NCBI RefSeq assembly: GCF_000018545.1
Contig: NC_012587.1
Span: 2,294,001 to 2,358,000, forward strand
Direction: 5' to 3'
Source of the DNA: Sinorhizobium fredii NGR234
GTDB taxonomy: Bacteria; Pseudomonadota; Alphaproteobacteria; Rhizobiales; Rhizobiaceae
DNA length: 64,000 nucleotides
In this document: one piece after another, positions 1 to 64,000 of the stretch
Layout: the number at the start of each line of letters is the position of its first letter
How positions within the stretch are numbered: position 1 is the stretch's first letter
Position numbers and translations under genes: made by a program
Notes under the pieces: generated by a model
The model's input: only the letters and a program-made list of their open reading frames with translations
Told to the model about the DNA's origin: nothing
The model's database searches: none

Positions 1-1929
1 GACGGTACGGGGGCCGATCAGCGGGATGACAGGAAACGGTTGGGCGATGACATAGGCGAGCGCGAGGTGAATCGGGCTGCAGCCGCGCTTCCTGGCGAGT
101 TCGATGGCGCGGTCGCGGCGTCGGAAATTGCGGTCGGAATACCAGACACGGACGATTTCCTCATCGTCATGCTTGTCGCGCCCTGCCCGGTCGGTGAAGA
201 AGCCCCTTCCCTGGCTCGACCAGGCGAAGTTGGGAATCTGCCGCTTCTTCAGCCAGTCTTTCCAGCGGTCGTCGGACGCCGCGACGCAGCCGGGCCAGAT
301 GGGATCGAGCATCTCCGCCAGCGAGAAGTTGTTGGAAAGAGCGGCCGGCGCGGTCTTGCCGTTTTTCTCGGCATGGGCGATGGCCTCGTCCATGCGTTCG
401 CGTGTCCAGTTGGACCCACCGAAAATACCCCGGATCCGCCCGCGCCGGACCTCGTCGTCCATCGCGTCGACGAATTCGCCGACCGGGATGTCCGGATTGT
501 CGCGGTGCATGAAGTAGATGTCGACATAGTCGGTTTTCAGCCGCTCCAGCGACTGATCCAATTGCCTGGCAATGACGTCCGGATAGCAGAGCGGCGAATG
601 GGCGCCCTTGCCGATCAAGACGATGTCCTCGCGGTTGACCCTGCGGCTCGCATGCCAGTCGCCGAAAATGCTCTCGGTCTTGCCGGCCCGATAGACGAAT
701 GCGGTATCGAACACATTTCCGCCAGCTTCGTAGAAGGCATCGAGCGTTAGCGAGGCGGACGCGAAACTCGGGAAGAACTCGAAGCCCAGCGAAACGGTGG
801 AGACCGGCTTGGCCACGCCCGGAATCCGCCGCTTGGGCAGGCTGTTGCCGGCGACGACGGGCGCGCCCGTGATGTTGACGGTCCGCCTCGCGGCCGTCTC
901 AATCCCGTATTCGAGACCGACGGATGCACGCCAGCGGTCGAGGACGCGCAGATTGGCGAGGGTTTCTTCGGCATTCATGCCGGGGAAGCTGAACTCGGTG
1001 CGGCCGGCCCGGATCGCCTCGCCCACCGCATCGACCTCGAACGAATAGAGATGGCGCTTCTCCTCGACCTCGATCGTCTCCTGTCCGTCGCCCCTGATGA
1101 TTTCGATGCGCCCTACCCCGCCGTCTTTGCCGGAGGCGAACCAGAAGTCCTTCACCTCGATGCGGCCCTTCGAACCGATGATGCGCAGCACGTTGTCCTG
1201 CTCGGCCATGATCGAGCAGGACACCTCCGCGACGATGTCGTTCGGAAACTTGAGAACCGCCGAGGCCCACTCGTCGACGCCGGACGGCCCCAGCCGGGCA
1301 GCCCCGGATACCGTCAGCGGTTCGAGATACGGCTTTTGCTCCTGAGCACCGGCGAGCATGCGCACCATGGAGACCGGATATCCGCCGACATCGAGAATGC
1401 CGCCGCCGGCGAGGTCATTGGCAAACAGGCGGTGCTCGGCGCGATAATCGCCCATATCGAAGCCGAAACTGGAGCGGATGATCCGCACCTCGCCGATGGT
1501 CCCGTCCCGCACCAGGTCGACGAGACGGGCAGTCTGCGGATGGAACCTGTACATATAGGCTTCGCCGGCGAAGACCCGGGCCTTTGCCGCCTCGTGCAAG
1601 ATCGCTTGCGCGTCGTAGGCCGAAAGCGCCATAGGCTTTTCGACCAGCACGTGCTTGCCGGCACGCACCGCCTTGATCGCCCATTCGGCATGGCTCGGAT
1701 GCGGGGTGGCGATGTAGACCGCGTCGATCTCCGGATCCGCGAGAAGCGCGCCGTAACCTTCGACGATGCGCGCCCCCGGAAACCCATCGCCAAGGCCCGG
1801 CTTGCCGGGATTGCGGGTGGCGATGGCCGCAAGGCATCCGGTAGCAGAATGGGCAATCCCTTGTGCGAATGTCCGCGCGATGGTGCCGGGGCCGATAATA
1901 CCCCATCGGATCGGTTGTTCTGAAGTCAT
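1..1929 (-). CDS. Gfo/Idh/MocA oxidoreductase fused to aldo/keto reductase (3' end outside window)
   Basis: An uninterrupted frame runs from the ATG at 1929 to the left edge (643 codons, no stop), so the gene is partial. Residues 1 to about 320 are a Gfo/Idh/MocA dehydrogenase: N-terminal Rossmann start WGIIGPGTIA, then the EKP motif (VLVEKPMAL) and the GGGILDVGGYPVSM stretch of the substrate domain. After a short linker (LPKRRIPGV) an aldo/keto reductase follows with FDTAFVY, YVDIYFMHRDNP, GGSNW and a C-terminal PVIPLIGPRTV. Both halves are NAD(P)-dependent sugar or aldehyde oxidoreductases, so a two-step sugar conversion is plausible but unproven. An AGGA ribosome site lies 8 nt before the start. 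The AraC-type regulator at 2122 is divergent and probably controls it. Confidence 0.85.
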   Translation of the reverse strand, partial: MTSEQPIRWGIIGPGTIARTFAQGIAHSATGCLAAIATRNPGKPGLGDGFPGARIVEGYGALLADPEIDAVYIATPHPSHAEWAIKAVRAGKHVLVEKPMALSAYDAQAILHEAAKARVFAGEAYMYRFHPQTARLVDLVRDGTIGEVRIIRSSFGFDMGDYRAEHRLFANDLAGGGILDVGGYPVSMVRMLAGAQEQKPYLEPLTVSGAARLGPSGVDEWASAVLKFPNDIVAEVSCSIMAEQDNVLRIIGSKGRIEVKDFWFASGKDGGVGRIEIIRGDGQETIEVEEKRHLYSFEVDAVGEAIRAGRTEFSFPGMNAEETLANLRVLDRWRASVGLEYGIETAARRTVNITGAPVVAGNSLPKRRIPGVAKPVSTVSLGFEFFPSFASASLTLDAFYEAGGNVFDTAFVYRAGKTESIFGDWHASRRVNREDIVLIGKGAHSPLCYPDVIARQLDQSLERLKTDYVDIYFMHRDNPDIPVGEFVDAMDDEVRRGRIRGIFGGSNWTRERMDEAIAHAEKNGKTAPAALSNNFSLAEMLDPIWPGCVAASDDRWKDWLKKRQIPNFAWSSQGRGFFTDRAGRDKHDDEEIVRVWYSDRNFRRRDRAIELARKRGCSPIHLALAYVIAQPFPVIPLIGPRTV

Positions 1930-2121
1930 GGGATATCCTTTTCGATCGGTCTTGGAAGTGGCGGATTGATCGGCTCAGCCGCTTGCCTTCGGAATCGAAT
2001 GGAAAGCAGCGTCTGGCGGAAATGCCGACGCGCGGCGGATCGGCGCAGGGAGCGAGAGACGCCCGAAATGCTTGAAACACATTGAAAACCTACCTTTTTC
2101 GATTGTAGTTCTTCAGCGGAT

Positions 2122-3066
2122 ATGGGGCACATTACCGGCGGGCGAAAATCTGTCTCGTACAGGGGGAATGTGGATTTGGCGGAAAGTAAGATTGTCGAAA
2201 GAGTGATCTACCAGCCGGGTATCTGCGGCATCGAGGGCATGCCGACCCGGCTGCATTTCTTCCACGCCCATCCGCCGATCATGCTGTGCGCCCATTGGCA
2301 TGCGCAGATCGAAGTGAACTACGTGATGCGGGGCTCGGTGCATTACCGCATGGCCGGCCATGATCTCAGGCTCGGCGCCGGGCAGATGTGCATCTTCTGG
2401 GGCGGGCAGCCGCACAGGATGGACGCGTCCTCGGATGACTCCATCTATGCCGGCGCGCATCTGCCGCTCGTGCATTTTTTCCGCATGCGATTGCCGCCGG
2501 CAATCTCGGCAATGCTCATGGGCGGCGCTACGATGCTGACGTCCGAGACCGATTGTGCCGACGACCGGAACTTTCCGCGCTGGCGCAACTGGGCAAATTC
2601 CGGAGACGAAGTGAAGGCCCAGCACGCCGTGGAGGAACTGCTGCTGCGCGTCGAGCGCATGTTCATGGAGCCGTACACGATCGTTTCGACCGACATGGAA
2701 TGCAAATCCGAGAGCGCCTCGGTCTCGCCCTCGTTCGGCGTCGTGCGCATGTGCGATTTCATCGCTGCGAACTTTCTCGAGGAGATCGATGCGGTCGATA
2801 TCGCCGCGGCAGCCGGCTTGCACCCGAAATACGCCATGAACCTGTTTCGCAAGTCGACCGGCATGACTCTGATCAAATACGTCACCCTGCTGCGTCTTTC
2901 GCGGGCGCAAGCCATGCTGATCAACGGCAACGACAGCGTTCTGCAGGTGGCGATGGACAGCGGCTTCGGTTCGGTGAGCGCCTTCAACAAGGCCTTCCGG
3001 CAGATCGCCGGCATGCCGCCTTCGGATTTCCGACGCAACGTGCGCGCCGCGGCGGCAGGTGGGTAG
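2122..3066 (+). CDS. AraC-family transcriptional regulator
   Basis: A 314-residue protein with an N-terminal cupin-like sensing region (HFFHAHPPIMLCAHWHAQIEV, histidine-rich) and a C-terminal double helix-turn-helix. The second half (CDFIAANFLEEI, then LHPKYAMNLFRKSTG, VLQVAMDSGFGSVSAFNKAF and GMPPSDFRR) is classic AraC/XylS. It resembles MelR-type carbohydrate regulators. It is transcribed away from the fused oxidoreductase and so is likely its regulator, responding to a sugar; the ligand cannot be read from sequence. A GTG at 2170 preceded by AGGGGG is an alternative start that would shorten the protein by 16 residues. Confidence 0.9.
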   Translation: MGHITGGRKSVSYRGNVDLAESKIVERVIYQPGICGIEGMPTRLHFFHAHPPIMLCAHWHAQIEVNYVMRGSVHYRMAGHDLRLGAGQMCIFWGGQPHRMDASSDDSIYAGAHLPLVHFFRMRLPPAISAMLMGGATMLTSETDCADDRNFPRWRNWANSGDEVKAQHAVEELLLRVERMFMEPYTIVSTDMECKSESASVSPSFGVVRMCDFIAANFLEEIDAVDIAAAAGLHPKYAMNLFRKSTGMTLIKYVTLLRLSRAQAMLINGNDSVLQVAMDSGFGSVSAFNKAFRQIAGMPPSDFRRNVRAAAAGG

Positions 3067-3138
3067 CCGGATTGTAGCCCACTTCATTTCCGCGTACCCT
3101 CGGCAGAATTCGAGGGGCGGTGGGGGAGAATATGCCGA

Positions 3139-3669
3139 ATGGCGAGACTCGTCTTTGCATTGAACCAGTCGCTGGACGGCTATGTCGACCACATGGCGTT
3201 TGCGCCCGGTCCTGTGCTTTTTCGTCATTTCATCGACGACGTGCGCAGCCTGACGGGCAGTGTGTACGGTCGCCGCATGTATGAGGTGATGCGGTACTGG
3301 GACGAAGATCATCCCGAGTGGGACGAGGCAGAGCGTGACTATGCGGCGGCGTGGCGGAGCCAACCGAAGTGGGTCGTATCGCGCTCGTTGAAGTCGGTTG
3401 GCCCGAACGCCACTCTTTTCGAGGATGATGTGGAGGCGGCGATACGCGGGCTGAAAGCTCAACTCGGTGGGGAGATTGAAGTTTCCGGACCAGAGCTAGC
3501 AGGAAGTCTGACCAAGCTGGGCCTTATCGACGAGTATCGATTGTACCTCCATCCCGTTGTGCTCGGCCGCGGCAAGCCGCTCTTTGCCGACCCACGGCCC
3601 CCACTGCGCCTCGTGGCGAGCGATCGAATCGGCGAGGACGTGATCAGGCTGACATACGTTCCAGCATAG
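3139..3669 (+). CDS. Dihydrofolate reductase family protein (RibD C-terminal domain)
   Basis: A 176-residue protein with the features of the RibD-C/DHFR-like family: N-terminal LVFALNQSLDGYV, a central VYGRRMYEVMRYW, and a C-terminal EIEVSGPELAGSL followed by DEYRLYLHPVVLGRGKPLF. Members bind NADPH and reduce pterin or pyrimidine-like substrates; most copies of this short YyaP/YwjB type have no known substrate. It is the last chromosomal gene before the transposon, whose left end starts 52 nt after the stop. The gene itself is intact. Confidence 0.9.
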   Translation: MARLVFALNQSLDGYVDHMAFAPGPVLFRHFIDDVRSLTGSVYGRRMYEVMRYWDEDHPEWDEAERDYAAAWRSQPKWVVSRSLKSVGPNATLFEDDVEAAIRGLKAQLGGEIEVSGPELAGSLTKLGLIDEYRLYLHPVVLGRGKPLFADPRPPLRLVASDRIGEDVIRLTYVPA

Positions 3670-3716
3670 TCACGGAATCGGGCGTGGAATTAGACGCCGA
3701 ACGTTTTATTGGTGAT

Positions 3717-3721
3717 TGTTT
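3717..3721. repeat. Target-site duplication of the Tn7-like element, left copy (TGTTT)
   Basis: TGTTT lies immediately before the first base of the left transposon end and is repeated exactly at 51233-51237 immediately after the last base of the right end. Five base pairs is the duplication length made by Tn7-type transposases. Confidence 0.9.
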
Positions 3722-3853
3722 TGTGGCCCGCCACAAACCTCTGAGCTGACGCTCTCCGAAAATCAACGACTTAGCTCGATTTGCGCCATATCCATTTGGA
3801 CGCAACGCCACATACCTCTGACCAAACTGGCCTCGAGCGCCACATCCCTCTGA
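3722..3853 (+). repeat. Left end of the Tn7-like element: terminal repeat and TnsB-type binding sites
   Basis: Three direct copies of the 16-mer CGCCACA-N-(A/C)CCTCTGA are seen at 3729-3744, 3806-3821 and 3838-3853. A weaker copy (CGCCATATCCATTTGG) lies at 3784-3799. The same motif in opposite orientation forms the right end at 51188-51232. Such repeats are the TnsB-binding sites that define Tn7-type ends; binding itself is inferred. Confidence 0.85.
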
Positions 3854-4143
3854 ACCATTCTGTAAAGCTTTGATTCGGAAGTTTAATTTGCGCAGGTAGA
3901 ATAGCCGAGCAAGCTGAGGCGAAACTGCCCCCTGAACACATCCAGTCGATTGTTGGAGCCGGGCGTGCGAAGTGGAAGACAGTGTTCCCAGTCGCAGTCG
4001 CTATGCCTCGGAATATGTTGAATGCCGTTGTGTGCCGATCTGCAATTCGGCCCCATTGAAGCCGGCCGATTTTCACGCCATCCTCAAAGTGTGAACATTG
4101 AAGCGAACTCAACTTTAAATAACAATACTGTTCGAATCGCTGG
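3854..4143. other. Non-coding stretch between the left transposon end and druH
   Basis: No convincing reading frame is seen. The AT-rich segment around 4110-4130 (CAACTTTAAATAACAATAC) is the most likely place for the Druantia promoter, but I cannot assign -35 and -10 boxes with confidence. Confidence 0.4.
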
Positions 4144-7100
4144 GTGGGGACTGCCGTGCATTTAAACAGCCTCGATGACGATAGTCTCCGCAAAGAATTC
4201 GAGCGGTCCTACCATCATCTTTGGGCTCTTGAGCAGCTCAATGACATCTTGAAAAAGCGGTACTCCGATGCGGCGTTCAATCTTCAATTACTGGTAGTCA
4301 AGAGACTTCGCGAGCTACGCAACGTGCCTAGCGCCGCTTCTACCCCGAGCGATCCAGCCAGTTCCTGGACTACGGCGTTTCTCAGCAAAAGAAACCTCAA
4401 AGCGCCTAACGGTCAGCCGTTCCACCGTTACAGGATGACCGACGAGGAATTCAGCGAAGCTGGGGTCGTGCTCAGGGGGCTCGCTGCCAGGCGGAAGCTG
4501 ATACCTGACCAGCGGACCGCCTGCGGGGTCTTTGCAGCATTCTGCGCTGAGTGGTTCCGACGGGAGGCAACGTCGACCTTCAGGAAATGGGACGCATTGG
4601 CACCCGATATATTTCCGGCCATTCATGGAAACCAGAAGAGAGAGATGGCCGAAAATGGGCTCAGATTCTGGCGACGCCCGCTTCTGAAGATCAACGGCGC
4701 GAATGAGTACCTTCTTTCCTTGGCGCTAGAGGGCGGTGTTCCCGTCAAGGTCATTGCGGATGAAGGTGCGGGGTGGCTTAGGGATTATCTGAGGCACCTG
4801 CTTCGTTTCGCGCTGGCGGGGCACGAGGTCGCCGCGGTGCGTGGCTATGCCCATGACGAGTCCTATAGGATTAAGCTCAGCTATCGGAACGATGCGTTTG
4901 TCGATCTCTGCGCGGAGCTGGCAGCCGAAGTCGCCAAATGGCGAACCGTTGTCGAAAGCGAGGCTATCGCCGGGATCGATCCTGTTTCCTTTTTGGACGC
5001 CAAGTACCCAACATGGAAGGATTCCATCCCGGTCTACCTTCCGACAGGCGCGGACTCGGCAGCTCGGGTTCTCCTCACGGGGCTAATCGCGGAAAAGATC
5101 GAAGCCTTCTCGAGCCATGGCATCGGATGCGAAAGGTTCCTTAGCTTAGAAGGTGGCGTGTGGCAGCCTGCACTTCGGATACAGGCAACAGGGGACATTC
5201 CGATGGGTCGGCTCCCCGGTGTATCGACGGCGACTCGGTGGCGCGCAACACCAGCCGGTATTTTGGCCGACTATCTTCCCAGCCAGTTGGCTTTGTTCGA
5301 GCCGCCGTCCGACGACCAGCAGTCCTGGCGGGTCCGCCCTTTGGCTGACCTGAGCCGAATGATAGTCGGGTTCCCACTTTCAGCGACCGTCAGCGTTAAC
5401 ATCACGGCTAACAACAGTGTTCAAGCGTTCGATTGGCCAAACGGCCAGCGAGCTACGTCCGACGTTCTCGTTTTCGATGAAGTAGAATCGTCGGAAACCC
5501 CCACCCTACTTCGACTGGTCAAAACGGGGTCATCGAGCCTTCCGTCCAAGAAGCTGTTCGTATTGGTGCCTGCGGCATGGACAATAGAAGGCAGCGACGA
5601 AGCCGTCGGACGGATATGGCGGGTGGCTGATCGAAAACTGATCGAGGTGACCGGGACCTGTTACTTATCTGAGGGTGGGGTCACCGAAGGTGGTCGCTAT
5701 CGCGTTCAAGCGGGGAGTGAACAGCGCGACGAAACGATCGAGCTGACCTCACGTTCCTCGCCGGGGATAAGTACCGCCGGCGATTTCGACGTGATGGAAG
5801 CGCCCGTCAGGCTGGTTGTCACCAGGAATGGAGCGCCCCGCCCGATCGAACGGGATGAATTGTTCGTCAGGCAATCCGGAGGACCTTGGAGGGCGCTGCC
5901 CGGGGGGGAAATTCCTGACGTCGGCATGGTCGAACTTTCGTGGCGCGACCCGAAATCCAATATTCAGATAGAAAAGCGGCGCATCGCTGTTGTTCCGGCT
6001 GGAGCGTCGGTCAAAGGCCTCTTGACGACGCCAACGACCGGGCGGATATCGCTGGCCGAACTCCCCGGATGGACGCTCGCACTTTCCAATGTCGCGAACG
6101 CCGTTTCGAGGAATGACGCCGGCAACATTCTTATCGAATTCAGCGGCAAACCAAACTACCGTCTACCGGCACTATTGGAGCCTCCCGAGGGCAAGCCAAT
6201 CCCGATCCTGGTCCCGGTTGCCGCCCGCGATTCGGTTATCGTGAACGGTGATGGCGAGGTGGTTGATGCCGGGCAGCAAATGGACCTGGCATCTCTTCGC
6301 GGCTCGCGGGCGATTTCCTCTCACAAATCGGTCCTGGTGATCTCGCGAAAGGGTTCCAAGTCGCAGGATATCTCAGTTGAGGTGGACGGAGAGTTTGCGA
6401 TCTCCACGCTCAAGTCGGCGATCGAACAGATCATGGCGAGCGTCGAGCATCAGGATGTCAAGCTCGATATGCATTTCGTTGGTGATTCTCGGCAGCCCAT
6501 CCGACTTGCGAGGTATCGATGGGATCGCCCGAGGCAAGAACGAGGAGCCGTCATATTTTCTACCGTGGGCGTCGCGGTCTGTCGTCCTGTCCTCGCCCCA
6601 GAGGTCGAGCGCATGCTGGACCATTTCCAACCTGATCGATTCAGTCTGCCTGAAGATGTGTATGGTCCCTGCCTAGTTTACCTCCGCGACGGACCTGACA
6701 TTCTGACCCGGCCACTGCTCCTCATTGGGGCTGCGGAGGTACCTGCGTTTCCTTCGGGGTCGCTGCGCACTGCGCTCTGCCTGAGGAATTACAGTGAACT
6801 TCAAACGGCAATCGCGGAGCGGCTGGGAAAGCTCTGGTGTGATCCGAACGCAATTGAGGACCTAGCCTACATCAGGACGCTAGTCGGAAACCTTGACGGC
6901 CTACCGCCGACCGCGTTCGAGGCCCTGAAGAACCTCCCGCATCATCCGAAAACCTTGGTTCGGTTGCTGCTGGGGGCAGCTGACGACAAAAGCCGTGTAG
7001 CGGTGTGGGGATTGCAGGGACAGTTGCCGTTCATCTGGCTTGGTATCCCCCTTGAGTGCTGGAAATGCGCATTCGACTTTGAGCGGAGCACGATAGAAAA

Positions 7101-7575
7101 TGCACTAGCGCAGGTTCCGGGCTCCGACGAGTTTCGCCTCGAAATCCTAGTTAGGTACTTCCGGGACAAACTCGCAAGCCTGGTCGACATCGAGCCCTCT
7201 CTCGCGGCGGTCTTTTCCGCGCTCGACTTTCCCCTCGCGCCCCGCACCAAGCCGCTAGAGAACATTATCGAAGACTTCATCAAAGACCAGCGGTCGCGGG
7301 AAACCGAAGACTCGAGCCACGTCGTTCGGGCAGCTCCCCTCGCCCGTCGTGTGTCCGAGCTCGGGCTTGCCGTGCCCAATGGCATAAGTCACCGCTTCAG
7401 TCTCGGAGACTTTGACGCGCTTTACGCGCCGATCCTTCTTGCTGCGAGTGCGCGCGGGCTTGCGATCATCGACCCCGACCTCGAAGTTCCACTTCGGGCC
7501 GCGCTTCACGAGAACGGTGCTTTCGTCTCCGAAGCCTATCCCCATTTCTTCAATTTCTTCAGGACCAAACAATGA
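4144..7575 (+). CDS. druH: Druantia type III anti-phage protein DruH
   Basis: A 1143-residue protein with no catalytic motif I can recognise. The assignment rests on size and context. It is a large protein of unknown fold, directly upstream of and overlapping by 4 nt (ATGA at 7572-7575) a 2042-residue DEAD/DEAH helicase with a C-terminal DUF1998-type cysteine cluster. That is the two-gene druH-druE architecture of Druantia type III. Residues 1-120 look helical and charged; the middle (about 400-800) is rich in beta-type segments such as RPLADLSRMIVGFPLSATVSV. The start is a GTG at 4144 or, 12 nt later, another GTG (4156) with GGGG upstream. The mechanism of DruH in phage defence is unknown. 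Confidence 0.8.
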   Translation: MGTAVHLNSLDDDSLRKEFERSYHHLWALEQLNDILKKRYSDAAFNLQLLVVKRLRELRNVPSAASTPSDPASSWTTAFLSKRNLKAPNGQPFHRYRMTDEEFSEAGVVLRGLAARRKLIPDQRTACGVFAAFCAEWFRREATSTFRKWDALAPDIFPAIHGNQKREMAENGLRFWRRPLLKINGANEYLLSLALEGGVPVKVIADEGAGWLRDYLRHLLRFALAGHEVAAVRGYAHDESYRIKLSYRNDAFVDLCAELAAEVAKWRTVVESEAIAGIDPVSFLDAKYPTWKDSIPVYLPTGADSAARVLLTGLIAEKIEAFSSHGIGCERFLSLEGGVWQPALRIQATGDIPMGRLPGVSTATRWRATPAGILADYLPSQLALFEPPSDDQQSWRVRPLADLSRMIVGFPLSATVSVNITANNSVQAFDWPNGQRATSDVLVFDEVESSETPTLLRLVKTGSSSLPSKKLFVLVPAAWTIEGSDEAVGRIWRVADRKLIEVTGTCYLSEGGVTEGGRYRVQAGSEQRDETIELTSRSSPGISTAGDFDVMEAPVRLVVTRNGAPRPIERDELFVRQSGGPWRALPGGEIPDVGMVELSWRDPKSNIQIEKRRIAVVPAGASVKGLLTTPTTGRISLAELPGWTLALSNVANAVSRNDAGNILIEFSGKPNYRLPALLEPPEGKPIPILVPVAARDSVIVNGDGEVVDAGQQMDLASLRGSRAISSHKSVLVISRKGSKSQDISVEVDGEFAISTLKSAIEQIMASVEHQDVKLDMHFVGDSRQPIRLARYRWDRPRQERGAVIFSTVGVAVCRPVLAPEVERMLDHFQPDRFSLPEDVYGPCLVYLRDGPDILTRPLLLIGAAEVPAFPSGSLRTALCLRNYSELQTAIAERLGKLWCDPNAIEDLAYIRTLVGNLDGLPPTAFEALKNLPHHPKTLVRLLLGAADDKSRVAVWGLQGQLPFIWLGIPLECWKCAFDFERSTIENALAQVPGSDEFRLEILVRYFRDKLASLVDIEPSLAAVFSALDFPLAPRTKPLENIIEDFIKDQRSRETEDSSHVVRAAPLARRVSELGLAVPNGISHRFSLGDFDALYAPILLAASARGLAIIDPDLEVPLRAALHENGAFVSEAYPHFFNFFRTKQ

Positions 7576-10500
7576 AACCCTTTGAAACGCTGGCTGACAT
7601 CAGACGTCGATCCGTAGACGCCGTCGTGGCGCAGCTCGGTACCAATAACGAGGCCCTGAACCAGCAACTGCGTTCCATGCTCGGTAGTGAGCGGACCGGA
7701 GACGGCTCACTCATTCAAGACCCCGTCATCGAAGGAGCGCACCCTTTCATCACAGCCGCCGAAAGCATGGCTGAAGTCCCGCCAGATGTGCTCCGCCCGC
7801 AACTCGTGTCGATCCTGGACGGACTCGATGAGGAAGACGAATATCGGTTTCCAAAATCCAGAAAACCTTTCAGGCATCAGTTGCAAGCCTGGACCAAACT
7901 TGCCCAGCCCGGAACCCCGCAATCGGTGCTCGTTACGTCGGGGACTGGCTCAGGAAAAACGGAGTGCTTTCTTTTTCCGATCCTCAGTGATCTCATCAGG
8001 CAGACCGAGGGCAACTCGGCAACATTGGAGGGCGTCCAGGCGATCATGCTGTACCCGCTGAACGCCCTCATTGAAAGTCAGCGGGCGCGTTTGTCCGCGT
8101 GGACAAGTCCCCTAAAGGGCCGCGTCCGGTATTGCCTCTACAACGGCGATCTCCCCCAGCCGGCTCTCCCAGAAAGCGAACGCAAGGCTTCGCCCGAACG
8201 CCAAATCGACAGACATCAGCTTCGCTCTTCACCAGCCCCAATATTGGTGACGAACATTACAATGCTCGAGTACATGCTGGCTCGAGCTGAAGACCAACCG
8301 ATTATCGAGAAGTCAAATGGGAAACTGCGGTGGATCGTATTGGACGAGGCGCATTCGCTGGTCGGTGCTGCCGCTGCCGAAACAGCACTGCTCATCCGAC
8401 GCGTCCTGCTCGCATTCAATACCGCCCCTGAGAACGTTCATTTCGTGGCTACCTCGGCAACGATCGGCGATGACCGGGACACCGATGACAAGCTTCGACA
8501 GTTTCTGGCCGAGGTCGCGGGCATACCTGACGACCAAGTGCATGTGATCAAGGGTGACCGCACCCTACCCCATCGTCCGAATGCCAAAGCCGACATGCAG
8601 ATCGATCCATCGGCAGCGACTCCCGCCGAGCTCTACGACTATTTCGGAGGAAAGGAACAGGTCTGGGAATTTATCAAAACGCTCAAGGAAAAACCGCAAC
8701 CGCTAACGGCGCTGGCAAAAGTCGCCAGGTCCGTCGGTATCGAAACCGAAGACTTCATGTCTCTGCTGGCCGCAGCTGAGAAATCGGACCCGGAGACCGG
8801 AGAACCGGAGCGCCTCGCGCCAATGAGGGTGCACAGTTTTGAGCGAGCAATTCCCGGTATCTGGGGATGCGTCAATCCAGACTGCGTCGCTGCACCATCA
8901 GGATGGCCGTTTGGGAAGTTGTTTCCCAGCAAATTCGAGAACTGCGACACATGCGGCGCTCCGGTGGTCGAGCTGATCAGCTGTACGGAGTGCGGAGAGC
9001 CAATGCTGGAGGCGGAAGAAGACAGGTCGGATGGTAAATTGCGCCCGTCCCGTCGGGGATTGGAGCGAGACGAGTTCCAGTATGAGGCCGAACGCGACGG
9101 AGAATTGGACGCCGAGGGCGACGAGGACGATGACGAAGAGGACGGCGACGCATCGCTTGCCCACAAATACATGGCAAAGCAGACCATCCTGTTCGCCGCA
9201 ACCCCTTCAAAATCCTCCCGTCTTATCTCCCTGTCGACCAAGGATTGGAGCGTGCTTGCTGGTCCGACTACCGACTCCGTCAACTTGAGGTACGAGGAAA
9301 AGTCGGTCGCAGAGGGCGTCTGCCCTTGCTGTGGCGTCAATGCGCTGCGCGGCATCGACAATCTGCTTCGACCGGTACGTTTCGGTGCGCCTTTCATGGT
9401 CACGGCGGCCGCACCAATACTGCTCGAAGCTGTCGATCCGAAGCCCAACAGCGAACGCACGTTACCATCCTCTGGTAGGGGCCTCATTTCGTTCACTGAC
9501 AGCCGCCAGGGAACAGCCCGGATGTCGGCGAAGTTCCAAGCGGAGTCCGAGCGGAATTTCGTGCGATCATTCATCTACCATGCGGTGCAAGGTGCACTTG
9601 CGGCCGACGAGGACACTCCCGAGGTGGCAAACGTTCGCACCGTTATTGCGCAAATCGAGCCCCTGGTTGGCACGAACCCAGGACTACAGCTCGTATTGGA
9701 TGGACAACGCGAACAATTGGCGAAGCTGACGAGCGAGAGCGTAATCGGCGTCAACTGGAACGCACTCATAGATCGCCTCGCGAGGCGACCGGAGGTTGAG
9801 TTCTGGATGAAGGAAGTCTGGGAACCTCGCGACCCGGATCGCTTCGGCGATGCGCACAAATTGGCGGAATTCCTGCTGTTGCGCGAGCTGTTCAGACGCC
9901 CGCGGCGCGCGAACTCGCTAGAGACCCTGGCACTGGCATGCCTAAAATTCCCGTCTGTGGAGCGCATTGCTTCCATGCCGCCGGCGTTCACACGCCGCGG
10001 GAAAACGATAAATGATTGGCGTTATTTCCTGACCGCCATCATCAATCACTTCATACGCGCGAAATCGGCGGTGGACGTAGATCGTCGCACGATGCGCTGG
10101 ATCGCACCTCAGATTAAGTTGCGGCCGCTTCTGGGGCCGGGGCGCTCCAGCGGAGGCGACAAGCGTTATGTGATTTGGCCCAAGGTTCCTCGGAACCTGT
10201 CGAGCCTGTCCACGCCTCAGACCCTCCTCATCATGGGGCTGAAGCTCGATATCGCCGACCCGAGCGATCGTGACGACATGCAGGATTGCCTTCAGATGGC
10301 GTGGGATCAGCTCCAACAGGTCTTGAACGCCGACCGTGACAATCCCGCGCTCGACTTCTCAAAGTCGGTCGTCGCGCCTGTGACCGACGGCTTCCGATGC
10401 CCGATCACTCGCAAGGCAATAGAGATCGCACCTTTCGGCCTCACTCCCTACGTTCGCATCAATTCGGCGGTTTCGAATGCCACTCCGCTCAGGATGCCAG

Positions 10501-13500
10501 AGATTCCATTCCAGCTCATCGCGCCCGACGATCCAGCATCGGCCAAATCAAAAATCTCGGACTGGCTGAACACCGACGGACGTGTCGCCGATCTCAAGAA
10601 GGCGGGCATTTGGATCAACATTTCCGAACGCATTGCGCTCTTCGTCGATTACGCCCGGTCTGCAGAACACTCCGCTCAACAGGAAAGCCAGCGTCTCCGG
10701 CAATACGAGACGGATTTCAAGGATGGCCGAATAAATATCCTAAACTGCTCTACGACGATGGAAATGGGCGTGGACATCGGCTCTGTTTCCACGGTGATGA
10801 TGACAAACGTTCCGCCGTCTATCGCGAACTATCGCCAGAGAGTAGGTCGCGCAGGGCGGCGTAGGCAGCCGTTCTCCATGGCATTCACGTTCTGCCGGGA
10901 CCGCCCGCTGGATCGCGAAGCCTTTGGAAATCCCTTGGCATATCTCGATCGAGCAATGTCACCTCCCAAGGTCGCCTTGAACAGTCGGCCAATCGTCCAG
11001 CGACACGTCAACGCATATCTTCTCCGCCAATACATGCTGGCCAGGGGCGGAGACACTCTCAAGCTGACAATCGGCTCGCTGATGGGATGCCCGATCAAAC
11101 TGCTGGAAGGTCGGGTCGAAAATGCCCCTGTATCGCAATTCCTGCAATGGCTCGAAGACCCAAGCACCATCCGTGCGACGACCGCGGACTTGAAGACGCT
11201 AGTGGCTCGGTCCGTGCTGGAGCAGGACAGCACGCTGGTCGAGGATTGCCGGAAGGCAATGCAGGAGGTTGAGGAGGTTTTTGTCCACGAATGGGAAGGC
11301 CTTCGTCAACTTGCACGCGACGAAGGCGAGAACATGAAAGAAGCAGGCCGAGCTCGCATGTCGCTCGAACTCCAGAGGCTTTGCGGCGAATTCCTCCTCA
11401 GCGCTCTCGCTGACAGAGGTTTCCTACCGGGACACGGATTCCCCACAAACGTTGTCACGTTCATCCCTCACAGGTCGAAGAAGCCAAAGCAAGATGAACC
11501 GTCGATGGACGGTCGCAGACACGCGAGGCTGTCCGGCCCCCAACGATCCCTAGACCTGGCGATCCGCGACTATGCCCCCGGTTCGGAAGTCGTCCTCGAC
11601 GGCCTCGTGCACCGCTCGGCCGGCGTTCTACTCAACTGGAAAAGACCTGCGACCGAAGAAAAGGTCAGAGAGGTCCAAAGCATTCGCCGGCACTGGTGCT
11701 GCTCGCAATGCGGAGCTGCCGAGACCACTCTTCAGGATGTGCGTGTCTGCCGCGAATGTGGTGCGCAGGTACTCAGCGTCGAATACCTGCGGCCCAGCGG
11801 ATTTGCTGTCGACTTCTGGAAGAAGGAACATGCAGATACCGATCGGATCACATACGTTGCGCCGGAGGAACCCGTCGTATCGATCGCAGAGGAGCCGTGG
11901 ATCGCGCTCCCTATCCCATCTTTGGGGCGCTTCCGCGGGAGCGGCGAAGGCACCGTGTACTACTCGAATGCCGGGCCGACCAGGAATGGTTACGCGGTCT
12001 GTTTGCACTGCGGTCGCGCCGAACCCGAGCTCGATCCCGCTGGTAATTCCGACGAGGCCCGTTCGTTCTCGCCTCTGGATGGACACCGCCCGCTGAGACG
12101 GAAAGCAGCCGACGGCGACATCATCTGCGAAGGCGTCGAGAAGAAGTGGAAAATCAAACGGAATCTCGCCCTCGGTTACGAGATCACGACTGACGTCTTC
12201 GAGTTGCAACCTTCAACTCGAATTTCCAAAGCGGCGGCGACCGCATTGGTTATCGCCATGCGTGAAGCTCTTGCGCGCTCGCTAGGCGTAGAGGCAGACG
12301 AAATGGGTTATTCCGTTCATCGCTCCAAGAACGAACTTGGTGGTGACTGCAATTCTCTGCTCGTCTTTGACAAGAACGCAGGCGGCGCTGGGTTCTCGAT
12401 TGCGATGGGCTACAACATCGCGAAGGTACTCAAGGATGCGGAGGAAATCCTGGATTGCAGCAGTCCAGGGTGTGTTGACGGCTGCGCAGCCTGCGTTCTT
12501 ACCTCGGACGCTCCGTTCGAGGACGGAGAATTGGACAGGACTTCAGCCCTCGCCTTCGTTCGCGGCCATCTGAGCTTTGGTGCTGCGGTGGAAGTCAGAG
12601 ACCGTTTCTCTGATGACACGGTTCTCTCGATCGCGATTACCGACGAAGTCGATCGCGAGCTTAAACGTCGCAATAATCCGCTTTTGAGAATCTACATACC
12701 CGAGGATGCCGATCTCGGACAGATACCTTCGTGGTCGGTTATGCAAGACCTGAGCACCTGGTCATACCGTGGATATCGTCTCGCCGTCGTGGTGCCACCC
12801 AAGACAGTCGCACGATCAGATCAGGCATCGAAGCTCGTTCTTCAGACGCTGGGACACAGACTATCCGTGGACGACAGGTTCGCGATCCATATCGGCGAGG
12901 CACCGATATGCTCAAACGGCGCGAGTGTTCTAGCGACCGTAAGCGGGAATGGCCACACCATGGCTTGGGCGACACATAGCGCTTCATCTCGCTATCCTGG
13001 CATCGCCTGGGGACAGCCGGCAGAAGGCTCCATCTTCAGGGGGACCATCCAAGACACCGCGTCCACAAACCCGATTTCACCTTCGGAGCTTCTCCCGCAA
13101 TCGACTGCGAAGGTGCTTCTTATCGAAAAGAATCTGGATCGTTCGATGAGCCTCTTCGGAACAGGCATGGCAGGGCTCATCCGAACCAATCTAGCGAACC
13201 TCGGATTTGAAGCGGACGCCGCGATATCACGAATTGAATATAAGGACCCGTATGTGCGGTCGCCGTTGGTGTCAAAACTGCTTATCGACACGGCAGCGGC
13301 ATTGTTCAAGTCCTCGACGTCGCCCGTCTTAAAAATCACGACCGCGCCGCCGAAAGCGCCGGTTTCGCCTCCAAAGCATATTTCGAACGACTGGCCCGAC
13401 GGCCACTTGGTTTCCTCGGTGCAAGCAGAATATGGTCGTCTGAAGAACATTGACGTCCAGGTCAGCCTCGGCGACTGCGGCCATGGTCGATTTATGGAGT

Positions 13501-13700
13501 TGTCGTTTACCGATGGGCGCGCGGCCACTGTGATTTTCGACCAGGGCTTCGGCGCTTGGACTCCAACAGTCCGGGACAGCCGCACATTGCATGACTTCAC
13601 GCAGACGCCGTACGCACAAGCGTCGTCGATGCAGAAATCCAATCCAATGCTAGCGAGAAAGGGAGTGTGGCCGACATATGTCGTGCTAAGAGCTGGATAA
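7572..13700 (+). CDS. druE: Druantia superfamily-2 helicase DruE with DUF1998 C-terminus
   Basis: A 2042-residue ATP-dependent helicase, the hallmark protein of all Druantia types. Visible motifs: Walker A GTGSGKT at residues 124-130, DEAH (LDEAHS) at 258-261, TSATIG near 294, and helicase motif VI QRVGRAGRRR near 1087-1095, preceded by MEMGVDIGSVSTV. Zinc-finger-like cysteine pairs occur near 433-475 (CVNPDC, CDTCG, CTECG), near 590 (CPCCG) and near 1375-1400 (CSQCG, CRECG). The C-terminal DUF1998-type cluster CSSPGC-VDGC-AAC lies near 1629-1641. An acidic spacer (EGDEDDDEEDGD) sits near residue 515. The protein is full length, is translationally coupled to druH and is followed by a strong hairpin. 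It is expected to act on invading DNA, though the substrate is not established. Confidence 0.93.
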   Translation: MKPFETLADIRRRSVDAVVAQLGTNNEALNQQLRSMLGSERTGDGSLIQDPVIEGAHPFITAAESMAEVPPDVLRPQLVSILDGLDEEDEYRFPKSRKPFRHQLQAWTKLAQPGTPQSVLVTSGTGSGKTECFLFPILSDLIRQTEGNSATLEGVQAIMLYPLNALIESQRARLSAWTSPLKGRVRYCLYNGDLPQPALPESERKASPERQIDRHQLRSSPAPILVTNITMLEYMLARAEDQPIIEKSNGKLRWIVLDEAHSLVGAAAAETALLIRRVLLAFNTAPENVHFVATSATIGDDRDTDDKLRQFLAEVAGIPDDQVHVIKGDRTLPHRPNAKADMQIDPSAATPAELYDYFGGKEQVWEFIKTLKEKPQPLTALAKVARSVGIETEDFMSLLAAAEKSDPETGEPERLAPMRVHSFERAIPGIWGCVNPDCVAAPSGWPFGKLFPSKFENCDTCGAPVVELISCTECGEPMLEAEEDRSDGKLRPSRRGLERDEFQYEAERDGELDAEGDEDDDEEDGDASLAHKYMAKQTILFAATPSKSSRLISLSTKDWSVLAGPTTDSVNLRYEEKSVAEGVCPCCGVNALRGIDNLLRPVRFGAPFMVTAAAPILLEAVDPKPNSERTLPSSGRGLISFTDSRQGTARMSAKFQAESERNFVRSFIYHAVQGALAADEDTPEVANVRTVIAQIEPLVGTNPGLQLVLDGQREQLAKLTSESVIGVNWNALIDRLARRPEVEFWMKEVWEPRDPDRFGDAHKLAEFLLLRELFRRPRRANSLETLALACLKFPSVERIASMPPAFTRRGKTINDWRYFLTAIINHFIRAKSAVDVDRRTMRWIAPQIKLRPLLGPGRSSGGDKRYVIWPKVPRNLSSLSTPQTLLIMGLKLDIADPSDRDDMQDCLQMAWDQLQQVLNADRDNPALDFSKSVVAPVTDGFRCPITRKAIEIAPFGLTPYVRINSAVSNATPLRMPEIPFQLIAPDDPASAKSKISDWLNTDGRVADLKKAGIWINISERIALFVDYARSAEHSAQQESQRLRQYETDFKDGRINILNCSTTMEMGVDIGSVSTVMMTNVPPSIANYRQRVGRAGRRRQPFSMAFTFCRDRPLDREAFGNPLAYLDRAMSPPKVALNSRPIVQRHVNAYLLRQYMLARGGDTLKLTIGSLMGCPIKLLEGRVENAPVSQFLQWLEDPSTIRATTADLKTLVARSVLEQDSTLVEDCRKAMQEVEEVFVHEWEGLRQLARDEGENMKEAGRARMSLELQRLCGEFLLSALADRGFLPGHGFPTNVVTFIPHRSKKPKQDEPSMDGRRHARLSGPQRSLDLAIRDYAPGSEVVLDGLVHRSAGVLLNWKRPATEEKVREVQSIRRHWCCSQCGAAETTLQDVRVCRECGAQVLSVEYLRPSGFAVDFWKKEHADTDRITYVAPEEPVVSIAEEPWIALPIPSLGRFRGSGEGTVYYSNAGPTRNGYAVCLHCGRAEPELDPAGNSDEARSFSPLDGHRPLRRKAADGDIICEGVEKKWKIKRNLALGYEITTDVFELQPSTRISKAAATALVIAMREALARSLGVEADEMGYSVHRSKNELGGDCNSLLVFDKNAGGAGFSIAMGYNIAKVLKDAEEILDCSSPGCVDGCAACVLTSDAPFEDGELDRTSALAFVRGHLSFGAAVEVRDRFSDDTVLSIAITDEVDRELKRRNNPLLRIYIPEDADLGQIPSWSVMQDLSTWSYRGYRLAVVVPPKTVARSDQASKLVLQTLGHRLSVDDRFAIHIGEAPICSNGASVLATVSGNGHTMAWATHSASSRYPGIAWGQPAEGSIFRGTIQDTASTNPISPSELLPQSTAKVLLIEKNLDRSMSLFGTGMAGLIRTNLANLGFEADAAISRIEYKDPYVRSPLVSKLLIDTAAALFKSSTSPVLKITTAPPKAPVSPPKHISNDWPDGHLVSSVQAEYGRLKNIDVQVSLGDCGHGRFMELSFTDGRAATVIFDQGFGAWTPTVRDSRTLHDFTQTPYAQASSMQKSNPMLARKGVWPTYVVLRAG

Positions 13701-13719
13701 GCGCGTGGGTGTCCCTCTT

Positions 13720-13759
13720 GGTACTACCTTGGCGGACCGAAATCCGCCAAGGTAGTACC
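13720..13759. terminator. Strong bidirectional hairpin between druE and the CoiA-like gene
   Basis: A perfect 17-bp stem (GGTACTACCTTGGCGGA at 13720-13736 and its complement at 13743-13759) closes a 6-nt loop. It lies between two converging genes, as expected for a shared terminator. No long T run follows, so termination is inferred from stem strength and position. Confidence 0.7.
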
Positions 13760-13777
13760 TCTTGATTTCACGCTGGG

Positions 13778-14542
13778 TCAGAACCTCCACCGACGGGCAT
13801 CTTTCCTCGCGCGATATGCCTCGAAACCCGGCAACGCAGACCGACGAGACGGAGGCGGCTTGAGCCTGCCAAACCCGCGTATAGGCGTGCCGGAGAGGAA
13901 ATGGTCGATGACACTCTGTCTGTGAACGGGCGTCGCGATGACCCGACCGCGGGGGATGTAGGTCAGCCACCAAATCAATCCTGTGGAAGGCAGCCAAGGC
14001 GACGAAAAGTCCGCGTCACCGAAATCCAGAAACACGGGGTGACTGCCTCCCCTCCAGCGTCCGATGATCGCAGAGTCCTGATCCGAGAGAAGCCATGAGC
14101 GCGCCTTCGTCTCGGCCGATGGTGCATAGGTCAGCGCCTCCTGGAATGACGGCAGATCGCGTTTCAACCGATTGCCGTTCACAATCCACACCATGCGGCC
14201 ATAGAACGCCTCGCGAGCCGCCCGCTCCTCGGGGGTGATAGCTGAATACTGGAACTCAAGCACACTACCGCTCGCGGACTTGACATCGGCTATGTGGACA
14301 TCGCCGTTGGACGCGATATGCCTGATCTCCTGCCACTCCGCGGGAAACTGGTTCTTCCAGCCGCGATGCCATTCGGTTTCGGGTTCCCACCAGCGGTCAC
14401 AGGCGACGGTACTCTTATGTGCCCAGTGGTGCAGTCGTTTGAGACCGCACTTGGGGATCATGGGCGAGGAGCATCCGGGGCAATTCCCGCGAACGCCTGT
14501 CGTCGCCTCCAGACGGATTCCTTCTACGAGGGCATACTTCAT
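13778..14542 (-). CDS. CoiA-like nuclease-family protein
   Basis: A 254-residue protein with the CoiA/competence-nuclease layout. An N-terminal zinc-finger-like pair (GNCPGCSSPMIPKCG) precedes a HWAH motif (LHHWAH), and then comes a PD-(D/E)XK-like core with HIADVKSASGSVLEFQYS, where D, E and Q fill the nuclease positions. It keeps the finger-HWAH start of the family. The start at 14542 is chosen because GGAG lies 6 nt upstream; longer starts have no ribosome site. It converges on druE across a hairpin, so it is a separate transcription unit. A second, broken, CoiA-like gene lies at 29491-36921. A DNA-processing or defence role is inferred. Confidence 0.75.
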   Translation of the reverse strand: MKYALVEGIRLEATTGVRGNCPGCSSPMIPKCGLKRLHHWAHKSTVACDRWWEPETEWHRGWKNQFPAEWQEIRHIASNGDVHIADVKSASGSVLEFQYSAITPEERAAREAFYGRMVWIVNGNRLKRDLPSFQEALTYAPSAETKARSWLLSDQDSAIIGRWRGGSHPVFLDFGDADFSSPWLPSTGLIWWLTYIPRGRVIATPVHRQSVIDHFLSGTPIRGFGRLKPPPSRRSALPGFEAYRARKDARRWRF

Positions 14543-14748
14543 TGTCATCTCCAAACAGCCATGAGCCGCGCCAAAAACGACGCTTGCTCGGTTCACAAGG
14601 GAAAATGGCGGGCGGCTTGGATACCGCTTGGAGGTTCTTCGGGCAGGTTTGGCTGCCTCATCTTCGTAGTCGTCCGGTCCGCCTGACGACTAAGCGAAGA
14701 CTAGAGGCCTGCCCCCAATAATGCAATGCCGGACCGCTGCGGACATTT

Positions 14749-14791
14749 ACCGATCGGTACTGCTTCCTAGCGTGGAATGGCACCGATCGGT
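14749..14791. repeat. Pair of identical 10-bp palindromes (ACCGATCGGT)
   Basis: ACCGATCGGT occurs at 14749-14758 and 14782-14791, 33 bp apart (start to start), just beyond the stop of the glutaredoxin-MauE gene. The sequence resembles operators of TetR-family repressors, but no TetR gene is in the window and no gene starts here on the plus strand. It may be a relic of a lost regulated promoter. Confidence 0.4.
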
Positions 14792-14807
14792 GTTGAGCGC
14801 CGGGAGA

Positions 14808-15596
14808 CTACATGGCGTGCCCGACAGGGATGCCGAGCGAAGCTGCAGCCATCCAGACCGCCATCGCGATCATCATCAGGTTTTCCGTCAGCGAGATGAA
14901 GCCGAGGGGGACGTTGCTCGCTCCGCCGACACAGGCGCACTTCAGCTCCCTCTTGTCGATGTAGACTGCCTTGAAGACGGATGCGGCTCCGACAGTGCCG
15001 ATGAAGAACGCCACCGGAACCGATAGCCAGTTCAGCGCGCCGGCTATCATCAGGACCCCGGCCAAGCCTTCGGCATAGGGGTAGATGTAGCTGTACGGAA
15101 CCCAGCGCTTCGCCAGCAAGTCATAGTTCAGGAACATCGTTGCGAAACTCTCGACGTTCTGGAGCTTCAGCAGGGCAAGGACGACCATCGAGAAGGCGAT
15201 GAACCATTCAGCCGCCCGCAGTGTGAACGGGCTGCCTTCGGCCACGTAGCTGGCGGCCATTGCCATCAAGGCGGTCAAAGCAAACAGGACGATCACAGGG
15301 CGGTAGCTGGTGGCCTTGGTGTCCGCGACGGGTTTCCCAAGGAACCTGCGAAGGTCGTCGTACCCTCCGACCCTTTGTTCTCCGATGAAAACCTGCGGTG
15401 TCGTCGCCACTCCGTGCTGTGCCTTGAAGGCGTCCGTCTCTTCGCGCGTCGTCAGGTGGCGGTCGTCGACTTCATAGCCCGAACGCTTCAGCAAGTCCTT
15501 CGCCTTCAGTCCGTACGGGCAGGTATGCTCCGCCATCACCATGCGATACAGCACGGCCTTCTTGGAAAGATTTCCGGGGTTTGTCCTGTCCAACAT
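14808..15596 (-). CDS. Glutaredoxin-MauE/DoxX-type membrane fusion protein
   Basis: A 262-residue protein. Residues about 5-85 form a glutaredoxin fold (HTCPYGLKAKDLLKRSGYEVD, then VATTPQVFIGEQRVGGYDDLRRFL). The active site is a single cysteine (CPYG) rather than CxxC. The rest holds at least four hydrophobic segments (PVIVLFALTALMAMAASYVA; WFIAFSMVVLALLKLQNV; GLAGVLMIAGALNWLSVPVAFFIGTVGAASVF; ENLMMIAMAVWMAAASLG) with a conserved LKCACVGG motif, as in MauE/DoxX-like redox-associated membrane proteins. Likely job: thiol-linked redox at the inner membrane. The ATG at 15596 has AGGAG 7 nt upstream. It is transcribed from a MerR-type promoter shared divergently with merR. Confidence 0.82.
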   Translation of the reverse strand: MLDRTNPGNLSKKAVLYRMVMAEHTCPYGLKAKDLLKRSGYEVDDRHLTTREETDAFKAQHGVATTPQVFIGEQRVGGYDDLRRFLGKPVADTKATSYRPVIVLFALTALMAMAASYVAEGSPFTLRAAEWFIAFSMVVLALLKLQNVESFATMFLNYDLLAKRWVPYSYIYPYAEGLAGVLMIAGALNWLSVPVAFFIGTVGAASVFKAVYIDKRELKCACVGGASNVPLGFISLTENLMMIAMAVWMAAASLGIPVGHAM

Positions 15597-15632
15597 TTCA
15601 CGGCTCCTCACTCTTGTGAAACAGTTGGCACG

Positions 15633-15664
15633 ACAATACGTTCCGTACCATGGTACGGAGTCAA
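15633..15664 (-). promoter_or_regulatory. MerR-type promoter and operator for the glutaredoxin-MauE gene
   Basis: On the minus strand -35 TTGACT (15664-15659) and -10 TATTGT (15638-15633) are separated by 20 bp, longer than the normal 17. The spacer contains the perfect 16-bp palindrome CCGTACCATGGTACGG (15643-15658). This is the standard MerR-family arrangement in which the regulator untwists an over-long spacer on sensing its signal. Confidence 0.85.
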
Positions 15665-15670
15665 TAAGCC

Positions 15671-16054
15671 ATGGAAATGACGATCGGAAAATTTGCGGCA
15701 GCCGGACAGGTGGGTGTGGAGACGATCCGCTACTATCAACGGCGGGGGTTGCTGGCCACGCCGCGACGTTCTGAGGGAGTGCGCCACTACGGCGACGGAG
15801 ACGTGCGCCGGCTGCTGTTCATAAGGCAGGCCCAGGCGGCGGGTTTCACCCTTGAAGAGATCAAGGAACTGCTCGATTTGGATTCCGGCGAGGACAGAGA
15901 ACGAGCCCGCCATCTTGCCAAGAACCGAATCAATGCCCTGGACACCAGGATCGCCGAGCTTCAGCGCGCGCGGGAGGCATTGCAGCGCCTCGTCGGGGAA
16001 TGCGCGACGGGCAAGTCAGGTCCTTGTCCGATCCTGGAATCCTTCGAATTGTAA
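15671..16054 (+). CDS. MerR-family transcriptional regulator
   Basis: A 127-residue regulator: winged HTH at the N-terminus (TIGKFAAAGQVGVETIRYYQRRGLL), HYGDGDVRRLLFIRQAQAAGFTLEEI as wing and linker, then a dimerisation coiled coil and a short C-terminal sensor loop with two cysteines (ECATGKSGPCPI). The mercury-type MerR first cysteine, normally after the LLxLDxG segment, is absent here (LLDLDSGEDRERA), so Hg(II) sensing is doubtful. Sensing of another thiophilic signal or oxidative stress fits the divergent glutaredoxin-MauE target. The palindrome over its own start region implies autoregulation. Confidence 0.88.
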   Translation: MEMTIGKFAAAGQVGVETIRYYQRRGLLATPRRSEGVRHYGDGDVRRLLFIRQAQAAGFTLEEIKELLDLDSGEDRERARHLAKNRINALDTRIAELQRAREALQRLVGECATGKSGPCPILESFEL

Positions 16055-16106
16055 ATGCCACCTCGATGACCAGGATGGGCGAGATCATGACAAAAGGAAA
16101 CGATAC

Positions 16107-16847
16107 GTGATTGATGACGGCTTGGAGGCGCTGAGGGCGGAAATCGGACTTAGAGAAATAGCCTCGCTGGTGGAGCGGACGGCAAGGTGGGTTGCCCCGG
16201 AGACATTTCGATATTTGCCAGTGTGGTACCCGGAACATGCGCGACGGAAGCTGTTCTACAATGCGAACTGGTCGGAACCGCGCATCAACACCAACCGGGT
16301 CAGCAAGACCAAGGTCCACAAATTCGAAGGGAACATCAACGCGAATGAAGCGCTGACTAGGGCGCTCGGTCTTCGCAAGAAGAACCGGCCGAATTGGTCG
16401 TGCTGCCATTTATGGGGTGTCGACGATGCCAAATATCAGAAGTCGAACGACGTGGTCGCGGATCACCGCTTTTACTCCTGCATCGCCAACATGGTCCTTT
16501 TGCCGACTCCGCTGAAGGCATTCACCGATACTATGCCCGAGATTAAAGCGATGCTGCGACTTTGTGCGCGCAACCTTTACGGTTGGCAATGCGATCACGA
16601 GACCCTGGAAGCCACCAATAAGGCCCTTGATGCATGGAGCGAATGGTCAGCGTGGCCCAACAGCTGGCCGAGGCAGGGCGAAGAGAAGCGCCCGCTTGGC
16701 ACCATACCATTTTCAGAAGAAATCAAGGCAGACGCAGATCGAAGGCTCGCGACGATCCGTCGCGACCTCGTAGAAGCGGGACAATTCTATCCTCGTGAGG
16801 AGGTCCGTAGCGCGCTCAATTATTGGCGGATTGCGGAGGCGGGGTAA
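16107..16847 (+). CDS. Hypothetical protein with possible HNH-like core
   Basis: A 246-residue protein read from a GTG at 16107. The frame is open further upstream but overlaps merR there, so the later start is preferred. I do not recognise the family. The centre has WSCCHLWGVDDA followed by DHRFYSCIANMVLLPTPLKAF, an arrangement of C/H residues and an NMVLLP strand-helix that recalls HNH endonucleases, but the pattern is loose. A later LYGWQCDHE is conserved-looking. It lies alone between merR and a convergent gene. Function unknown. Confidence 0.5.
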   Translation: MIDDGLEALRAEIGLREIASLVERTARWVAPETFRYLPVWYPEHARRKLFYNANWSEPRINTNRVSKTKVHKFEGNINANEALTRALGLRKKNRPNWSCCHLWGVDDAKYQKSNDVVADHRFYSCIANMVLLPTPLKAFTDTMPEIKAMLRLCARNLYGWQCDHETLEATNKALDAWSEWSAWPNSWPRQGEEKRPLGTIPFSEEIKADADRRLATIRRDLVEAGQFYPREEVRSALNYWRIAEAG

Positions 16848-16948
16848 CCACGACATCAAGGCAAGACGATCGCGTCACGTGCAGTGGCCTTCCGAACAAC
16901 AATGTCCTGCATGCTTCCCCACGATCGCATTGCTATGAACTTCTTGTC

Positions 16949-18117
16949 CTACTCGTTGACGAAGTAATACCCGTCCATCCGTTGCTCCCTGACGTCGCGA
17001 AACGGGTTGTTCAACGCCAGAAGAGCATCGAACTCGGGATCGCGCTCCCAGGGTTCGGCAATCAAGCACCAATCCAGATGCAGGAACTCACCATCCTTCG
17101 AAACGAGGACCCCGATACCCCGGCCGGCCTCGCTCATATATTTTGCGGCTGCCGTCAGGCTCTGGAGGCCTGTGCTCCTTGCCAGTTCCCCTTCAGGTCC
17201 TGTTGTCGGCCTCCCAGGAGGGAAAGGCGAAAACATGAAACTGCAATCCGTGGCCGGGAAATAGAACCTGTAGGGCCGTTCGAACCGCCCGCCCTTGGCG
17301 GCTTCGATCGACAAGTCCAGCCTTTGCTTGGCAGCTCTCCACGCCGACCTCGGAAGCTTTGCGAACTCGAGCAGGATGCGGGAGTAGTCAGCGCTATCGT
17401 CAGGCTTTTGAATGTGATCGGCGAGACGGTTCATGATCGGAGAAAGGTCGGACTGCTCGGCGTCGTCCACCAAGCGATCCAGCGCTTTATGTGATGATGG
17501 CGATGGAAGCGCTTCATCGGACAGGTAAGCCGCCAAGACATCAGCCTCAACAACCGCCACCTTCGCCTCGGTGAGCGCGAGAAGCGCCTTCTGGCGGTAT
17601 TCAAGGTAGCGGCGGATTTCCTCGGGAACCGCGAGCGTCTTGACGACTAGGCTGTAGTCGTTCCGCTCAAAAATGTGGATGAATCCCGCAGTCTCACTGT
17701 CGTGGTACTGAGTGCGTCGACATTCATCCGGCAACGAAGGGCCAGCGGCGTAAAGGATGATCTTTTCAATGTGGCGGAGATCACGGCCGCGAACGTGATA
17801 GCGTTTACCGCGTCCGTTCGCGATTGAAATTGCTTCGTGTTCTTTGAGGAACCGGAGGGAGTCCTTGATTTGACTGACGGCCTTCCGTCGGACCGCGTCC
17901 TTGAACCAGCGTTTTTCCGTCTCGGGATCGTCTGTCGGTTTCGCGCGCTCCTTCATCTGAATGACGAAGGCTGTTTCACCGAGCCACACGAAGCTGTCGG
18001 CGAGTTCCAGCTCCTGACCCGGTCGCGGCGAAACTGGTTCTGCGAGAACGTGAATTCTTCCCAGAAGGTGGAGCCATTCAGTTGAGCAGTGAATCCTCGA
18101 GGGTCATGAAGTGCCAT
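16949..18117 (-). pseudogene. Frameshifted gene for a putative PD-(D/E)XK-like protein
   Basis: Two overlapping frames join into one protein of about 389 residues if one T is restored to the run at 18031-18033. The first frame, from the ATG at 18117, reads MALHDPRGFTAQLNGSTFWE and FTFSQNQF. The second continues SPRPGQELELADSFVWLGE and AFVIQMKER. The E-x-x-D followed by VIQMKER pattern resembles a PD-(D/E)XK nuclease core (QxK). The C-terminal half is unrecognised. It lies 91 nt downstream of the metallophosphoesterase in the same direction and probably belongs to the SOS-boxed operon. It could be a genuine inactivation or a sequencing error in a homopolymer. Confidence 0.6.
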
Positions 18118-18208
18118 ACGCTGGAGATGGGGCGTCTGCCTGCATATAGGTTCATCAAACGAGTAGCTCAACTCTGCCGCGAGGTAGCACCCGCGATATC
18201 ACGATAAC

Positions 18209-18973
18209 CTAGATTTCGATGACGAGCTGCGGATCGAAGCCGATCCCCTCCCCGGGATAGCCGCGCGGATTGGCTAGCACTCTCGTCCCCCCGACCCGGT
18301 AATCAACCCTCTTGTGAACGTGACCATGCACCCACAACGCTGGCTGCCCATCGACGATCAGGTCCTCCAAATTGGTGGCGTAGCAGGCGGAGAGCGGATC
18401 GCCCCGGAACTCGGCTGGAATCGATCTGGGCGACGGGGCGTGATGGGTTAGGACGACCGTATACCAGGCCGTGGCGTTCTCCAGCGTGGATTTGAGAAAC
18501 GCCCTGGACTCGTGATGCTTTCGGTAAGCATGGATCGGCTTGAACTTCCGATAGGGAAGCTTGGAAAACTTGATCTTCTTGTAGTCGTTCATCCCGCTCT
18601 GGGCGGCCGCCATCGCCAGTTCGGGATCGCCCCCGTTGAGGCGGAAGTCGGTCCACAGGGTCGCCCCTACAAACCTGACGCCTCGGATGTCTACGGTCTC
18701 GTTTTCGAGCCAATGGATGTTGGGATAGCGGTCTCGCAGCGAGCGCGCATCGCGGATGCTCTCCTGCACGGAGCCTCCATAGTATTCATGGTTCCCTGCC
18801 GTGAACACGACAGGCATCGAGGAAGGGATGTTGGTCGCCAACCATTCGATGCTCCGGACGATGCCGCGTGTCAAAAGATCGCCCGCGCAAACCAGGACAT
18901 CGGCATCAGGAGGCGGCACAACGAAGGGTTGGCCGAATTCCAAATGCAAGTCGGAAATGATCCAGAGTTTCAC
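18209..18973 (-). CDS. Calcineurin-like metallophosphoesterase
   Basis: A 254-residue enzyme with every metal-binding block of the family: DLH (D8, H10), AGDLL (D32), GNHEYY (N61-H62-E63), LTHHAPS near 181 and GHVHKRVDY near 222. It hydrolyses phosphoester bonds with a two-metal centre; the substrate (nucleic acid, cyclic nucleotide or protein) cannot be told. It starts at a GTG whose first bases overlap the stop of a 38-aa ORF by 4 nt, so the two are translationally coupled. The upstream promoter carries a LexA motif, which makes DNA-damage induction likely. Confidence 0.88.
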   Translation of the reverse strand: MKLWIISDLHLEFGQPFVVPPPDADVLVCAGDLLTRGIVRSIEWLATNIPSSMPVVFTAGNHEYYGGSVQESIRDARSLRDRYPNIHWLENETVDIRGVRFVGATLWTDFRLNGGDPELAMAAAQSGMNDYKKIKFSKLPYRKFKPIHAYRKHHESRAFLKSTLENATAWYTVVLTHHAPSPRSIPAEFRGDPLSACYATNLEDLIVDGQPALWVHGHVHKRVDYRVGGTRVLANPRGYPGEGIGFDPQLVIEI

Positions 18974-19086
18974 GCTTCGACACCTTCCTGAGTTGGAAGC
19001 GTCGTCTGAACCTGATCGTCTACCGAAAGCCGGATGACTTCTGCGCTTTCAGGCCACATCTGCTGATTTTGATCTCTTGATGCCAT
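18970..19086 (-). CDS. 38-residue small ORF coupled to the metallophosphoesterase
   Basis: An ATG at 19086 preceded by GAGGTCAGGA opens a 38-codon frame (MASRDQNQQMWPESAEVIRL and so on) whose TGA overlaps the GTG of the phosphoesterase by 4 nt. It is too short for a domain call. Its position between the SOS box and the enzyme suggests a leader or small partner protein; whether the peptide itself has a role is unknown. Confidence 0.55.
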   Translation of the reverse strand: MASRDQNQQMWPESAEVIRLSVDDQVQTTLPTQEGVEA

Positions 19087-19178
19087 TCCTGACCTCGATA
19101 CGATAACTGCCGCCTCCGCTTGCGCGGTCGAACGTCAAAGTACTCGTATCGGAAACAGGACAGCTTTGATCATGACAA

Positions 19179-19193
19179 GAACATTTAGAGAAC
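19179..19193 (-). promoter_or_regulatory. LexA (SOS) box of the metallophosphoesterase operon
   Basis: On the minus strand GTTC-TCTAAAT-GTTC, an exact GTTC-N7-GTTC alphaproteobacterial LexA motif. Upstream is TTGACG, 17 bp before TAAATG, so the motif covers the -10 box. Downstream sequence (CATGATCA, then ATACGAGTAC) is similar to that following the SOS box at 28626-28640, which points to a duplicated promoter module. Confidence 0.75.
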
Positions 19194-19330
19194 ATCCGTT
19201 CTCCCGTCAAGAGCGTTCGGGGATGTCGAGTGGCTAGCCTGATTGATTTTGTCCGGATGGGACCTGTCAGCGCTTGCCGGATGGCTACACTGAGCTCAAG
19301 GTGCGCTGGGCCGGATATAAGGAGATCACG

Positions 19331-19489
19331 ATGGCTCGGCCGTCACGCCGTAAGAAGACCCGCCGCAAGGAACCGTCGTTGGGTTCTGCCTTGAACGAGG
19401 TAGGATTCAAACCACTCGGCCGTCGGATAAAGATTAAGCAGGGCATCGATCAGGTGAAGCTCCGCTTACGCTTGATTGCAAACACCTAA
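19331..19489 (+). CDS. Small basic hypothetical protein (52 residues)
   Basis: The ATG at 19331 is preceded by AAGGAG at 6-nt spacing. The product (MARPSRRKKTRRKEPSLGSA, then LKLRLRL-like basic end) is strongly Lys/Arg-rich and could bind nucleic acid, but no family is recognised. A strong hairpin follows directly, which supports a real short transcript. Confidence 0.45.
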   Translation: MARPSRRKKTRRKEPSLGSALNEVGFKPLGRRIKIKQGIDQVKLRLRLIANT

Positions 19490-19505
19490 GCAGCGCTCCT
19501 GAGGA

Positions 19506-19539
19506 GCACACACTGCTCTCCTGCGAGGGCAGTGTGTGC
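19506..19539 (+). terminator. Hairpin terminator after the 52-residue ORF
   Basis: GCACACACTGC (19506-19516) pairs perfectly with GCAGTGTGTGC (19529-19539) over a 12-nt loop. No T run follows, so it may be factor-dependent or serve both strands. Confidence 0.55.
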
Positions 19540-19583
19540 CTGTTGACCGTCGCGTCTCATTGGATGGTGGGGAGTACGGCGCT

Positions 19584-20763
19584 CTATTGTTTTCCGGTAG
19601 ACGCGCCGACTAAAAGGGCGGTCAGCAAGGCGGCCACGCCTCCTATCACCAGAGCGCTTGCGACCCCAAAATGATCGACGGCCAGACCTCCAACCAGAGC
19701 ACCTGCTCCAATGGCGAGCTGCGCAGTCGAAACGAACAAGGCTGCCACGCTTTCGAGCTGGTCGGGCGCAGAGCTGAACATATAGGTTTGCATGGCAATC
19801 GGAAGCATCCCGAAGCCGAAGCCCCAGGCGAGCGTCCAGATCGTTGCGGCCAAGGCGCTATCCCCTGTTATCGCGAGGCCAAACGCAGACAAACTGATCA
19901 ACGCAGCAGTCCCCGACACAGAGAGTCGCAAGTTCCTACCTACGGCCCAGCCGCCGAACAGATTTCCGATGAAGCCGGCAATACCGTATCCGAGAAGCAG
20001 CGCGCTGAGCACGGCCGCGTCGATATGCGAGACCCGATTGAGAAAAGGCGTGATGTAGGTGTAGGCGGCGAATTGCCCTATGAATATCAGGACAGCGGCA
20101 AGCAGGCCTACTTGCGTCTTTCTGTTTCGAAGGACCGCGGGGACTTGGGCCAACCCGGATGACTGCTGTGGCTTGATCGAGGGCAAGAGCACCAGGAGCG
20201 CAGCAACGACGAAAATGGCTACTCCAGACGCCAGACCAAAGACGCCAACCGAGCAGATTCCCGACGAGTGCGCCCGCCGGCACCCCGGCGACCGTTCCCA
20301 GCGACACCCCGGAATAGATCAGAGACGTCGCACGTCCGCCCTCCGCTCCGGGGCGAAGGCGCGGACCAAGTGATCCCCCGATCGTCCAGAAGCCACCGAC
20401 TCCGATCCCCAGTAGAACTCGGCCAAACATCAGCGCCTGGAAACTGGTCGCCATCGCAACAATTGCATTTGACAGCACGAGCAGACCCAAAAGTAAGACC
20501 AGAACGTGCTTGCGGTCGAACCGACCCGCAAGGCCTATCGTGAGAGGGGCGGCGATGGCGGCGAGGATGCCCGGCGTCGTCACCATCAGGCCAGCCTGCC
20601 CCTCGCTGATTCCAATGTCCGCTGCGATCTGCGGCAGCAGTCCAACGGGTAGGAATTCCGTGGTGACGAGAGCGAATGCGCCAACTCCGACGCTGGCAAC
20701 TGCGGCCCAGGACGCGAGTGGCGCATGCGCACGAGTTTGCGCATAGCTGGGCGAAACAGGCAT
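19584..20763 (-). pseudogene. MFS efflux transporter, split by a frameshift
   Basis: Two frames together encode a 12-helix major-facilitator drug/sugar efflux pump of the AraJ/YdhP type. The N-terminal part (from the ATG at 20763, MPVSPSYAQTRAHAPLASWA) carries FALVTTEFLPVGLLPQIAAD and GRFDRKHVLVL. The C-terminal part holds LPSIKPQQSSGLAQVPAVL and GGWAVGRNLRLSVSG. They meet at about 20235-20245, where loss of two bases (GGTTGGCG[CG]TCTTTGG) would explain the shift. An IS21 element begins about 20 bp upstream of the start codon and separates the gene from the SDR/reductase genes it probably followed. It is very likely non-functional unless the shift is a sequencing error. Confidence 0.75.
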
Positions 20764-20944
20764 ATCTGCGGGTTTCGGCAAAGTCCGGACAGGATTTCCG
20801 GTAATCTCCGGACACAGTTTTCAGTAATTCCCGGACAGCGATTCCGCTAAATCCCGGACAGTTTCCGGCGGCGGTTTGACGGGTTGGTTCGCGGCTGCGC
20901 CGTCTTGTTGGTTAGGCCTCTCACGACAACGTTGAGAGGGGCCG

Positions 20945-22495
20945 ATGCCGAGACGGAAGCAAGCAAGACGAACGACAGTGAGGGATATCCGGACTATTCT
21001 GCGCCTGACCCATGAAGAGGGTCTTTCGGTGCGCGAGATTGCCGAGCGGCTGAAGATCGGCAAGAGCTCGGTATCGACCTATTTGCTGCGATCTCGGGAA
21101 GCCGGGCTTTCGTGGCCGTTGCCAATCGGCGCGGACGAGGATGCAAAGCTGGAGCGGCGGCTGTTCGGCCGAGCCGGTCGACCGCCGCGCGATCTCAGCG
21201 AGCCGGACTGGGCGCTGGTGGTTCGGGAGCTGAAGCGCAAAGGCGTGACGCTGACGCTTCTATGGCAGGAATACCGCGCCAGCCATCCTGATGGTTACGG
21301 CTTCACCTGGTTCTGCGAGCAGGTTGCCGCCTTTCGGCAGCGCACCAGTGTAGCGTTCCGCAATCGGCACGCGGCGGGCGCCGTGATGCAGACCGACTAT
21401 GCCGGGCCGACGGTGCCGGTGATCGATCCGGCAACCGGTGTCATCCATCCGGCCCAAATCTTTGTCGCGGTGCTGGGCGCCTCCAACCTGACCTTCGCCC
21501 ATGCCAGCTTTAGCCAGCAGTTGCCGGATTGGATCGACGGTCAGGTGCGTGCTCTGACCTTCTATGGTGGGGTCACCAAGGCAATCGTGTGCGACAACCT
21601 CAAATCGGGGGTGGCCAAGGCCCTTTGGTTCGAGCCGACATTGACTGCGACGTTCGCCGCCATGGCGGAGCATTACGACACCACGATCCTGCCGACCCGC
21701 AGCAGGAAACCGCGCGACAAAGGCCGGGTCGAAGGCGCGGTATTGATCGTGGAACGCTGGATTCTGGCCCGGCTCAGGAACCGTACCTTCTTCTCGCTTG
21801 CCGCCCTCAACACGGCGATTGCCGAATTGCTCGAGGACCTGAACAACCGGACGATGCGCCATGTCGGCAAAAGCCGCCGCGAGCTGTTCGAGGAGATCGA
21901 GCGGCCAGCCTTGAAGCCCTTGCCGGCGATACCGTTCGAATATGCGGAATGGAAGTCGGCGAAGGTCCATCCGGACTATCATGTCGAGGTCGACAAGACC
22001 TTCTACTCGGTGCCGCATCGGCTGATCGGATGCACCCTCCAGGTGCGGCTCACCCACCGGGTGGTCGAGATCTTCCACGACCACCAGCGTGTCGCCAGCC
22101 ATGTTCGCCGCTCCCAGCGTTCCGGCCACGTCACCGTCAACGACCATATGCCCAAGGCGCATCAGCGCTATGCCAACACCACGCCGGCCAATCTGATCGG
22201 CCGTGCGACCCAGATCGGCCCCAATGCCGCCATCCTGGTCGAACGCATGATGCGCGACAGGCCGCATCCGGAACAGGGATACCGCTCGGCCATGGGCATT
22301 CTGTCGCTGGCGCCGCGCTATGGATCCCAGCGCCTCGAGGCGGCCTGTGAGCGGGCGCTCACCATTAATGCCATCACCTATTCCTCCGTCGCCTCCATCC
22401 TCAAATCCGGCCTCGACCGGGAAAGACCGCAGGCTGAACACGCGGCCCCCACGCCTGCGCATACCAATATCCGTGGCCGATCCTACTACCAGTGA
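20945..22495 (+). CDS. istA: IS21-family transposase IstA
   Basis: 516 residues: an N-terminal helix-turn-helix ([21 protein letters not shown]), then a DDE integrase core with QTDYAG (first D), VCDNLKSG (second D) and KGRVEGAV (catalytic E), and the family C-terminus [19 protein letters not shown]. Length matches the reconstructed IstA of the second IS21 copy in the window (516 residues). It makes the strand transfer that moves the element. Its TGA overlaps a GTG used as the upstream edge of istB. Confidence 0.95.
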
Positions 22496-22506
22496 AGGAA
22501 GCAAGA

Positions 22507-23283
22507 ATGCTGACGAACCCCACCCTCGACCAGATGCAGGCCCTCGGGCTGACGGGCATGGCCGCCGCCTGGCGCGAATTGACCGAGCAGTCCGGCACCA
22601 ATGAGCTCAGCCGCGATGAGTGGCTCGGACTGATGCTCGACCGCGAAGTCACCCTGCGCGCCGACAAGCGCATCCGTAACCGGCTCGCCTCCGCCAAGCT
22701 ACGCTTTGCCCAGGCCTGTATCGAAGATATCGACTTCGCCGCCGCCCGCGGTCTCGACCGGCGCAACACCATGGCGCTCGCCCAGGGGCAATGGCTCACC
22801 GCCCACGAGGGCCTGATCATCACCGGCCACACCGGCACCGGCAAGTCATGGCTGGCCTGTGCCTTCGGCAGGCAAGCGGCCAGGCTCGGTCACTCCGTGC
22901 TCTATGTGCGCGTGCCCCGAATGTTCGAGGAGCTCGCGCTTGCCCGCCTCGACGGCTCCTTCCCCCGCCTCATCGACAGGCTCACCCGCGTCCAGCTCCT
23001 CATCCTCGATGACTTTGGAACCCATACGCTCTCCGATCAGCAGCGCTTTCACCTCTTCGAAATCGTCGAGGAGCGTTATCAGCGAAAGTCCACCCTGATC
23101 ACAGCTCAGGTTCCCGTGGCAAGCTGGCACGACCTTATTGCCGACAGCACGGTCGCCGACGCCATACTCGACCGTATCGTCCACAATGCTCACCGCATCA
23201 CCCTCCGGGGCGAGAGCATGCGAAAGCAAAAAAGCGCACCCCTCTTGACTGGGGCAGAAAACGGCGAAATCAATCAGCCCTGA
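22507..23283 (+). CDS. istB: IS21-family helper ATPase IstB
   Basis: 258 residues from the ATG at 22507 (AAGGAAG just upstream). AAA+ ATPase of the IstB/DnaC type with Walker [16 protein letters not shown] and Walker [11 protein letters not shown]. It loads on target DNA and activates IstA. Intact. Confidence 0.95.
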
Positions 23284-23426
23284 TGCTAACCAGGCTGCCG
23301 AGGACCAACCGCATCAAACTGTCCGGACTTTAATGAAATTGCTGTCCGGGATTTAGCGGAATCAATGTCCAGTTTTTGCGAAGCGCGCACATATCCATTT
23401 GAAAGTCCCTTATCAGTGAGAACGTT

Positions 23427-23452
23427 CGGCCGGAGGAACGAGCTTCCGGCCG
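23427..23452 (-). terminator. Hairpin downstream of the NADP-reductase gene
   Basis: CGGCCGGA (23427-23434) pairs with TCCGGCCG (23445-23452). It lies 8 nt beyond the stop of the minus-strand reductase gene and may end that transcript, which would mean the MFS gene had its own promoter. No T run is present. Confidence 0.45.
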
Positions 23453-23459
23453 AGGTTCG

Positions 23460-24059
23460 TCATCCAAACTTCACGAGGTTGAGTGCGGGGAGCGGACCAC
23501 CGGGGAACTGCACGAGCTTTCCACCGACCGAGACCGGACCGAGATCGACCCCGGCGAAGCCCAATTTGGCGATCAGCGCACCAACTTCGGCCTTCGACCT
23601 CGCGTCATCTCCCGAGTAAAAGAGGACACGGCTTCCACCCTCGGCACGCGGATCGCCAGAGAGCAGATGCGGAGGAAGATGGTTGAACGCCTTTACGACG
23701 CGAGCGCCTGGCACCAGGTCGGCGAAAACTTCGGTCGACAATCGCCCATTGAGTTCCGCTGGCTGGAAGAGAGGACGCTCGATCGGGTTGTTGGCGTCGA
23801 TAACGATGCGCCCGGCCCAATCAGAAAGACCCGCCAATGCCTTGGGCAACTTCGACCACGGCACGGCGACCAGCACGAGATCGGCCTTGGCCGCTTCCTC
23901 GACGGTGCCTGCCGTGATGTGTGGCGTAAGTTCGACCGCGAAGTCCCGCAATGTGTCGGGACCACGGCTGTTGGAGATCGTTGCGGCGATACTGTTCCGG
24001 GCAAGCGCGCGGGCGAATGCGGAGCCGATCTCGCCGGCTCCAATGATACCGATAGACAT
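23460..24059 (-). CDS. NADP-binding reductase (F420-dependent NADP reductase-like family)
   Basis: 199 residues with an N-terminal Rossmann nucleotide motif (GIIGAGEIGSAFARALA), SNSRGP at the position that selects NADP over NAD, and downstream VLVAVPWSKLPKAL, IDANNP and VVKAFNHLP, typical of the NpdG/YjgR-like family (annotated as NADPH-dependent F420 reductase-like). Such proteins reduce small cofactors or bind NADP. It follows the SDR by 26 nt and is surely in its operon, under the divergent LysR regulator. Confidence 0.85.
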   Translation of the reverse strand: MSIGIIGAGEIGSAFARALARNSIAATISNSRGPDTLRDFAVELTPHITAGTVEEAAKADLVLVAVPWSKLPKALAGLSDWAGRIVIDANNPIERPLFQPAELNGRLSTEVFADLVPGARVVKAFNHLPPHLLSGDPRAEGGSRVLFYSGDDARSKAEVGALIAKLGFAGVDLGPVSVGGKLVQFPGGPLPALNLVKFG

Positions 24060-24085
24060 TGGAAGTCTCCAGGTTGGGTTGCTGA

Positions 24086-24847
24086 TCAGGCGGTGAAGCC
24101 GCCATCGGCGACGATGTCAGCGCCGGTTACGAAGGCAGCCTCTGGGCTGGCGAGATAAGCCACGACACTGGCGACCTCGTAGTCCTTGCCGTAGCGGCCG
24201 ATCGCCATGCCGGGGCCGACGATCTTCGAGACGGGACCTCCATCCGGGTTCATGTCGGTGTCGGTCGGGCCAGGGTGGACGGTGTTCACGGTGATGCCCT
24301 TGGGACCGAGGTCTCTCACGAGGCTGCGGTTGAAGCCGGCGACGGCTCCCTTCGTCAGCGTGTAGAGAGAGGCTGTCGGAAAGGCTGCATACCGGACCAT
24401 GGACGAACCGATATGGATGATGCGCCCACCCGACTTCATGCGGCGTGCGGCTTCCTGCGTGCCGACGAACACACCGGTCACGTTGACCGCGATCATGCGC
24501 TCGTAGTCTTCGAACTTGATGTCCTCGATCGGACCGCCGAGTGCGATGCCGGCATTGTTGACAAGGATGTCGAGGGAGCCGAACGTTTCCTCCGTCTTGG
24601 CAACCGCAGCCCGTACGGATTCAGGTTTCCCAGAGTCGGCATGGATGGCGATGGCACGACCGCCTGCGTCTTCGATTTCCTTCACGACTGCGGCAGCCTT
24701 TTCCGGCGAGGCGCTGTAGGTAATGGCGACTGCGGCTCCATCTGCCGCGAGGCGCTTTGCGATGGCTGCGCCGATAGAACGGGAACCGCCCGTGACGAGA
24801 GCGGTCTTGCCGGAGAGTTTCAAAGAGATGTTGGTCATTGCGATCAC
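24086..24847 (-). CDS. Short-chain dehydrogenase/reductase (SDR)
   Basis: 253 residues with TGGSRSIGAAIAKRLA (TGxxxGIG-type cofactor motif), NNAGIAL, a catalytic Ser (IHIGSSMV) and YTLTKGAV (YxxxK). Classical SDR resembling 3-oxoacyl-ACP reductases; NADPH use is suggested by ITYSAS after the second strand. First gene of the SDR/reductase unit, divergent from the LysR gene with a 102-bp shared promoter region. Together with the MFS pump it looks like a detoxification cassette. Confidence 0.9.
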   Translation of the reverse strand: MIAMTNISLKLSGKTALVTGGSRSIGAAIAKRLAADGAAVAITYSASPEKAAAVVKEIEDAGGRAIAIHADSGKPESVRAAVAKTEETFGSLDILVNNAGIALGGPIEDIKFEDYERMIAVNVTGVFVGTQEAARRMKSGGRIIHIGSSMVRYAAFPTASLYTLTKGAVAGFNRSLVRDLGPKGITVNTVHPGPTDTDMNPDGGPVSKIVGPGMAIGRYGKDYEVASVVAYLASPEAAFVTGADIVADGGFTA

Positions 24848-24949
24848 TCCATTGCTCGGTTTCGATGGAGTGAATATCGCCCTCTTATTCCTCTATGATT
24901 AGAGACAATAGACTGTTATTAATTTCAAGCAATCATTGAAAGATCGCTC

Positions 24950-25879
24950 ATGGAAACACTGGCAAATCTCGAGTCCTTCGTTCGCAGCGCGGAGCTTGGC
25001 AGCTTCTCGTCCGCAGCCCGCAGGCTGGGACTGACTCCAGCGGCGGTCAGCAGGAACGTCGCCGCTCTGGAATCCAACCTGAAGCTTCGGCTCTTCCAGC
25101 GCAGCACACGGAGTCTGGCACTGACGGAGGCGGGCGAGCGCTTCCTCCATTCGGTCCGTGACCACCTGGAAAGCCTTCAAGGTGCGATTGCCGAGGCTTC
25201 CAATGAGCAGGCCGAACCGGCAGGTGTGCTGAGGCTCAGCATGAGCCCCACATTTGGAATTGAGTACATTCTCCCGAAACTGCCCGAGTTCATGAGCCGG
25301 TACCCGCTGATCAGGCCGGAATGGATGTTCGAGAATCGGCAGGTTGACCTGATCGCCGAGGGATACGACGCGGCGATCGGTGGTGGATTCGAGCTGACAC
25401 CAGGCATCATTGCGAAAACCCTTGCCTCGGCCCACATCATCGCGGTTGCCTCGCCGTCATATATGCAGGACCGCGTTCCGCCTCACGATCCATCCGGCCT
25501 GACTGAGCTGGACGGCATTGTCATGCGCTCGATGCGGACAGGTCGAATTCGACAATGGCAGATGCGAAACGTCGCAGGTGAAGAGCAGTCGGCGGCGCTG
25601 AAGGAACGGATCGTCGTCAACGACCCGGCCGCGATGCGATCCGCCGCGGTTCTGGGGCTTGGCGTCGCCATGATCGCGAAACCGGACGCATTGCCTTACC
25701 TGGAAAACGGTGAACTCGTCCGGTTGACACCTGGATGGTACGCGGACGCTGGTCCGATTTCGATTTACTATGCGAACCGGACCTTGCTTCCCACCAAAAC
25801 CCGCGTGTTTATTGATTTCATCGGCGAGGTCTTCCAACGTGAAAGGTGGTCCGAACGGTTCGCGGGCACGTTGGGATAA
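24950..25879 (+). CDS. LysR-family transcriptional regulator
   Basis: 309 residues: N-terminal HTH (LANLESFVRSAELGSFSSAA, LTPAAVSRNVAALESNLKLRLFQR) and a periplasmic-binding-type effector domain (LRLSMSPTFGIEYILPKLPEF). Most like the CrgA/DsdC group that controls adjacent oxidoreductases. Divergent from the SDR gene; the AT-rich intergenic segment 24848-24949 holds a palindrome-like ATAGACTGTTATTAAT suitable for LysR binding. Confidence 0.92.
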   Translation: METLANLESFVRSAELGSFSSAARRLGLTPAAVSRNVAALESNLKLRLFQRSTRSLALTEAGERFLHSVRDHLESLQGAIAEASNEQAEPAGVLRLSMSPTFGIEYILPKLPEFMSRYPLIRPEWMFENRQVDLIAEGYDAAIGGGFELTPGIIAKTLASAHIIAVASPSYMQDRVPPHDPSGLTELDGIVMRSMRTGRIRQWQMRNVAGEEQSAALKERIVVNDPAAMRSAAVLGLGVAMIAKPDALPYLENGELVRLTPGWYADAGPISIYYANRTLLPTKTRVFIDFIGEVFQRERWSERFAGTLG

Positions 25880-25938
25880 TGGCCCGTAGTTAATTAGCGG
25901 CTCCGCCCCTCTCTCGAGCGAGGAGCGGAGCCTGACCG

Positions 25939-27885
25939 CTAGCCGTCACGTCCTGACGGATGCGGATTCGGTGCCCCTGGACTACAAACGCCCAGAAGCG
26001 CCCGAATTTCGTCGCCGATGACGCGGCCCTTTGCGACCAGCGCCTCGGTAAGATGGTCGAGTTCCTCACGATGCTCCGCAAGAAGCGCCACCGCACGGTC
26101 GAACTGGGCCTTCAGCCTTGCATCGACGAGACCCCGCAGTTCTGGGTCACGATCACGGAGATACTCGAGGGGGCGGTCACCCTTTCCAAGCTCAACAGAC
26201 AGCACCTCACCGAAACCAAAATGACGCTCCAGCTTCGTGGCGATATCGCTTGCCAGAACCAGGTCCGATGACGGCGCACCGCCTGCCCCGTCTGCATGGC
26301 AGCCATAGACTACCGTCTCGGCCGCGATGCCGCCCAAGAGCATGGCGATCCGGTCGTCGTAATAGCTTGCCGTCTTAACCCGACCGACCTCGGGTTCCAA
26401 GACGGTCATTCCGACGGACTGAGCGCCGACTCCAAGGGCCGCATCCCGGTCGATGTGAACCTGTTTGAGCACGTCGCTTGCAAGGACGACCGCCACGATG
26501 GCATGGCCTGCTTCGTGGACCGCGGTGTGGCGCAGCTCGCTCTCGCTCAGGACATATCGTGCGGGCATTACCTCGAGGAGGAGGTCTTCCGACAAGGCAA
26601 CCTTCCGCCGCCTCGAAAGCCGCCGTGCGTCGCGAGCAAGCTTCTCGATGTCAGCACCAGACCATCCCCGGGTCGCCGAGACGAAACGGGCGAGATCGCC
26701 GCCGAACGCCTGATCGCGCAGATGATGTCGCAAAATCGCGACCCTGGCGGCAGCATCGGGCAATGGGATTTCGATCAGCGTCTCAAGCCGTCCCGGCCGA
26801 AGCAGGGCACGGTCGATGACAGACGGGTTGTTGGTGGCACCTACGACGATGACGCCCTCACGACCCTCTACAGGATCAAGGCATTCAAGCATCCCATTGA
26901 TTACCTGCCGCCGATAATCCCTTGCATGGTCGTCGTCCCCTTCCCGATCACCGAAGCTGTCGAACTCGTCCACGAAGAGGATGCTGGGCGACTGCTTCAT
27001 CGCTTGTGCGAATGCAGCGCGCATTGCCTTCAGGTAGTCGCCCAGATGACCGGCCGCCTGCCAACGGGCGGCAGACGCGACCACGAGGTCGACCTCGCAG
27101 GAATTCGCAAGCGCCCGGGCATATGTCGTCTTTCCGCAGCCGGGCGGACCATGCAGCAACGCGCCGCGATCGACGTCTTCCCACGCAATCTCCCCAGCCT
27201 TCCACGCACGCAAGTCCGCGGCTAGCTGAAGGCCCCAGGTCTTCGCTGCACCATAGCCCGCCAATTCCTCAAGGCTTGGTCCCTTGGGCTTCACTGGCGC
27301 GGGCGCGGACTTCTCGGCCTCGACGATCGATTTCTTCAGTTGGCGGACCGCGCTGAGCAACGGCCTCGTGCCGCGGACGGTCGACGCGATGGCGTCAAAC
27401 GAAAACCCTGTCAGCAACGAGGCGATCTCCGGCGTCATCCCTCGCACTTTGGCGACCCGAGATGCCGCCATGTAGTGGTCGGCGGAGGGCGAAGGAATTT
27501 CAGCGATGACGTCGGCGGCCAACTTCACTTCTGAGGGGATGTTGTCCATTCTCTCCGTGACGAGGACGATCTGCCGACCGTAACGAAAGCGGTCGTAGAT
27601 CGCCCGGGCGTCGGGCGGCCCATCGGGAACCGTCATGACGATAGCGATCTCATTACAGTCCTCATCCACAGGAACGGGGTCCCGGATTAGCGACGAGACG
27701 GCGCGTCGATAATAATCGCTCGTTCCTTCGGCGACATTCAGGATTACGATGAAGGCAATGCCTTTGCGTCGCAGGAAGGGTCTGAGGGCACCTCGAACGG
27801 CACAGCTGGCCGCCGCGACGACAAGGCTAGGCGGGGACTGGCGTCTGTTTAGCGTGAACGAACTGGGGGACATCTGGTGGCTCAT
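25939..27885 (-). CDS. Soluble FtsH-like AAA+ ATPase/M41 zinc protease
   Basis: 648 residues from the ATG at 27885. Residues 1-200 form an unrecognised N-terminal domain without clear membrane helices. The AAA module follows: Walker A GPPGCGKT at 246-253, Walker B ILFVDEFDS (D306, E307), VVGATNNPSVIDRALLRPGR as sensor-1/arginine-finger region. The M41 peptidase motif HEAGH is at 457-461, and an aspartate-bearing SSDLVLASDIA near 530 supplies the third zinc ligand. FtsH itself has N-terminal membrane helices, so this would act in the cytosol as an ATP-driven protease. It lies 32 nt downstream of a TnsA-like gene, in an operon with an SOS box. A phage-response role is inferred. Confidence 0.85.
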   Translation of the reverse strand: MSHQMSPSSFTLNRRQSPPSLVVAAASCAVRGALRPFLRRKGIAFIVILNVAEGTSDYYRRAVSSLIRDPVPVDEDCNEIAIVMTVPDGPPDARAIYDRFRYGRQIVLVTERMDNIPSEVKLAADVIAEIPSPSADHYMAASRVAKVRGMTPEIASLLTGFSFDAIASTVRGTRPLLSAVRQLKKSIVEAEKSAPAPVKPKGPSLEELAGYGAAKTWGLQLAADLRAWKAGEIAWEDVDRGALLHGPPGCGKTTYARALANSCEVDLVVASAARWQAAGHLGDYLKAMRAAFAQAMKQSPSILFVDEFDSFGDREGDDDHARDYRRQVINGMLECLDPVEGREGVIVVGATNNPSVIDRALLRPGRLETLIEIPLPDAAARVAILRHHLRDQAFGGDLARFVSATRGWSGADIEKLARDARRLSRRRKVALSEDLLLEVMPARYVLSESELRHTAVHEAGHAIVAVVLASDVLKQVHIDRDAALGVGAQSVGMTVLEPEVGRVKTASYYDDRIAMLLGGIAAETVVYGCHADGAGGAPSSDLVLASDIATKLERHFGFGEVLSVELGKGDRPLEYLRDRDPELRGLVDARLKAQFDRAVALLAEHREELDHLTEALVAKGRVIGDEIRALLGVCSPGAPNPHPSGRDG

Positions 27886-27917
27886 TTGTGATCTTGGCAC
27901 GGGGCGGCGACTTCCGT

Positions 27918-28550
27918 TCACCGCGATATGCGCCTCACCACCGTTTCCGGTCCTAACGGGGCATCGTCCAGGTCGACTTCGAGATATCGGTTGAGGATCA
28001 TGGCGGCGAGGCCCGCGACTGGCTTCGTTTCCTGAAACGCATTCAGGCACTCGGCGATGGGCATCGATCCGTTTTCGTCGAGAGCGCCCAAGAGGCGCAG
28101 CCGATCGCCGAGCGGGACGGTGTAATTGCCGTAGCGGAGCAGGTCCTTGGCATTACGGAGGCGGAAACCTCCATGGAGTTCATCACGCGACATCCTGCGG
28201 TACGACGCGCCTCGCCTTCCAAAGGCTTGCTCTAAGGCAGCGGTGTCGACGGAGGGTTCGTGGTCATGGGCATCGACGAAAGCGATCCGGGCATTATCAT
28301 GGATGACTTCGAAGTCTGGCACATGGTCGAGTTCGAGGGCGGAGCTTGGCATGCACCGCCATGACACGACCGAAGGCTCGACATCGAGCAGGCATCCGAC
28401 ATCACGGGCCGCCTGCGAGCGGAAGACCTTACCGCCTTCGCACCGCATAGTCGCCGAAGGATAGAAAATGCGGATCGATGTAGAACTAACGGCCGTCTGA
28501 ATTGACGCCGACTGCCTGCCCGTACCCATGACAACCTCATACGCAAACAT
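27918..28550 (-). CDS. TnsA-like endonuclease-family protein encoded in cargo
   Basis: 210 residues. The core (IRIFYPSATMRCEGGKVFRS, RDVGCLLDVEPSVVSWRCMP, LDHVPDFEV, RIAFVDAHD) follows the TnsA N-terminal nuclease pattern, with the D of HVPDFEV at the conserved acidic position. The expected E/QxK after it is replaced by VDAHD, so catalysis is doubtful or uses other residues. The C-terminal part (LLGALDENGSMPIAECLNAF, APLGPETVVRRI) resembles the TnsA C-terminal helical region. It is distinct from the tnsA at 48325-49122. First gene after the LexA box at 28626-28640 and directly upstream of the AAA-M41 protease. Confidence 0.6.
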   Translation of the reverse strand: MFAYEVVMGTGRQSASIQTAVSSTSIRIFYPSATMRCEGGKVFRSQAARDVGCLLDVEPSVVSWRCMPSSALELDHVPDFEVIHDNARIAFVDAHDHEPSVDTAALEQAFGRRGASYRRMSRDELHGGFRLRNAKDLLRYGNYTVPLGDRLRLLGALDENGSMPIAECLNAFQETKPVAGLAAMILNRYLEVDLDDAPLGPETVVRRISR

Positions 28551-28625
28551 GGTCGTTCGCCGCCGCGGTCATCGCGACGGAAGATCAACGTATTCGTATG
28601 AGCCGGCTCTTTCTGATCATGGACA

Positions 28626-28640
28626 GAACAAATAAAGAAC
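28626..28640 (-). promoter_or_regulatory. LexA (SOS) box of the TnsA-like/AAA-M41 operon
   Basis: On the minus strand GTTC-TTTATTT-GTTC, an exact GTTC-N7-GTTC. TTGACT lies about 17-18 bp upstream of an ATTTGT/TATTTG -10, so LexA would cover the -10. The following CATGATCAGAAAG and ATACGAATACGTTGA resemble the leader after the box at 19179-19193. Confidence 0.78.
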
Positions 28641-28753
28641 ATTTTCATATAGTCAACCGGGGCAAGGCGAAAAATCGTGCTCCTGCAGTGATTTAGGGCA
28701 GTCCCCCGTCATACCGCATAGCACGATCCCTCGATTGAGAGCTGGCGTATGCT

Positions 28754-29359
28754 CTACTCGTGCAGGCCCCAGTTACGATCGGCATCATTCCGGCGATTGA
28801 AGGCCGCCGAAGGTTTGCCTGTTCCAGACGTGCGCCGCTGGCCATCAGAGCCTATCCAATGGAACGAGACCTCGTAGTCGGTATTCTTGCCACTGTTTGT
28901 CGGATACCCGTGGAGGGATTTTGTGACGTCGATGCCAGCGAGCGTGAGGGTCGCCTCGCCTTTCCCCACATGTTTCCAGAAGATGCGGTCGAGCAATCTG
29001 TTGTCCAAGAAATCCCGCTCCTCGACCAAGGAGATGTCATTCACGGCGGCCTGCTTTCGTCTGCGTTCAGCGATCTGCGCTCTAAGGACATCGGCGTTTT
29101 CCAGATACTGATCAGCAAGCGGGGTCTCCTGCACGACTTCGCCCCGGTCCATTGGCAGCGCACCTGCGCGATATGCCCTCAGGATGGCGGCGGCTGCATC
29201 TGGTCCGATGACGTAGACCGTATCGTACACGCTGTCACTTCGCGGGAAGATGTCCCGCCTCTCGTCTTTCGAGAGCAAATCACCATCCATGATCAGGGTG
29301 CGTGTTTTGCGGGGCTTGACCCCAGGTAGGCGAGAAATGAAATCCGTCAATGGAAGCAA
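28754..29359 (-). CDS. Hypothetical protein
   Basis: 201 residues with no family I recognise. It begins MLPLTDFISRLPGVKPRKTR; an internal start at MDGDLLSKDERRD is possible. Notable segments are YDTVYVIGPDAAAAILRAYR and the C-terminal VSFHWIGSDGQRRTSGTGKP. Its frame is open and codon use looks ordinary. It lies upstream of the SOS-boxed operon on the same strand but ends 114 nt before the box, so it is a separate unit. Function unknown. Confidence 0.5.
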   Translation of the reverse strand: MLPLTDFISRLPGVKPRKTRTLIMDGDLLSKDERRDIFPRSDSVYDTVYVIGPDAAAAILRAYRAGALPMDRGEVVQETPLADQYLENADVLRAQIAERRRKQAAVNDISLVEERDFLDNRLLDRIFWKHVGKGEATLTLAGIDVTKSLHGYPTNSGKNTDYEVSFHWIGSDGQRRTSGTGKPSAAFNRRNDADRNWGLHE

Positions 29360-30172
29360 AGCGTCCTCCGCAATGGTTGCTGACGATATGTAGACCCTTG
29401 GTCCGCCTCATCCAAGTCGACGATTTGGTCCACTTCCGGAATCCTGGTTCCCGGGCTAGCCTCTCGCACCCACAGCGATTCAAGGCCCACATGGCAACAA
29501 AAACCACCATTGCAGACCTGTTTCCAGACGACGAGGGCATGATCCTCGTTGCCAAGGACGTGAACGACGGATCGCCGCGTCATATCACCGAGGTCCAACG
29601 GTGGAGACTGCAGATGCGTCTGCTTCGGATGCGGTAGGCCATTGGTTGCAAAGAACGGCGGCGACCCGTCTCGAATGGCGTACCACTTCGCCCATCGCCC
29701 TGAAGACATGGTCTACGACTGCACGACGGCGGGCGAGACCGCTCTTCATGCACGCGCCAAGGAGATCATCGAGAAACACCGTCGAGTGACCCTGCCGCCG
29801 ACGACCACACCAGACCTTGACGGAAAGCCAGTGGACGTCACACCCGAGCGGTCTATAGACCTCACCGATGTCCTCCTCGAGACGGCAACAGGAGAACTGA
29901 TCCCCGACGTCACCGCGACAATGCCAGATGGTCGACGGCTCTTCATCGAGATCGCGAACACACACCCCTGCCCTCAATCGAAAATCGAAAAGTTGGGCAT
30001 CATGGGCGTTGAGGTCCTAGAGATCGAGGTGGCAGCATACAGGAACACCCCTCTCGATGACCTCGACGAGATCATTTTGGACCTTGCGCCGCGCCGACTG
30101 ATCCATTGTTCCGAAAGAACGGCTAAGGCGGCTGAGATCGAAAAGCAACGCCGTCGTATTGAGGAGGCAGAA

Positions 30173-30180
30173 CGCCAGGA
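30173..30180. repeat. IS21 copy 2 target duplication, left (CGCCAGGA)
   Basis: CGCCAGGA at 30173-30180 is repeated exactly at 36100-36107 on the other side of the IS. Eight base pairs fits IS21-family duplications. Deleting the IS plus one copy restores the CoiA-like reading frame. Confidence 0.95.
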
Positions 30181-30307
30181 TGCCGATTCCGATGAAGCCG
30201 CCCCTTTGTTCCGAGATGATTGCGCCCCCGGATTCCGGGATGATCTCGCCCCCTTGAGGCTGGGGTCCTGCTGGCTGTAGTTGTTGTCAGTTGATCGTGG
30301 TCGCGTG

Positions 30308-31045
30308 TCAAGATTTCCGGCGCTGGTTTTGCCGTAAGCTTTCGCCGGATAGGTCGATGCGGTGGGCATTGTGAACGAGGCGGTCGAGGATGGCATCGGC
30401 ATAGGTTGGATTGCCGATGATCTCGTGCCAGGCTGAGACCGGAAGCTGGCTGGTGATGATCGTCGAGCGGCGTCCGTAACGATCTTCGAGGATCTCCAGA
30501 AGATCGTGGCGCGCTTGCTCATTGAGCGGTTCCAGACCCCAATCGTCAAGGATCAAGAGCTGGACGTGCCCGAGGGTTCGCTGCAGTCTTGCGTATCGAC
30601 CGTCGCCGCGAGCCAAGGCAAGATTGGCAAACAGCCGCGGCACACGCTGGTAGAGAACCGAGCGATCGTCGCGACAGGCTTTGTGCCCAAGCGCACAGGC
30701 CAACCAGCTCTTGCCGACGCCGGACGGCCCGCAGATCGCCAGGTTGTCGTGGGCATCGATCCAGTCGCCGCCGATCAGCTTCATGAACAGCGCGCGATCG
30801 AGGCCGCGTTCACTGCGATAATCAACATCCTCCGGCACGGCCTGATGGCGCAGCTTGGCGAACCTCAGACGTGCGGCAAGCTTGCGATCGTAGCGCCAGC
30901 TCCATTCTCGCTCGAGCAGCAGCCCCAGCCACTCGGCATGGGACAATTGTTCGCTCTCGCCGTTGCTGATCAGTTCGTTGAACGCCTTGGCCATGCCGGT
31001 CAGGCCCATGGCGTTCAATTTATCAAGGGTCGGGTGGGCAAGCAT
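30308..31045 (-). CDS. istB: IS21-family helper ATPase IstB (copy 2)
   Basis: 245 residues, AAA+ ATPase with Walker [16 protein letters not shown] and Walker B LLILDDWGLEP. Intact, but its partner istA is interrupted, so this copy is probably immobile without help from a related element. Only moderately like IstB of copy 1, so the two IS21 elements are different members. Confidence 0.95.
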   Translation of the reverse strand: MLAHPTLDKLNAMGLTGMAKAFNELISNGESEQLSHAEWLGLLLEREWSWRYDRKLAARLRFAKLRHQAVPEDVDYRSERGLDRALFMKLIGGDWIDAHDNLAICGPSGVGKSWLACALGHKACRDDRSVLYQRVPRLFANLALARGDGRYARLQRTLGHVQLLILDDWGLEPLNEQARHDLLEILEDRYGRRSTIITSQLPVSAWHEIIGNPTYADAILDRLVHNAHRIDLSGESLRQNQRRKS

Positions 31046-31877
31046 AGGTCTTCTCCTCAGTGGTAATAGCGGGGACCGCGGATGTTGGAGTGGTGGATGG
31101 GTTCAGGTGAGGCTGTGCCGGCTGACGCTGGCGATCGGTCGAGATTGTTGTCGAGAATGGAGCGCACCGATCCATAGGTTCGCGCGCCGATTTCCAATGC
31201 CCGGCCGCACGCCGCATTGACCCTCTCGCGCTCGAAGGCTTTGACGAGGCGGATAATGCCCAGACAGGCTCTGTAGCCCTGTTCCGGATGCGGCCGATCA
31301 GCGAGAATACGTTCGCAGAGCAAGGCAACGTCCGATCCGATTGCCGATGCTTCGCGGCTAATGCGCTCGATCGTCCAGTCGGCAAAGCGGCGATGCGATG
31401 ATGGCATGTGTTCGGGTGTTGTCGTGTGCTTGCCATTGCCACTCGAGCGTCGGTGGGCAGCGATGCGCTCACCTTTGTGGAAGATCTCGATGGTATTGGC
31501 GGTGATGCGCGCCTCGACCTGCTCACGGGCAAATCGGTAGGGCACCGAGTAATAATGTTTGTCGATATCGACATGATAATCGAGCCCGGCCCGGCGTATG
31601 CGCCATTCCGCAAAGACGTAGCGTTCGGCGGGCAGCGGCCGCAGAGCAGGATGGTCGATCTCTTCAAACAACTGCCGTCGCGTGCGCCCGACCCGGCGCA
31701 GAACACGGGTGTCGTTGAGATCGACGAGCAATTCACCAATCGCAGCATTGACGTCGGCAAGGCTGTAGAAGACGCGGTGGCGTAGCCGGCCCAGCAGCCA
31801 GCGCTCGACAATGCGAACCGCGGCTTCGACTTTTGCCTTCTTTCAAGTCCAGGACTGCAGTTCGTACTGACACTCAA

Positions 31878-32147
31878 GTGCGTATAGAGTTCGAGGTCAC
31901 GCACCCGTTCCATCCGTGGCGCGGCCAGCGCTTCGTGTTGTCGACACGCAAGCAGAACTGGGGCGAGGATCGCGTCATGTTCTACGACGCGGATGGGCGG
32001 CTTCGCTCGCTGCTTGCGTCATGGACGGACGTCGCTGCACCCGATGTTTTCATTCAGATCGCGGCCGGTAGGTCGTTCGTGCGTCCAGATGATCTGGCAA
32101 CCCTAGCCGCATTGATCGAGCAAATCGAGCGCAGCCATGGCGGCTGA
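31878..32147 (+). CDS. DUF5372-like small protein of the recombinase cassette
   Basis: 89 residues from a GTG at 31878 (VRIEFEVTHPFHPWRGQRFV, then QNWGEDRVMFYDADGRLRSL and SWTDVAAPDVFIQIAAGRSF). The pattern HPFHPWRG-RF...WTD matches small proteins that sit upstream of serine recombinases. Function unknown; role in the cassette inferred only from constant neighbourhood. Confidence 0.65.
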   Translation: MRIEFEVTHPFHPWRGQRFVLSTRKQNWGEDRVMFYDADGRLRSLLASWTDVAAPDVFIQIAAGRSFVRPDDLATLAALIEQIERSHGG

Positions 32148-32337
32148 ATGCGTGTCAGGCAATTTATGCCGATTATGTAAATCTAATTATGCCGAATCAT
32201 ACGGGCGCTCACAGCGATAATTGCCTCTACATTGTAGTTATATGCAGCATAAACAGCCATATCGCCCGGCGTCGTTAGGTTGACACGTTCTCTATCGAGG
32301 CGTAATTTGATTTACACCACTAGGAAGAGGTTATGCC

Positions 32338-32787
32338 ATGCCCAACGAGACCAAACGTGAGCGACTGCGCGAGCTCGGAGCACTCAATGCGCGGCCCGAA
32401 GCCGTCCGTGCACCCTGGTTTCGTGAGTCCACCTTCTTCGATCCTCTCGATCTCGTGCAGGTGAAGTACGAGATGCTGCGTCACGTCCAGGAGGATGGCG
32501 TCAACAAGGCCGATGCCGCCGCGCTTTTCGGTCTGTCGCGGCCAACCTACTATCAGGCCGAGGCCGCGTTCGAACGCGACGGCATTGCCGGCCTGCTGCC
32601 GCGCACCCGAGGGCCAAAGTCGGCCCACAAACTCACCGACGAGGTCATGCAGCTCATCGAGCAGAACCAGCATGCGGGCGCCCCGCTGCAGGCGCGCTCC
32701 CTGGCAGAACTGCTGCATTCGACGCTCGGCATCAGTGTCCATCCCCGCAGCATCGAACGCGCGATCGCCCGTAAAAAAAAACGGTGA
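32338..32787 (+). CDS. Helix-turn-helix protein of the recombinase cassette
   Basis: 149 residues. The centre (VQVKYEMLRHVQEDGVNKAD, ALFGLSRPTYYQAEAAFERD) is a transposase-type HTH; GISVHPRSIERAIARKKK ends the protein. It is probably a DNA-binding helper or regulator of the recombinase. The gene ends at an A9 run (32773-32781), after which another frame stays open to 33073, so ribosomal or transcriptional slippage could lengthen the product. Confidence 0.75.
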   Translation: MPNETKRERLRELGALNARPEAVRAPWFRESTFFDPLDLVQVKYEMLRHVQEDGVNKADAAALFGLSRPTYYQAEAAFERDGIAGLLPRTRGPKSAHKLTDEVMQLIEQNQHAGAPLQARSLAELLHSTLGISVHPRSIERAIARKKKR

Positions 32788-32806
32788 GCCCCATGCACGC
32801 ACCCCG

Positions 32807-33073
32807 GTGCTACCGCGCAGCTGCAAGGATTTCTACGAGACGCTGCGCACCGCCGTCCTTTGCGGTCAGGCCTGCGCCAAGGACATGGGCGCCATCGTTT
32901 TCCACGGCCTTTGGCAAGGGCTGGCGGTGCTGATCGCGCAGCCTCCCCCGCCGACGCATCGGCGGCTGGAATCACGGCCTACGGCTTCGGTCGCAGTGCA
33001 CGATCGCCAGCTCGTGCACATGCTCGCCAACATGGTGCTGGCAGCAGAGACCCGAGGGAACCATGTCTACTGA
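32807..33073 (+). CDS. Small ORF between the HTH gene and the recombinase, possibly a slippage extension
   Basis: An open frame (from a GTG at 32807: VLPRSCKDFYETLRTAVLCG, KDMGAIVFHGLWQGLAVLI, HDRQLVHMLANMVLAAETRG) that ends 11 nt into the recombinase gene. It has protein-like composition and is in the +1 frame relative to the HTH gene, joined through the A9 run. It is either an independent small protein coupled to the recombinase or the C-terminus of a frameshift fusion. Confidence 0.5.
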   Translation: MLPRSCKDFYETLRTAVLCGQACAKDMGAIVFHGLWQGLAVLIAQPPPPTHRRLESRPTASVAVHDRQLVHMLANMVLAAETRGNHVY

Positions 33074-35147
33074 CATCGCCATAAAGGTTGACGCCGACCA
33101 TCTGCGGCGTGATGCATTCCTCTACGTGCGTCAGTCCTCGCTTCGTCAGGTGTTCGAGAACACCGAGAGCACCAAGCGGCAATACGCCCTGCGCGATCGC
33201 GCCGTGGCGCTGGGCTGGCCGATCGAACGTGTCCACGTCATCGATAGCGACCTCGGCCTCTCCGGCGCGCAGTCGCAGGACCGCGACGGCTTCCAGCACC
33301 TGGTGAGCGAAGTGGCGATGGGACATGCAGGGATCGTGCTGGGGCTGGAAGTGTCGCGCCTGGCACGCAACAATGCCGACTGGCACCGTCTCCTTGAGCT
33401 GGCCGCCTTGTCGCGCACGCTCATCATGGACGAGGACGGCGTCTATGATCCGGCCTATTTCAACGACCGCATGCTGCTCGGCCTGAAGGGCACGATGAGC
33501 GAGGCCGAACTGCACATCCTGAAGTCGCGGCTGCAAGGCGGCATTCTCAACAAGGCGCGCCGCGGCGAACTCGAGATGCCGCTGCCGATCGGGTTGGTCT
33601 ACACCCCTGACGCGCGGGTCGTGCTCGATCCCGACCGACAGATCCAGGACACGGTGCGGCTCCTGTTCGATACTTTCCGCCAGACCGGCTCGGCCTGCGC
33701 CGTCGTGCGCCGCCTGCGGGGCGAGAAGATCCTCTTTCCGCGGCGTATCCGTCGCGGCATCGGCAAGGGCGACGTCCTGTGGAACGAGATCGACCATTCC
33801 CGCGTGCTCCAGATCTTGCACAACCCGCGCTATGCCGGCGCCTTCGCCTATGGACGCACGCGCACCGCCTACAATGCCAAGCTGAAGCCCGTGCAACTGC
33901 GCGTGGCGAGATCCGACTGGCAGGTACTGATTCCCGACGCCCACGACGGCTACATTTCCTGGGCCGAATACGAACGCAATCAGGCAGCCCTGGAACAGAA
34001 CGCCACCGGTTTTTCACCCGGCCTGCGTGGACGCATGCCCCGCCAGGGCAGCGGCCTGTTGCAGGGACGGCTGCTGTGCGGCCGCTGCGGTGCACGCATG
34101 CGGGTCCATTACGAGCCGTTCGAGGGGCGGCTGCGCCCATATTACGTCTGCAACGAAGCCGTCGTGCGACACGCCGGCAAACACTGCCAATGGGTGCGCG
34201 GTGCTCCGGTCGACGAGGCGGTGAGCGCGCTACTGCTGGAGGTAATGGCGCCGGCAGCGATCGATGTCGCGCTTGCCGTGCAGCAGGAGATCACCCAGCG
34301 CGTGGAGCAGGCCGCGGCGCTGCGCGGCACGCAGCTGCAACGCGCCCGCTATGAGGCTGAACTGGCCCGCCGGCGCTACCTGAAGGTCGATCCGGACAAC
34401 CGCCTGGTCGCCGACGCGCTGGAAGCCGACTGGAACGCACGGCTGCGCGACCTCGACGCACTCCAGCGCGAGCACGAGCGCCAGAACGAGGCCGACCACT
34501 CGCTGCTGGACGAGCCAGCGCAGCAGCGCATCAGGGCGCTGACCGCCGATTTCCCGCGCATCTGGAACGACGAGCGCACCGGTGCCGTCGAACGCAAGCG
34601 CATGCTCGGCCTTCTCATCGAAGACGTGACGCTGCTCGTCGACGATGAGGTCAACATCAACATCCGTTGGCGCGGCGGGCGCACGCAGAGCCTGTCGGTG
34701 GCCAGACCTCGGCCTATGTCGGTGATACGCAAGACGCCGGCACAGGTCGTGGCGTTGATCAACGAGCTGCTGGAGGCCACCAACGACCGGCAGATCGCCG
34801 CTCGTCTCAACGAACTCGGGCATCGCAACTGGCGCGGCGAACCCTTCACGCCGAAGAAGGTCATGCTCGTGCGCCGCACCTATGGTTTGAAGAGCCGGTA
34901 CGAACGGCTGCGCGAGGGCGGCATGCTCACCGGCGAGGAAGTAGCCCAGCAGCTCGGCGTATGCGAATCGACCGTTCACCAACTCGGGCGCAAAGGCACT
35001 CTCAAGCGTCATCGATACGCCAGCAACCATCGATACTTGTACGAACCGCCGGGCAACGTCAGACTCGAAAAAGGCGCCGGCAGTCGATATGGTGGCCGTC
35101 AACCCAGATTAATTGTCGCTCAACCACTCCAACAAGGTGCATCGTGA
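33063..35147 (+). CDS. Large serine recombinase
   Basis: 694 residues. N-terminal resolvase domain with AFLYVRQSSLRQVFENTEST (catalytic Ser at 25 or 26), LGLSGAQSQDRDGFQHLV and VLGLEVSRLARNNADW. Then the recombinase domain (ILHNPRYAGAFAYGRTRTAY), a zinc ribbon (LLCGRCGARMRVHYE, YYVCN) and coiled coil, ending in an HTH (LTGEEVAQQLGVCESTVHQL). It mediates site-specific insertion and excision of the nested element. The last codons run close to the element's right edge. Confidence 0.93.
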   Translation: MSTDIAIKVDADHLRRDAFLYVRQSSLRQVFENTESTKRQYALRDRAVALGWPIERVHVIDSDLGLSGAQSQDRDGFQHLVSEVAMGHAGIVLGLEVSRLARNNADWHRLLELAALSRTLIMDEDGVYDPAYFNDRMLLGLKGTMSEAELHILKSRLQGGILNKARRGELEMPLPIGLVYTPDARVVLDPDRQIQDTVRLLFDTFRQTGSACAVVRRLRGEKILFPRRIRRGIGKGDVLWNEIDHSRVLQILHNPRYAGAFAYGRTRTAYNAKLKPVQLRVARSDWQVLIPDAHDGYISWAEYERNQAALEQNATGFSPGLRGRMPRQGSGLLQGRLLCGRCGARMRVHYEPFEGRLRPYYVCNEAVVRHAGKHCQWVRGAPVDEAVSALLLEVMAPAAIDVALAVQQEITQRVEQAAALRGTQLQRARYEAELARRRYLKVDPDNRLVADALEADWNARLRDLDALQREHERQNEADHSLLDEPAQQRIRALTADFPRIWNDERTGAVERKRMLGLLIEDVTLLVDDEVNINIRWRGGRTQSLSVARPRPMSVIRKTPAQVVALINELLEATNDRQIAARLNELGHRNWRGEPFTPKKVMLVRRTYGLKSRYERLREGGMLTGEEVAQQLGVCESTVHQLGRKGTLKRHRYASNHRYLYEPPGNVRLEKGAGSRYGGRQPRLIVAQPLQQGAS

Positions 35148-36099
35148 TGTCCGCTCCTTATCGCGCGGCCGGCGCGGTCGCGTCGGAAGAACAGCGCTTC
35201 CGTAATGCGCTGCCATGCCGGCATAGGTGCGATTGACCTGCGGATCAAAATGGCAGGCCTTGATGACGGCGACCTTGGCATTATCGGGCACCAGCAGCGC
35301 CGGCGCACCACCGAACGCCTCAAGCGCCAGCAGGTGGCATTCAATCCAGTCGGGAAGTGTTTCGCTCCAGCGAGCATGTGCGAATGACAGGCTCGATGCC
35401 CCGAGCACTGCCACGAACAGGTGCGCTTGCCGCGTCTTTCCCGACAATCGGTCGATGACCACTGTGACCGTGTCGCCGGCATAGTCGACGAACAGCTTTT
35501 CGCCGGCCGCATGGTCCTGGCGCAGCGTCACCGGCAGCTTCAGGGCCCAAGCGCGATACAAATCGCAGTAGCGGCTGTAGCGATATCCATCGGGATGAAG
35601 GCCGATATACTCGTCCCACAGGATCTGCAGCGTCACATGCTTGCGTTTCAGTTCGCGATGAACATGCGCCCAATCCGGTTCAACGCTGCGCCGGTGACCG
35701 GTCTTCGTGCCGGCAGCTTTATAGAGAGCCGCTTCCAACACCGCATCGCTGACATCGTCGCCCAACGGCCAGGAAAGTCTGGCACGCTCCAAACGGCGCA
35801 ACGTCTCGCGCACGGTCGAGGGGGCCGCGCCAACGCGCACCGCAATCGACTTGTGGCCAAGCCCTTCCTCAAATCTGTATCTCAGAATCTCGCGGACACG
35901 CCGCATCTTTAGTCTCTCCGCTGGCATCCCGTTCCTTCCCCTCTGACACTGAAAGGAGGAACGTCTCACCAGCAGGACACCCCGACAAACGACCCCGTTC
36001 AGGGGGCGGCATCATCTCGGAATCAGGGGGCAACTAATTCTCGGAATTGGGGGGCGGAATGATTTCGGAATGCGGGGGCGGCTTGCCTCGGAATCCGCA

Positions 36100-36107
36100 C
36101 GCCAGGA
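36100..36107. repeat. IS21 copy 2 target duplication, right (CGCCAGGA)
   Basis: Exact repeat of 30173-30180. Here it opens the third exon-like piece of the CoiA-like gene (CGCCAGGA then AGCTGAGCGG). Confidence 0.95.
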
Positions 36108-37070
36108 AGCTGAGCGGCTTGTAGCCGTCTATCGAGAACCCCCGACGGCCAGACATCGGAAGGCTGTGGAGCTGGTCGAGGAGATGTCCCTGTGGGGTCT
36201 TGATGAATTCATGGACGCGGACGACACCCAGCCGTCGGCGTTCATCGTTCCCCGCTGCCAATGGCAGGCCGCTGTGCTCTTCAGGTTCATGGACACCCAA
36301 TATCCCGCCACCGTGTCGCCAATCGACATGGTGGACAGGTTCAGGGAGCGGGAGTGGGAAAAACCGGACCTCGTATTCATGAAGACCGAGACATCGCGGA
36401 AGATCGCCGCCTTGGCCGAGGACTTCAAGTCGGCCTACGAGGAGGTCCTGGCCTACATGAGACGGCTGGAAAAGGCGGAGGTCGTCTACCAGAAGCCCGG
36501 GAAGACCTTCTACATGACCTATGACTTCAAGAAGAAGCTCAAGGCTACCCTGGAAGCGCTTCAGGCGGCCGACGCCAACAGGGACGTCATCAGAGAGGTA
36601 TACGAGGACATCGAGAAACTGCTGAAGCCCGGAGGCGGTGGTATGCCGGACTTCGAAGGATGGCTACAGCAACAGGCAAACCAGCATGAACTCGCCGTCC
36701 AGGAATTCCTGGCTAACGACGACCTCGTCTATGGCATCGTGGAAAACCTCAAAGAGATAGAACAGGTCATCCAAAAGCGCGCGGACGGCGAATGGGAGGA
36801 ACTGCCCGACGACCTCATGGGCCTTCCGTTGGTCGACATGGTCAATCGTCTCATGCAGACGTGGCATGAAGCCGAAGAGAGCGCGGGTGACGGCTGGCGG
36901 GCGAGGATGGAAAATCCTTAGATCGATGCATACGTGATCCGAAACAAATCGCGGCACTCCAGAAAGGCAGGAAATCAAGGAACCCGTCGGCCTCTCGCAA
37001 AGCTACCTTCCCCCTGCACCCCTGCCGGGTTAACATCATGGACTACAACCAATGTCAGGAGATGCAGTGC

Positions 37071-38870
37071 ATGAAATTCGCAGGTTTCAGGGTCCAGAAT
37101 TTCCGCAATATCTTGGACTCCGGGTGGATCGAGGCCAATCGGATCACGGCTTTCGTCGGGCAGAATGAGGCAGGGAAAAGCAATCTGTTCGAAGCCCTGT
37201 ACGTATTGAACCCCATTATTCCCGATATTGAATACTCGGTAGACGAGGACTGGCCCGTCGACCGTTGGGAAGGGAGAAAAGATGCCGAAGGAGAACCTGT
37301 ATGCGAAGCGAGATTTGAACTTAACGCAGCGGAGATCGCCAGTCTGTTCTCCGCCGCCAGGGTTCCTATTCCCGCTCCCGCCGACGGCGAAGACCCAGTC
37401 CCTGAACCGCAGCTGCCAACCGACGCATCGCTGAACCTGACCAAATGGTATGGCTACAAGACCGAGCACAAAGCCGTTGGATATCCCGAGGGAGCGCTCG
37501 ATCCAGCAAAGGTCGCAGAGTGGGCCACCAAGAATGTCCCGAAGTTCGTCTATATCCGCGACTACGAGATGTCGGGCGCTCAAGTCGAACTGGACCAGCT
37601 GTATCAGCGTCTGACTAATGTCGGTGGCAAACGCCATCAACTGAGCAACGAGGATCAGACGGTCCTGATTATTCTCGATCTCGCGAACATCGACCTCAAG
37701 GATTTCATCGAAAAAGGGAAGACAGCCGAAGGTCGCACAAACCGTTCTTTCGACAAGCGGTCGGCCTCGAAGTATCTGACGAAGCAGTTCTCAGAGCTGT
37801 GGCGACAGAAGGAGGTTGAGTTCGATATCGAAATCGATGGACCAACGCTGAACATCTTCGCAGAGGACGCGAATATTGGAATGCCCGTACGCCTCCACCG
37901 GCGTTCTACAGGATTCCGATGGTACGTTTCATTCGCGTGGAAATTCACGCATGCCACCAAGGGCGATTTCAAGAACTGCGTTCTCCTGCTCGAGGAGCCT
38001 GGCGTCCATCTTCACTTCACGGGCCAGCGCGACCTCCTGACTGTCTTCGATAGGCTGTCGGCGAACAACACGATCCTGTATACCACCCACCTCGCATCTA
38101 TGGTCGATCTCGCGCATCCTGAGCGTGTCCGTATCGTGGAAAGCCGTGACCACCATCTCTCGATAACTCAGGGCATCGTCAGCCAGCAAAAAGAACCCAT
38201 GGCTGTCATCGAACAAAGCCTGGGCCTCACGGGAGATCAAAGTGGTATCCTCGGCAACCGCCAGGTCCTCATCGTCGAGGGCGGGGATGACACCGTCGTC
38301 CTCAACAAGCTGTCCGGCCTCCTCAAGTCCGGGGGCAAGGAGGGCCTCTCCGACCGCGTTTATCTCTGGCCCGCACACGGCGCGCAGAAGACCCCGATGT
38401 ACGCCGGCTTCGCTATTGGACAAGGATGGGATGCAGGCGTCTTGCTGGATAGCGACGAGGCGGGGAACGATGCAAAAAGCAAGATCACTGAGCTTTACCT
38501 TCCGAAGCTGGCTGAGGGGAAGGAGCAAAAGTTCAGAACGCTAATGCTAGGACAGGCAGCCGGTTCAAAGAAAACCGATTTCGCAATTGAGGACCTGTTC
38601 CCGGACGCTTTCTACGTTGACTGCGTCAACAAGGCCTACGGCTTGGCGATCAAGCTAGACGACTTGCCGCAGGACGGATCGGACATGATCACGAAACGCG
38701 TAGAACACCTTCTGAAATCTCGATACGGCCACAAGAAACTCGATAAGAGAACCGTGATGGCAGAAATGTGGAAGCGCTTCGATACCTGGAAATCCGTAGA
38801 CGATCTGCCGAAAGAGGCAGTGCAACATTCAGAGAAGGTGTTTAAGGTTATCAACGCCGCCTTCGGATGA
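37071..38870 (+). CDS. OLD-family ATP-dependent endonuclease (ABC ATPase + TOPRIM)
   Basis: 599 residues from the ATG at 37071 (AGGAG 10 nt upstream; an earlier ATG at 37038 is possible). N-terminal ABC-type ATPase: MKFAGFRVQNFRNI, Walker A GQNEAGKS at 30-37, Walker B LLLEEPGVHLH near 305, TTHLASMVDLA as the H-loop. C-terminal TOPRIM nuclease: VLIVEGGDD with the catalytic E near 402 and VLLDSDEAG (DxD) near 460. OLD proteins cut DNA and act in phage exclusion, alone or with a partner such as in Gabija. Here the upstream gene is the broken CoiA-like one rather than a UvrD helicase, so it is not a standard Gabija pair. Confidence 0.9.
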   Translation: MKFAGFRVQNFRNILDSGWIEANRITAFVGQNEAGKSNLFEALYVLNPIIPDIEYSVDEDWPVDRWEGRKDAEGEPVCEARFELNAAEIASLFSAARVPIPAPADGEDPVPEPQLPTDASLNLTKWYGYKTEHKAVGYPEGALDPAKVAEWATKNVPKFVYIRDYEMSGAQVELDQLYQRLTNVGGKRHQLSNEDQTVLIILDLANIDLKDFIEKGKTAEGRTNRSFDKRSASKYLTKQFSELWRQKEVEFDIEIDGPTLNIFAEDANIGMPVRLHRRSTGFRWYVSFAWKFTHATKGDFKNCVLLLEEPGVHLHFTGQRDLLTVFDRLSANNTILYTTHLASMVDLAHPERVRIVESRDHHLSITQGIVSQQKEPMAVIEQSLGLTGDQSGILGNRQVLIVEGGDDTVVLNKLSGLLKSGGKEGLSDRVYLWPAHGAQKTPMYAGFAIGQGWDAGVLLDSDEAGNDAKSKITELYLPKLAEGKEQKFRTLMLGQAAGSKKTDFAIEDLFPDAFYVDCVNKAYGLAIKLDDLPQDGSDMITKRVEHLLKSRYGHKKLDKRTVMAEMWKRFDTWKSVDDLPKEAVQHSEKVFKVINAAFG

Positions 38871-39030
38871 TCGGCACGATCCGTCCTGCATTTCTGAAAC
38901 TGATATGCGGGACGGATCGTTATGCTCCGGTCATCGCTGTAGTCGACCGAGACTCCGAGTGAAGTTCGGCGTCGTGGTCCGCCGCGCACTATGGCGCGAA
39001 GCGGATTGAGAACCGCTAGCTGGCAGATGG

Positions 39031-40719
39031 TCACATTCGCTCTATCAGCGGCGACAACCTTGCATAGACAGCCTCATACTCTCCTGACGACAGTATAGAC
39101 TTCTTCTCAGTGAACTCGCGCAGCATGCTGGCGTCGATCGCGTTGCCGTGGAGCGAGATCGTTCCGATAATCGTCTGGCCGCTATGAGGTCTTGCCGACG
39201 TGACGAGCTTGATGATTGCCGGTGCATTGGTCATGTCCTGCTCTTGCTGGACGGGACTGTCGATAACCAACGGGGCTGCAAACGCCGTCGAGAATTTTCG
39301 GATCGTTACATCCAATGCCAGAATGTAGGCGAGCAAGAGCCGTGGCTGTTCGCTCCCCGTCTCGACGATGCGGCCGCTGATCTTCGTAACGGCATCGTTG
39401 TCGGCGTCCAACACATTCAGCGCCTTCATGTACTGAGACATGAAGGCCGCGTAGTACTTCTCGACTGTCTGCCGTGTGGATGGATTGTCGATCTCGCGGA
39501 TATCGGTGTCGATATCCGATATCTCAGAAACGATTTTGCCGATCTGAGTTTCGAGGTCATCTATCTGGCTGCGAAGCAGGGCCGCCGCCGTGCGGCGTCC
39601 CTCGTTCTCGATCAGCTCACGAAGGGTGACGTCACCCCGTCGTTCATCGAGAAGGGCCTGAATCTCCGCGATCGTTTCGTCCGCCGACCGAATTTGCCTC
39701 TGGATTTCTTCGACACTCTTGGCCAGTCCCCGCTTCTTCTGTTGGGCGTCGCTGAGGAAGGTGAAGCATTCCTCCCGATCCGTCAAAATGGCGAAACGGT
39801 TGGTGAAATCATTCAGGTGCATCGTGCCACAAGTCGGGCAAGGGATTTTATCCCGAATGTCGTCTGTCGCCCACTGCGCGTCCTCTGACAGCTCAGCAAT
39901 CGATGCTTCGACGATCGCGATCTGCTCGTCGATTAGCACTCGCCGGTCAACGATATCGGCAAGTTCAGCCGCACGGGTCTGCCGAAGTTCTCGTATGGAT
40001 TTGACCTTGACGAGTAAGTCCTGGATCGCATTTTCATGGTCTTCGAGAGACAGCTCAACACCGCTGAAACCCGGCTCAAGCCGCAGTCTGCTGATCGCGT
40101 TCTGGACAATGGTGCGATCCTGCCCGAGTTCCTTGGTCTGTAAGTCCAGCTGCTTCTTTTTCGCAGTCAATTCGTAATATCGGTTCGGTCTGATGCCCGA
40201 ATGAAATTCGACCACGGAAGTCTTGAAGTTGGAGTACTGCGTGAGGCGGTCGAAAGAATTCAGAGGCTTCGACCAGCCTGCGTCCTGGTCAACGTAGAAC
40301 GGCAGAAACGCATATGCAGGCGGTGGCTGCTCGGGCTCTCCCTTTCTATTGGAGAGGACGAGATTGAAGTCGAGAAGATCGGCCAAGAACGGTCCGAGTT
40401 CGCTCGTGAAGGAGTTCGTCGACAGTAGGAGTCGATCTCCCTCGTCGAAAATCGCCACGCGGTCCTTGTTGCGTAGAGCCTTATATCGGACGCCGTCGAT
40501 CGTGAACGTCAACAGCCCCTTGACGGCTACCTTCTTCCATTTCGGATGAATTACGGCTGGCGCAGCACCCAAGGTCCAGTATATGTGCTTAATCAGAGAT
40601 GATTTTCCGACTCCGTTTTCCCCGGTTATTACCGTCAGTAGGGGATGAAACTCCACCTTCCGCGCTTTCCGTTCGGTCAGCGACAGCAACTCCAGACTTT
40701 CGAAGATCAAGTTTTTCAT
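39031..40719 (-). CDS. lmuB: SMC-like ATPase, Lamassu LmuB-type
   Basis: 562 residues. Walker A GENGVGKS at 33-40, long coiled coils on either side of a zinc hook CPTC near 293-296, and Walker B LVIDSPVQQEQD near 485. The architecture is Rad50/SMC-like. It lies 51 nt downstream of a DUF4297-type nuclease gene. That pairing matches the Lamassu defence family, where LmuB senses replication or DNA-end structures and releases the LmuA nuclease. It is somewhat short for an LmuB. No LmuC gene is seen, as in two-gene Lamassu variants. Confidence 0.75.
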   Translation of the reverse strand: MKNLIFESLELLSLTERKARKVEFHPLLTVITGENGVGKSSLIKHIYWTLGAAPAVIHPKWKKVAVKGLLTFTIDGVRYKALRNKDRVAIFDEGDRLLLSTNSFTSELGPFLADLLDFNLVLSNRKGEPEQPPPAYAFLPFYVDQDAGWSKPLNSFDRLTQYSNFKTSVVEFHSGIRPNRYYELTAKKKQLDLQTKELGQDRTIVQNAISRLRLEPGFSGVELSLEDHENAIQDLLVKVKSIRELRQTRAAELADIVDRRVLIDEQIAIVEASIAELSEDAQWATDDIRDKIPCPTCGTMHLNDFTNRFAILTDREECFTFLSDAQQKKRGLAKSVEEIQRQIRSADETIAEIQALLDERRGDVTLRELIENEGRRTAAALLRSQIDDLETQIGKIVSEISDIDTDIREIDNPSTRQTVEKYYAAFMSQYMKALNVLDADNDAVTKISGRIVETGSEQPRLLLAYILALDVTIRKFSTAFAAPLVIDSPVQQEQDMTNAPAIIKLVTSARPHSGQTIIGTISLHGNAIDASMLREFTEKKSILSSGEYEAVYARLSPLIERM

Positions 40720-40770
40720 GGTTCTTTTTTCTGAGGTTTCGGACCAGTAGGAGAAATCTGTCGCTGTCTC

Positions 40771-41838
40771 TCATCGCTTGTACTCGTAGAGGATGACCGC
40801 CTTAACGAAGTCATCGGTCGCATTGGGCTTCCAGCGCCTCACTTCGTCAGAGACAAGGGGTAAGCACCCTTCCATTCCCCCTTTCAACGTGGCAGCGGCG
40901 TCGATGACGGGGGTGACTGTTTCCTTCACGTTTGCCGCAAGCTCTAGGGTGCCAGCACTCCAGCGGCGCTTGCGTTCGGCCATGTAGCTGTTCCACTCCC
41001 GCTCTAGCCTGCTGTCTTCCTGATGTGGAACCGCGAGTTGCCGCGAGGTGGTTTCCCAGCTTGGCCGGTATAGATACGCACTGTCCAGTGCCCCGAGCCA
41101 CTTGTCCATGTCTGCCCGGGTCATGAATTTCGACGCTTTCAAGTCGGCGAAACTCTTCACATTCGCGAGCCGCTTGGAACGCCTTTTTCCTTCGTTTGCG
41201 AGATGAAGCGTGAAAGGGACGGAACCGGGTTCGGCACTGGTGTGGTCCTTCAAGAACAGACTGACCTCACCGAAAACGGCTTGTTCGTAGCTTGCGAGGT
41301 TGAGTTCACAGTAATCGAAATGGAAATAGCCAAGGTGATCGACTTCCTTGAAGCCCTTATTTTCGAGCTTCATTGCCGTCACGAACTTGGCAACGTCTTC
41401 GGGTTTCGCCGTGCTGAAGCTGGCCTCGCCGTACTTCGTGCCGATTTCGACGAGGGGTTGGTTACTGACAAAGACGAGCTTTTCAGCGGCGCTTCCAAAC
41501 CGCTTGAAGTTGCCGAACATCTTACCGACGAACGAGGCTTTCGGTTTAGGGACCTTCCCCGTGCTCATGGGACGGTCAACCAGTCTTGTGATGGTCCAGT
41601 TTCCCGCTTCCTGTGTCTTTACCTGATAGAAGACAGCTTTCGTGGGGGCGTCGGCGTCGTCTAGCGAAACGATGTCGTCATGGAATTCAAAGGCGACGGC
41701 GTAATTGAGATCGGCGGCATGCAGTTTGAGAACTTTGGATATGCCCCATGCGGTCTGAAAGTCGAACCGGTCGATGGCGGTGCGTCCGCCGTTCTCGGGC
41801 TCCTTTACCGTCATCATGTCGTCGATCAGCTTCACCAC
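40771..41838 (-). CDS. lmuA: DUF4297/Cap4-type nuclease, Lamassu LmuA-like effector
   Basis: 355 residues. The N-terminal domain (about 18-100) reads AIDRFDFQTAWGISKVLKLH, then FEFHDDIVSL and AVFYQVKTQEAGNW. The E51/D54-D55 and QVK (72-74) set is the PD-(D/E)XK signature of DUF4297/Cap4 dsDNA nucleases. The rest is an all-alpha region ending in VKAVILYEYKR, likely the contact with the SMC partner. The start is one of two adjacent GTG codons behind AGGAGG (41838 or 41835). With lmuB it forms a two-gene abortive-infection-type system; toxicity on activation is inferred from the family. Confidence 0.75.
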   Translation of the reverse strand: MVKLIDDMMTVKEPENGGRTAIDRFDFQTAWGISKVLKLHAADLNYAVAFEFHDDIVSLDDADAPTKAVFYQVKTQEAGNWTITRLVDRPMSTGKVPKPKASFVGKMFGNFKRFGSAAEKLVFVSNQPLVEIGTKYGEASFSTAKPEDVAKFVTAMKLENKGFKEVDHLGYFHFDYCELNLASYEQAVFGEVSLFLKDHTSAEPGSVPFTLHLANEGKRRSKRLANVKSFADLKASKFMTRADMDKWLGALDSAYLYRPSWETTSRQLAVPHQEDSRLEREWNSYMAERKRRWSAGTLELAANVKETVTPVIDAAATLKGGMEGCLPLVSDEVRRWKPNATDDFVKAVILYEYKR

Positions 41839-42351
41839 GCCTCCTGAAGTCCGTATCGAATCGAGCGGTTCCTCCGTGGGCTGTATCCTATTGGTGTCTT
41901 TGGTTTATTGGAAGCCGGATCGCAGAGGACATGTATCGCCCTTTTTGTTCCGGAAGGGCAACGCCGCGACCTCGCGGCACGCTCGGAGCGTTCGAATGGC
42001 GGCGCGACAACTTGCGCCCAATGGTCGTGCTGTGCCGATCCTCCACCATTTTGTGGACACCGTTAACAAATGACGAACATTTACCGTTGGGTGAAGGGCC
42101 ATTTCCTCGAGCCAGAAATCCTGTACCGCCTGCGGCTGAACGTCGACGCTTACATCCGCAATCAAATCCTCGTGGAGATGCGCCGCGGCACCGGGACTTC
42201 CCCTGTTGACGCCATCCTGGGAGGCGTTGGCTATGTGAACCGACATCTGCCACATCTGGAATCGCCGCGAGTGAGGTCCCAAGGCAGACCTGTAATTCCG
42301 GCGAAGAAGCGCGGGAGGAGACGGCGTCGATGGCCGATAGATGCCCTACAG
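41839..42351. other. Non-coding interval between the Lamassu-like operon and the hypothetical gene
   Basis: I see no supported gene. A plus-strand frame opens at 42070 but runs antisense through the more protein-like minus-strand gene beyond 42352, so I do not call it. The promoter of lmuA should lie around 41850-41930. Confidence 0.4.
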
Positions 42352-42756
42352 TCAGGACTCCAATGGCAGCTTGATCGATGGGAACTTGGGCTGGATCAAC
42401 TTGATGAGCTTGGTAAAGGGCTTCTTGTGAAGGAAGAGGTCCAGTGGCTTTGCTCCCGCGAACAGTTGCCTCGTTCCAAGGTGCAGCTTATTGCCAACAA
42501 ATCTGTGGGGGCCGCCGACGCAGTGTGCGTGCGGCCGTGAGGGGAATGGATCGGCATCAGTTTTGTGAACCTGCCAAACGCAATTGTCGACCTTGTAATC
42601 CTTCTGCACCAACACGTAGCCATCTGCATTCTGGAAGACAACGTCGTCCCCTAGATCGACAACAACGAAATCGTCATTGTCGTCCAGAATTGTACCGCCC
42701 GGCCATTCTACCTCCTCATTAGCATCCAAAATTCTGACAATCCGCATGCCAACCAT
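42352..42756 (-). CDS. Hypothetical protein with a PHxHC...HLGT motif
   Basis: 134 residues. The second half (DPFPSRPHAHCVGGPHRFVG, NKLHLGTRQLFAGAKPLDLF, KKPFTKLIKLIQPKF) has a pattern I associate with small domains near toxin or defence genes, but I cannot name the family. The N-terminus (VEWPGGTILDDNDDFVVVDL) is acidic. It lies 28 nt beyond the tniQ stop on the opposite end, same strand, so it could be the last gene of the tns operon. Function unknown. Confidence 0.6.
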   Translation of the reverse strand: MVGMRIVRILDANEEVEWPGGTILDDNDDFVVVDLGDDVVFQNADGYVLVQKDYKVDNCVWQVHKTDADPFPSRPHAHCVGGPHRFVGNKLHLGTRQLFAGAKPLDLFLHKKPFTKLIKLIQPKFPSIKLPLES

Positions 42757-42784
42757 CGACCTTCTCCCGAAATGAAGGATGAGA

Positions 42785-44950
42785 TTATGCTGGCGGACCA
42801 GAGTTGTCAGCGGTTTTCCGCTTCCTCCACCGTTCCCTCGTCTTCGCGTTTTGCCGCGCCGTGGCCTCCTTCATCACAGCGTCGAAGACACCGAGCATTT
42901 CCTTTATTGAGACGACGTAGTCCTCCGTATTCAGGTCGAACCAGAAATTCTGCCGTTCGCCCCTAGCGCTCAAATTGATATGGATTCCACCAAGACCCGG
43001 GTCGTACTGAAAGTGCGCCGACATACCCCTGCTTGAGTTCCAGACGCGTTGGCCACACATCGGCAGACGTGGCGGGAAAATCAGGTACGGACAGACCTTG
43101 GCCGCCTCTGGCACGATGATTTCCCAGAACCTGTCTACTCTGGCGTCTTCCAAAACTGTTGGATCGTTCTCCAGTTCATAGACCCGCATGACATCGTCCC
43201 GCCTGAAAACGGTGTCGATCTGCTTTCCGCCCTTGACGAATTTAACGATAGGCCGGACGCCCTCGCGCTGCATCCTCCAAGTCACCGCATGCCCGGAGAT
43301 GCCCATGCCATGTCCGAAGTCGGACGCCTTGGCATGGCCGGCAGCGAAAGCTTCGACTGCCTCGCGGGAAATCAGGACCTGACGGGGACTACGTTCCACC
43401 TCCCCCAGATGACCTTCCTTCACCAAAACGAACACCGTCTCATACGTCATGTTCAGGAGCGCCTGGGCCTCGCCCATGGTCATCGTCTCGTCAGAGCGCG
43501 TGAACGACTGACGTTTCCGCTTAGCGTCCGTGTGTACCATGAGTCGCTTGAAGCCAGGGACGTCGCTGCGCTTTTCGCAGATGACGACCTCGCCTTTCAG
43601 GCACGCGACAGCCAGTTCGCCGGGCAGGATATTGTTGCGGACACGATAGGTGTGGAATGTAAGGCCGTAGGCAACGGGACCAGTCACCGGGAGGTCCTCG
43701 ATCAAACGCAGCACATTGGCAACCTGATCCGGCGAATACCGTCCTCCTGCACGTCGACCGGGATTGAGCCCCTTGAAAACGGACAGGTAACCAGCGTGAA
43801 CTAGATGGCGGATGGCATCCTGGTGAATACCGAGCCGCTTTGCCGCCTCGCCAACCCCGATAAGGGTCTCCTTGAATTTGGCGATAGCGGGGATGGCCTC
43901 GGCAGCCACGGTGCGGCGCTCTCGAGTTTTCTGAAGGACGCCGATCTCGCGAGCCAGGAGCTCGACCGCGCGGGGTTCGATGTTTAGCTGCTTCGCAATC
44001 TCCACACGCGGAGCGAACTCCACGTCGAAGTCCTCGTCTTTAACACGCCGGTCGTATCCTTCGGTCTCGAACACGGCGGCCTCTTGGAAGGCACGCCTCA
44101 GTGTCGATCGGAGGCTTTCGGGAAGAAAAGCTAGCATCGGATAGCCCCAACTGAAGTGGGCCGCGACTCCCCTCGCCTTATGTCCGCGCCGATATTTGCG
44201 GTGCCAAGTTCGGAATGCTTCGGCCAAGTCTCCCCTGTCCCCGCAAAGAGCGCCGTAGCCGATGTCCCCGGAGTGTTGGCCGATTGCGGGATGTTTCCTT
44301 ACAGGTGGGTTTTCGAGAAAGCGGCCGACGAACTCGCAGTAGTCGATGACGTCGGGAATGCTGATGGCGTCGAGCAACGGCGCACTGGTCGGCTCGAGCC
44401 AGCCGAAGCGGCCGAGAAGATATCGGGCAAACGGCGCGCCGTCGTCTCGCTTGGGCAAGGGATGGCCGAGCGCATAGCCGTCACGGGAGTATTCAAAGCC
44501 GAGCCACGACCAAGGGACAAGCGTCCCGCCCTCATCGCGCGTCACCAACTCGACACAGTGGATCGGGCAATGGCGGATGGATTCAACCTCCCACCATCCG
44601 CGGTGACGGGGGGACTCGTGGATGCAGCCAGGGCACCAGCGCCGCATCCCTAATCGAATGTGGTGGTACGGCAGACTATGTCCTCGGAGGACATAGCCGT
44701 CGCCGTCACGGAGCGGCGTGTTGAAGCGCAGCCGCTTGAACCACTCGGGCGGCATGGGATGCCGCTCGAGGGTTTCCATCAACTGATTGGTCGCGACGCG
44801 GTTGACCTCGAGGTCGTTCCATTGGGCGAAGGTGGTCATGCTGACCGAGCCTTCAAGCTCGGCCAGCCGCATGAAGTATCCGTGGGCGGGTTCGTCGGAT
44901 GCCGGAGAAATGTCCCAGCGCGAAAATACAAGGGTCTGGATGAATGTCAT
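42785..44950 (-). CDS. tnsD: TniQ/TnsD-type target-selection protein
   Basis: 721 residues. The N-terminus (PAHGYFMRLAELEGSVSMTT) and the zinc finger WCPGCIHESPRHRGWWEVES with IRHCPIHCVEL are the TniQ signature. A long C-terminal part includes HTH-like blocks (LIGVGEAAKRLGIHQDAIRH; TMGEAQALLNMTYETVFVLV). The length is that of sequence-specific TnsD rather than short TniQ, so it likely recognises a fixed attachment site, here probably the tRNA-Ile(CAU) gene next to the right end. Last core gene of the tnsABC-tniQ operon; its start lies 1 nt after the tnsC stop. Confidence 0.92.
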   Translation of the reverse strand: MTFIQTLVFSRWDISPASDEPAHGYFMRLAELEGSVSMTTFAQWNDLEVNRVATNQLMETLERHPMPPEWFKRLRFNTPLRDGDGYVLRGHSLPYHHIRLGMRRWCPGCIHESPRHRGWWEVESIRHCPIHCVELVTRDEGGTLVPWSWLGFEYSRDGYALGHPLPKRDDGAPFARYLLGRFGWLEPTSAPLLDAISIPDVIDYCEFVGRFLENPPVRKHPAIGQHSGDIGYGALCGDRGDLAEAFRTWHRKYRRGHKARGVAAHFSWGYPMLAFLPESLRSTLRRAFQEAAVFETEGYDRRVKDEDFDVEFAPRVEIAKQLNIEPRAVELLAREIGVLQKTRERRTVAAEAIPAIAKFKETLIGVGEAAKRLGIHQDAIRHLVHAGYLSVFKGLNPGRRAGGRYSPDQVANVLRLIEDLPVTGPVAYGLTFHTYRVRNNILPGELAVACLKGEVVICEKRSDVPGFKRLMVHTDAKRKRQSFTRSDETMTMGEAQALLNMTYETVFVLVKEGHLGEVERSPRQVLISREAVEAFAAGHAKASDFGHGMGISGHAVTWRMQREGVRPIVKFVKGGKQIDTVFRRDDVMRVYELENDPTVLEDARVDRFWEIIVPEAAKVCPYLIFPPRLPMCGQRVWNSSRGMSAHFQYDPGLGGIHINLSARGERQNFWFDLNTEDYVVSIKEMLGVFDAVMKEATARQNAKTRERWRKRKTADNSGPPA

Positions 44951-44951
44951 G

Positions 44952-45905
44952 TCACGCCGCCATCTGGAAAGGATACGTGGTCTCGCCGATGCGCTTGCGC
45001 ATGAAGCAGGCCGCCTTGAGATGCTTGCCCGCGATACATGGCGCGTCTTCTGCGATCGCGCGACGTGCGGCGTCGATCACGATGTTCATCGTCAGGCCGA
45101 CGGAACCGCCTGCGGCGAGCTTCCACTCATCGATCCATTCATCACGGTCGAGACCGGAGTCTTCCGCAAACGGAAGGCGTTCGGAAACGCCCGCCAGAAA
45201 TTCGAGGTAGTGGTCGAGTTCCTCGTTCATCGAAGTGTCGTGTTCAGCAAGATGTGCCGCCGGGAAGGAAGCCCGGTTAAAATGCTGCCTGTGTTCCAAC
45301 ATTCCCGCCTCGATGACGTTCAGGCCAGCCAGGAGGATTGAGCAAGCCCCGCTGTCTGCCAAGGCCTTGATCAACGAAAGCATGCCTTTCCGCTTCGCGG
45401 GTGGGGCCTCGAAAATGTAGTGGGCATCGTCCAGGATAACGAACACGGTGCCATGGCTGGCGACGCGCCTAACGCATTTGCTCTCGAGCGATTTACCGCC
45501 GATGTATGGTACCGAGGACGCCCCGGTGGCGAGGTAGAGCGCCGTCGCCAAGTCAGGCGCGCCCCACCTGTCCATGACCTCCACGTAGGCGAATGGATAG
45601 GTAAAACTGCTTTCGGGCGTGAGTTGATACGGTTTGTTGTCGCGCAGGAGCGTTTTCAGGAGCCACGACTTGCCAGCGCGGGAATTGCCCAGGAAGCCGA
45701 CGATTTCGCCTGTGATGGGCGCGCCGTCCTTTCCCTGCTTATGCAGGCCGAAGACTTCCTTGTAAGCCGTATTGAAGCGTGGATACCGGACAAGGAGGTT
45801 CTTGACCTGCTCCTGCCTTTCGGCCGGGGAAAGCTTGAGCATGGCGAGACGCGCCTTCTCGTCGTTCACGTAGGAAACCTCATGAAAATTGGGCAGGATG
45901 ATCAT
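44952..45905 (-). CDS. tnsC: TnsC/TniB-type AAA+ transposition regulator
   Basis: 317 residues. Walker A FLGNSRAGKSWLLKTLL, Walker B VFVILDDAHYIFEAP, and a C-terminal lid with GGSVGLTMNIVIDAARRAIA. TnsC polymerises on target DNA with ATP and links TniQ-bound target to the TnsAB transposase. It overlaps tnsB by 4 nt (45902-45905), which indicates coupled translation. Confidence 0.93.
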   Translation of the reverse strand: MIILPNFHEVSYVNDEKARLAMLKLSPAERQEQVKNLLVRYPRFNTAYKEVFGLHKQGKDGAPITGEIVGFLGNSRAGKSWLLKTLLRDNKPYQLTPESSFTYPFAYVEVMDRWGAPDLATALYLATGASSVPYIGGKSLESKCVRRVASHGTVFVILDDAHYIFEAPPAKRKGMLSLIKALADSGACSILLAGLNVIEAGMLEHRQHFNRASFPAAHLAEHDTSMNEELDHYLEFLAGVSERLPFAEDSGLDRDEWIDEWKLAAGGSVGLTMNIVIDAARRAIAEDAPCIAGKHLKAACFMRKRIGETTYPFQMAA

Positions 45906-48325
45906 TTGGTGTCTCCGTTTTTGGCCAGGCGTGCGCGGCGCGCGGCGCGGGCGTCTTCGATGGTCTTTTCAGTCAGGGCAGCGGTCTCGGCAGCGATGGG
46001 GGCGGCCGCAGGTGGTGTTTCCTTCACGGGGCCGGACTTCTCGGTCCTGGGCCGACCACGACGCTTATGTTCCTTGACGGCATCTTCGAGCGGATCGCGG
46101 ATGGTCACGGTGCCGTCGGCGTTCATGACCGCAAAGTTCTCGGGCGTTCCGTCACGGTCGTTCGCCGGGTTGCTCAAGGACTTCGACCGCTTCGATTTAG
46201 GTTCCAAAGGAGCGGCGAAATCGATGTGGCCCGCACTCGCGGCCGCGCTGGTCGTCGCGGTGACGATGGCGCTGCGCTTGAGCTTCTTGGAGACCTGGGT
46301 CCGGAATTTCAGGAGCGCCTGGGCATTACGTTGAAGGCCCTTCTTGTCGTAGATGTCCGCCAGTTCCTTCGACAGGGTCCTCTTGGCGACGATGAGGTCC
46401 TCGATCGTCACGCGCTTGCCCCTGGTCAGCTTGTTGTGATGCTCGACGGTCTTCCGGTGCTGGTACATAGTCGTCCCGCGGGCATACTCGAGGCAGCGGC
46501 CGTTGGCGCGCAGGCGGATGACCCTGTCCGGGCGGTAGGGATTGACGACGAAAGCATTGGAGATGTCTCCCCACTCGACCGTGAGCTTGTACTTGACACC
46601 CGGGCGATGATCGGGATGGGCGGTGATCTCGAGCAGGTCTTCGGACACGTAGGTGATGTGTTCCGACGTCATGCCGTCGTTCTGGATGGTCACCTCGGTG
46701 GTATGGCCGCCAAGGGCGAGGAAGATTTCCGGATCGATCGGGTCGCGGGGCGGCATGTTCGCCTGTCCCGCCAGCCATACATCCTCCGGGGTGGCCTTGA
46801 GTCGCGGAAGCTTGCCGATGCCGCGCCGCGGGGTCTTATGGTAATCCGCGATCCAAAGGACCATGAAGTCCTCAAGCTGGCGCATTGTGATCAGCGGAAG
46901 GCCAAGCCCCTTGCTCTCATCGAATAGTTTGCGGCGCTCCGGGTTCGACATCGTGGTGCCGGGAAGCTTGTGGAAGAGCTGACGCATCAGCGTACCGAGC
47001 ATGCGCTCGACCAGCCCCTTCCCGGTTGGCTCTCCAGGCACGTTTTCGATGAGTTCGAAGCCGAGTTCCTCGGAAGCACCCACGATCTTGTGACCGCGCA
47101 GGAATGACGCCGCGTCGGTCACAAGGGCCGCAAAGTCGCCGTACTGGTTCCATTCGACGCCTGGAAACCTGCTCATGTCCTTGGGGTACATGGCGAGGCG
47201 CATGCCGTGCAGGAAGGCTTCGAAGCATTCGTCCTCGAAGTGGATGGCGAAGCCGATGATGCATCCGCTCTTCTTGTCTACGAACAGCAGGATATGCGGG
47301 CGTCCGAACAGGAACTGGAACTCGTCGTCGCACACGACGATGTCGCCGAGGGTATAGTCCGCTTCCACGATGCCCAGGATATGATCGGGGAGCGCCCGAG
47401 ACGTGTAGAAGCTGTGTTTGCGACGCGCGTATTCCGGGCCGAACCGCCAAAGGTCCTTCGAGTAGCGGTCCGGTGCTGCGAAGCGCCGCTGGATGGTCCG
47501 CAGCATGGGAACGAGGAGCGTCCCGTCCGGCTGCGTGATGTCCTTCACGAGCTGGCGGTGTTCGCTCTTCGCAAGCTCGACTTTGATCTGTTCCTGAACG
47601 TCGAGAGCTGTACCGGCGGGAAGCTCCCATGCCCACTGCACGCATTCATCGATGATGTCCTCGAGCCGCGGATCGAACTTCCTGACCGTGTTGCCGCCGG
47701 ACGTTTCGGTCGCGAGCGCGAGCAGACGGTTGAAAGGGTTCTCCTCGTACTTCTTGAGCCACATCCTCAGCGAATTGTAAGCGGGCCGCTTGTCGTGGCC
47801 TTTATCCTGCGCGTGCTTAGCCGCCACCTCGAGGATAAGCTTTTTGGTGAGCCGGACCTTTCCGCCCTGGCGCGCTTCCACCAGCTTGCGGGCATACCAC
47901 CAGCGTTTCATCGCGGTGGTCCGTGCCTCCTTCGTGAGGGCCAGATAGCTCTTGATCTGCGGTTGCTCGGTCTTCTTTGACGCGCGCTCTGCCTTGGTAT
48001 TGATCGGGATCAGGCGAAACTCCCGTTCCAGGACGCTGATCTGCCAGTCGGACAGGAACGTCATCTCGTTCGTGTCCGTATTCTGGACCATGAACTTCTC
48101 GCCCCCGACGCCGTACCGCGCCCTGGACATCACCGCGCAATAAGCGACCTTGGTCCGATCGAGATTGAAAACAGCGAATTGCGAGCCAGGCCCGAAATTG
48201 TAACGTTGCGGCTGGTGCTTACCGCCTCCGACAGGATGGGGCGGGATGTCGAGTTCCGCGTAACTCGATGCGGGGACGAGCGCTCCGTTGGTGAGGAACG
48301 TGCTTTTGTGATGCATGAAGCTCAT
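45902..48325 (-). CDS. tnsB: TnsB-type DDE transposase
   Basis: 807 residues. A retroviral-integrase-like core with catalytic D near 323 (GIVEADYTLGD), D near 404 (LVTDAASFLRG) and E near 440 (GEPTGKGLVERML). It is followed by a Mu-type beta-barrel (GVKYKLTVEWGD, VNPYRPDRVIRLRANGRCLE) and a basic C-terminal tail that should contact TnsC. TnsB binds the repeats at both ends and joins the 3' ends to target. It overlaps tnsA by 1 nt and tnsC by 4 nt. The GGxxTEV-like insertion at LGGHTTEVTIQND precedes the barrel. Confidence 0.94.
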   Translation of the reverse strand: MSFMHHKSTFLTNGALVPASSYAELDIPPHPVGGGKHQPQRYNFGPGSQFAVFNLDRTKVAYCAVMSRARYGVGGEKFMVQNTDTNEMTFLSDWQISVLEREFRLIPINTKAERASKKTEQPQIKSYLALTKEARTTAMKRWWYARKLVEARQGGKVRLTKKLILEVAAKHAQDKGHDKRPAYNSLRMWLKKYEENPFNRLLALATETSGGNTVRKFDPRLEDIIDECVQWAWELPAGTALDVQEQIKVELAKSEHRQLVKDITQPDGTLLVPMLRTIQRRFAAPDRYSKDLWRFGPEYARRKHSFYTSRALPDHILGIVEADYTLGDIVVCDDEFQFLFGRPHILLFVDKKSGCIIGFAIHFEDECFEAFLHGMRLAMYPKDMSRFPGVEWNQYGDFAALVTDAASFLRGHKIVGASEELGFELIENVPGEPTGKGLVERMLGTLMRQLFHKLPGTTMSNPERRKLFDESKGLGLPLITMRQLEDFMVLWIADYHKTPRRGIGKLPRLKATPEDVWLAGQANMPPRDPIDPEIFLALGGHTTEVTIQNDGMTSEHITYVSEDLLEITAHPDHRPGVKYKLTVEWGDISNAFVVNPYRPDRVIRLRANGRCLEYARGTTMYQHRKTVEHHNKLTRGKRVTIEDLIVAKRTLSKELADIYDKKGLQRNAQALLKFRTQVSKKLKRSAIVTATTSAAASAGHIDFAAPLEPKSKRSKSLSNPANDRDGTPENFAVMNADGTVTIRDPLEDAVKEHKRRGRPRTEKSGPVKETPPAAAPIAAETAALTEKTIEDARAARRARLAKNGDTK

Positions 48326-49122
48326 CAGTTGGCCCTTTCTTCGATATTGGCCAACAGGGAGGACTTCCGGGTGATCTTGGTGGCGAAGGAGATGACGGCC
48401 GACATGTCGAGGGTGATCTCGCCTTCATTGGCGAGCCACATCACGGCCGAGAACGCGCGTTTGATTTCGGGAAGCTCGCGATACTGCGCGATGGTGCCGT
48501 CGTCGTTGAAGAAGACGTGCGCCCGATTGGGGAGCGCGGCGGCCAGAGTGATCGCCGCAATATCCGTGACGATGGGAAGCGACGCCATCGCGCGCCGGAC
48601 CCCCATGATAGCTTCCATGTTCGGCCGCCAGGCGTGGTAGCGGATGGTCTGGTAGTTCTTCCACCGTGGCTGGCGGTGCAGCTCGGTTTCATCGAGCACG
48701 CGATAGGTCGCGCGGTAGTCTTCCCAGAACGTCCTCTTCAGCCTGTTTGTACGGCTTTCCAGCCAAGGCATGTCGCGCTGTTCGGCTACGGGAACGATGT
48801 CGAAGTAGGAAGCCTGCTGCTGGCGTGACCAGATACCGAGATCGGGGACATGATCGAGCGTGCCGATTACGCCGTATCGGTCCTCGACCTCGTATTCCAG
48901 CCGCATTGGGAAGTCGCTGATGCGCACGACCTCCGGATTGCACTCGAAGTGAATGATGGCGTCACGCATCAGGGTCGAGTGCGCCCTCATCGATTTCCGT
49001 GCGCCCTTGCGCAACGGAACGTTGACGGGAATCTTCCTGTTCTTCTGGCGTTTGGCGACCTTCTTGAGTGGTACGTGGTCATCCCCGAAGCCGAAGAACT
49101 TCATGAGCTGTTGTTCGTTCAT
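48325..49122 (-). CDS. tnsA: TnsA-type heteromeric transposase endonuclease
   Basis: 265 residues with the TnsA layout: SMRAHSTLMRDAIIHFECNP (E60 at the catalytic Glu position), TLDHVPDLGIWS (D94) and a helical C-terminus (EGEITLDMSAVISFATKI). TnsA normally nicks the 5' ends so that the element moves by cut-and-paste. After D94 the strand that should carry QxK or ExK reads YFDIVPVAEQ, with no lysine, so activity needs testing. First of the four tns genes and nearest the right end, as in Tn7. Confidence 0.88.
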   Translation of the reverse strand: MNEQQLMKFFGFGDDHVPLKKVAKRQKNRKIPVNVPLRKGARKSMRAHSTLMRDAIIHFECNPEVVRISDFPMRLEYEVEDRYGVIGTLDHVPDLGIWSRQQQASYFDIVPVAEQRDMPWLESRTNRLKRTFWEDYRATYRVLDETELHRQPRWKNYQTIRYHAWRPNMEAIMGVRRAMASLPIVTDIAAITLAAALPNRAHVFFNDDGTIAQYRELPEIKRAFSAVMWLANEGEITLDMSAVISFATKITRKSSLLANIEERAN

Positions 49123-49141
49123 CTCTTGTCTCCAGACATGG

Positions 49142-49174
49142 CTCCGCCGACGCCGATCTTCGCAATCGGCGGAG
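49142..49174. repeat. Hairpin just upstream of tnsA
   Basis: CTCCGCCGA (49142-49150) pairs with TCGGCGGAG (49166-49174) across 15 nt. It lies between the 49-residue ORF and tnsA, both on the minus strand, so it could attenuate or separate expression of the two. Confidence 0.5.
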
Positions 49175-49198
49175 TGAGTTACAGATTGGGGAAAAGGA

Positions 49199-49348
49199 TC
49201 AGCAGTGCTTGGACAGCTCGTCTTCGTAGAGATGGCCCTGCCATTCGCGCATCAGGTCGGCGATGGTGATGCATTCGCAGCCAAGAGAGTCGATGTCGGC
49301 CATCCGGATCGGACGGGCGGTGGAAACGGTGTCGTCGATGAAAAACAT
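49199..49348 (-). CDS. 49-residue small ORF upstream of tnsA
   Basis: ATG at 49348 with GGGAGAA about 8 nt upstream opens a 49-codon frame (MFFIDDTVSTARPIRMADID, then LGCECITIADLMREWQGHLY). It has a protein-like acidic composition with two close cysteines (CEC) and a C-terminal CxxC-less HC end. It precedes tnsA by 76 nt on the same strand, so it may be a small accessory protein of the transposition operon or an anti-sense-free leader peptide. No family recognised. Confidence 0.55.
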   Translation of the reverse strand: MFFIDDTVSTARPIRMADIDSLGCECITIADLMREWQGHLYEDELSKHC

Positions 49349-51143
49349 GCGCACTTCTCCCGATGGCACACGGCCAAGCGGGTTACGATGAACATTGGGG
49401 AAGAGGGACGCACCTTCTTGGCGCGTGCCTGGAGGTCAAAGTTCGGAGAGTTTGGCGAACCGCCCGAACTGCAAGCAAACGACTACGAACTGCCGATGGC
49501 AGTCATATTCGCGTGGCTATCTGCAGTCCGTGGGCGGTCATGGGTGCGATCCCGTGTAGGGAAACGGTATGGCTCATCGTTTCCGTTCACGGTTTGTACC
49601 GGACGAATTCGAAGAGTCAACCGGGCCCAGCCCAGCAGACTGCAGAATTTTCATGGAAGGGGGACGAGCCGACGCGGGAATCCGTTGACAGGACCAATCC
49701 AACCGGCAACACTCAAACTGCTAGGTTCTGGTGTTTTTTGGTTGGTTTATTGGTGTCCTGCCCTGCAGTCCCGATAAACAATCAGGAAGCTCACGGATTT
49801 CCACACAACGGGTCGTCCTCTAACGGGGCGGCCCGTTGTTACTTGGTCGGCGGCGTAGGCGATTGGCCATCCTTCACTCCTGGCTTCGTTGGTCCTGGCA
49901 AAATATTGAGCGCCGACCGCTGAAGTTGGCAAGCCTTTCCCTCGACCACACGCCCGGCCCTTTTGGACGACACGACAGCTGCCGAATTATTTTTTCGGGT
50001 AGCGTCGGCAACATCCAAAAAATTAGAACATCCTAATGTATAGACGAGGCAGCTTTTACCTCTACGGAAAGCCGTCTACTTTTGTGGACAATTCCTCGGC
50101 TGAAAAAATCTGCTGGTGCCCCTAGACAAGCACGAAGTTTGTTCTATTTTTGTTCACCATGAAAACCTGGACCTTGATCATCACCGCTCGAATAGGCTGA
50201 ACGCCCTGGCCAAGACGGCCACCGTCCGGAATCGTGTTGTCGAGGTCTATCCATATGCTCGCCATTGAAGATGTCGTTGGCGCTCCTGCCGCAGGGGGAG
50301 TAGCGACGCGGAAGTCTTTCTTTCCATCATTCGTTGCCGCTGGTCATACCCAGGATACCAACCACTGCCATCCTGGTCGCGATCGATCCGTGAAGTCTCT
50401 CCTGTCTGCGCCACCCGACTTCTGGACGCCGAGAATCCAGGTCTACGATTTCCTCGACGACAACACATACCCCGCCGACGCGGAATATTCTCGTTGGCGG
50501 CCGTTAGGCCCGGCATCGTCTGGCCCCACTAGAATGCTCGCCGTGACGAAAGACGTCACGAGCGTGTCAACTGCTTCGGAACAAAGGTGCGAAGGTTGAA
50601 TGAGTGGGAGCGAAACGACGTCTATAATTGGGGTGGGATGTGCAGCGCAGGAGAAGCAGAATCAGGAAGCTCCATGATGCCCTGGGGTCCAAATTTTCCA
50701 GTTCGGATGGGTTTCGCACCGACGGTGGTCCGGGCTAGATATGAGGTCTTTGACTATCAGTGGAAGTCCTCGCGACCTCGGCCCTCGGCAAGAAGGAAGA
50801 CTGAAGCAACCGCGACCACGCGATACGCGCCCGCGGTTGGGACTAATGCATGACTTCATTTGCGCCCATGTAAGCGTCAGGAAATTGAAGAACTCGCTCG
50901 CAAAAGCGACGTCTTGAATTTCCGAAAATAGGCCGTCTCTCTGGAAGAGGATATCAAAGACGTCGGGGCAGAAGGACGTCGCCGAGCCGAAAAAGCCTAG
51001 CGGAACCCAAGCACATTTATGATTAAATTTCAAGGCGTTGACTGATTATCAACTTTGTGCCGCCCGACCGTTTGACCGGGCTATTCACATCTTTGTGAGT
51101 TGACGGTTTTTCTCGCAAAATCGCATCTCAAGTCCGTCTTTTT
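49349..51143. other. Right-end non-coding region of the transposon
   Basis: About 1.8 kb with no gene I can support on either strand. It contains an SOS-type promoter at about 50124-50155 pointing to the right. A weak plus-strand frame at 50255-50599 (MLAIEDVVGAPAAGGVATRK) has a GAGG site 9 nt upstream, but its sequence is not convincing. AT-rich segments around 49990-50040 may hold the tns promoter or remnants of lost genes. Confidence 0.45.
50141..50155 (+). promoter_or_regulatory. LexA (SOS) box in the right-end region, pointing toward the tRNA
   Basis: Exact GTTC-TATTTTT-GTTC (GTTC-N7-GTTC) with TAGACA 16 bp upstream of TATTTT, so the box covers the -10 as in the two other SOS promoters of the element. 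An ATG follows 3 nt later, but the frame closes after 13 codons. No convincing gene is downstream; the transcript would end at the terminator 51144-51176. Confidence 0.65.
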
Positions 51144-51176
51144 GACCGCCTCGGCCATCCCGCGGCGGTCTTTTTT
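51144..51176 (+). terminator. Rho-independent terminator inside the right end
   Basis: GACCGCC (51144-51150) pairs with GGCGGTC (51164-51170), followed by TTTTTT. It would stop rightward transcription before it leaves the transposon and reads antisense through the tRNA gene. Confidence 0.75.
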
Positions 51177-51187
51177 GTCCCTGAAGT

Positions 51188-51232
51188 TCAGAGGTTGATG
51201 GCGGCGGGTTCAGACGTTGATGGCGGCCGAGA
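51188..51232 (-). repeat. Right end of the Tn7-like element: TnsB-type sites and terminus
   Basis: Two inverted copies of the left-end motif lie 22 bp apart: TCAGAGGTTGATGGCG (51188-51203) and TCAGACGTTGATGGCG (51210-51225). The last base is 51232; read inward the end is TCTCGGCCGCCATCAACG. Compared with the left end TGTGGCCCGCC the second base is C, not G, so the usual TGT...ACA terminal triplet is not conserved here. Confidence 0.85.
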
Positions 51233-51237
51233 TGTTT
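51233..51237. repeat. Target-site duplication of the Tn7-like element, right copy (TGTTT)
   Basis: Exact repeat of 3717-3721, directly after the right terminus and 2 nt before the CCA end of the tRNA gene. Confidence 0.9.
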
Positions 51238-51239
51238 GT

Positions 51240-51315
51240 TGGTGGGCCCGGAGGGACTCGAACCCCCAACCAAGCGGTTATGAGCCGCCGGCTCTAACCA
51301 TTGAGCTACAGGCCC
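51240..51315 (-). tRNA. tRNA-Ile(CAU), lysidine-type isoleucine tRNA
   Basis: 76 nt with encoded CCA. Acceptor GGGCCTG pairs with CGGGCCC, discriminator A; D arm TAGCTCAATGGTTAGAGC; anticodon arm GGCGG-CTCATAA-CCGCT with anticodon CAT; T arm GGGGGTTCGAGTCCCTCC. The CAU anticodon with the body resembling the E. coli ileX type (GGCGxCTCATAAxCGCT-TGGT) indicates the tRNA whose C34 is modified to lysidine by TilS to read AUA, rather than a methionine tRNA. Its 3' end is the transposon insertion site. Confidence 0.9.
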
Positions 51316-51463
51316 TGCCGGTCGTCCGGCCGCCGCGAACCAATGGCAATTCGCGGCCTCGAATGCCTCTAGCGGAAAACCTTTTTGCCGACAAGCCATT
51401 GCCGCAATGCCTACACAATCGATAAGCATGGATTTGGCGGATAACAACCGGAGAGAAACATCC

Positions 51464-52249
51464 ATGATTTCCACACGCATTGCCCGCCCGGTCCAAGTCG
51501 CGGCGATTGCCGCTGCCTTTGCCGGTGCTTTCGCGGCGGCCGCGGCGGCGCAGGACAGCGGTGCCGGCAGGGCCGACGGCAAAGGCCGCCCGGACGCGGC
51601 GAGAGGCCGCCAGGCGCTGATCAAGGTTTCCGGCGAAGGCCGGGCCACGACGGCGCCCGACATGGCGATCGTGCAGCTCAGCGTCGTCAAGGATGCGAAG
51701 ACGGCGCGCGAGGCGCTCGACGCCAACAACAAGGCGATGGCGGAGATGCTGGCGGCGCTAAAACAGTCCGGCCTTGCCGAGCGCGACCTGCAGACGAGCG
51801 GCTTCTCGATCATGCCGCAATACAACTACCCGCAGAACAGCGACGGCACCGCCCGGCCGCCGGAACTCGTCGGCTACCAGGTCGTCAACGGCGTCAGCGT
51901 GCGCGTGCGCGATCTGACGAAGCTCGGCGAAATCCTCGATCAATCCGTCACGCTCGGCGTCAACCAGGGCGGCGGCATCGAATTTACCAACGACAAGCCG
52001 GACGCCGTGATCACCGAGGCCCGCAAGGCGGCCGTTGCCGATGCGATCAACAAAGCAAGGGTGCTGGCCGAAGCGGCCGGCGTCTCGCTCGGCCGGCTGA
52101 TCGAACTTTCGGAACAGCCATCGCGCGGAGAGCCGCCGGTGCCGATGCGCAGCATGGCCAAGGAATTCGCCGCCGATCAGGTGCCGATCGCAACCGGCGA
52201 ACAGGCCTATAACGTCACCGTCAACGTGACCTTCGCGGTCAACCAGTAG
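51464..52249 (+). CDS. SIMPL-domain periplasmic protein (DUF541, OMP28/BP26-like)
   Basis: 261 residues from the ATG at 51464 (GGAGAG upstream). An N-terminal signal peptide (ARPVQVAAIAAAFAGAFAAA, cleaved after AAAQ-type AxA) precedes the SIMPL domain: ALIKVSGEGRATTAPDMAIV, LQTSGFSIMPQYNYP, YQVVNGVSVRVRDL and YNVTVNVTFAV. Family members include the Brucella periplasmic immunogen BP26, which forms a channel-like oligomer. First chromosomal gene right of the tRNA. Confidence 0.92.
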   Translation: MISTRIARPVQVAAIAAAFAGAFAAAAAAQDSGAGRADGKGRPDAARGRQALIKVSGEGRATTAPDMAIVQLSVVKDAKTAREALDANNKAMAEMLAALKQSGLAERDLQTSGFSIMPQYNYPQNSDGTARPPELVGYQVVNGVSVRVRDLTKLGEILDQSVTLGVNQGGGIEFTNDKPDAVITEARKAAVADAINKARVLAEAAGVSLGRLIELSEQPSRGEPPVPMRSMAKEFAADQVPIATGEQAYNVTVNVTFAVNQ

Positions 52250-52269
52250 CGCCGTTCAACTGCTTTCGC

Positions 52270-52384
52270 CCTCATCCCTGTGCTTGTCACGGATGAGGGC
52301 TGCGCCGCATCCACGGCGCGCAAGAGTCTCTTCAGCCCAAGAACTTGGGCTGGCTGGATTTCTGTGACAAGCACAGGAATGAGG
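52270..52384. repeat. Rhizobial intergenic inverted repeat
   Basis: CCTCATCCCTGTGCTTGTCAC (52270-52290) and its near-perfect complement (52364-52384, one mismatch) flank about 73 bp that itself contains small inverted repeats. Such mosaics are scattered through rhizobial genomes. Confidence 0.6.
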
Positions 52385-52568
52385 ATCGGAGGAGCCACCG
52401 CGCTGTCGCAACCGAGGAGCAGCGGCTGGCTGCGTCTGAAGAGACGTGCGGCGCTTCGATCTTCCAGCCCGAGACCCGAGGCTCACCTCTCCTTCACATC
52501 AAAAAAGAAGAGCCCCGACGCTTGGCGCGGGGCTCCGTTTCCATCCGCCGGGGAAGCGGAACTATGGT

Positions 52569-52925
52569 TTACCAGCGACCGATGATCGGGCAGCCACGCA
52601 CATTGGCGAAGATGATCGCCTGGCGGTCACCGTGACGGCGACCTTGGACGACGACCTGGCGGCGCGAGACGTCGGCGACATGGGCGCGGCGCAGGCCGCG
52701 GTCACGTGCCTTGTCGACGGCCAGCCACGGTTCGCAACGGCCGCGGCGTTCCCAGCGGTCGCGGCGCCAATCGTCGCGATAGTAGTCACGGTCGCGGTAT
52801 TGAACACCGCCGCCCTGGCCGAATTCGAAGACCAGCGCATCGGCCGAAGCCGTGGTGGTCGTGCCGACAAGGCCGGTCAGTCCGACAACGGCGGCGACGG
52901 CTGCATTAACAAGAAATTTCCTCAT
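52569..52925 (-). CDS. Small secreted hypothetical protein
   Basis: 118 residues from the ATG at 52925 (GGAGAAACGCC upstream). Signal peptide MRKFLVNAAVAAVVGLTGLV with an ASA cleavage site, then a low-complexity Arg/Asp/Tyr stretch (YRDRDYYRDDWRRDRWERRG) and a C-terminal ANVRGCPIIGRW. Two cysteines (CEPWLAVDKA and RGCP) could form a disulfide. Common in Rhizobiaceae; function unknown. Confidence 0.8.
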   Translation of the reverse strand: MRKFLVNAAVAAVVGLTGLVGTTTTASADALVFEFGQGGGVQYRDRDYYRDDWRRDRWERRGRCEPWLAVDKARDRGLRRAHVADVSRRQVVVQGRRHGDRQAIIFANVRGCPIIGRW

Positions 52926-53237
52926 GGCGTTTCTCCGTTTAGCGAAGGGGTTGGCGGTCACTCTCTCATCGATTGATCCAAATCTAGACCGGACAAGCTG
53001 AACGACACCGGAACCCTCCATTCATGCGGCGTTCAGGATGAGGCCCGCCCCAGCGCGCCAATCACAGCCGATTCGGCCGGATTTGCGGCAGGTCACAGGC
53101 GGGGACGCGAACGGACGACCGCTCGCGCTTTTCTCTTCCCGTTCAAGGGGAAACGACAAGAGGACGGTTTCGTTCCTTCCGGCCGCACAAGCGAGGTCAT
53201 AAGGCTTTGAAAAAATGTGGCTTTCTTTCGCAGCCGG

Positions 53238-53642
53238 TCAATCGGCCAGTTCGCGATCGAACAATTTCAGGTTGCGGTAATGGCTAAGCCGGGTGATGAG
53301 CCCATCCTCGATCTCGAAGATAAACACGCTCGGCACGGCATAGGCTTGGCCCGACGCCTCCGGGAAGCCGGCCATCGTCTCGCGGTAGGTGCCGCGCGCG
53401 GTCGTGTCGGCTGCCACCCGCTGCCCGAAGGCATCGCGCATCAGCACGACGTCGCCGAAGCTCTCGTCGAAATGGCGCAGATAGCTCATCACCCAGGTCC
53501 GGAGCGGCCCGATGCCGAGGGTGCGCTGACCGGTCAGCGAATCGAAGGCGACGTCGTCGTCGAGGAGACTTGCGAGCGTTTCGAAATCCCGGTCGTTCAC
53601 AGCCTCGATGAAGCGAGCGGCAATGGTCTGGGCGTCCGTCAT
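53238..53642 (-). CDS. SnoaL-like/NTF2-fold protein
   Basis: 134 residues from the ATG at 53642 (GAGGAGGAGACG upstream). MTDAQTIAARFIEAVNDRDF, LASLLDDDVAFDS and FIFEIEDGLITRLSHYRNLK are typical of the ketosteroid-isomerase-like SnoaL fold, a small cone-shaped domain. Substrate unknown. Stand-alone gene. Confidence 0.88.
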   Translation of the reverse strand: MTDAQTIAARFIEAVNDRDFETLASLLDDDVAFDSLTGQRTLGIGPLRTWVMSYLRHFDESFGDVVLMRDAFGQRVAADTTARGTYRETMAGFPEASGQAYAVPSVFIFEIEDGLITRLSHYRNLKLFDRELAD

Positions 53643-53821
53643 CGTCTCCTCCTCTACGGCGCCGCGCGTCTTAGACGCGCAAAGGTCGCTGTAGCGCTTA
53701 GAATTGCTGCATGTTCTTATCCTTGAATCGGCTACGATTTGAGGAAACATGCAGTAGTCAGCATGCCGTTCATTCTACAGCAGCAATCTTCAGATCGGCC
53801 AGTCCGGAGAGGAGCACAGCG

Positions 53822-54244
53822 TCAATTGCCGAGATGCAGAACGATCTCACGGCGGTGCGGGCGATCGCGGTGCTCGAAAAGGTAGATCCCCTGCCAGGTC
53901 CCGAGCGCCATGCGCCCGTCGATAACCGGAACGCCGAGCGAGACCTGGGTCAGGGCCGCCTTGATATGGGCGGGCATGTCGTCCGGCCCTTCCTCGCTGT
54001 GGATGATCCAGCCCATCGAGGGATCGGACGCCGGCGGCACGAGGCGACGGAAGAATTCGTGCAGGTCACGTCGGACTTCCGGATCGGCGTTTTCCTGGAT
54101 GATGAGCGAGGCGGAGGTGTGGCGCACGAAAACCGTGAGAAGCCCCTCCGAGACCGCGCACGACCGCACGAAATCGGCGGCCTCGCCGGTGAACTCGTAG
54201 AGCCCCTGCCCTCTGGTGGCGATGGTCATGACGGTCTGCGGCAT
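53822..54244 (-). CDS. YjbQ/UPF0047 family protein
   Basis: 140 residues with the family core GLLTVFVRHTSASLIIQENAD, then DDMPAHIKAALTQVSLGVPV and GTWQGIYLFEHRD. YjbQ proteins have weak thiamine-phosphate-synthase-like activity in vitro; the true role is unclear. Length is the family norm. Confidence 0.92.
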   Translation of the reverse strand: MPQTVMTIATRGQGLYEFTGEAADFVRSCAVSEGLLTVFVRHTSASLIIQENADPEVRRDLHEFFRRLVPPASDPSMGWIIHSEEGPDDMPAHIKAALTQVSLGVPVIDGRMALGTWQGIYLFEHRDRPHRREIVLHLGN

Positions 54245-54347
54245 TGCTGTCGTCCTGGATGGGCTTGCGCCGGCCCCGTTACCAAAAAACTCTATTCGCG
54301 GAATTCATCCGGGTTGAAAGAACCGCTCAGGCGTTGCGTAGAGCCTA

Positions 54348-54398
54348 CTGCATGCCTTCGCCCTTAATCGACCTCGAATCAAGGGCGAAGGCATGCAG
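54348..54398. repeat. Palindromic intergenic repeat
   Basis: An 18-bp perfect stem (CTGCATGCCTTCGCCCTT at 54348-54365 and its complement at 54381-54398) with a 15-nt loop. It lies downstream of two genes and may act as a terminator or is a dispersed rhizobial palindrome. Confidence 0.6.
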
Positions 54399-54453
54399 CG
54401 ATTCAAAGTCGGCGGCCCTTGCGCGCCTGATAAGGCGCGCGGCGCTGTAGGGG

Positions 54454-54807
54454 TCAAAGCTCCAGGAAGCTCTCGAACCCGCCATAGATCATCCGTTTGC
54501 CGTCGAAAATCGATTTCCATTCGTCGCCCTGCAGCCGCGGATCCGCCATCACCTTGGCGACGATCGCGTCGCGGTCCTGGCGCGACCGGTAGACGACCCA
54601 CGAGAAGACGACCGTCTCGTCCTCCTTGGCCTGCACCGCGCGCGGAAAGGAGGTGAGTTCGCCATAGGGAACGTCGTCGCCCAGGCATTCGACGTAATTC
54701 AGGGCACCGTGTTCCTTCCAGACCTCACCGGCCTTGCGGGCCAGATCCTTGTAGGCCTCGATGTTTTGCTTCGGCAGCGCCACCAGAAAACCATCCACAT
54801 AAGTCAT
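54454..54807 (-). CDS. DUF1428 family protein
   Basis: 117 residues: MTYVDGFLVALPKQNIEAYK, EHGALNYVECLGDDVPYGEL, then DPRLQGDEWKSIFDGKRMIY. This matches the DUF1428 dimeric ferredoxin-like fold family of unknown function. Full length. Confidence 0.92.
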   Translation of the reverse strand: MTYVDGFLVALPKQNIEAYKDLARKAGEVWKEHGALNYVECLGDDVPYGELTSFPRAVQAKEDETVVFSWVVYRSRQDRDAIVAKVMADPRLQGDEWKSIFDGKRMIYGGFESFLEL

Positions 54808-54882
54808 TGTCCGTCTCCTCCGTTGAAAGACAACAAAGGACGACCGGGGCGGAAAGGTTCCGACACGCCGAGGCGATTTTTT

Positions 54883-54932
54883 AGAGCGGGGTGAGGAAAA
54901 GTGTGCGCGGTTTTCCGCCCGCGTCCCGCTCT
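54883..54932. repeat. REP-like palindrome typical of Rhizobiaceae
   Basis: AGAGCGGGGTGAGGAAAAGT and the complementary end CCGCCCGCGTCCCGCTCT form an imperfect stem-loop. The same type of element is dispersed in Ensifer and Rhizobium genomes. Confidence 0.6.
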
Positions 54933-55034
54933 ACCTTTTAGCAACGATCACGTTCATGACTTTGGGTCGATCAGACCCAAGTCATCGTGATCTAAGGGGC
55001 GGGCGACCGCTCCATCAACAGGCTTGACGAGCCC

Positions 55035-55604
55035 TCACCCGCCGCAGCCCTGCAGTTGGCGCGCGTAGAGCGCGGCGACGTTGCTGGCGCGCTTGGCGCC
55101 CGTCTTCGCCGTATCGCTCCAATTGCCGCGCGCATAGCCGCCGTGGCCGTGATAGTAGGCAATGTAGAGCCGATAGGGGTCGTTGAGGGCGATGCCGTTC
55201 TGCTGGTGGCTTTGACTGTGGTACCAGGCGATGAAGCGGATCGCGTCTTCGAAGTCCGTGCGGCGCGCCATCCAACGCCCGGTTTCGGCCTGATAGCGGG
55301 CCCAGGTGCCGTCGAGCGCCTGCGAGTAGCCGTAAGCCGTCGAGATCCGCGTCCAGGGAATGAAGCCGAAGAGCTTGGTGCGCGGCGGCCGTGCATTGTG
55401 GCGGAAGCCGGACTCCGTATAGATCGTCGCCATCAGCACCGGCACTGGCACGCCATATTCGCGCTCCGCCGCATAGGCGGCCCGGCGCCAATTGTTGAAA
55501 AGGCCGTCTTTCTGCTCGAAAACCGCGCAGGCGTTCCGGGTATCTCTCGGCACCGTTCCGCAGCCGGCCAGCAACAGGAGGACGACGACAAAAACGCAAC
55601 GCAT
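55035..55604 (-). CDS. Transglycosylase SLT-domain-like lipoprotein
   Basis: 189 residues from the ATG at 55604. The lipoprotein signal VFVVVLLLLAGCG has a lipobox Cys, so the protein is membrane-anchored. The catalytic-type region ATIYTESGFRHNARPP (E of xxES) with STAYGYSQALDGTWARYQAE and YYHGHGGYARGNW follows the lytic transglycosylase plan. It likely trims peptidoglycan in the periplasm. Confidence 0.88.
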   Translation of the reverse strand: MRCVFVVVLLLLAGCGTVPRDTRNACAVFEQKDGLFNNWRRAAYAAEREYGVPVPVLMATIYTESGFRHNARPPRTKLFGFIPWTRISTAYGYSQALDGTWARYQAETGRWMARRTDFEDAIRFIAWYHSQSHQQNGIALNDPYRLYIAYYHGHGGYARGNWSDTAKTGAKRASNVAALYARQLQGCGG

Positions 55605-56009
55605 CGCGGAACCTCTCATATGCGAGAGATTGATAAAGCGTAAATGTTAAGGAACGGTATTGAAGCGAAGTTGAACGACTGGGCCGGCACCTACAGCGCC
55701 GTGCGCCTTTGCTCGGCTGGATCGCCGACCGCCGCCTCCAACATTGCTGGAGAATCGATGTTTGGCAGATAAGCGGCGTCAGCTTCGACGGGGTTTCCGC
55801 AAGGCTTCCCGCGGCGCCGTTCTACCCAAGTGTGCGCGATTGCCCCTCTCCTCGGGTTTAACCCGAGGACTGACCCTCTCCCGTTTTGACGGGGAGAGGG
55901 GACTGAGGCGGCGCCGCGCGTCCCTTCGCCCCGCTTGCGGGGAGAAGGTCGTGGCAGCGGGATGAGGGGCGACCCTGGAAGGAACGCTCCGAGCCGGAAG
56001 CCAAGCCCT
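55605..56009. repeat. Intergenic region with a RIME-type repeat (about 55840-55975)
   Basis: No gene is seen. CTCGGGTTTAACCCGAG (55851-55867) and CCCTCTCCC/GGGGAGAGGG (55874-55900) are palindromes, followed by a GCGGGATGAGGGGCGA tail. Related arrays lie at 60218-60260 and 63573-63720. This is the rhizobial intergenic mosaic element type. Confidence 0.65.
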
Positions 56010-56303
56010 CTAGCCGAGCGTGCCGATCAGTTCGCGATAGGCAGCCTCGGGGAAAGCCTTCAACGTGCGGGTGCGTACATTGCCGTAGGTGCCAAGGGTC
56101 AGCGAAAACCGCGCGGCAACCGCATCGTCCGGCGCCTCGCAGATTGCGACCATGTCATATTCACCCATGGTGAGGTAGAAATCCTTGAAGGAACCGCCCA
56201 TTTCCTCAAGCACTTTTCTGGCCGCATCCAGCCGTTTCGGCGACTCACGCACGGACTTGATACCCTGATCGGTCCAATTGAGGAGCACGACGTAAGTGGT
56301 CAT
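56010..56303 (-). CDS. GYD-domain protein
   Basis: 97 residues: TYVVLLNWTDQGIKSVRESP, KDFYLTMGEYDMVAICEAPD, TRTLKAFPEAAYRELI. Small GYD family with a ferredoxin-like fold; function unknown. Full length. Confidence 0.92.
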   Translation of the reverse strand: MTTYVVLLNWTDQGIKSVRESPKRLDAARKVLEEMGGSFKDFYLTMGEYDMVAICEAPDDAVAARFSLTLGTYGNVRTRTLKAFPEAAYRELIGTLG

Positions 56304-56566
56304 CTCACACCTCCCGAAGGAGCACCCCGCCCTCGAATAAGAGCGTCCAAGATGCTCCGTTTCAAGAAAAGGCTAGAGCGCTCTCGCGCATTCGAGGTCC
56401 GGCGCTCTACGGCACGGTGGACGCCTGCGGTGCAACTACTCCTCTCGCACTGCAACCAGTGCCCCCTTTCGCTGCAAGCTGCGAAGTATAATCCCGCGCT
56501 TTGAACCGAACAAGTTCAGCCGCGTTCACCCCCATCCCGCAGGGCTACCCAGGCGGTCGACATAAA

Positions 56567-56593
56567 AAGGCCGGGCGTTTGGCGCCCGGCCTT
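56567..56593 (-). terminator. Rho-independent terminator of rpoD
   Basis: On the minus strand AAGGCCGGGCG and CGCCCGGCCTT form an 11-bp stem with a 5-nt loop, followed by TTT. It lies about 30 nt beyond the rpoD stop. Confidence 0.88.
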
Positions 56594-56623
56594 GATGGTT
56601 TTCACAAAAGTCTCGGCCTGAGT

Positions 56624-58678
<2,055 letters not shown>

Positions 58679-59149
58679 TTATTCGTCGCTTTCCTTGTCG
58701 CAACCGGCGTGCGCCGGTGCCCAATACCGCTCGGGGGTTCGGGCGCGCCGCGCACCCGCCACCGACTCATTTCCCCTGACGTAACGGGATGATGTTTAAT
58801 TCCTGATTAACCACGACAGCGATCGCGGTTGAGCGGGCAAGCTTCGACAGTCCTGCCACTGAATCGTCCCTGGCATGAGTTCCTATCCGCCGTATCATGT
58901 CGCCATTTCTGCTTGAAATGGTGATTCCCAGAATTTTCGATCCCGTCAAGCGTTTCCGGTGGAAAACCGCCCAAATCGGCAAAAAAGGCCGATCAGCGGG
59001 TATTTGCGCTGTCTATCAGCTTTCGCTCAAGATGTAGGTGCGACCTGCCAAAAGACAAGGGCCGCACGTTTTCCGGGGCCGCACGTTTTCCGGCGGGGGC
59101 CTATATGCACCAATAATGGCCTGAGCGAGGCGGCGTGAGCAGGTTCGCC
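58679..59149. other. rpoD upstream region
   Basis: No gene supported (a 71-codon minus-strand frame at 58767-58982 is not convincing). It should contain the rpoD promoter. A tandem repeat GGGCCGCACGTTTTCCGG occurs twice around 59060-59095. Confidence 0.5.
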
Positions 59150-60187
59150 TTAAATCCAATCCATCACAACCTTGCCGGAATTGCCGGAGCGCATAGCCTC
59201 GAAACCGTCGCGGAACGCATCGATGCCGATCCGGTGGGTGATGACCGGCGCAAGATCGAGTCCGCCCTGGACGAAGGCGATCATCTTGTACCAGGTCTCG
59301 AACATTTCACGGCCGTAGATGCCCTTCAAGTTGAGCATCTTGAAGATCACCTTGTTCCAGTCGATCTCGAAGCCGGCCGGTGCAATGCCGAGGATGGCGA
59401 TCTTGCCGCCATTGTTCATCTTGTCGATCATGTCGCGGAAAGCGGGTGCCGCACCCGACATTTCGAGTCCGACATCGAACCCCTCGGTCATGCCGATCGA
59501 TCGCATCACATCGGCGAGGTTCTCTTTCGAGGCGTCGACGACATGGTCGATGCCAAGCTTGCGGGCGAGATCGAGGCGCACCGGGTTGATGTCGGTGATC
59601 ACCACCTTGCGGGCCCCCGAGCGCTTGGCGACCAAGGCACCCATGATGCCGATCGGCCCGGCGCCGGTGACCAGAACATCCTCGCCGACCAGATCGAAGG
59701 AGAGTGCCGTGTGCACGGCATTACCGAAAGGATCGAAGATCGCGGCGATCTCGTCCGGCACGTCGTCGGGGATCGTCACGACATTATATTCCGGCAGGCA
59801 GACGAATTCGGCGAAGGAGCCCGGCCGGTTGACGCCGACCCCGAGCGTGTTGCGGCAGAGGTGCCCCCTGCCCGCCCGGCAGTTGCGGCACTTGCCGCAG
59901 ACGATATGGCCCTCGCCGGAAACCCGTTCGCCGACATGGTGCTTGGTGACCGCCGAGCCGACCTCGGCGATCTCGCCCATGAACTCGTGACCGACGACCA
60001 TCGGCACCGGAATGGTCTTCTGCGCCCACTGGTCCCAGTTCCAGATATGGACGTCGGTGCCGCAGATCGCCGATTTCTTGACGCGGATCAGCACATCGTT
60101 CGGCCCGACCTCAGGTACCGGCACGCGTTCCATCCAGAGCCCGACCTCCGGCTTCGTCTTGACCAGCGCCTTCATCATGTTGGTCAT
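59150..60187 (-). CDS. tdh: L-threonine 3-dehydrogenase
   Basis: 345 residues from the ATG at 60187. Zinc-type medium-chain dehydrogenase: [11 protein letters not shown] (catalytic zinc Cys), [12 protein letters not shown], the structural zinc set [29 protein letters not shown] (NAD-binding), and [11 protein letters not shown]. It oxidises L-threonine to 2-amino-3-ketobutyrate, the substrate of kbl next door; the two form the threonine-to-glycine pathway. Confidence 0.97.
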
Positions 60188-60217
60188 TGCAAGATCACTC
60201 CTCCGCGTCTCACGCAG

Positions 60218-60260
60218 CTTTGCCCCTCTCCTCGGGTTAAACCCGAGGAGAGGGGCAAAG
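60218..60260. repeat. Palindrome between kbl and tdh
   Basis: CTTTGCCCCTCTCCTCGGGT and its complement form an approximately 20-bp stem with a 3-nt loop inside the kbl-tdh gap. It may temper tdh expression relative to kbl. Belongs to the same repeat family as 55851-55900. Confidence 0.65.
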
Positions 60261-60265
60261 CCCAC

Positions 60266-61453
<1,188 letters not shown>

Positions 61454-61626
61454 GGCTGGTCGCTTTCGAGCAAAGGAGTTTGTCTAGACAAATAGCACGA
61501 CGGCTAACGACGAACAGCAAATTCTCGCTGCATTGTTGAGGTGAAACGCGCCGGATTCAAGCGCCTTCCGCGCCGCCGACGCGGCGCTGCTGGCGCGTCC
61601 ATGCTAGGAATGCCGGCGTTCTTGGG

Positions 61627-63492
61627 TCAGCCGCCGTCCTCAAAAGAATCGATCACCGTCAGAAAGGCCTCGCCATAACGTTCCCGCTTGCTTTCGCCGA
61701 TGCCGGGTATGTCGAGGAGGTCGTCGAAATCGCGGGGTCGCTGCTTGGCGAGCGCGATCAGGGTCGTGTCCGGGAAGACCACATAGGGGGGGACGTTCAA
61801 TTCCTTCGCGATCGAAAACCGCTCCGCCCGCAGCTTCTCGAAAAGCTCGAGATCGGAGCCGGCCAATTCCGAGCGCTCGCGGGCCGATGTCGATTTCTGG
61901 CCGCGGGCCGCCTTGCCGGAACTGGGCCGATCCTTGCGGAAGAACACCTGCCGCTCGCGCTTGAAGACGGCGCGTGCCTCCGGTTCGAGCTTCATGGCAC
62001 CAAAGGCGGCGTGATCCACCGTGATCAGGCCCGTGGCCAGCAATTGGCGGAAAACCGATTGCCACGTGCGCGCCGGCAAGTCCTTGCCGGCACCGAAGAC
62101 CGGCATGTCGACATGACCGAAGCGCTCGGTCTTCTCGTTGACGGTTCCCATCAGCACGTCGATGACATGACCGGTGCCGAACCGCTCGCCGGTCCGGTAG
62201 ACAGCAGCGAGCGCCTTGATCGCCGCTTCCGTGCCGTCCCAGGTCTCGACCGGCTTCAGGCAGGTATCGCAGTGGCTGCAGCGGCCGGAATGCGCCTCGC
62301 CGAAATGCGCGAGGATCGCCTGGCGCCGGCAGCCGGCCGTCTCGCAGATCGCCAGCAGGGAATTGAGCTTGGATCGCTCGATGCGCTTGATCTCGTCGGG
62401 CGCCCCGCCCTCGTCTATCATGCGCCGCCGTTGGATGACGTCTGCCATGCCATAGGCCATCCAGACTTCCGATGGCAGCCCGTCGCGCCCTGCCCTTCCC
62501 GTCTCCTGGTAATAGGCCTCGACCGAGCCCGGCAGGTCGAGATGCGCGACAAAACGCACGTCCGGCTTGTCGATCCCCATCCCAAAGGCGACGGTCGCCA
62601 CCAGGCAGAGATTTTCCTCCTTCAGGAAAGCGTCCTGATGACGATCGCGCAAAGCCCGATCCATGCCGGCGTGATAGGGAAGCGCACGGATGCCTTGCTC
62701 GCTCAGCCACTCGGCCGTGTCCTCGACCTTGGCGCGCGACAGGCAATAGACGATGCCGCTCGAATCCTTGAAGCGCGACAGGAAGCGCAACAGCTGCTGG
62801 CGCGGCTGGTCGCGTTCGACGATCTCGTAGGCGATGTTCGGCCGGTCGAAGCTCGAGGTGAACACCCGCGCGCCGCCAAGCGCCAGCCGCTCGATGATGT
62901 CGTCGCGCGTATGGTGGTCGGCGGTGGCCGTCAGCGCAATGCGCGGCACGCCGGGAAAACGCGACGCAAGGCAATCAAGGCCGCGATACTCGGGTCGAAA
63001 ATCGTGTCCCCACTGGGAGACGCAATGTGCCTCGTCGATGGCGAAGAGCGCGATGTCCATGTCGCCGATCATCTCGGCGAAGCCGTCGGTGACAGCACGC
63101 TCCGGCGTGACGTAGAGCAGGTCCAGTTCATCCGCCGCAAGCGCACGACGGACGGCGATCGCCTCGTCGCGGGTCAGGGAAGAGTTGAGCCCGGCAGCGC
63201 GAATGCCAAGCTGCTTCAGCGCCTCCACCTGATCGCGCATCAGGGCAATCAGCGGCGAGACGACGATGCCGACGCCCTTGCGGCATAGCGCCGGTATCTG
63301 GAAGCAGAGCGACTTGCCGGCCCCGGTCGGGAAAAGCACGACCGCATCACCGCCCGCCACCACCTGTTCGATTACGGCCTGCTGCTGGCCGCGGAAGGCG
63401 GAATAGCCGTAGATACGTTTGAGAATGTCGAGGGGATTGACGATGCCTTGCGGCTCGAACAGGCGTGCGGTGGTGTTGGGCGTTTCAGGCAT
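61627..63492 (-). CDS. recQ: ATP-dependent DNA helicase RecQ
   Basis: 621 residues from the ATG at 63492. Helicase motifs: [16 protein letters not shown] (Walker A), [20 protein letters not shown] (DEAH), [25 protein letters not shown] and [16 protein letters not shown]. The zinc-binding set [24 protein letters not shown] follows, and the C-terminal HRDC region ends [20 protein letters not shown]. It unwinds DNA in recombination and replication repair. A longer frame upstream (to 63618) lies in repeat DNA and is not chosen. Confidence 0.97.
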
Positions 63493-63572
63493 GGAATGGC
63501 TTTCGTCGGGTGCAGTATGAGAAAAGTTGGATGAAAACGGACAAGAGTTGACTTGCGCCTCATCTGTAGCTT

Positions 63573-63727
63573 TGCCCCTCACCCTAGCCCTCTCCCCGCA
63601 AGCGGGGCGAGGGGGCAACCGCGTGTGCGCTCCATTGACGGTCGCCTCCCACTCCGGAGGCGGAAAATGGGGCAGTGCGAGCGCCCGCGAGCCGGCAGGC
63701 GGATGAGGGGCAATTCGCGAGAGGGCA
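63573..63727. repeat. RIME-type intergenic repeat between dnaG and recQ
   Basis: CCTCACCCTAGCCCTCTCCCCGC/GCGGGGCGAGGG palindrome-containing mosaic, ending in a GGATGAGGGGCAA tail as in the element near 55970. Confidence 0.65.
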
Positions 63728-64000
63728 TCACCGCGCCGCCGGCCCCTTGACCCGCCCCGAAAGCACCCCGAAGCCTTCGATGATCGCTTCCTGGTTCTCC
63801 AGCCGCGTCACTTCCAACTGAACCTCCTGAAGCGTGCGCAACAGTTGCGGCACGGCCTCGATATCGCCTTCCTCGGTTGCATACGCGAGCTCCCTTTCGA
63901 GCTCGCGACGCTGCCAGTTGAGCGCCTTGGTGCGCTTGTGCAGCGCCAGCGCCTGCAGGTAACCCTCGCGCGCATCTTCGGGCGCGGCCGCCGTCGTCGC
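63728..64000 (-). CDS. dnaG: DNA primase DnaG, C-terminal part (continues beyond window)
   Basis: The last 90 codons read [60 protein letters not shown] and PAAR before the TGA at 63728-63730. This matches the helicase-binding C-terminus of alphaproteobacterial DnaG. Its position before rpoD in transcription order agrees with the dnaG-rpoD neighbourhood of many bacteria, here interrupted by recQ, kbl and tdh. Confidence 0.8.

Follow-up and report, generated by a model that had tools for sequence, protein, structure and literature searches.

A divergent rhizobial family of Tn7-like transposons that very probably targets tRNA gene 3' ends

The segment from 3722 to 51232 (47.5 kb) of the Sinorhizobium fredii NGR234 DNA analysed here, a stretch of 64 kb referred to as the window, is very probably a complete Tn7-like transposon of a divergent rhizobial family whose members home to tRNA gene 3' ends, as judged from its sequence and that of its relatives. 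A preliminary description had proposed a Tn7-like element with these same borders, and the ends, TnsB-like sites, target duplication, operon and relatives described below support it, but it had named neither the tRNA attachment site, nor the abnormal TnsA, nor the pair formed by a TnsA paralogue and a protease.

Ends, operon and flanks of the window element

The two 23-bp ends agree at 17 of 23 positions, as counted before, and the TnsB-type repeats noted earlier in both ends correspond to three TnsB-like sites at the left and two at the right (3729+, 3806+, 3838+, 51188− and 51210−), all inside the two ends and directed inwards (Table 1). With a match set at 13 or more of 16 positions to the first left site (3729, which itself matches by construction), no further sites occur elsewhere in the 64-kb window, and the same search in ten order-1 simulated windows yielded a mean of 0.5 matches. 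The 5-bp duplication, TGTTT, is exact, as had been claimed. Tn7-like transposons have a terminal 5'-TGT at both ends; here the left end reads TGTGG, and it counts against our reading that the right end starts with TCTCGG and not with TGT. Only one copy of the element is present in its own genome.

Table 1. Features of the element and its attachment site (window coordinates).
Feature	Position	Strand	Basis
Left copy of 5-bp target duplication TGTTT	3717..3721	.	Exact copy at 51233-51237
Left end, TnsB-like sites at 3729, 3806, 3838	3722..3855	+	P. pelagicum left end aligns from 3722
DruH, Druantia type III (cargo)	4144..7575	+	PADLOC, 1619 bits
DruE, Druantia type III (cargo)	7572..13700	+	PADLOC, 2257 bits
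FtsH-like AAA/M41 protease	25939..28050	-	Pfam AAA, Peptidase_M41; FtsH_fam E 4.5e-57, below its cut-off
TnsA paralogue	27918..28550	-	NCBIfam TnsA_like E 4.4e-5, below cut-off
Large serine recombinase gene	33063-35147		Found inside element
OLD-like ATPase (cargo)	37038..38870	+	Pfam AAA_15/AAA_21; PADLOC Old E 1.9e-16
LmuB of Lamassu (cargo)	39031..40719	-	PADLOC E 3.9e-213
LmuA of Lamassu, Cap4-type nuclease (cargo)	40771..41838	-	PADLOC E 2.7e-89; Pfam Cap4_nuclease
tniQ/tnsD-type target selector, 721 aa, HTH domains	42785..44950	-	Pfam TniQ, HTH_17, MerR_1; TniQ past cut-off
tnsC, TniB-type ATPase	44952..45905	-	Pfam TniB, AAA_22, past Pfam cut-offs
tnsB transposase, DDE residues D323, D404, E440	45902..48325	-	Solved TnsB chains, E 7e-22
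tnsA-like	48325..49122	-	TnsA fold match and profile alignment; without canonical Glu and Lys
Small ORF, about 50 aa, upstream of tnsA	49199..49369	-	Kept in two close relatives, 48% and 34% identity over 44 aa
Conserved leader upstream of tnsA, limits approximate	49380..49712	-	Alignment of three relatives; apparently non-coding
Right end, TnsB-like sites at 51188, 51210	51188..51232	-	Site search
Right copy of duplication TGTTT	51233..51237	.	Exact copy of 3717-3721
tRNA gene, anticodon CAT, attachment site	51240..51315	-	ARAGORN, Rfam; same tRNA beside both close relatives

The full tnsA-B-C-tniQ operon said to run from the right end was located with all four genes on the minus strand and all four reading frames open, the TnsC ATPase and the TniQ/TnsD protein sharing the operon with tnsB. 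The DDE residues of TnsB are kept in all nine sequences compared. Neither TnsA nor TnsB matched any Pfam family at 1e-3, and a profile of TnsA found nothing meaningful among PDB sequences, where the fold search succeeded: it paired the predicted TnsA model with TnsA structures of Tn7 (E 4e-9 to 9e-7), and there is also a profile match at a probability of 97.8. The small ORF upstream of tnsA had no NCBIfam match. The leader beside it, a conserved and apparently non-coding stretch in three relatives, might be thought to supply a guide for RNA-directed target choice, or the element to be CAST-like, but either is so improbable that we rejected it: no CRISPR-like array with repeats of at least 22 nt was found, Rfam recognised no family besides the tRNA, no Cas protein occurs among the proteins scanned (a part of the ORFs), and TniQ is long, with HTH domains.

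Neighbours that differ between congeners mark the tRNA end as a hot spot. Among 29 congener loci no flanks were identical to those of the window, and in one congener (G015) no element stands beside this tRNA, but the 660 bp at 3062–3721 are missing as well; the gene at 3139–3669 gave no NCBIfam match at 1e-5. The exact empty site, for which a search had been suggested, did not turn up with a pattern allowing up to three mismatches in any of 199 family genomes, of which just two belong to congeners, and this, like the 660 bp by the left end missing in G015, weighs against the transposon reading.

Relatives and the tRNA attachment site

A single-protein TnsB search of genome contigs gave two close relatives, with 84% and 66% TnsB identity, at the same tRNA gene and in the same geometry. 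The survey comprised 14 operons, those of the window, Pseudorhizobium pelagicum, Hoeflea, G480, G371, G440, G264, Sinorhizobium meliloti USDA1021, G415, G288, G043, G419 (two) and Rhizobium tumorigenes, another R. tumorigenes plasmid (H2), which gave the same match, standing outside the counts. Outside the two close relatives TnsB identity falls to about 27–34%. Of 3,632 plasmid records matching TnsB, three did so over 80% of its length, and a TniQ search at order level gave 12 of 397 genomes, its own included, the remaining matches being weak.

The right end could be mapped in eight of the 14 operons and both ends in seven. In P. pelagicum the duplication was read at the right end and then matched exactly at the left end, which lies on a different contig, so that a prediction made from one end was borne out at the other, which supports the borders; moreover, its left-end alignment begins exactly at window position 3722, with the same site spacing (0/77/109). 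Both ends were also mapped in five distant relatives, with the duplications AAACT (G480), TAAAG (G371; two readings were possible before the left end was seen), TTTTT (G440; a T run), TCTGA (G264; the left-end search pattern already included the predicted duplication) and GTCTT/ATCTT (USDA1021). The duplication is thus exact in six of the seven members with both ends, agreeing at four of five positions in USDA1021, for whose insertion S. meliloti SM11 provides a site without the element. Against our reading, the right end could not be placed in six of the 14 operons: for G415, G288, G043 and both G419 operons searches for sites, tRNA tails and repeats were unconvincing, several contigs being short, and for R. 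tumorigenes a tRNA scan alone gave no end.

In all eight mapped members the target lies beside the right (tnsA-side) end, in constant orientation and at a near-constant distance from the tRNA. The right end of the window element starts 7 nt beyond the 3' terminus of a CAT-anticodon tRNA gene (Met or Ile2, its features presumably favouring Ile2), and the P. pelagicum and Hoeflea elements likewise start 7 nt after the CCA of the same tRNA. The target is a tRNA 3' end in seven of the eight (CAT, Thr, Arg-TCT and Arg-CCG, two being displaced tRNA fragments, with the final 15 nt of a tRNA present in G480) and the stop codon of a metY-type gene in G264, a protein gene that runs counter to strict tRNA homing. 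The likely mechanism is that the C-terminal HTH domains of the TniQ/TnsD-type protein would hold the tRNA 3' end, recognition by TniQ being itself inferred, that TnsC would relay the target signal from TniQ to TnsB, and that TnsB would then join the tnsA-side end 5–7 nt past CCA, an insertion predicted to duplicate 5 bp and leave the tRNA gene intact.

The hot spot at the tRNA end and the large serine recombinase gene inside the element would also suit a tRNA-borne genomic island that owes its insertion to a tyrosine or serine integrase and carries the tns genes as mere passengers. We regard this as highly improbable and rejected it, given that the borders show a 5-bp duplication beside the tRNA and TnsB-like sites pointing inwards, not a tRNA-end repeat, that nothing in the relatives compared matched the recombinase, and that homologous ends and duplications in the relatives contradict it.

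An altered TnsA, its paralogue and an FtsH-like protease

The TnsA fold is kept in the family, and the canonical Glu and Lys of the PD-(D/E)xK set are missing from the sequences aligned. The residue comparison covered 11 of the 14 operons (USDA1021 and R. tumorigenes lay outside it, and G043 has no detected tnsA) against a canonical set of five proteins, one of which alone was found by the Pfam model itself, with locus L144 outside the set. In all 11 sequences the Glu position is M, S or A and the Lys position V, I, L, E or M; at the Asp position, P. pelagicum has M, and Hoeflea and G480 have Q. We take the canonical residues at these positions to serve PD-(D/E)xK cleavage in cut-and-paste transposition.

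Such a TnsA, the IS21-type genes inside the element and its single copy in the genome would fit a true Tn7-like insertion that is now an immobile relic. This seems unlikely to us, with four open tns frames and the TnsB DDE residues kept, and since the TnsA change is common to the family sequences aligned, it is not decay of the window copy. The Tn7-like element may well be mobile still.

The altered TnsA itself may be non-catalytic, with replicative transposition, or may still cut with a re-built active site, movement being cut and paste. The latter, which we rate at somewhat under an even chance, is favoured by K39 and D108, kept in 11 of 11 sequences, by D54 (10 of 11) and by a Lys in G415 TnsA one position past the expected place; mapped members also resemble simple insertions, and the cargo genes compared revealed no family-wide resolvase. 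Against it stand the Glu and Lys positions, replaced throughout, and the Asp position of three members, and simple insertions also arise from cointegrates resolved by host recombination (PMC11406308).

The TnsA paralogue matches family TnsA by profile (probability 97.0, E 1e-10), and this second TnsA-like protein has three invariant acidic residues. Together with the FtsH-like protease, whose solubility is a by-eye reading, it occurs in nine of the 14 operons (window, G264, G288, G415, G480, Hoeflea, P. pelagicum, R. tumorigenes and USDA1021); G440 has the paralogue at a contig edge, and no pair was seen in G371, G043 and both G419 operons, on contigs that are short or split. Strain AK76 carries the pair with no tns match within 45 kb, which counts against a strict link of pair to tns. 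As a tentative and rather doubtful proposal, the family could have rebuilt its cutting function: the core TnsA would be a non-catalytic assembly subunit, and the paralogue, coupled to the transposon-borne AAA+ protease, would with it control or dismantle the transpososome at tRNA 3' ends. In Mu transposition an AAA+ unfoldase, ClpX, likewise acts on a DDE transposase complex; Mu uses that of its host, whereas the window element carries its own FtsH-like protease.

Cargo, known systems and significance

IS21-type genes lie inside the window element, and part of the cargo looks like later insertions. One relative has much of the cargo in common at 79–96% identity, with a tns module just 33–35% identical. 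The anti-virus defence cargo very probably moves along with its transposon and passes from one element to another.

Elements of the Tn7 type that home to tRNA genes are already known. Tn7 itself (TnsABC with TnsD, at glmS) resembles the present family in having TnsA, B and C with a TniQ-domain selector, TnsB site arrays, a 5-bp duplication and a tnsA-side end facing the attachment gene (PMC11406308). The present family differs in using tRNA 3' ends, not glmS, in a TnsA without canonical residues and a TniB-like TnsC, and in a TnsA and TnsB beyond the reach of Pfam. According to a review, different tRNA genes have repeatedly been gained as sites through TnsD and TniQ (PMC10293859, PMC11406308). 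Type I-B2 and I-D CASTs and relatives with tRNA-targeting TnsD, such as CyCAST, share protein-guided tRNA homing but, unlike the present family, combine a fused TnsAB with CRISPR-Cas and a pair of TniQ/TnsD proteins, and CyCAST inserts about 30–33 nt past the tRNA, compared to 5–7 nt past CCA here. Tn5053-type and other TnsA-less elements share the TniB-type TnsC, TniQ and a possible replicative route; in these elements tnsA has been lost and a resolvase is often present, whereas the present family keeps a TnsA devoid of the canonical residues and has no shared resolvase that we could see, and TnsA is not obligatory in every Tn7-like element (PMC8649781). No description of the rhizobial family was found in passages of PMC10293859, PMC8649781, PMC11406308 and PMC5994717; most subscription papers and preprints lay outside this search, which is no proof that the family is unpublished.

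The TnsA and TnsB of the family go unrecognised by Pfam; the exact borders and the attachment rule (CCA, 0–2 nt, the 5-bp duplication, then the tnsA-side end) therefore make it possible to delimit elements of this kind, along with the defence genes they carry, in rhizobia, among them the model Sinorhizobium meliloti. The evolution of target choice could be tested directly with the related TniQ proteins, which differ in their tRNA targets and in one case have a protein-gene target, and the altered TnsA raises the question of whether a Tn7-type system can work without canonical nuclease residues.

The element and its attachment site

The Tn7-like transposon proposed from the sequence is present once in the 6.89-Mb, three-contig host genome, of which the window covers G000:C3:2294001-2358000, and the preliminary description was right on both its identity and its borders. 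The two ends are identical at 17 of 23 positions and flanked by a TGTTT duplication, as claimed, and the TnsB-type repeats placed inside them were recovered: taking the first left site as reference, five sites matching at 13 or more of 16 positions occur in the 64 kb, each within an end and oriented inward, against a mean of 0.5 in simulated windows. The tnsA-tnsB-tnsC-tniQ operon, transcribed away from the right (tnsA-side) end, likewise agrees with the original reading. TnsB matched solved TnsB proteins (E 7e-22), with D323, D404 and E440 conserved in 9/9 aligned sequences; TnsC and TniQ passed Pfam cut-offs, TniQ also carrying MerR- and excisionase-type HTH domains, and Pfam gave no match for TnsA or TnsB at 1e-3.

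Just beyond the right end lies a tRNA gene with anticodon CAT. A scan of named genomes turned up two relatives, Pseudorhizobium pelagicum (TnsB 84% and TniQ 80% versus the window) and Hoeflea sp. BRH_c9 (66% and 76%), both with a CAT tRNA at the corresponding spot, and the distance from CCA to the start of the right end is 7 nt in all three. In P. pelagicum the duplication reads TGCTT at the right end, and its reverse complement, AAGCA, immediately precedes the left end, which is on a separate contig and was located by its TnsB sites; the spacing of these (0/77/109) is identical to that in the window, and the alignment of this end to the window begins exactly at 3722. A search for the left end of the Hoeflea element located none. 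Between right end and tnsA, all three have a small ORF of ~50 aa and a leader that is strongly conserved and apparently does not code for protein.

This tRNA end forms a hot spot: out of 29 loci from congeners, G015 alone carries the left flank of the window within 1.5 kb. Window base 3061 is there joined to the tRNA with 16 nt in between, so G015 lacks both the element and the 660 bp separating the left end from the ancestral flank. In another congener, G008 (L104/L105, G008:C44), a different insert of ~25 kb separates the tRNA from a window-type left flank. The exact empty site predicted earlier was found in 0 of 199 genomes, which included only two congeners. The 660-bp segment contains one ORF, without NCBIfam match, and similar sequence occurs at other places in many congeners.

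Features of the window and of other loci (L)
Sequence	Feature	Coordinates	Strand
Window	Segment between ancestral flank and left end	3062-3721
Window	ORF in this segment	3139-3669
Window	Element	3722-51232
Window	CoiA N-terminal-domain protein	13778-14596
Window	Blocks whose tested genes had no G264 match	~19936-24847, ~30308-35969, ~37038-41838
Window	IS21-type genes, large serine recombinase, rve-domain fragment	20945-23283, 30308-31913, 33063-35969
Window	TnsA paralogue, 210 aa	27918-28550
Window	Small ORF	49199-49369
Window	Leader	~49380-49712
Window	tRNA gene (CAT)	51240-51315	minus
L096	Region of displaced 3' fragment, CAT tRNA	4900-5010
L098	Region of displaced 3' fragment, tRNA-Arg(TCT)	7380-7680
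L147	CoiA N-terminal-domain protein	7046-7828
L169 (S. meliloti AK76 pSymB)	Paralogue/protease pair	30463-32987

TnsA and its paralogue in related operons

Searching 394 family genomes with TnsB, which had any match at 1e-3 in 94 of them, identified nine operons besides the window's (TnsB identity 29-34%), with the same gene set except in G043, where no tnsA was found next to tnsB. P. pelagicum, Hoeflea, S. meliloti USDA1021 and R. tumorigenes (TnsB 30% and 27% identical to the window's for the last two) bring the total to 14 operons.

The predicted TnsA model (mean pLDDT 84) matched Tn7 TnsA structures (E 4e-9 to 9e-7), and the family profile aligned to five comparison TnsA proteins (prob 97.8). 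Catalysis in Tn7 TnsA depends on the SxxE-helix Glu, an Asp and a Lys. At these three positions all five comparison proteins show E, D and K or R; the 11 family sequences have M, S or A at the first, D (5), E (3), Q (2) or M (1) at the second, and V, I, L, E or M at the third, with G415 TnsA carrying a Lys one place beyond. In the family sequences D108 and K39 never vary and D54 is kept in 10/11, so a re-built active site is possible.

The window also encodes a protein that profile comparison identifies as a TnsA paralogue (prob 97.0, E 1e-10 versus family TnsA; prob 85, E 6e-6 versus the comparison set). Next to it is an FtsH-like AAA/M41 protease in which Walker and HExxH motifs were read by eye. 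All 11 aligned paralogue rows, ten from the family plus one from S. meliloti AK76, have D50, D79 and D93. Paralogue and protease both occur near 9 of the 14 operons; of the other five, G440 has the paralogue at a contig edge and four are on short or split contigs. In AK76 the pair lies near tRNA-Arg(CCG), as in USDA1021, and the 45 kb examined there gave no tns match, which argues against a strict link.

Cargo and nested insertions

Druantia III lies at the element's left side, and Lamassu adjoins tniQ. Among 22 cargo genes compared with the G264 element, eleven are common to both at 79-96% identity (DruH 95%, DruE 96%), although TnsB and TniQ share just 33-35% identity. A CoiA-domain cargo protein is 90% identical in G264 and 63% in the S. 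meliloti element. Genes tested in three blocks, holding MFS, IS21-type, SDR, serine recombinase, OLD-like and Lamassu genes, had no G264 match, and these blocks therefore seem to have been gained later by the window or lost from G264. The IS21-type genes, the serine recombinase and the rve fragment are probably nested insertions.

Targets across the family

Homing to tRNA genes by TniQ/TnsD, defence cargo, and shared cargo in distant Tn7-like elements appear in published work (PMC11406308, PMC10293859, PMC8649781); in the literature searched, as far as its text was accessible, no description was found of a 5-7 nt spacing maintained across several tRNAs, of TnsA without canonical residues, or of the TnsA-paralogue/protease pair.

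Right ends were mapped for 8 of the 14 operons, and a tRNA 3' end adjoins seven of them. Both ends are known in seven members, with the duplication exact in six and matching at 4/5 positions in one. AAACT lies either side of the ~26.5-kb G480 element, which adjoins a fragment of 15 nt that repeats the 3' end of the CAT tRNA exactly. The G371 element has TAAAG at both sides, although two readings of the duplication were possible before the left end was seen, and adjoins a displaced tRNA-Arg(TCT) fragment, the intact gene being 18 kb distant. The G440 duplication (TTTTT/AAAAA), a T run, is next to an intact tRNA-Thr(GGT). On pSymB of USDA1021, an element of ~33.9 kb at tRNA-Arg(CCG) is flanked by GTCTT at its right end and by ATCTT at its left; S. 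meliloti SM11, without the element at this site, reads CCA-GTCTT-TCAACC. The ~39-kb G264 element has TCTGA either side, a predicted duplication that was already part of the left-end search pattern, and an O-acetylhomoserine aminocarboxypropyltransferase gene has its stop codon within the right copy.

The displaced 3' tRNA fragments beside two relatives point to common sites used by the transposon and tRNA islands, and have two possible readings: the transposon targeted the fragment itself, or an island later entered between tRNA and transposon. In the TnsB tree, which has one distant outgroup and some supports of only 0.49-0.74, tRNA users lie on either side of the deepest split with G264 nested among them, a placement that fits target switching within the family.
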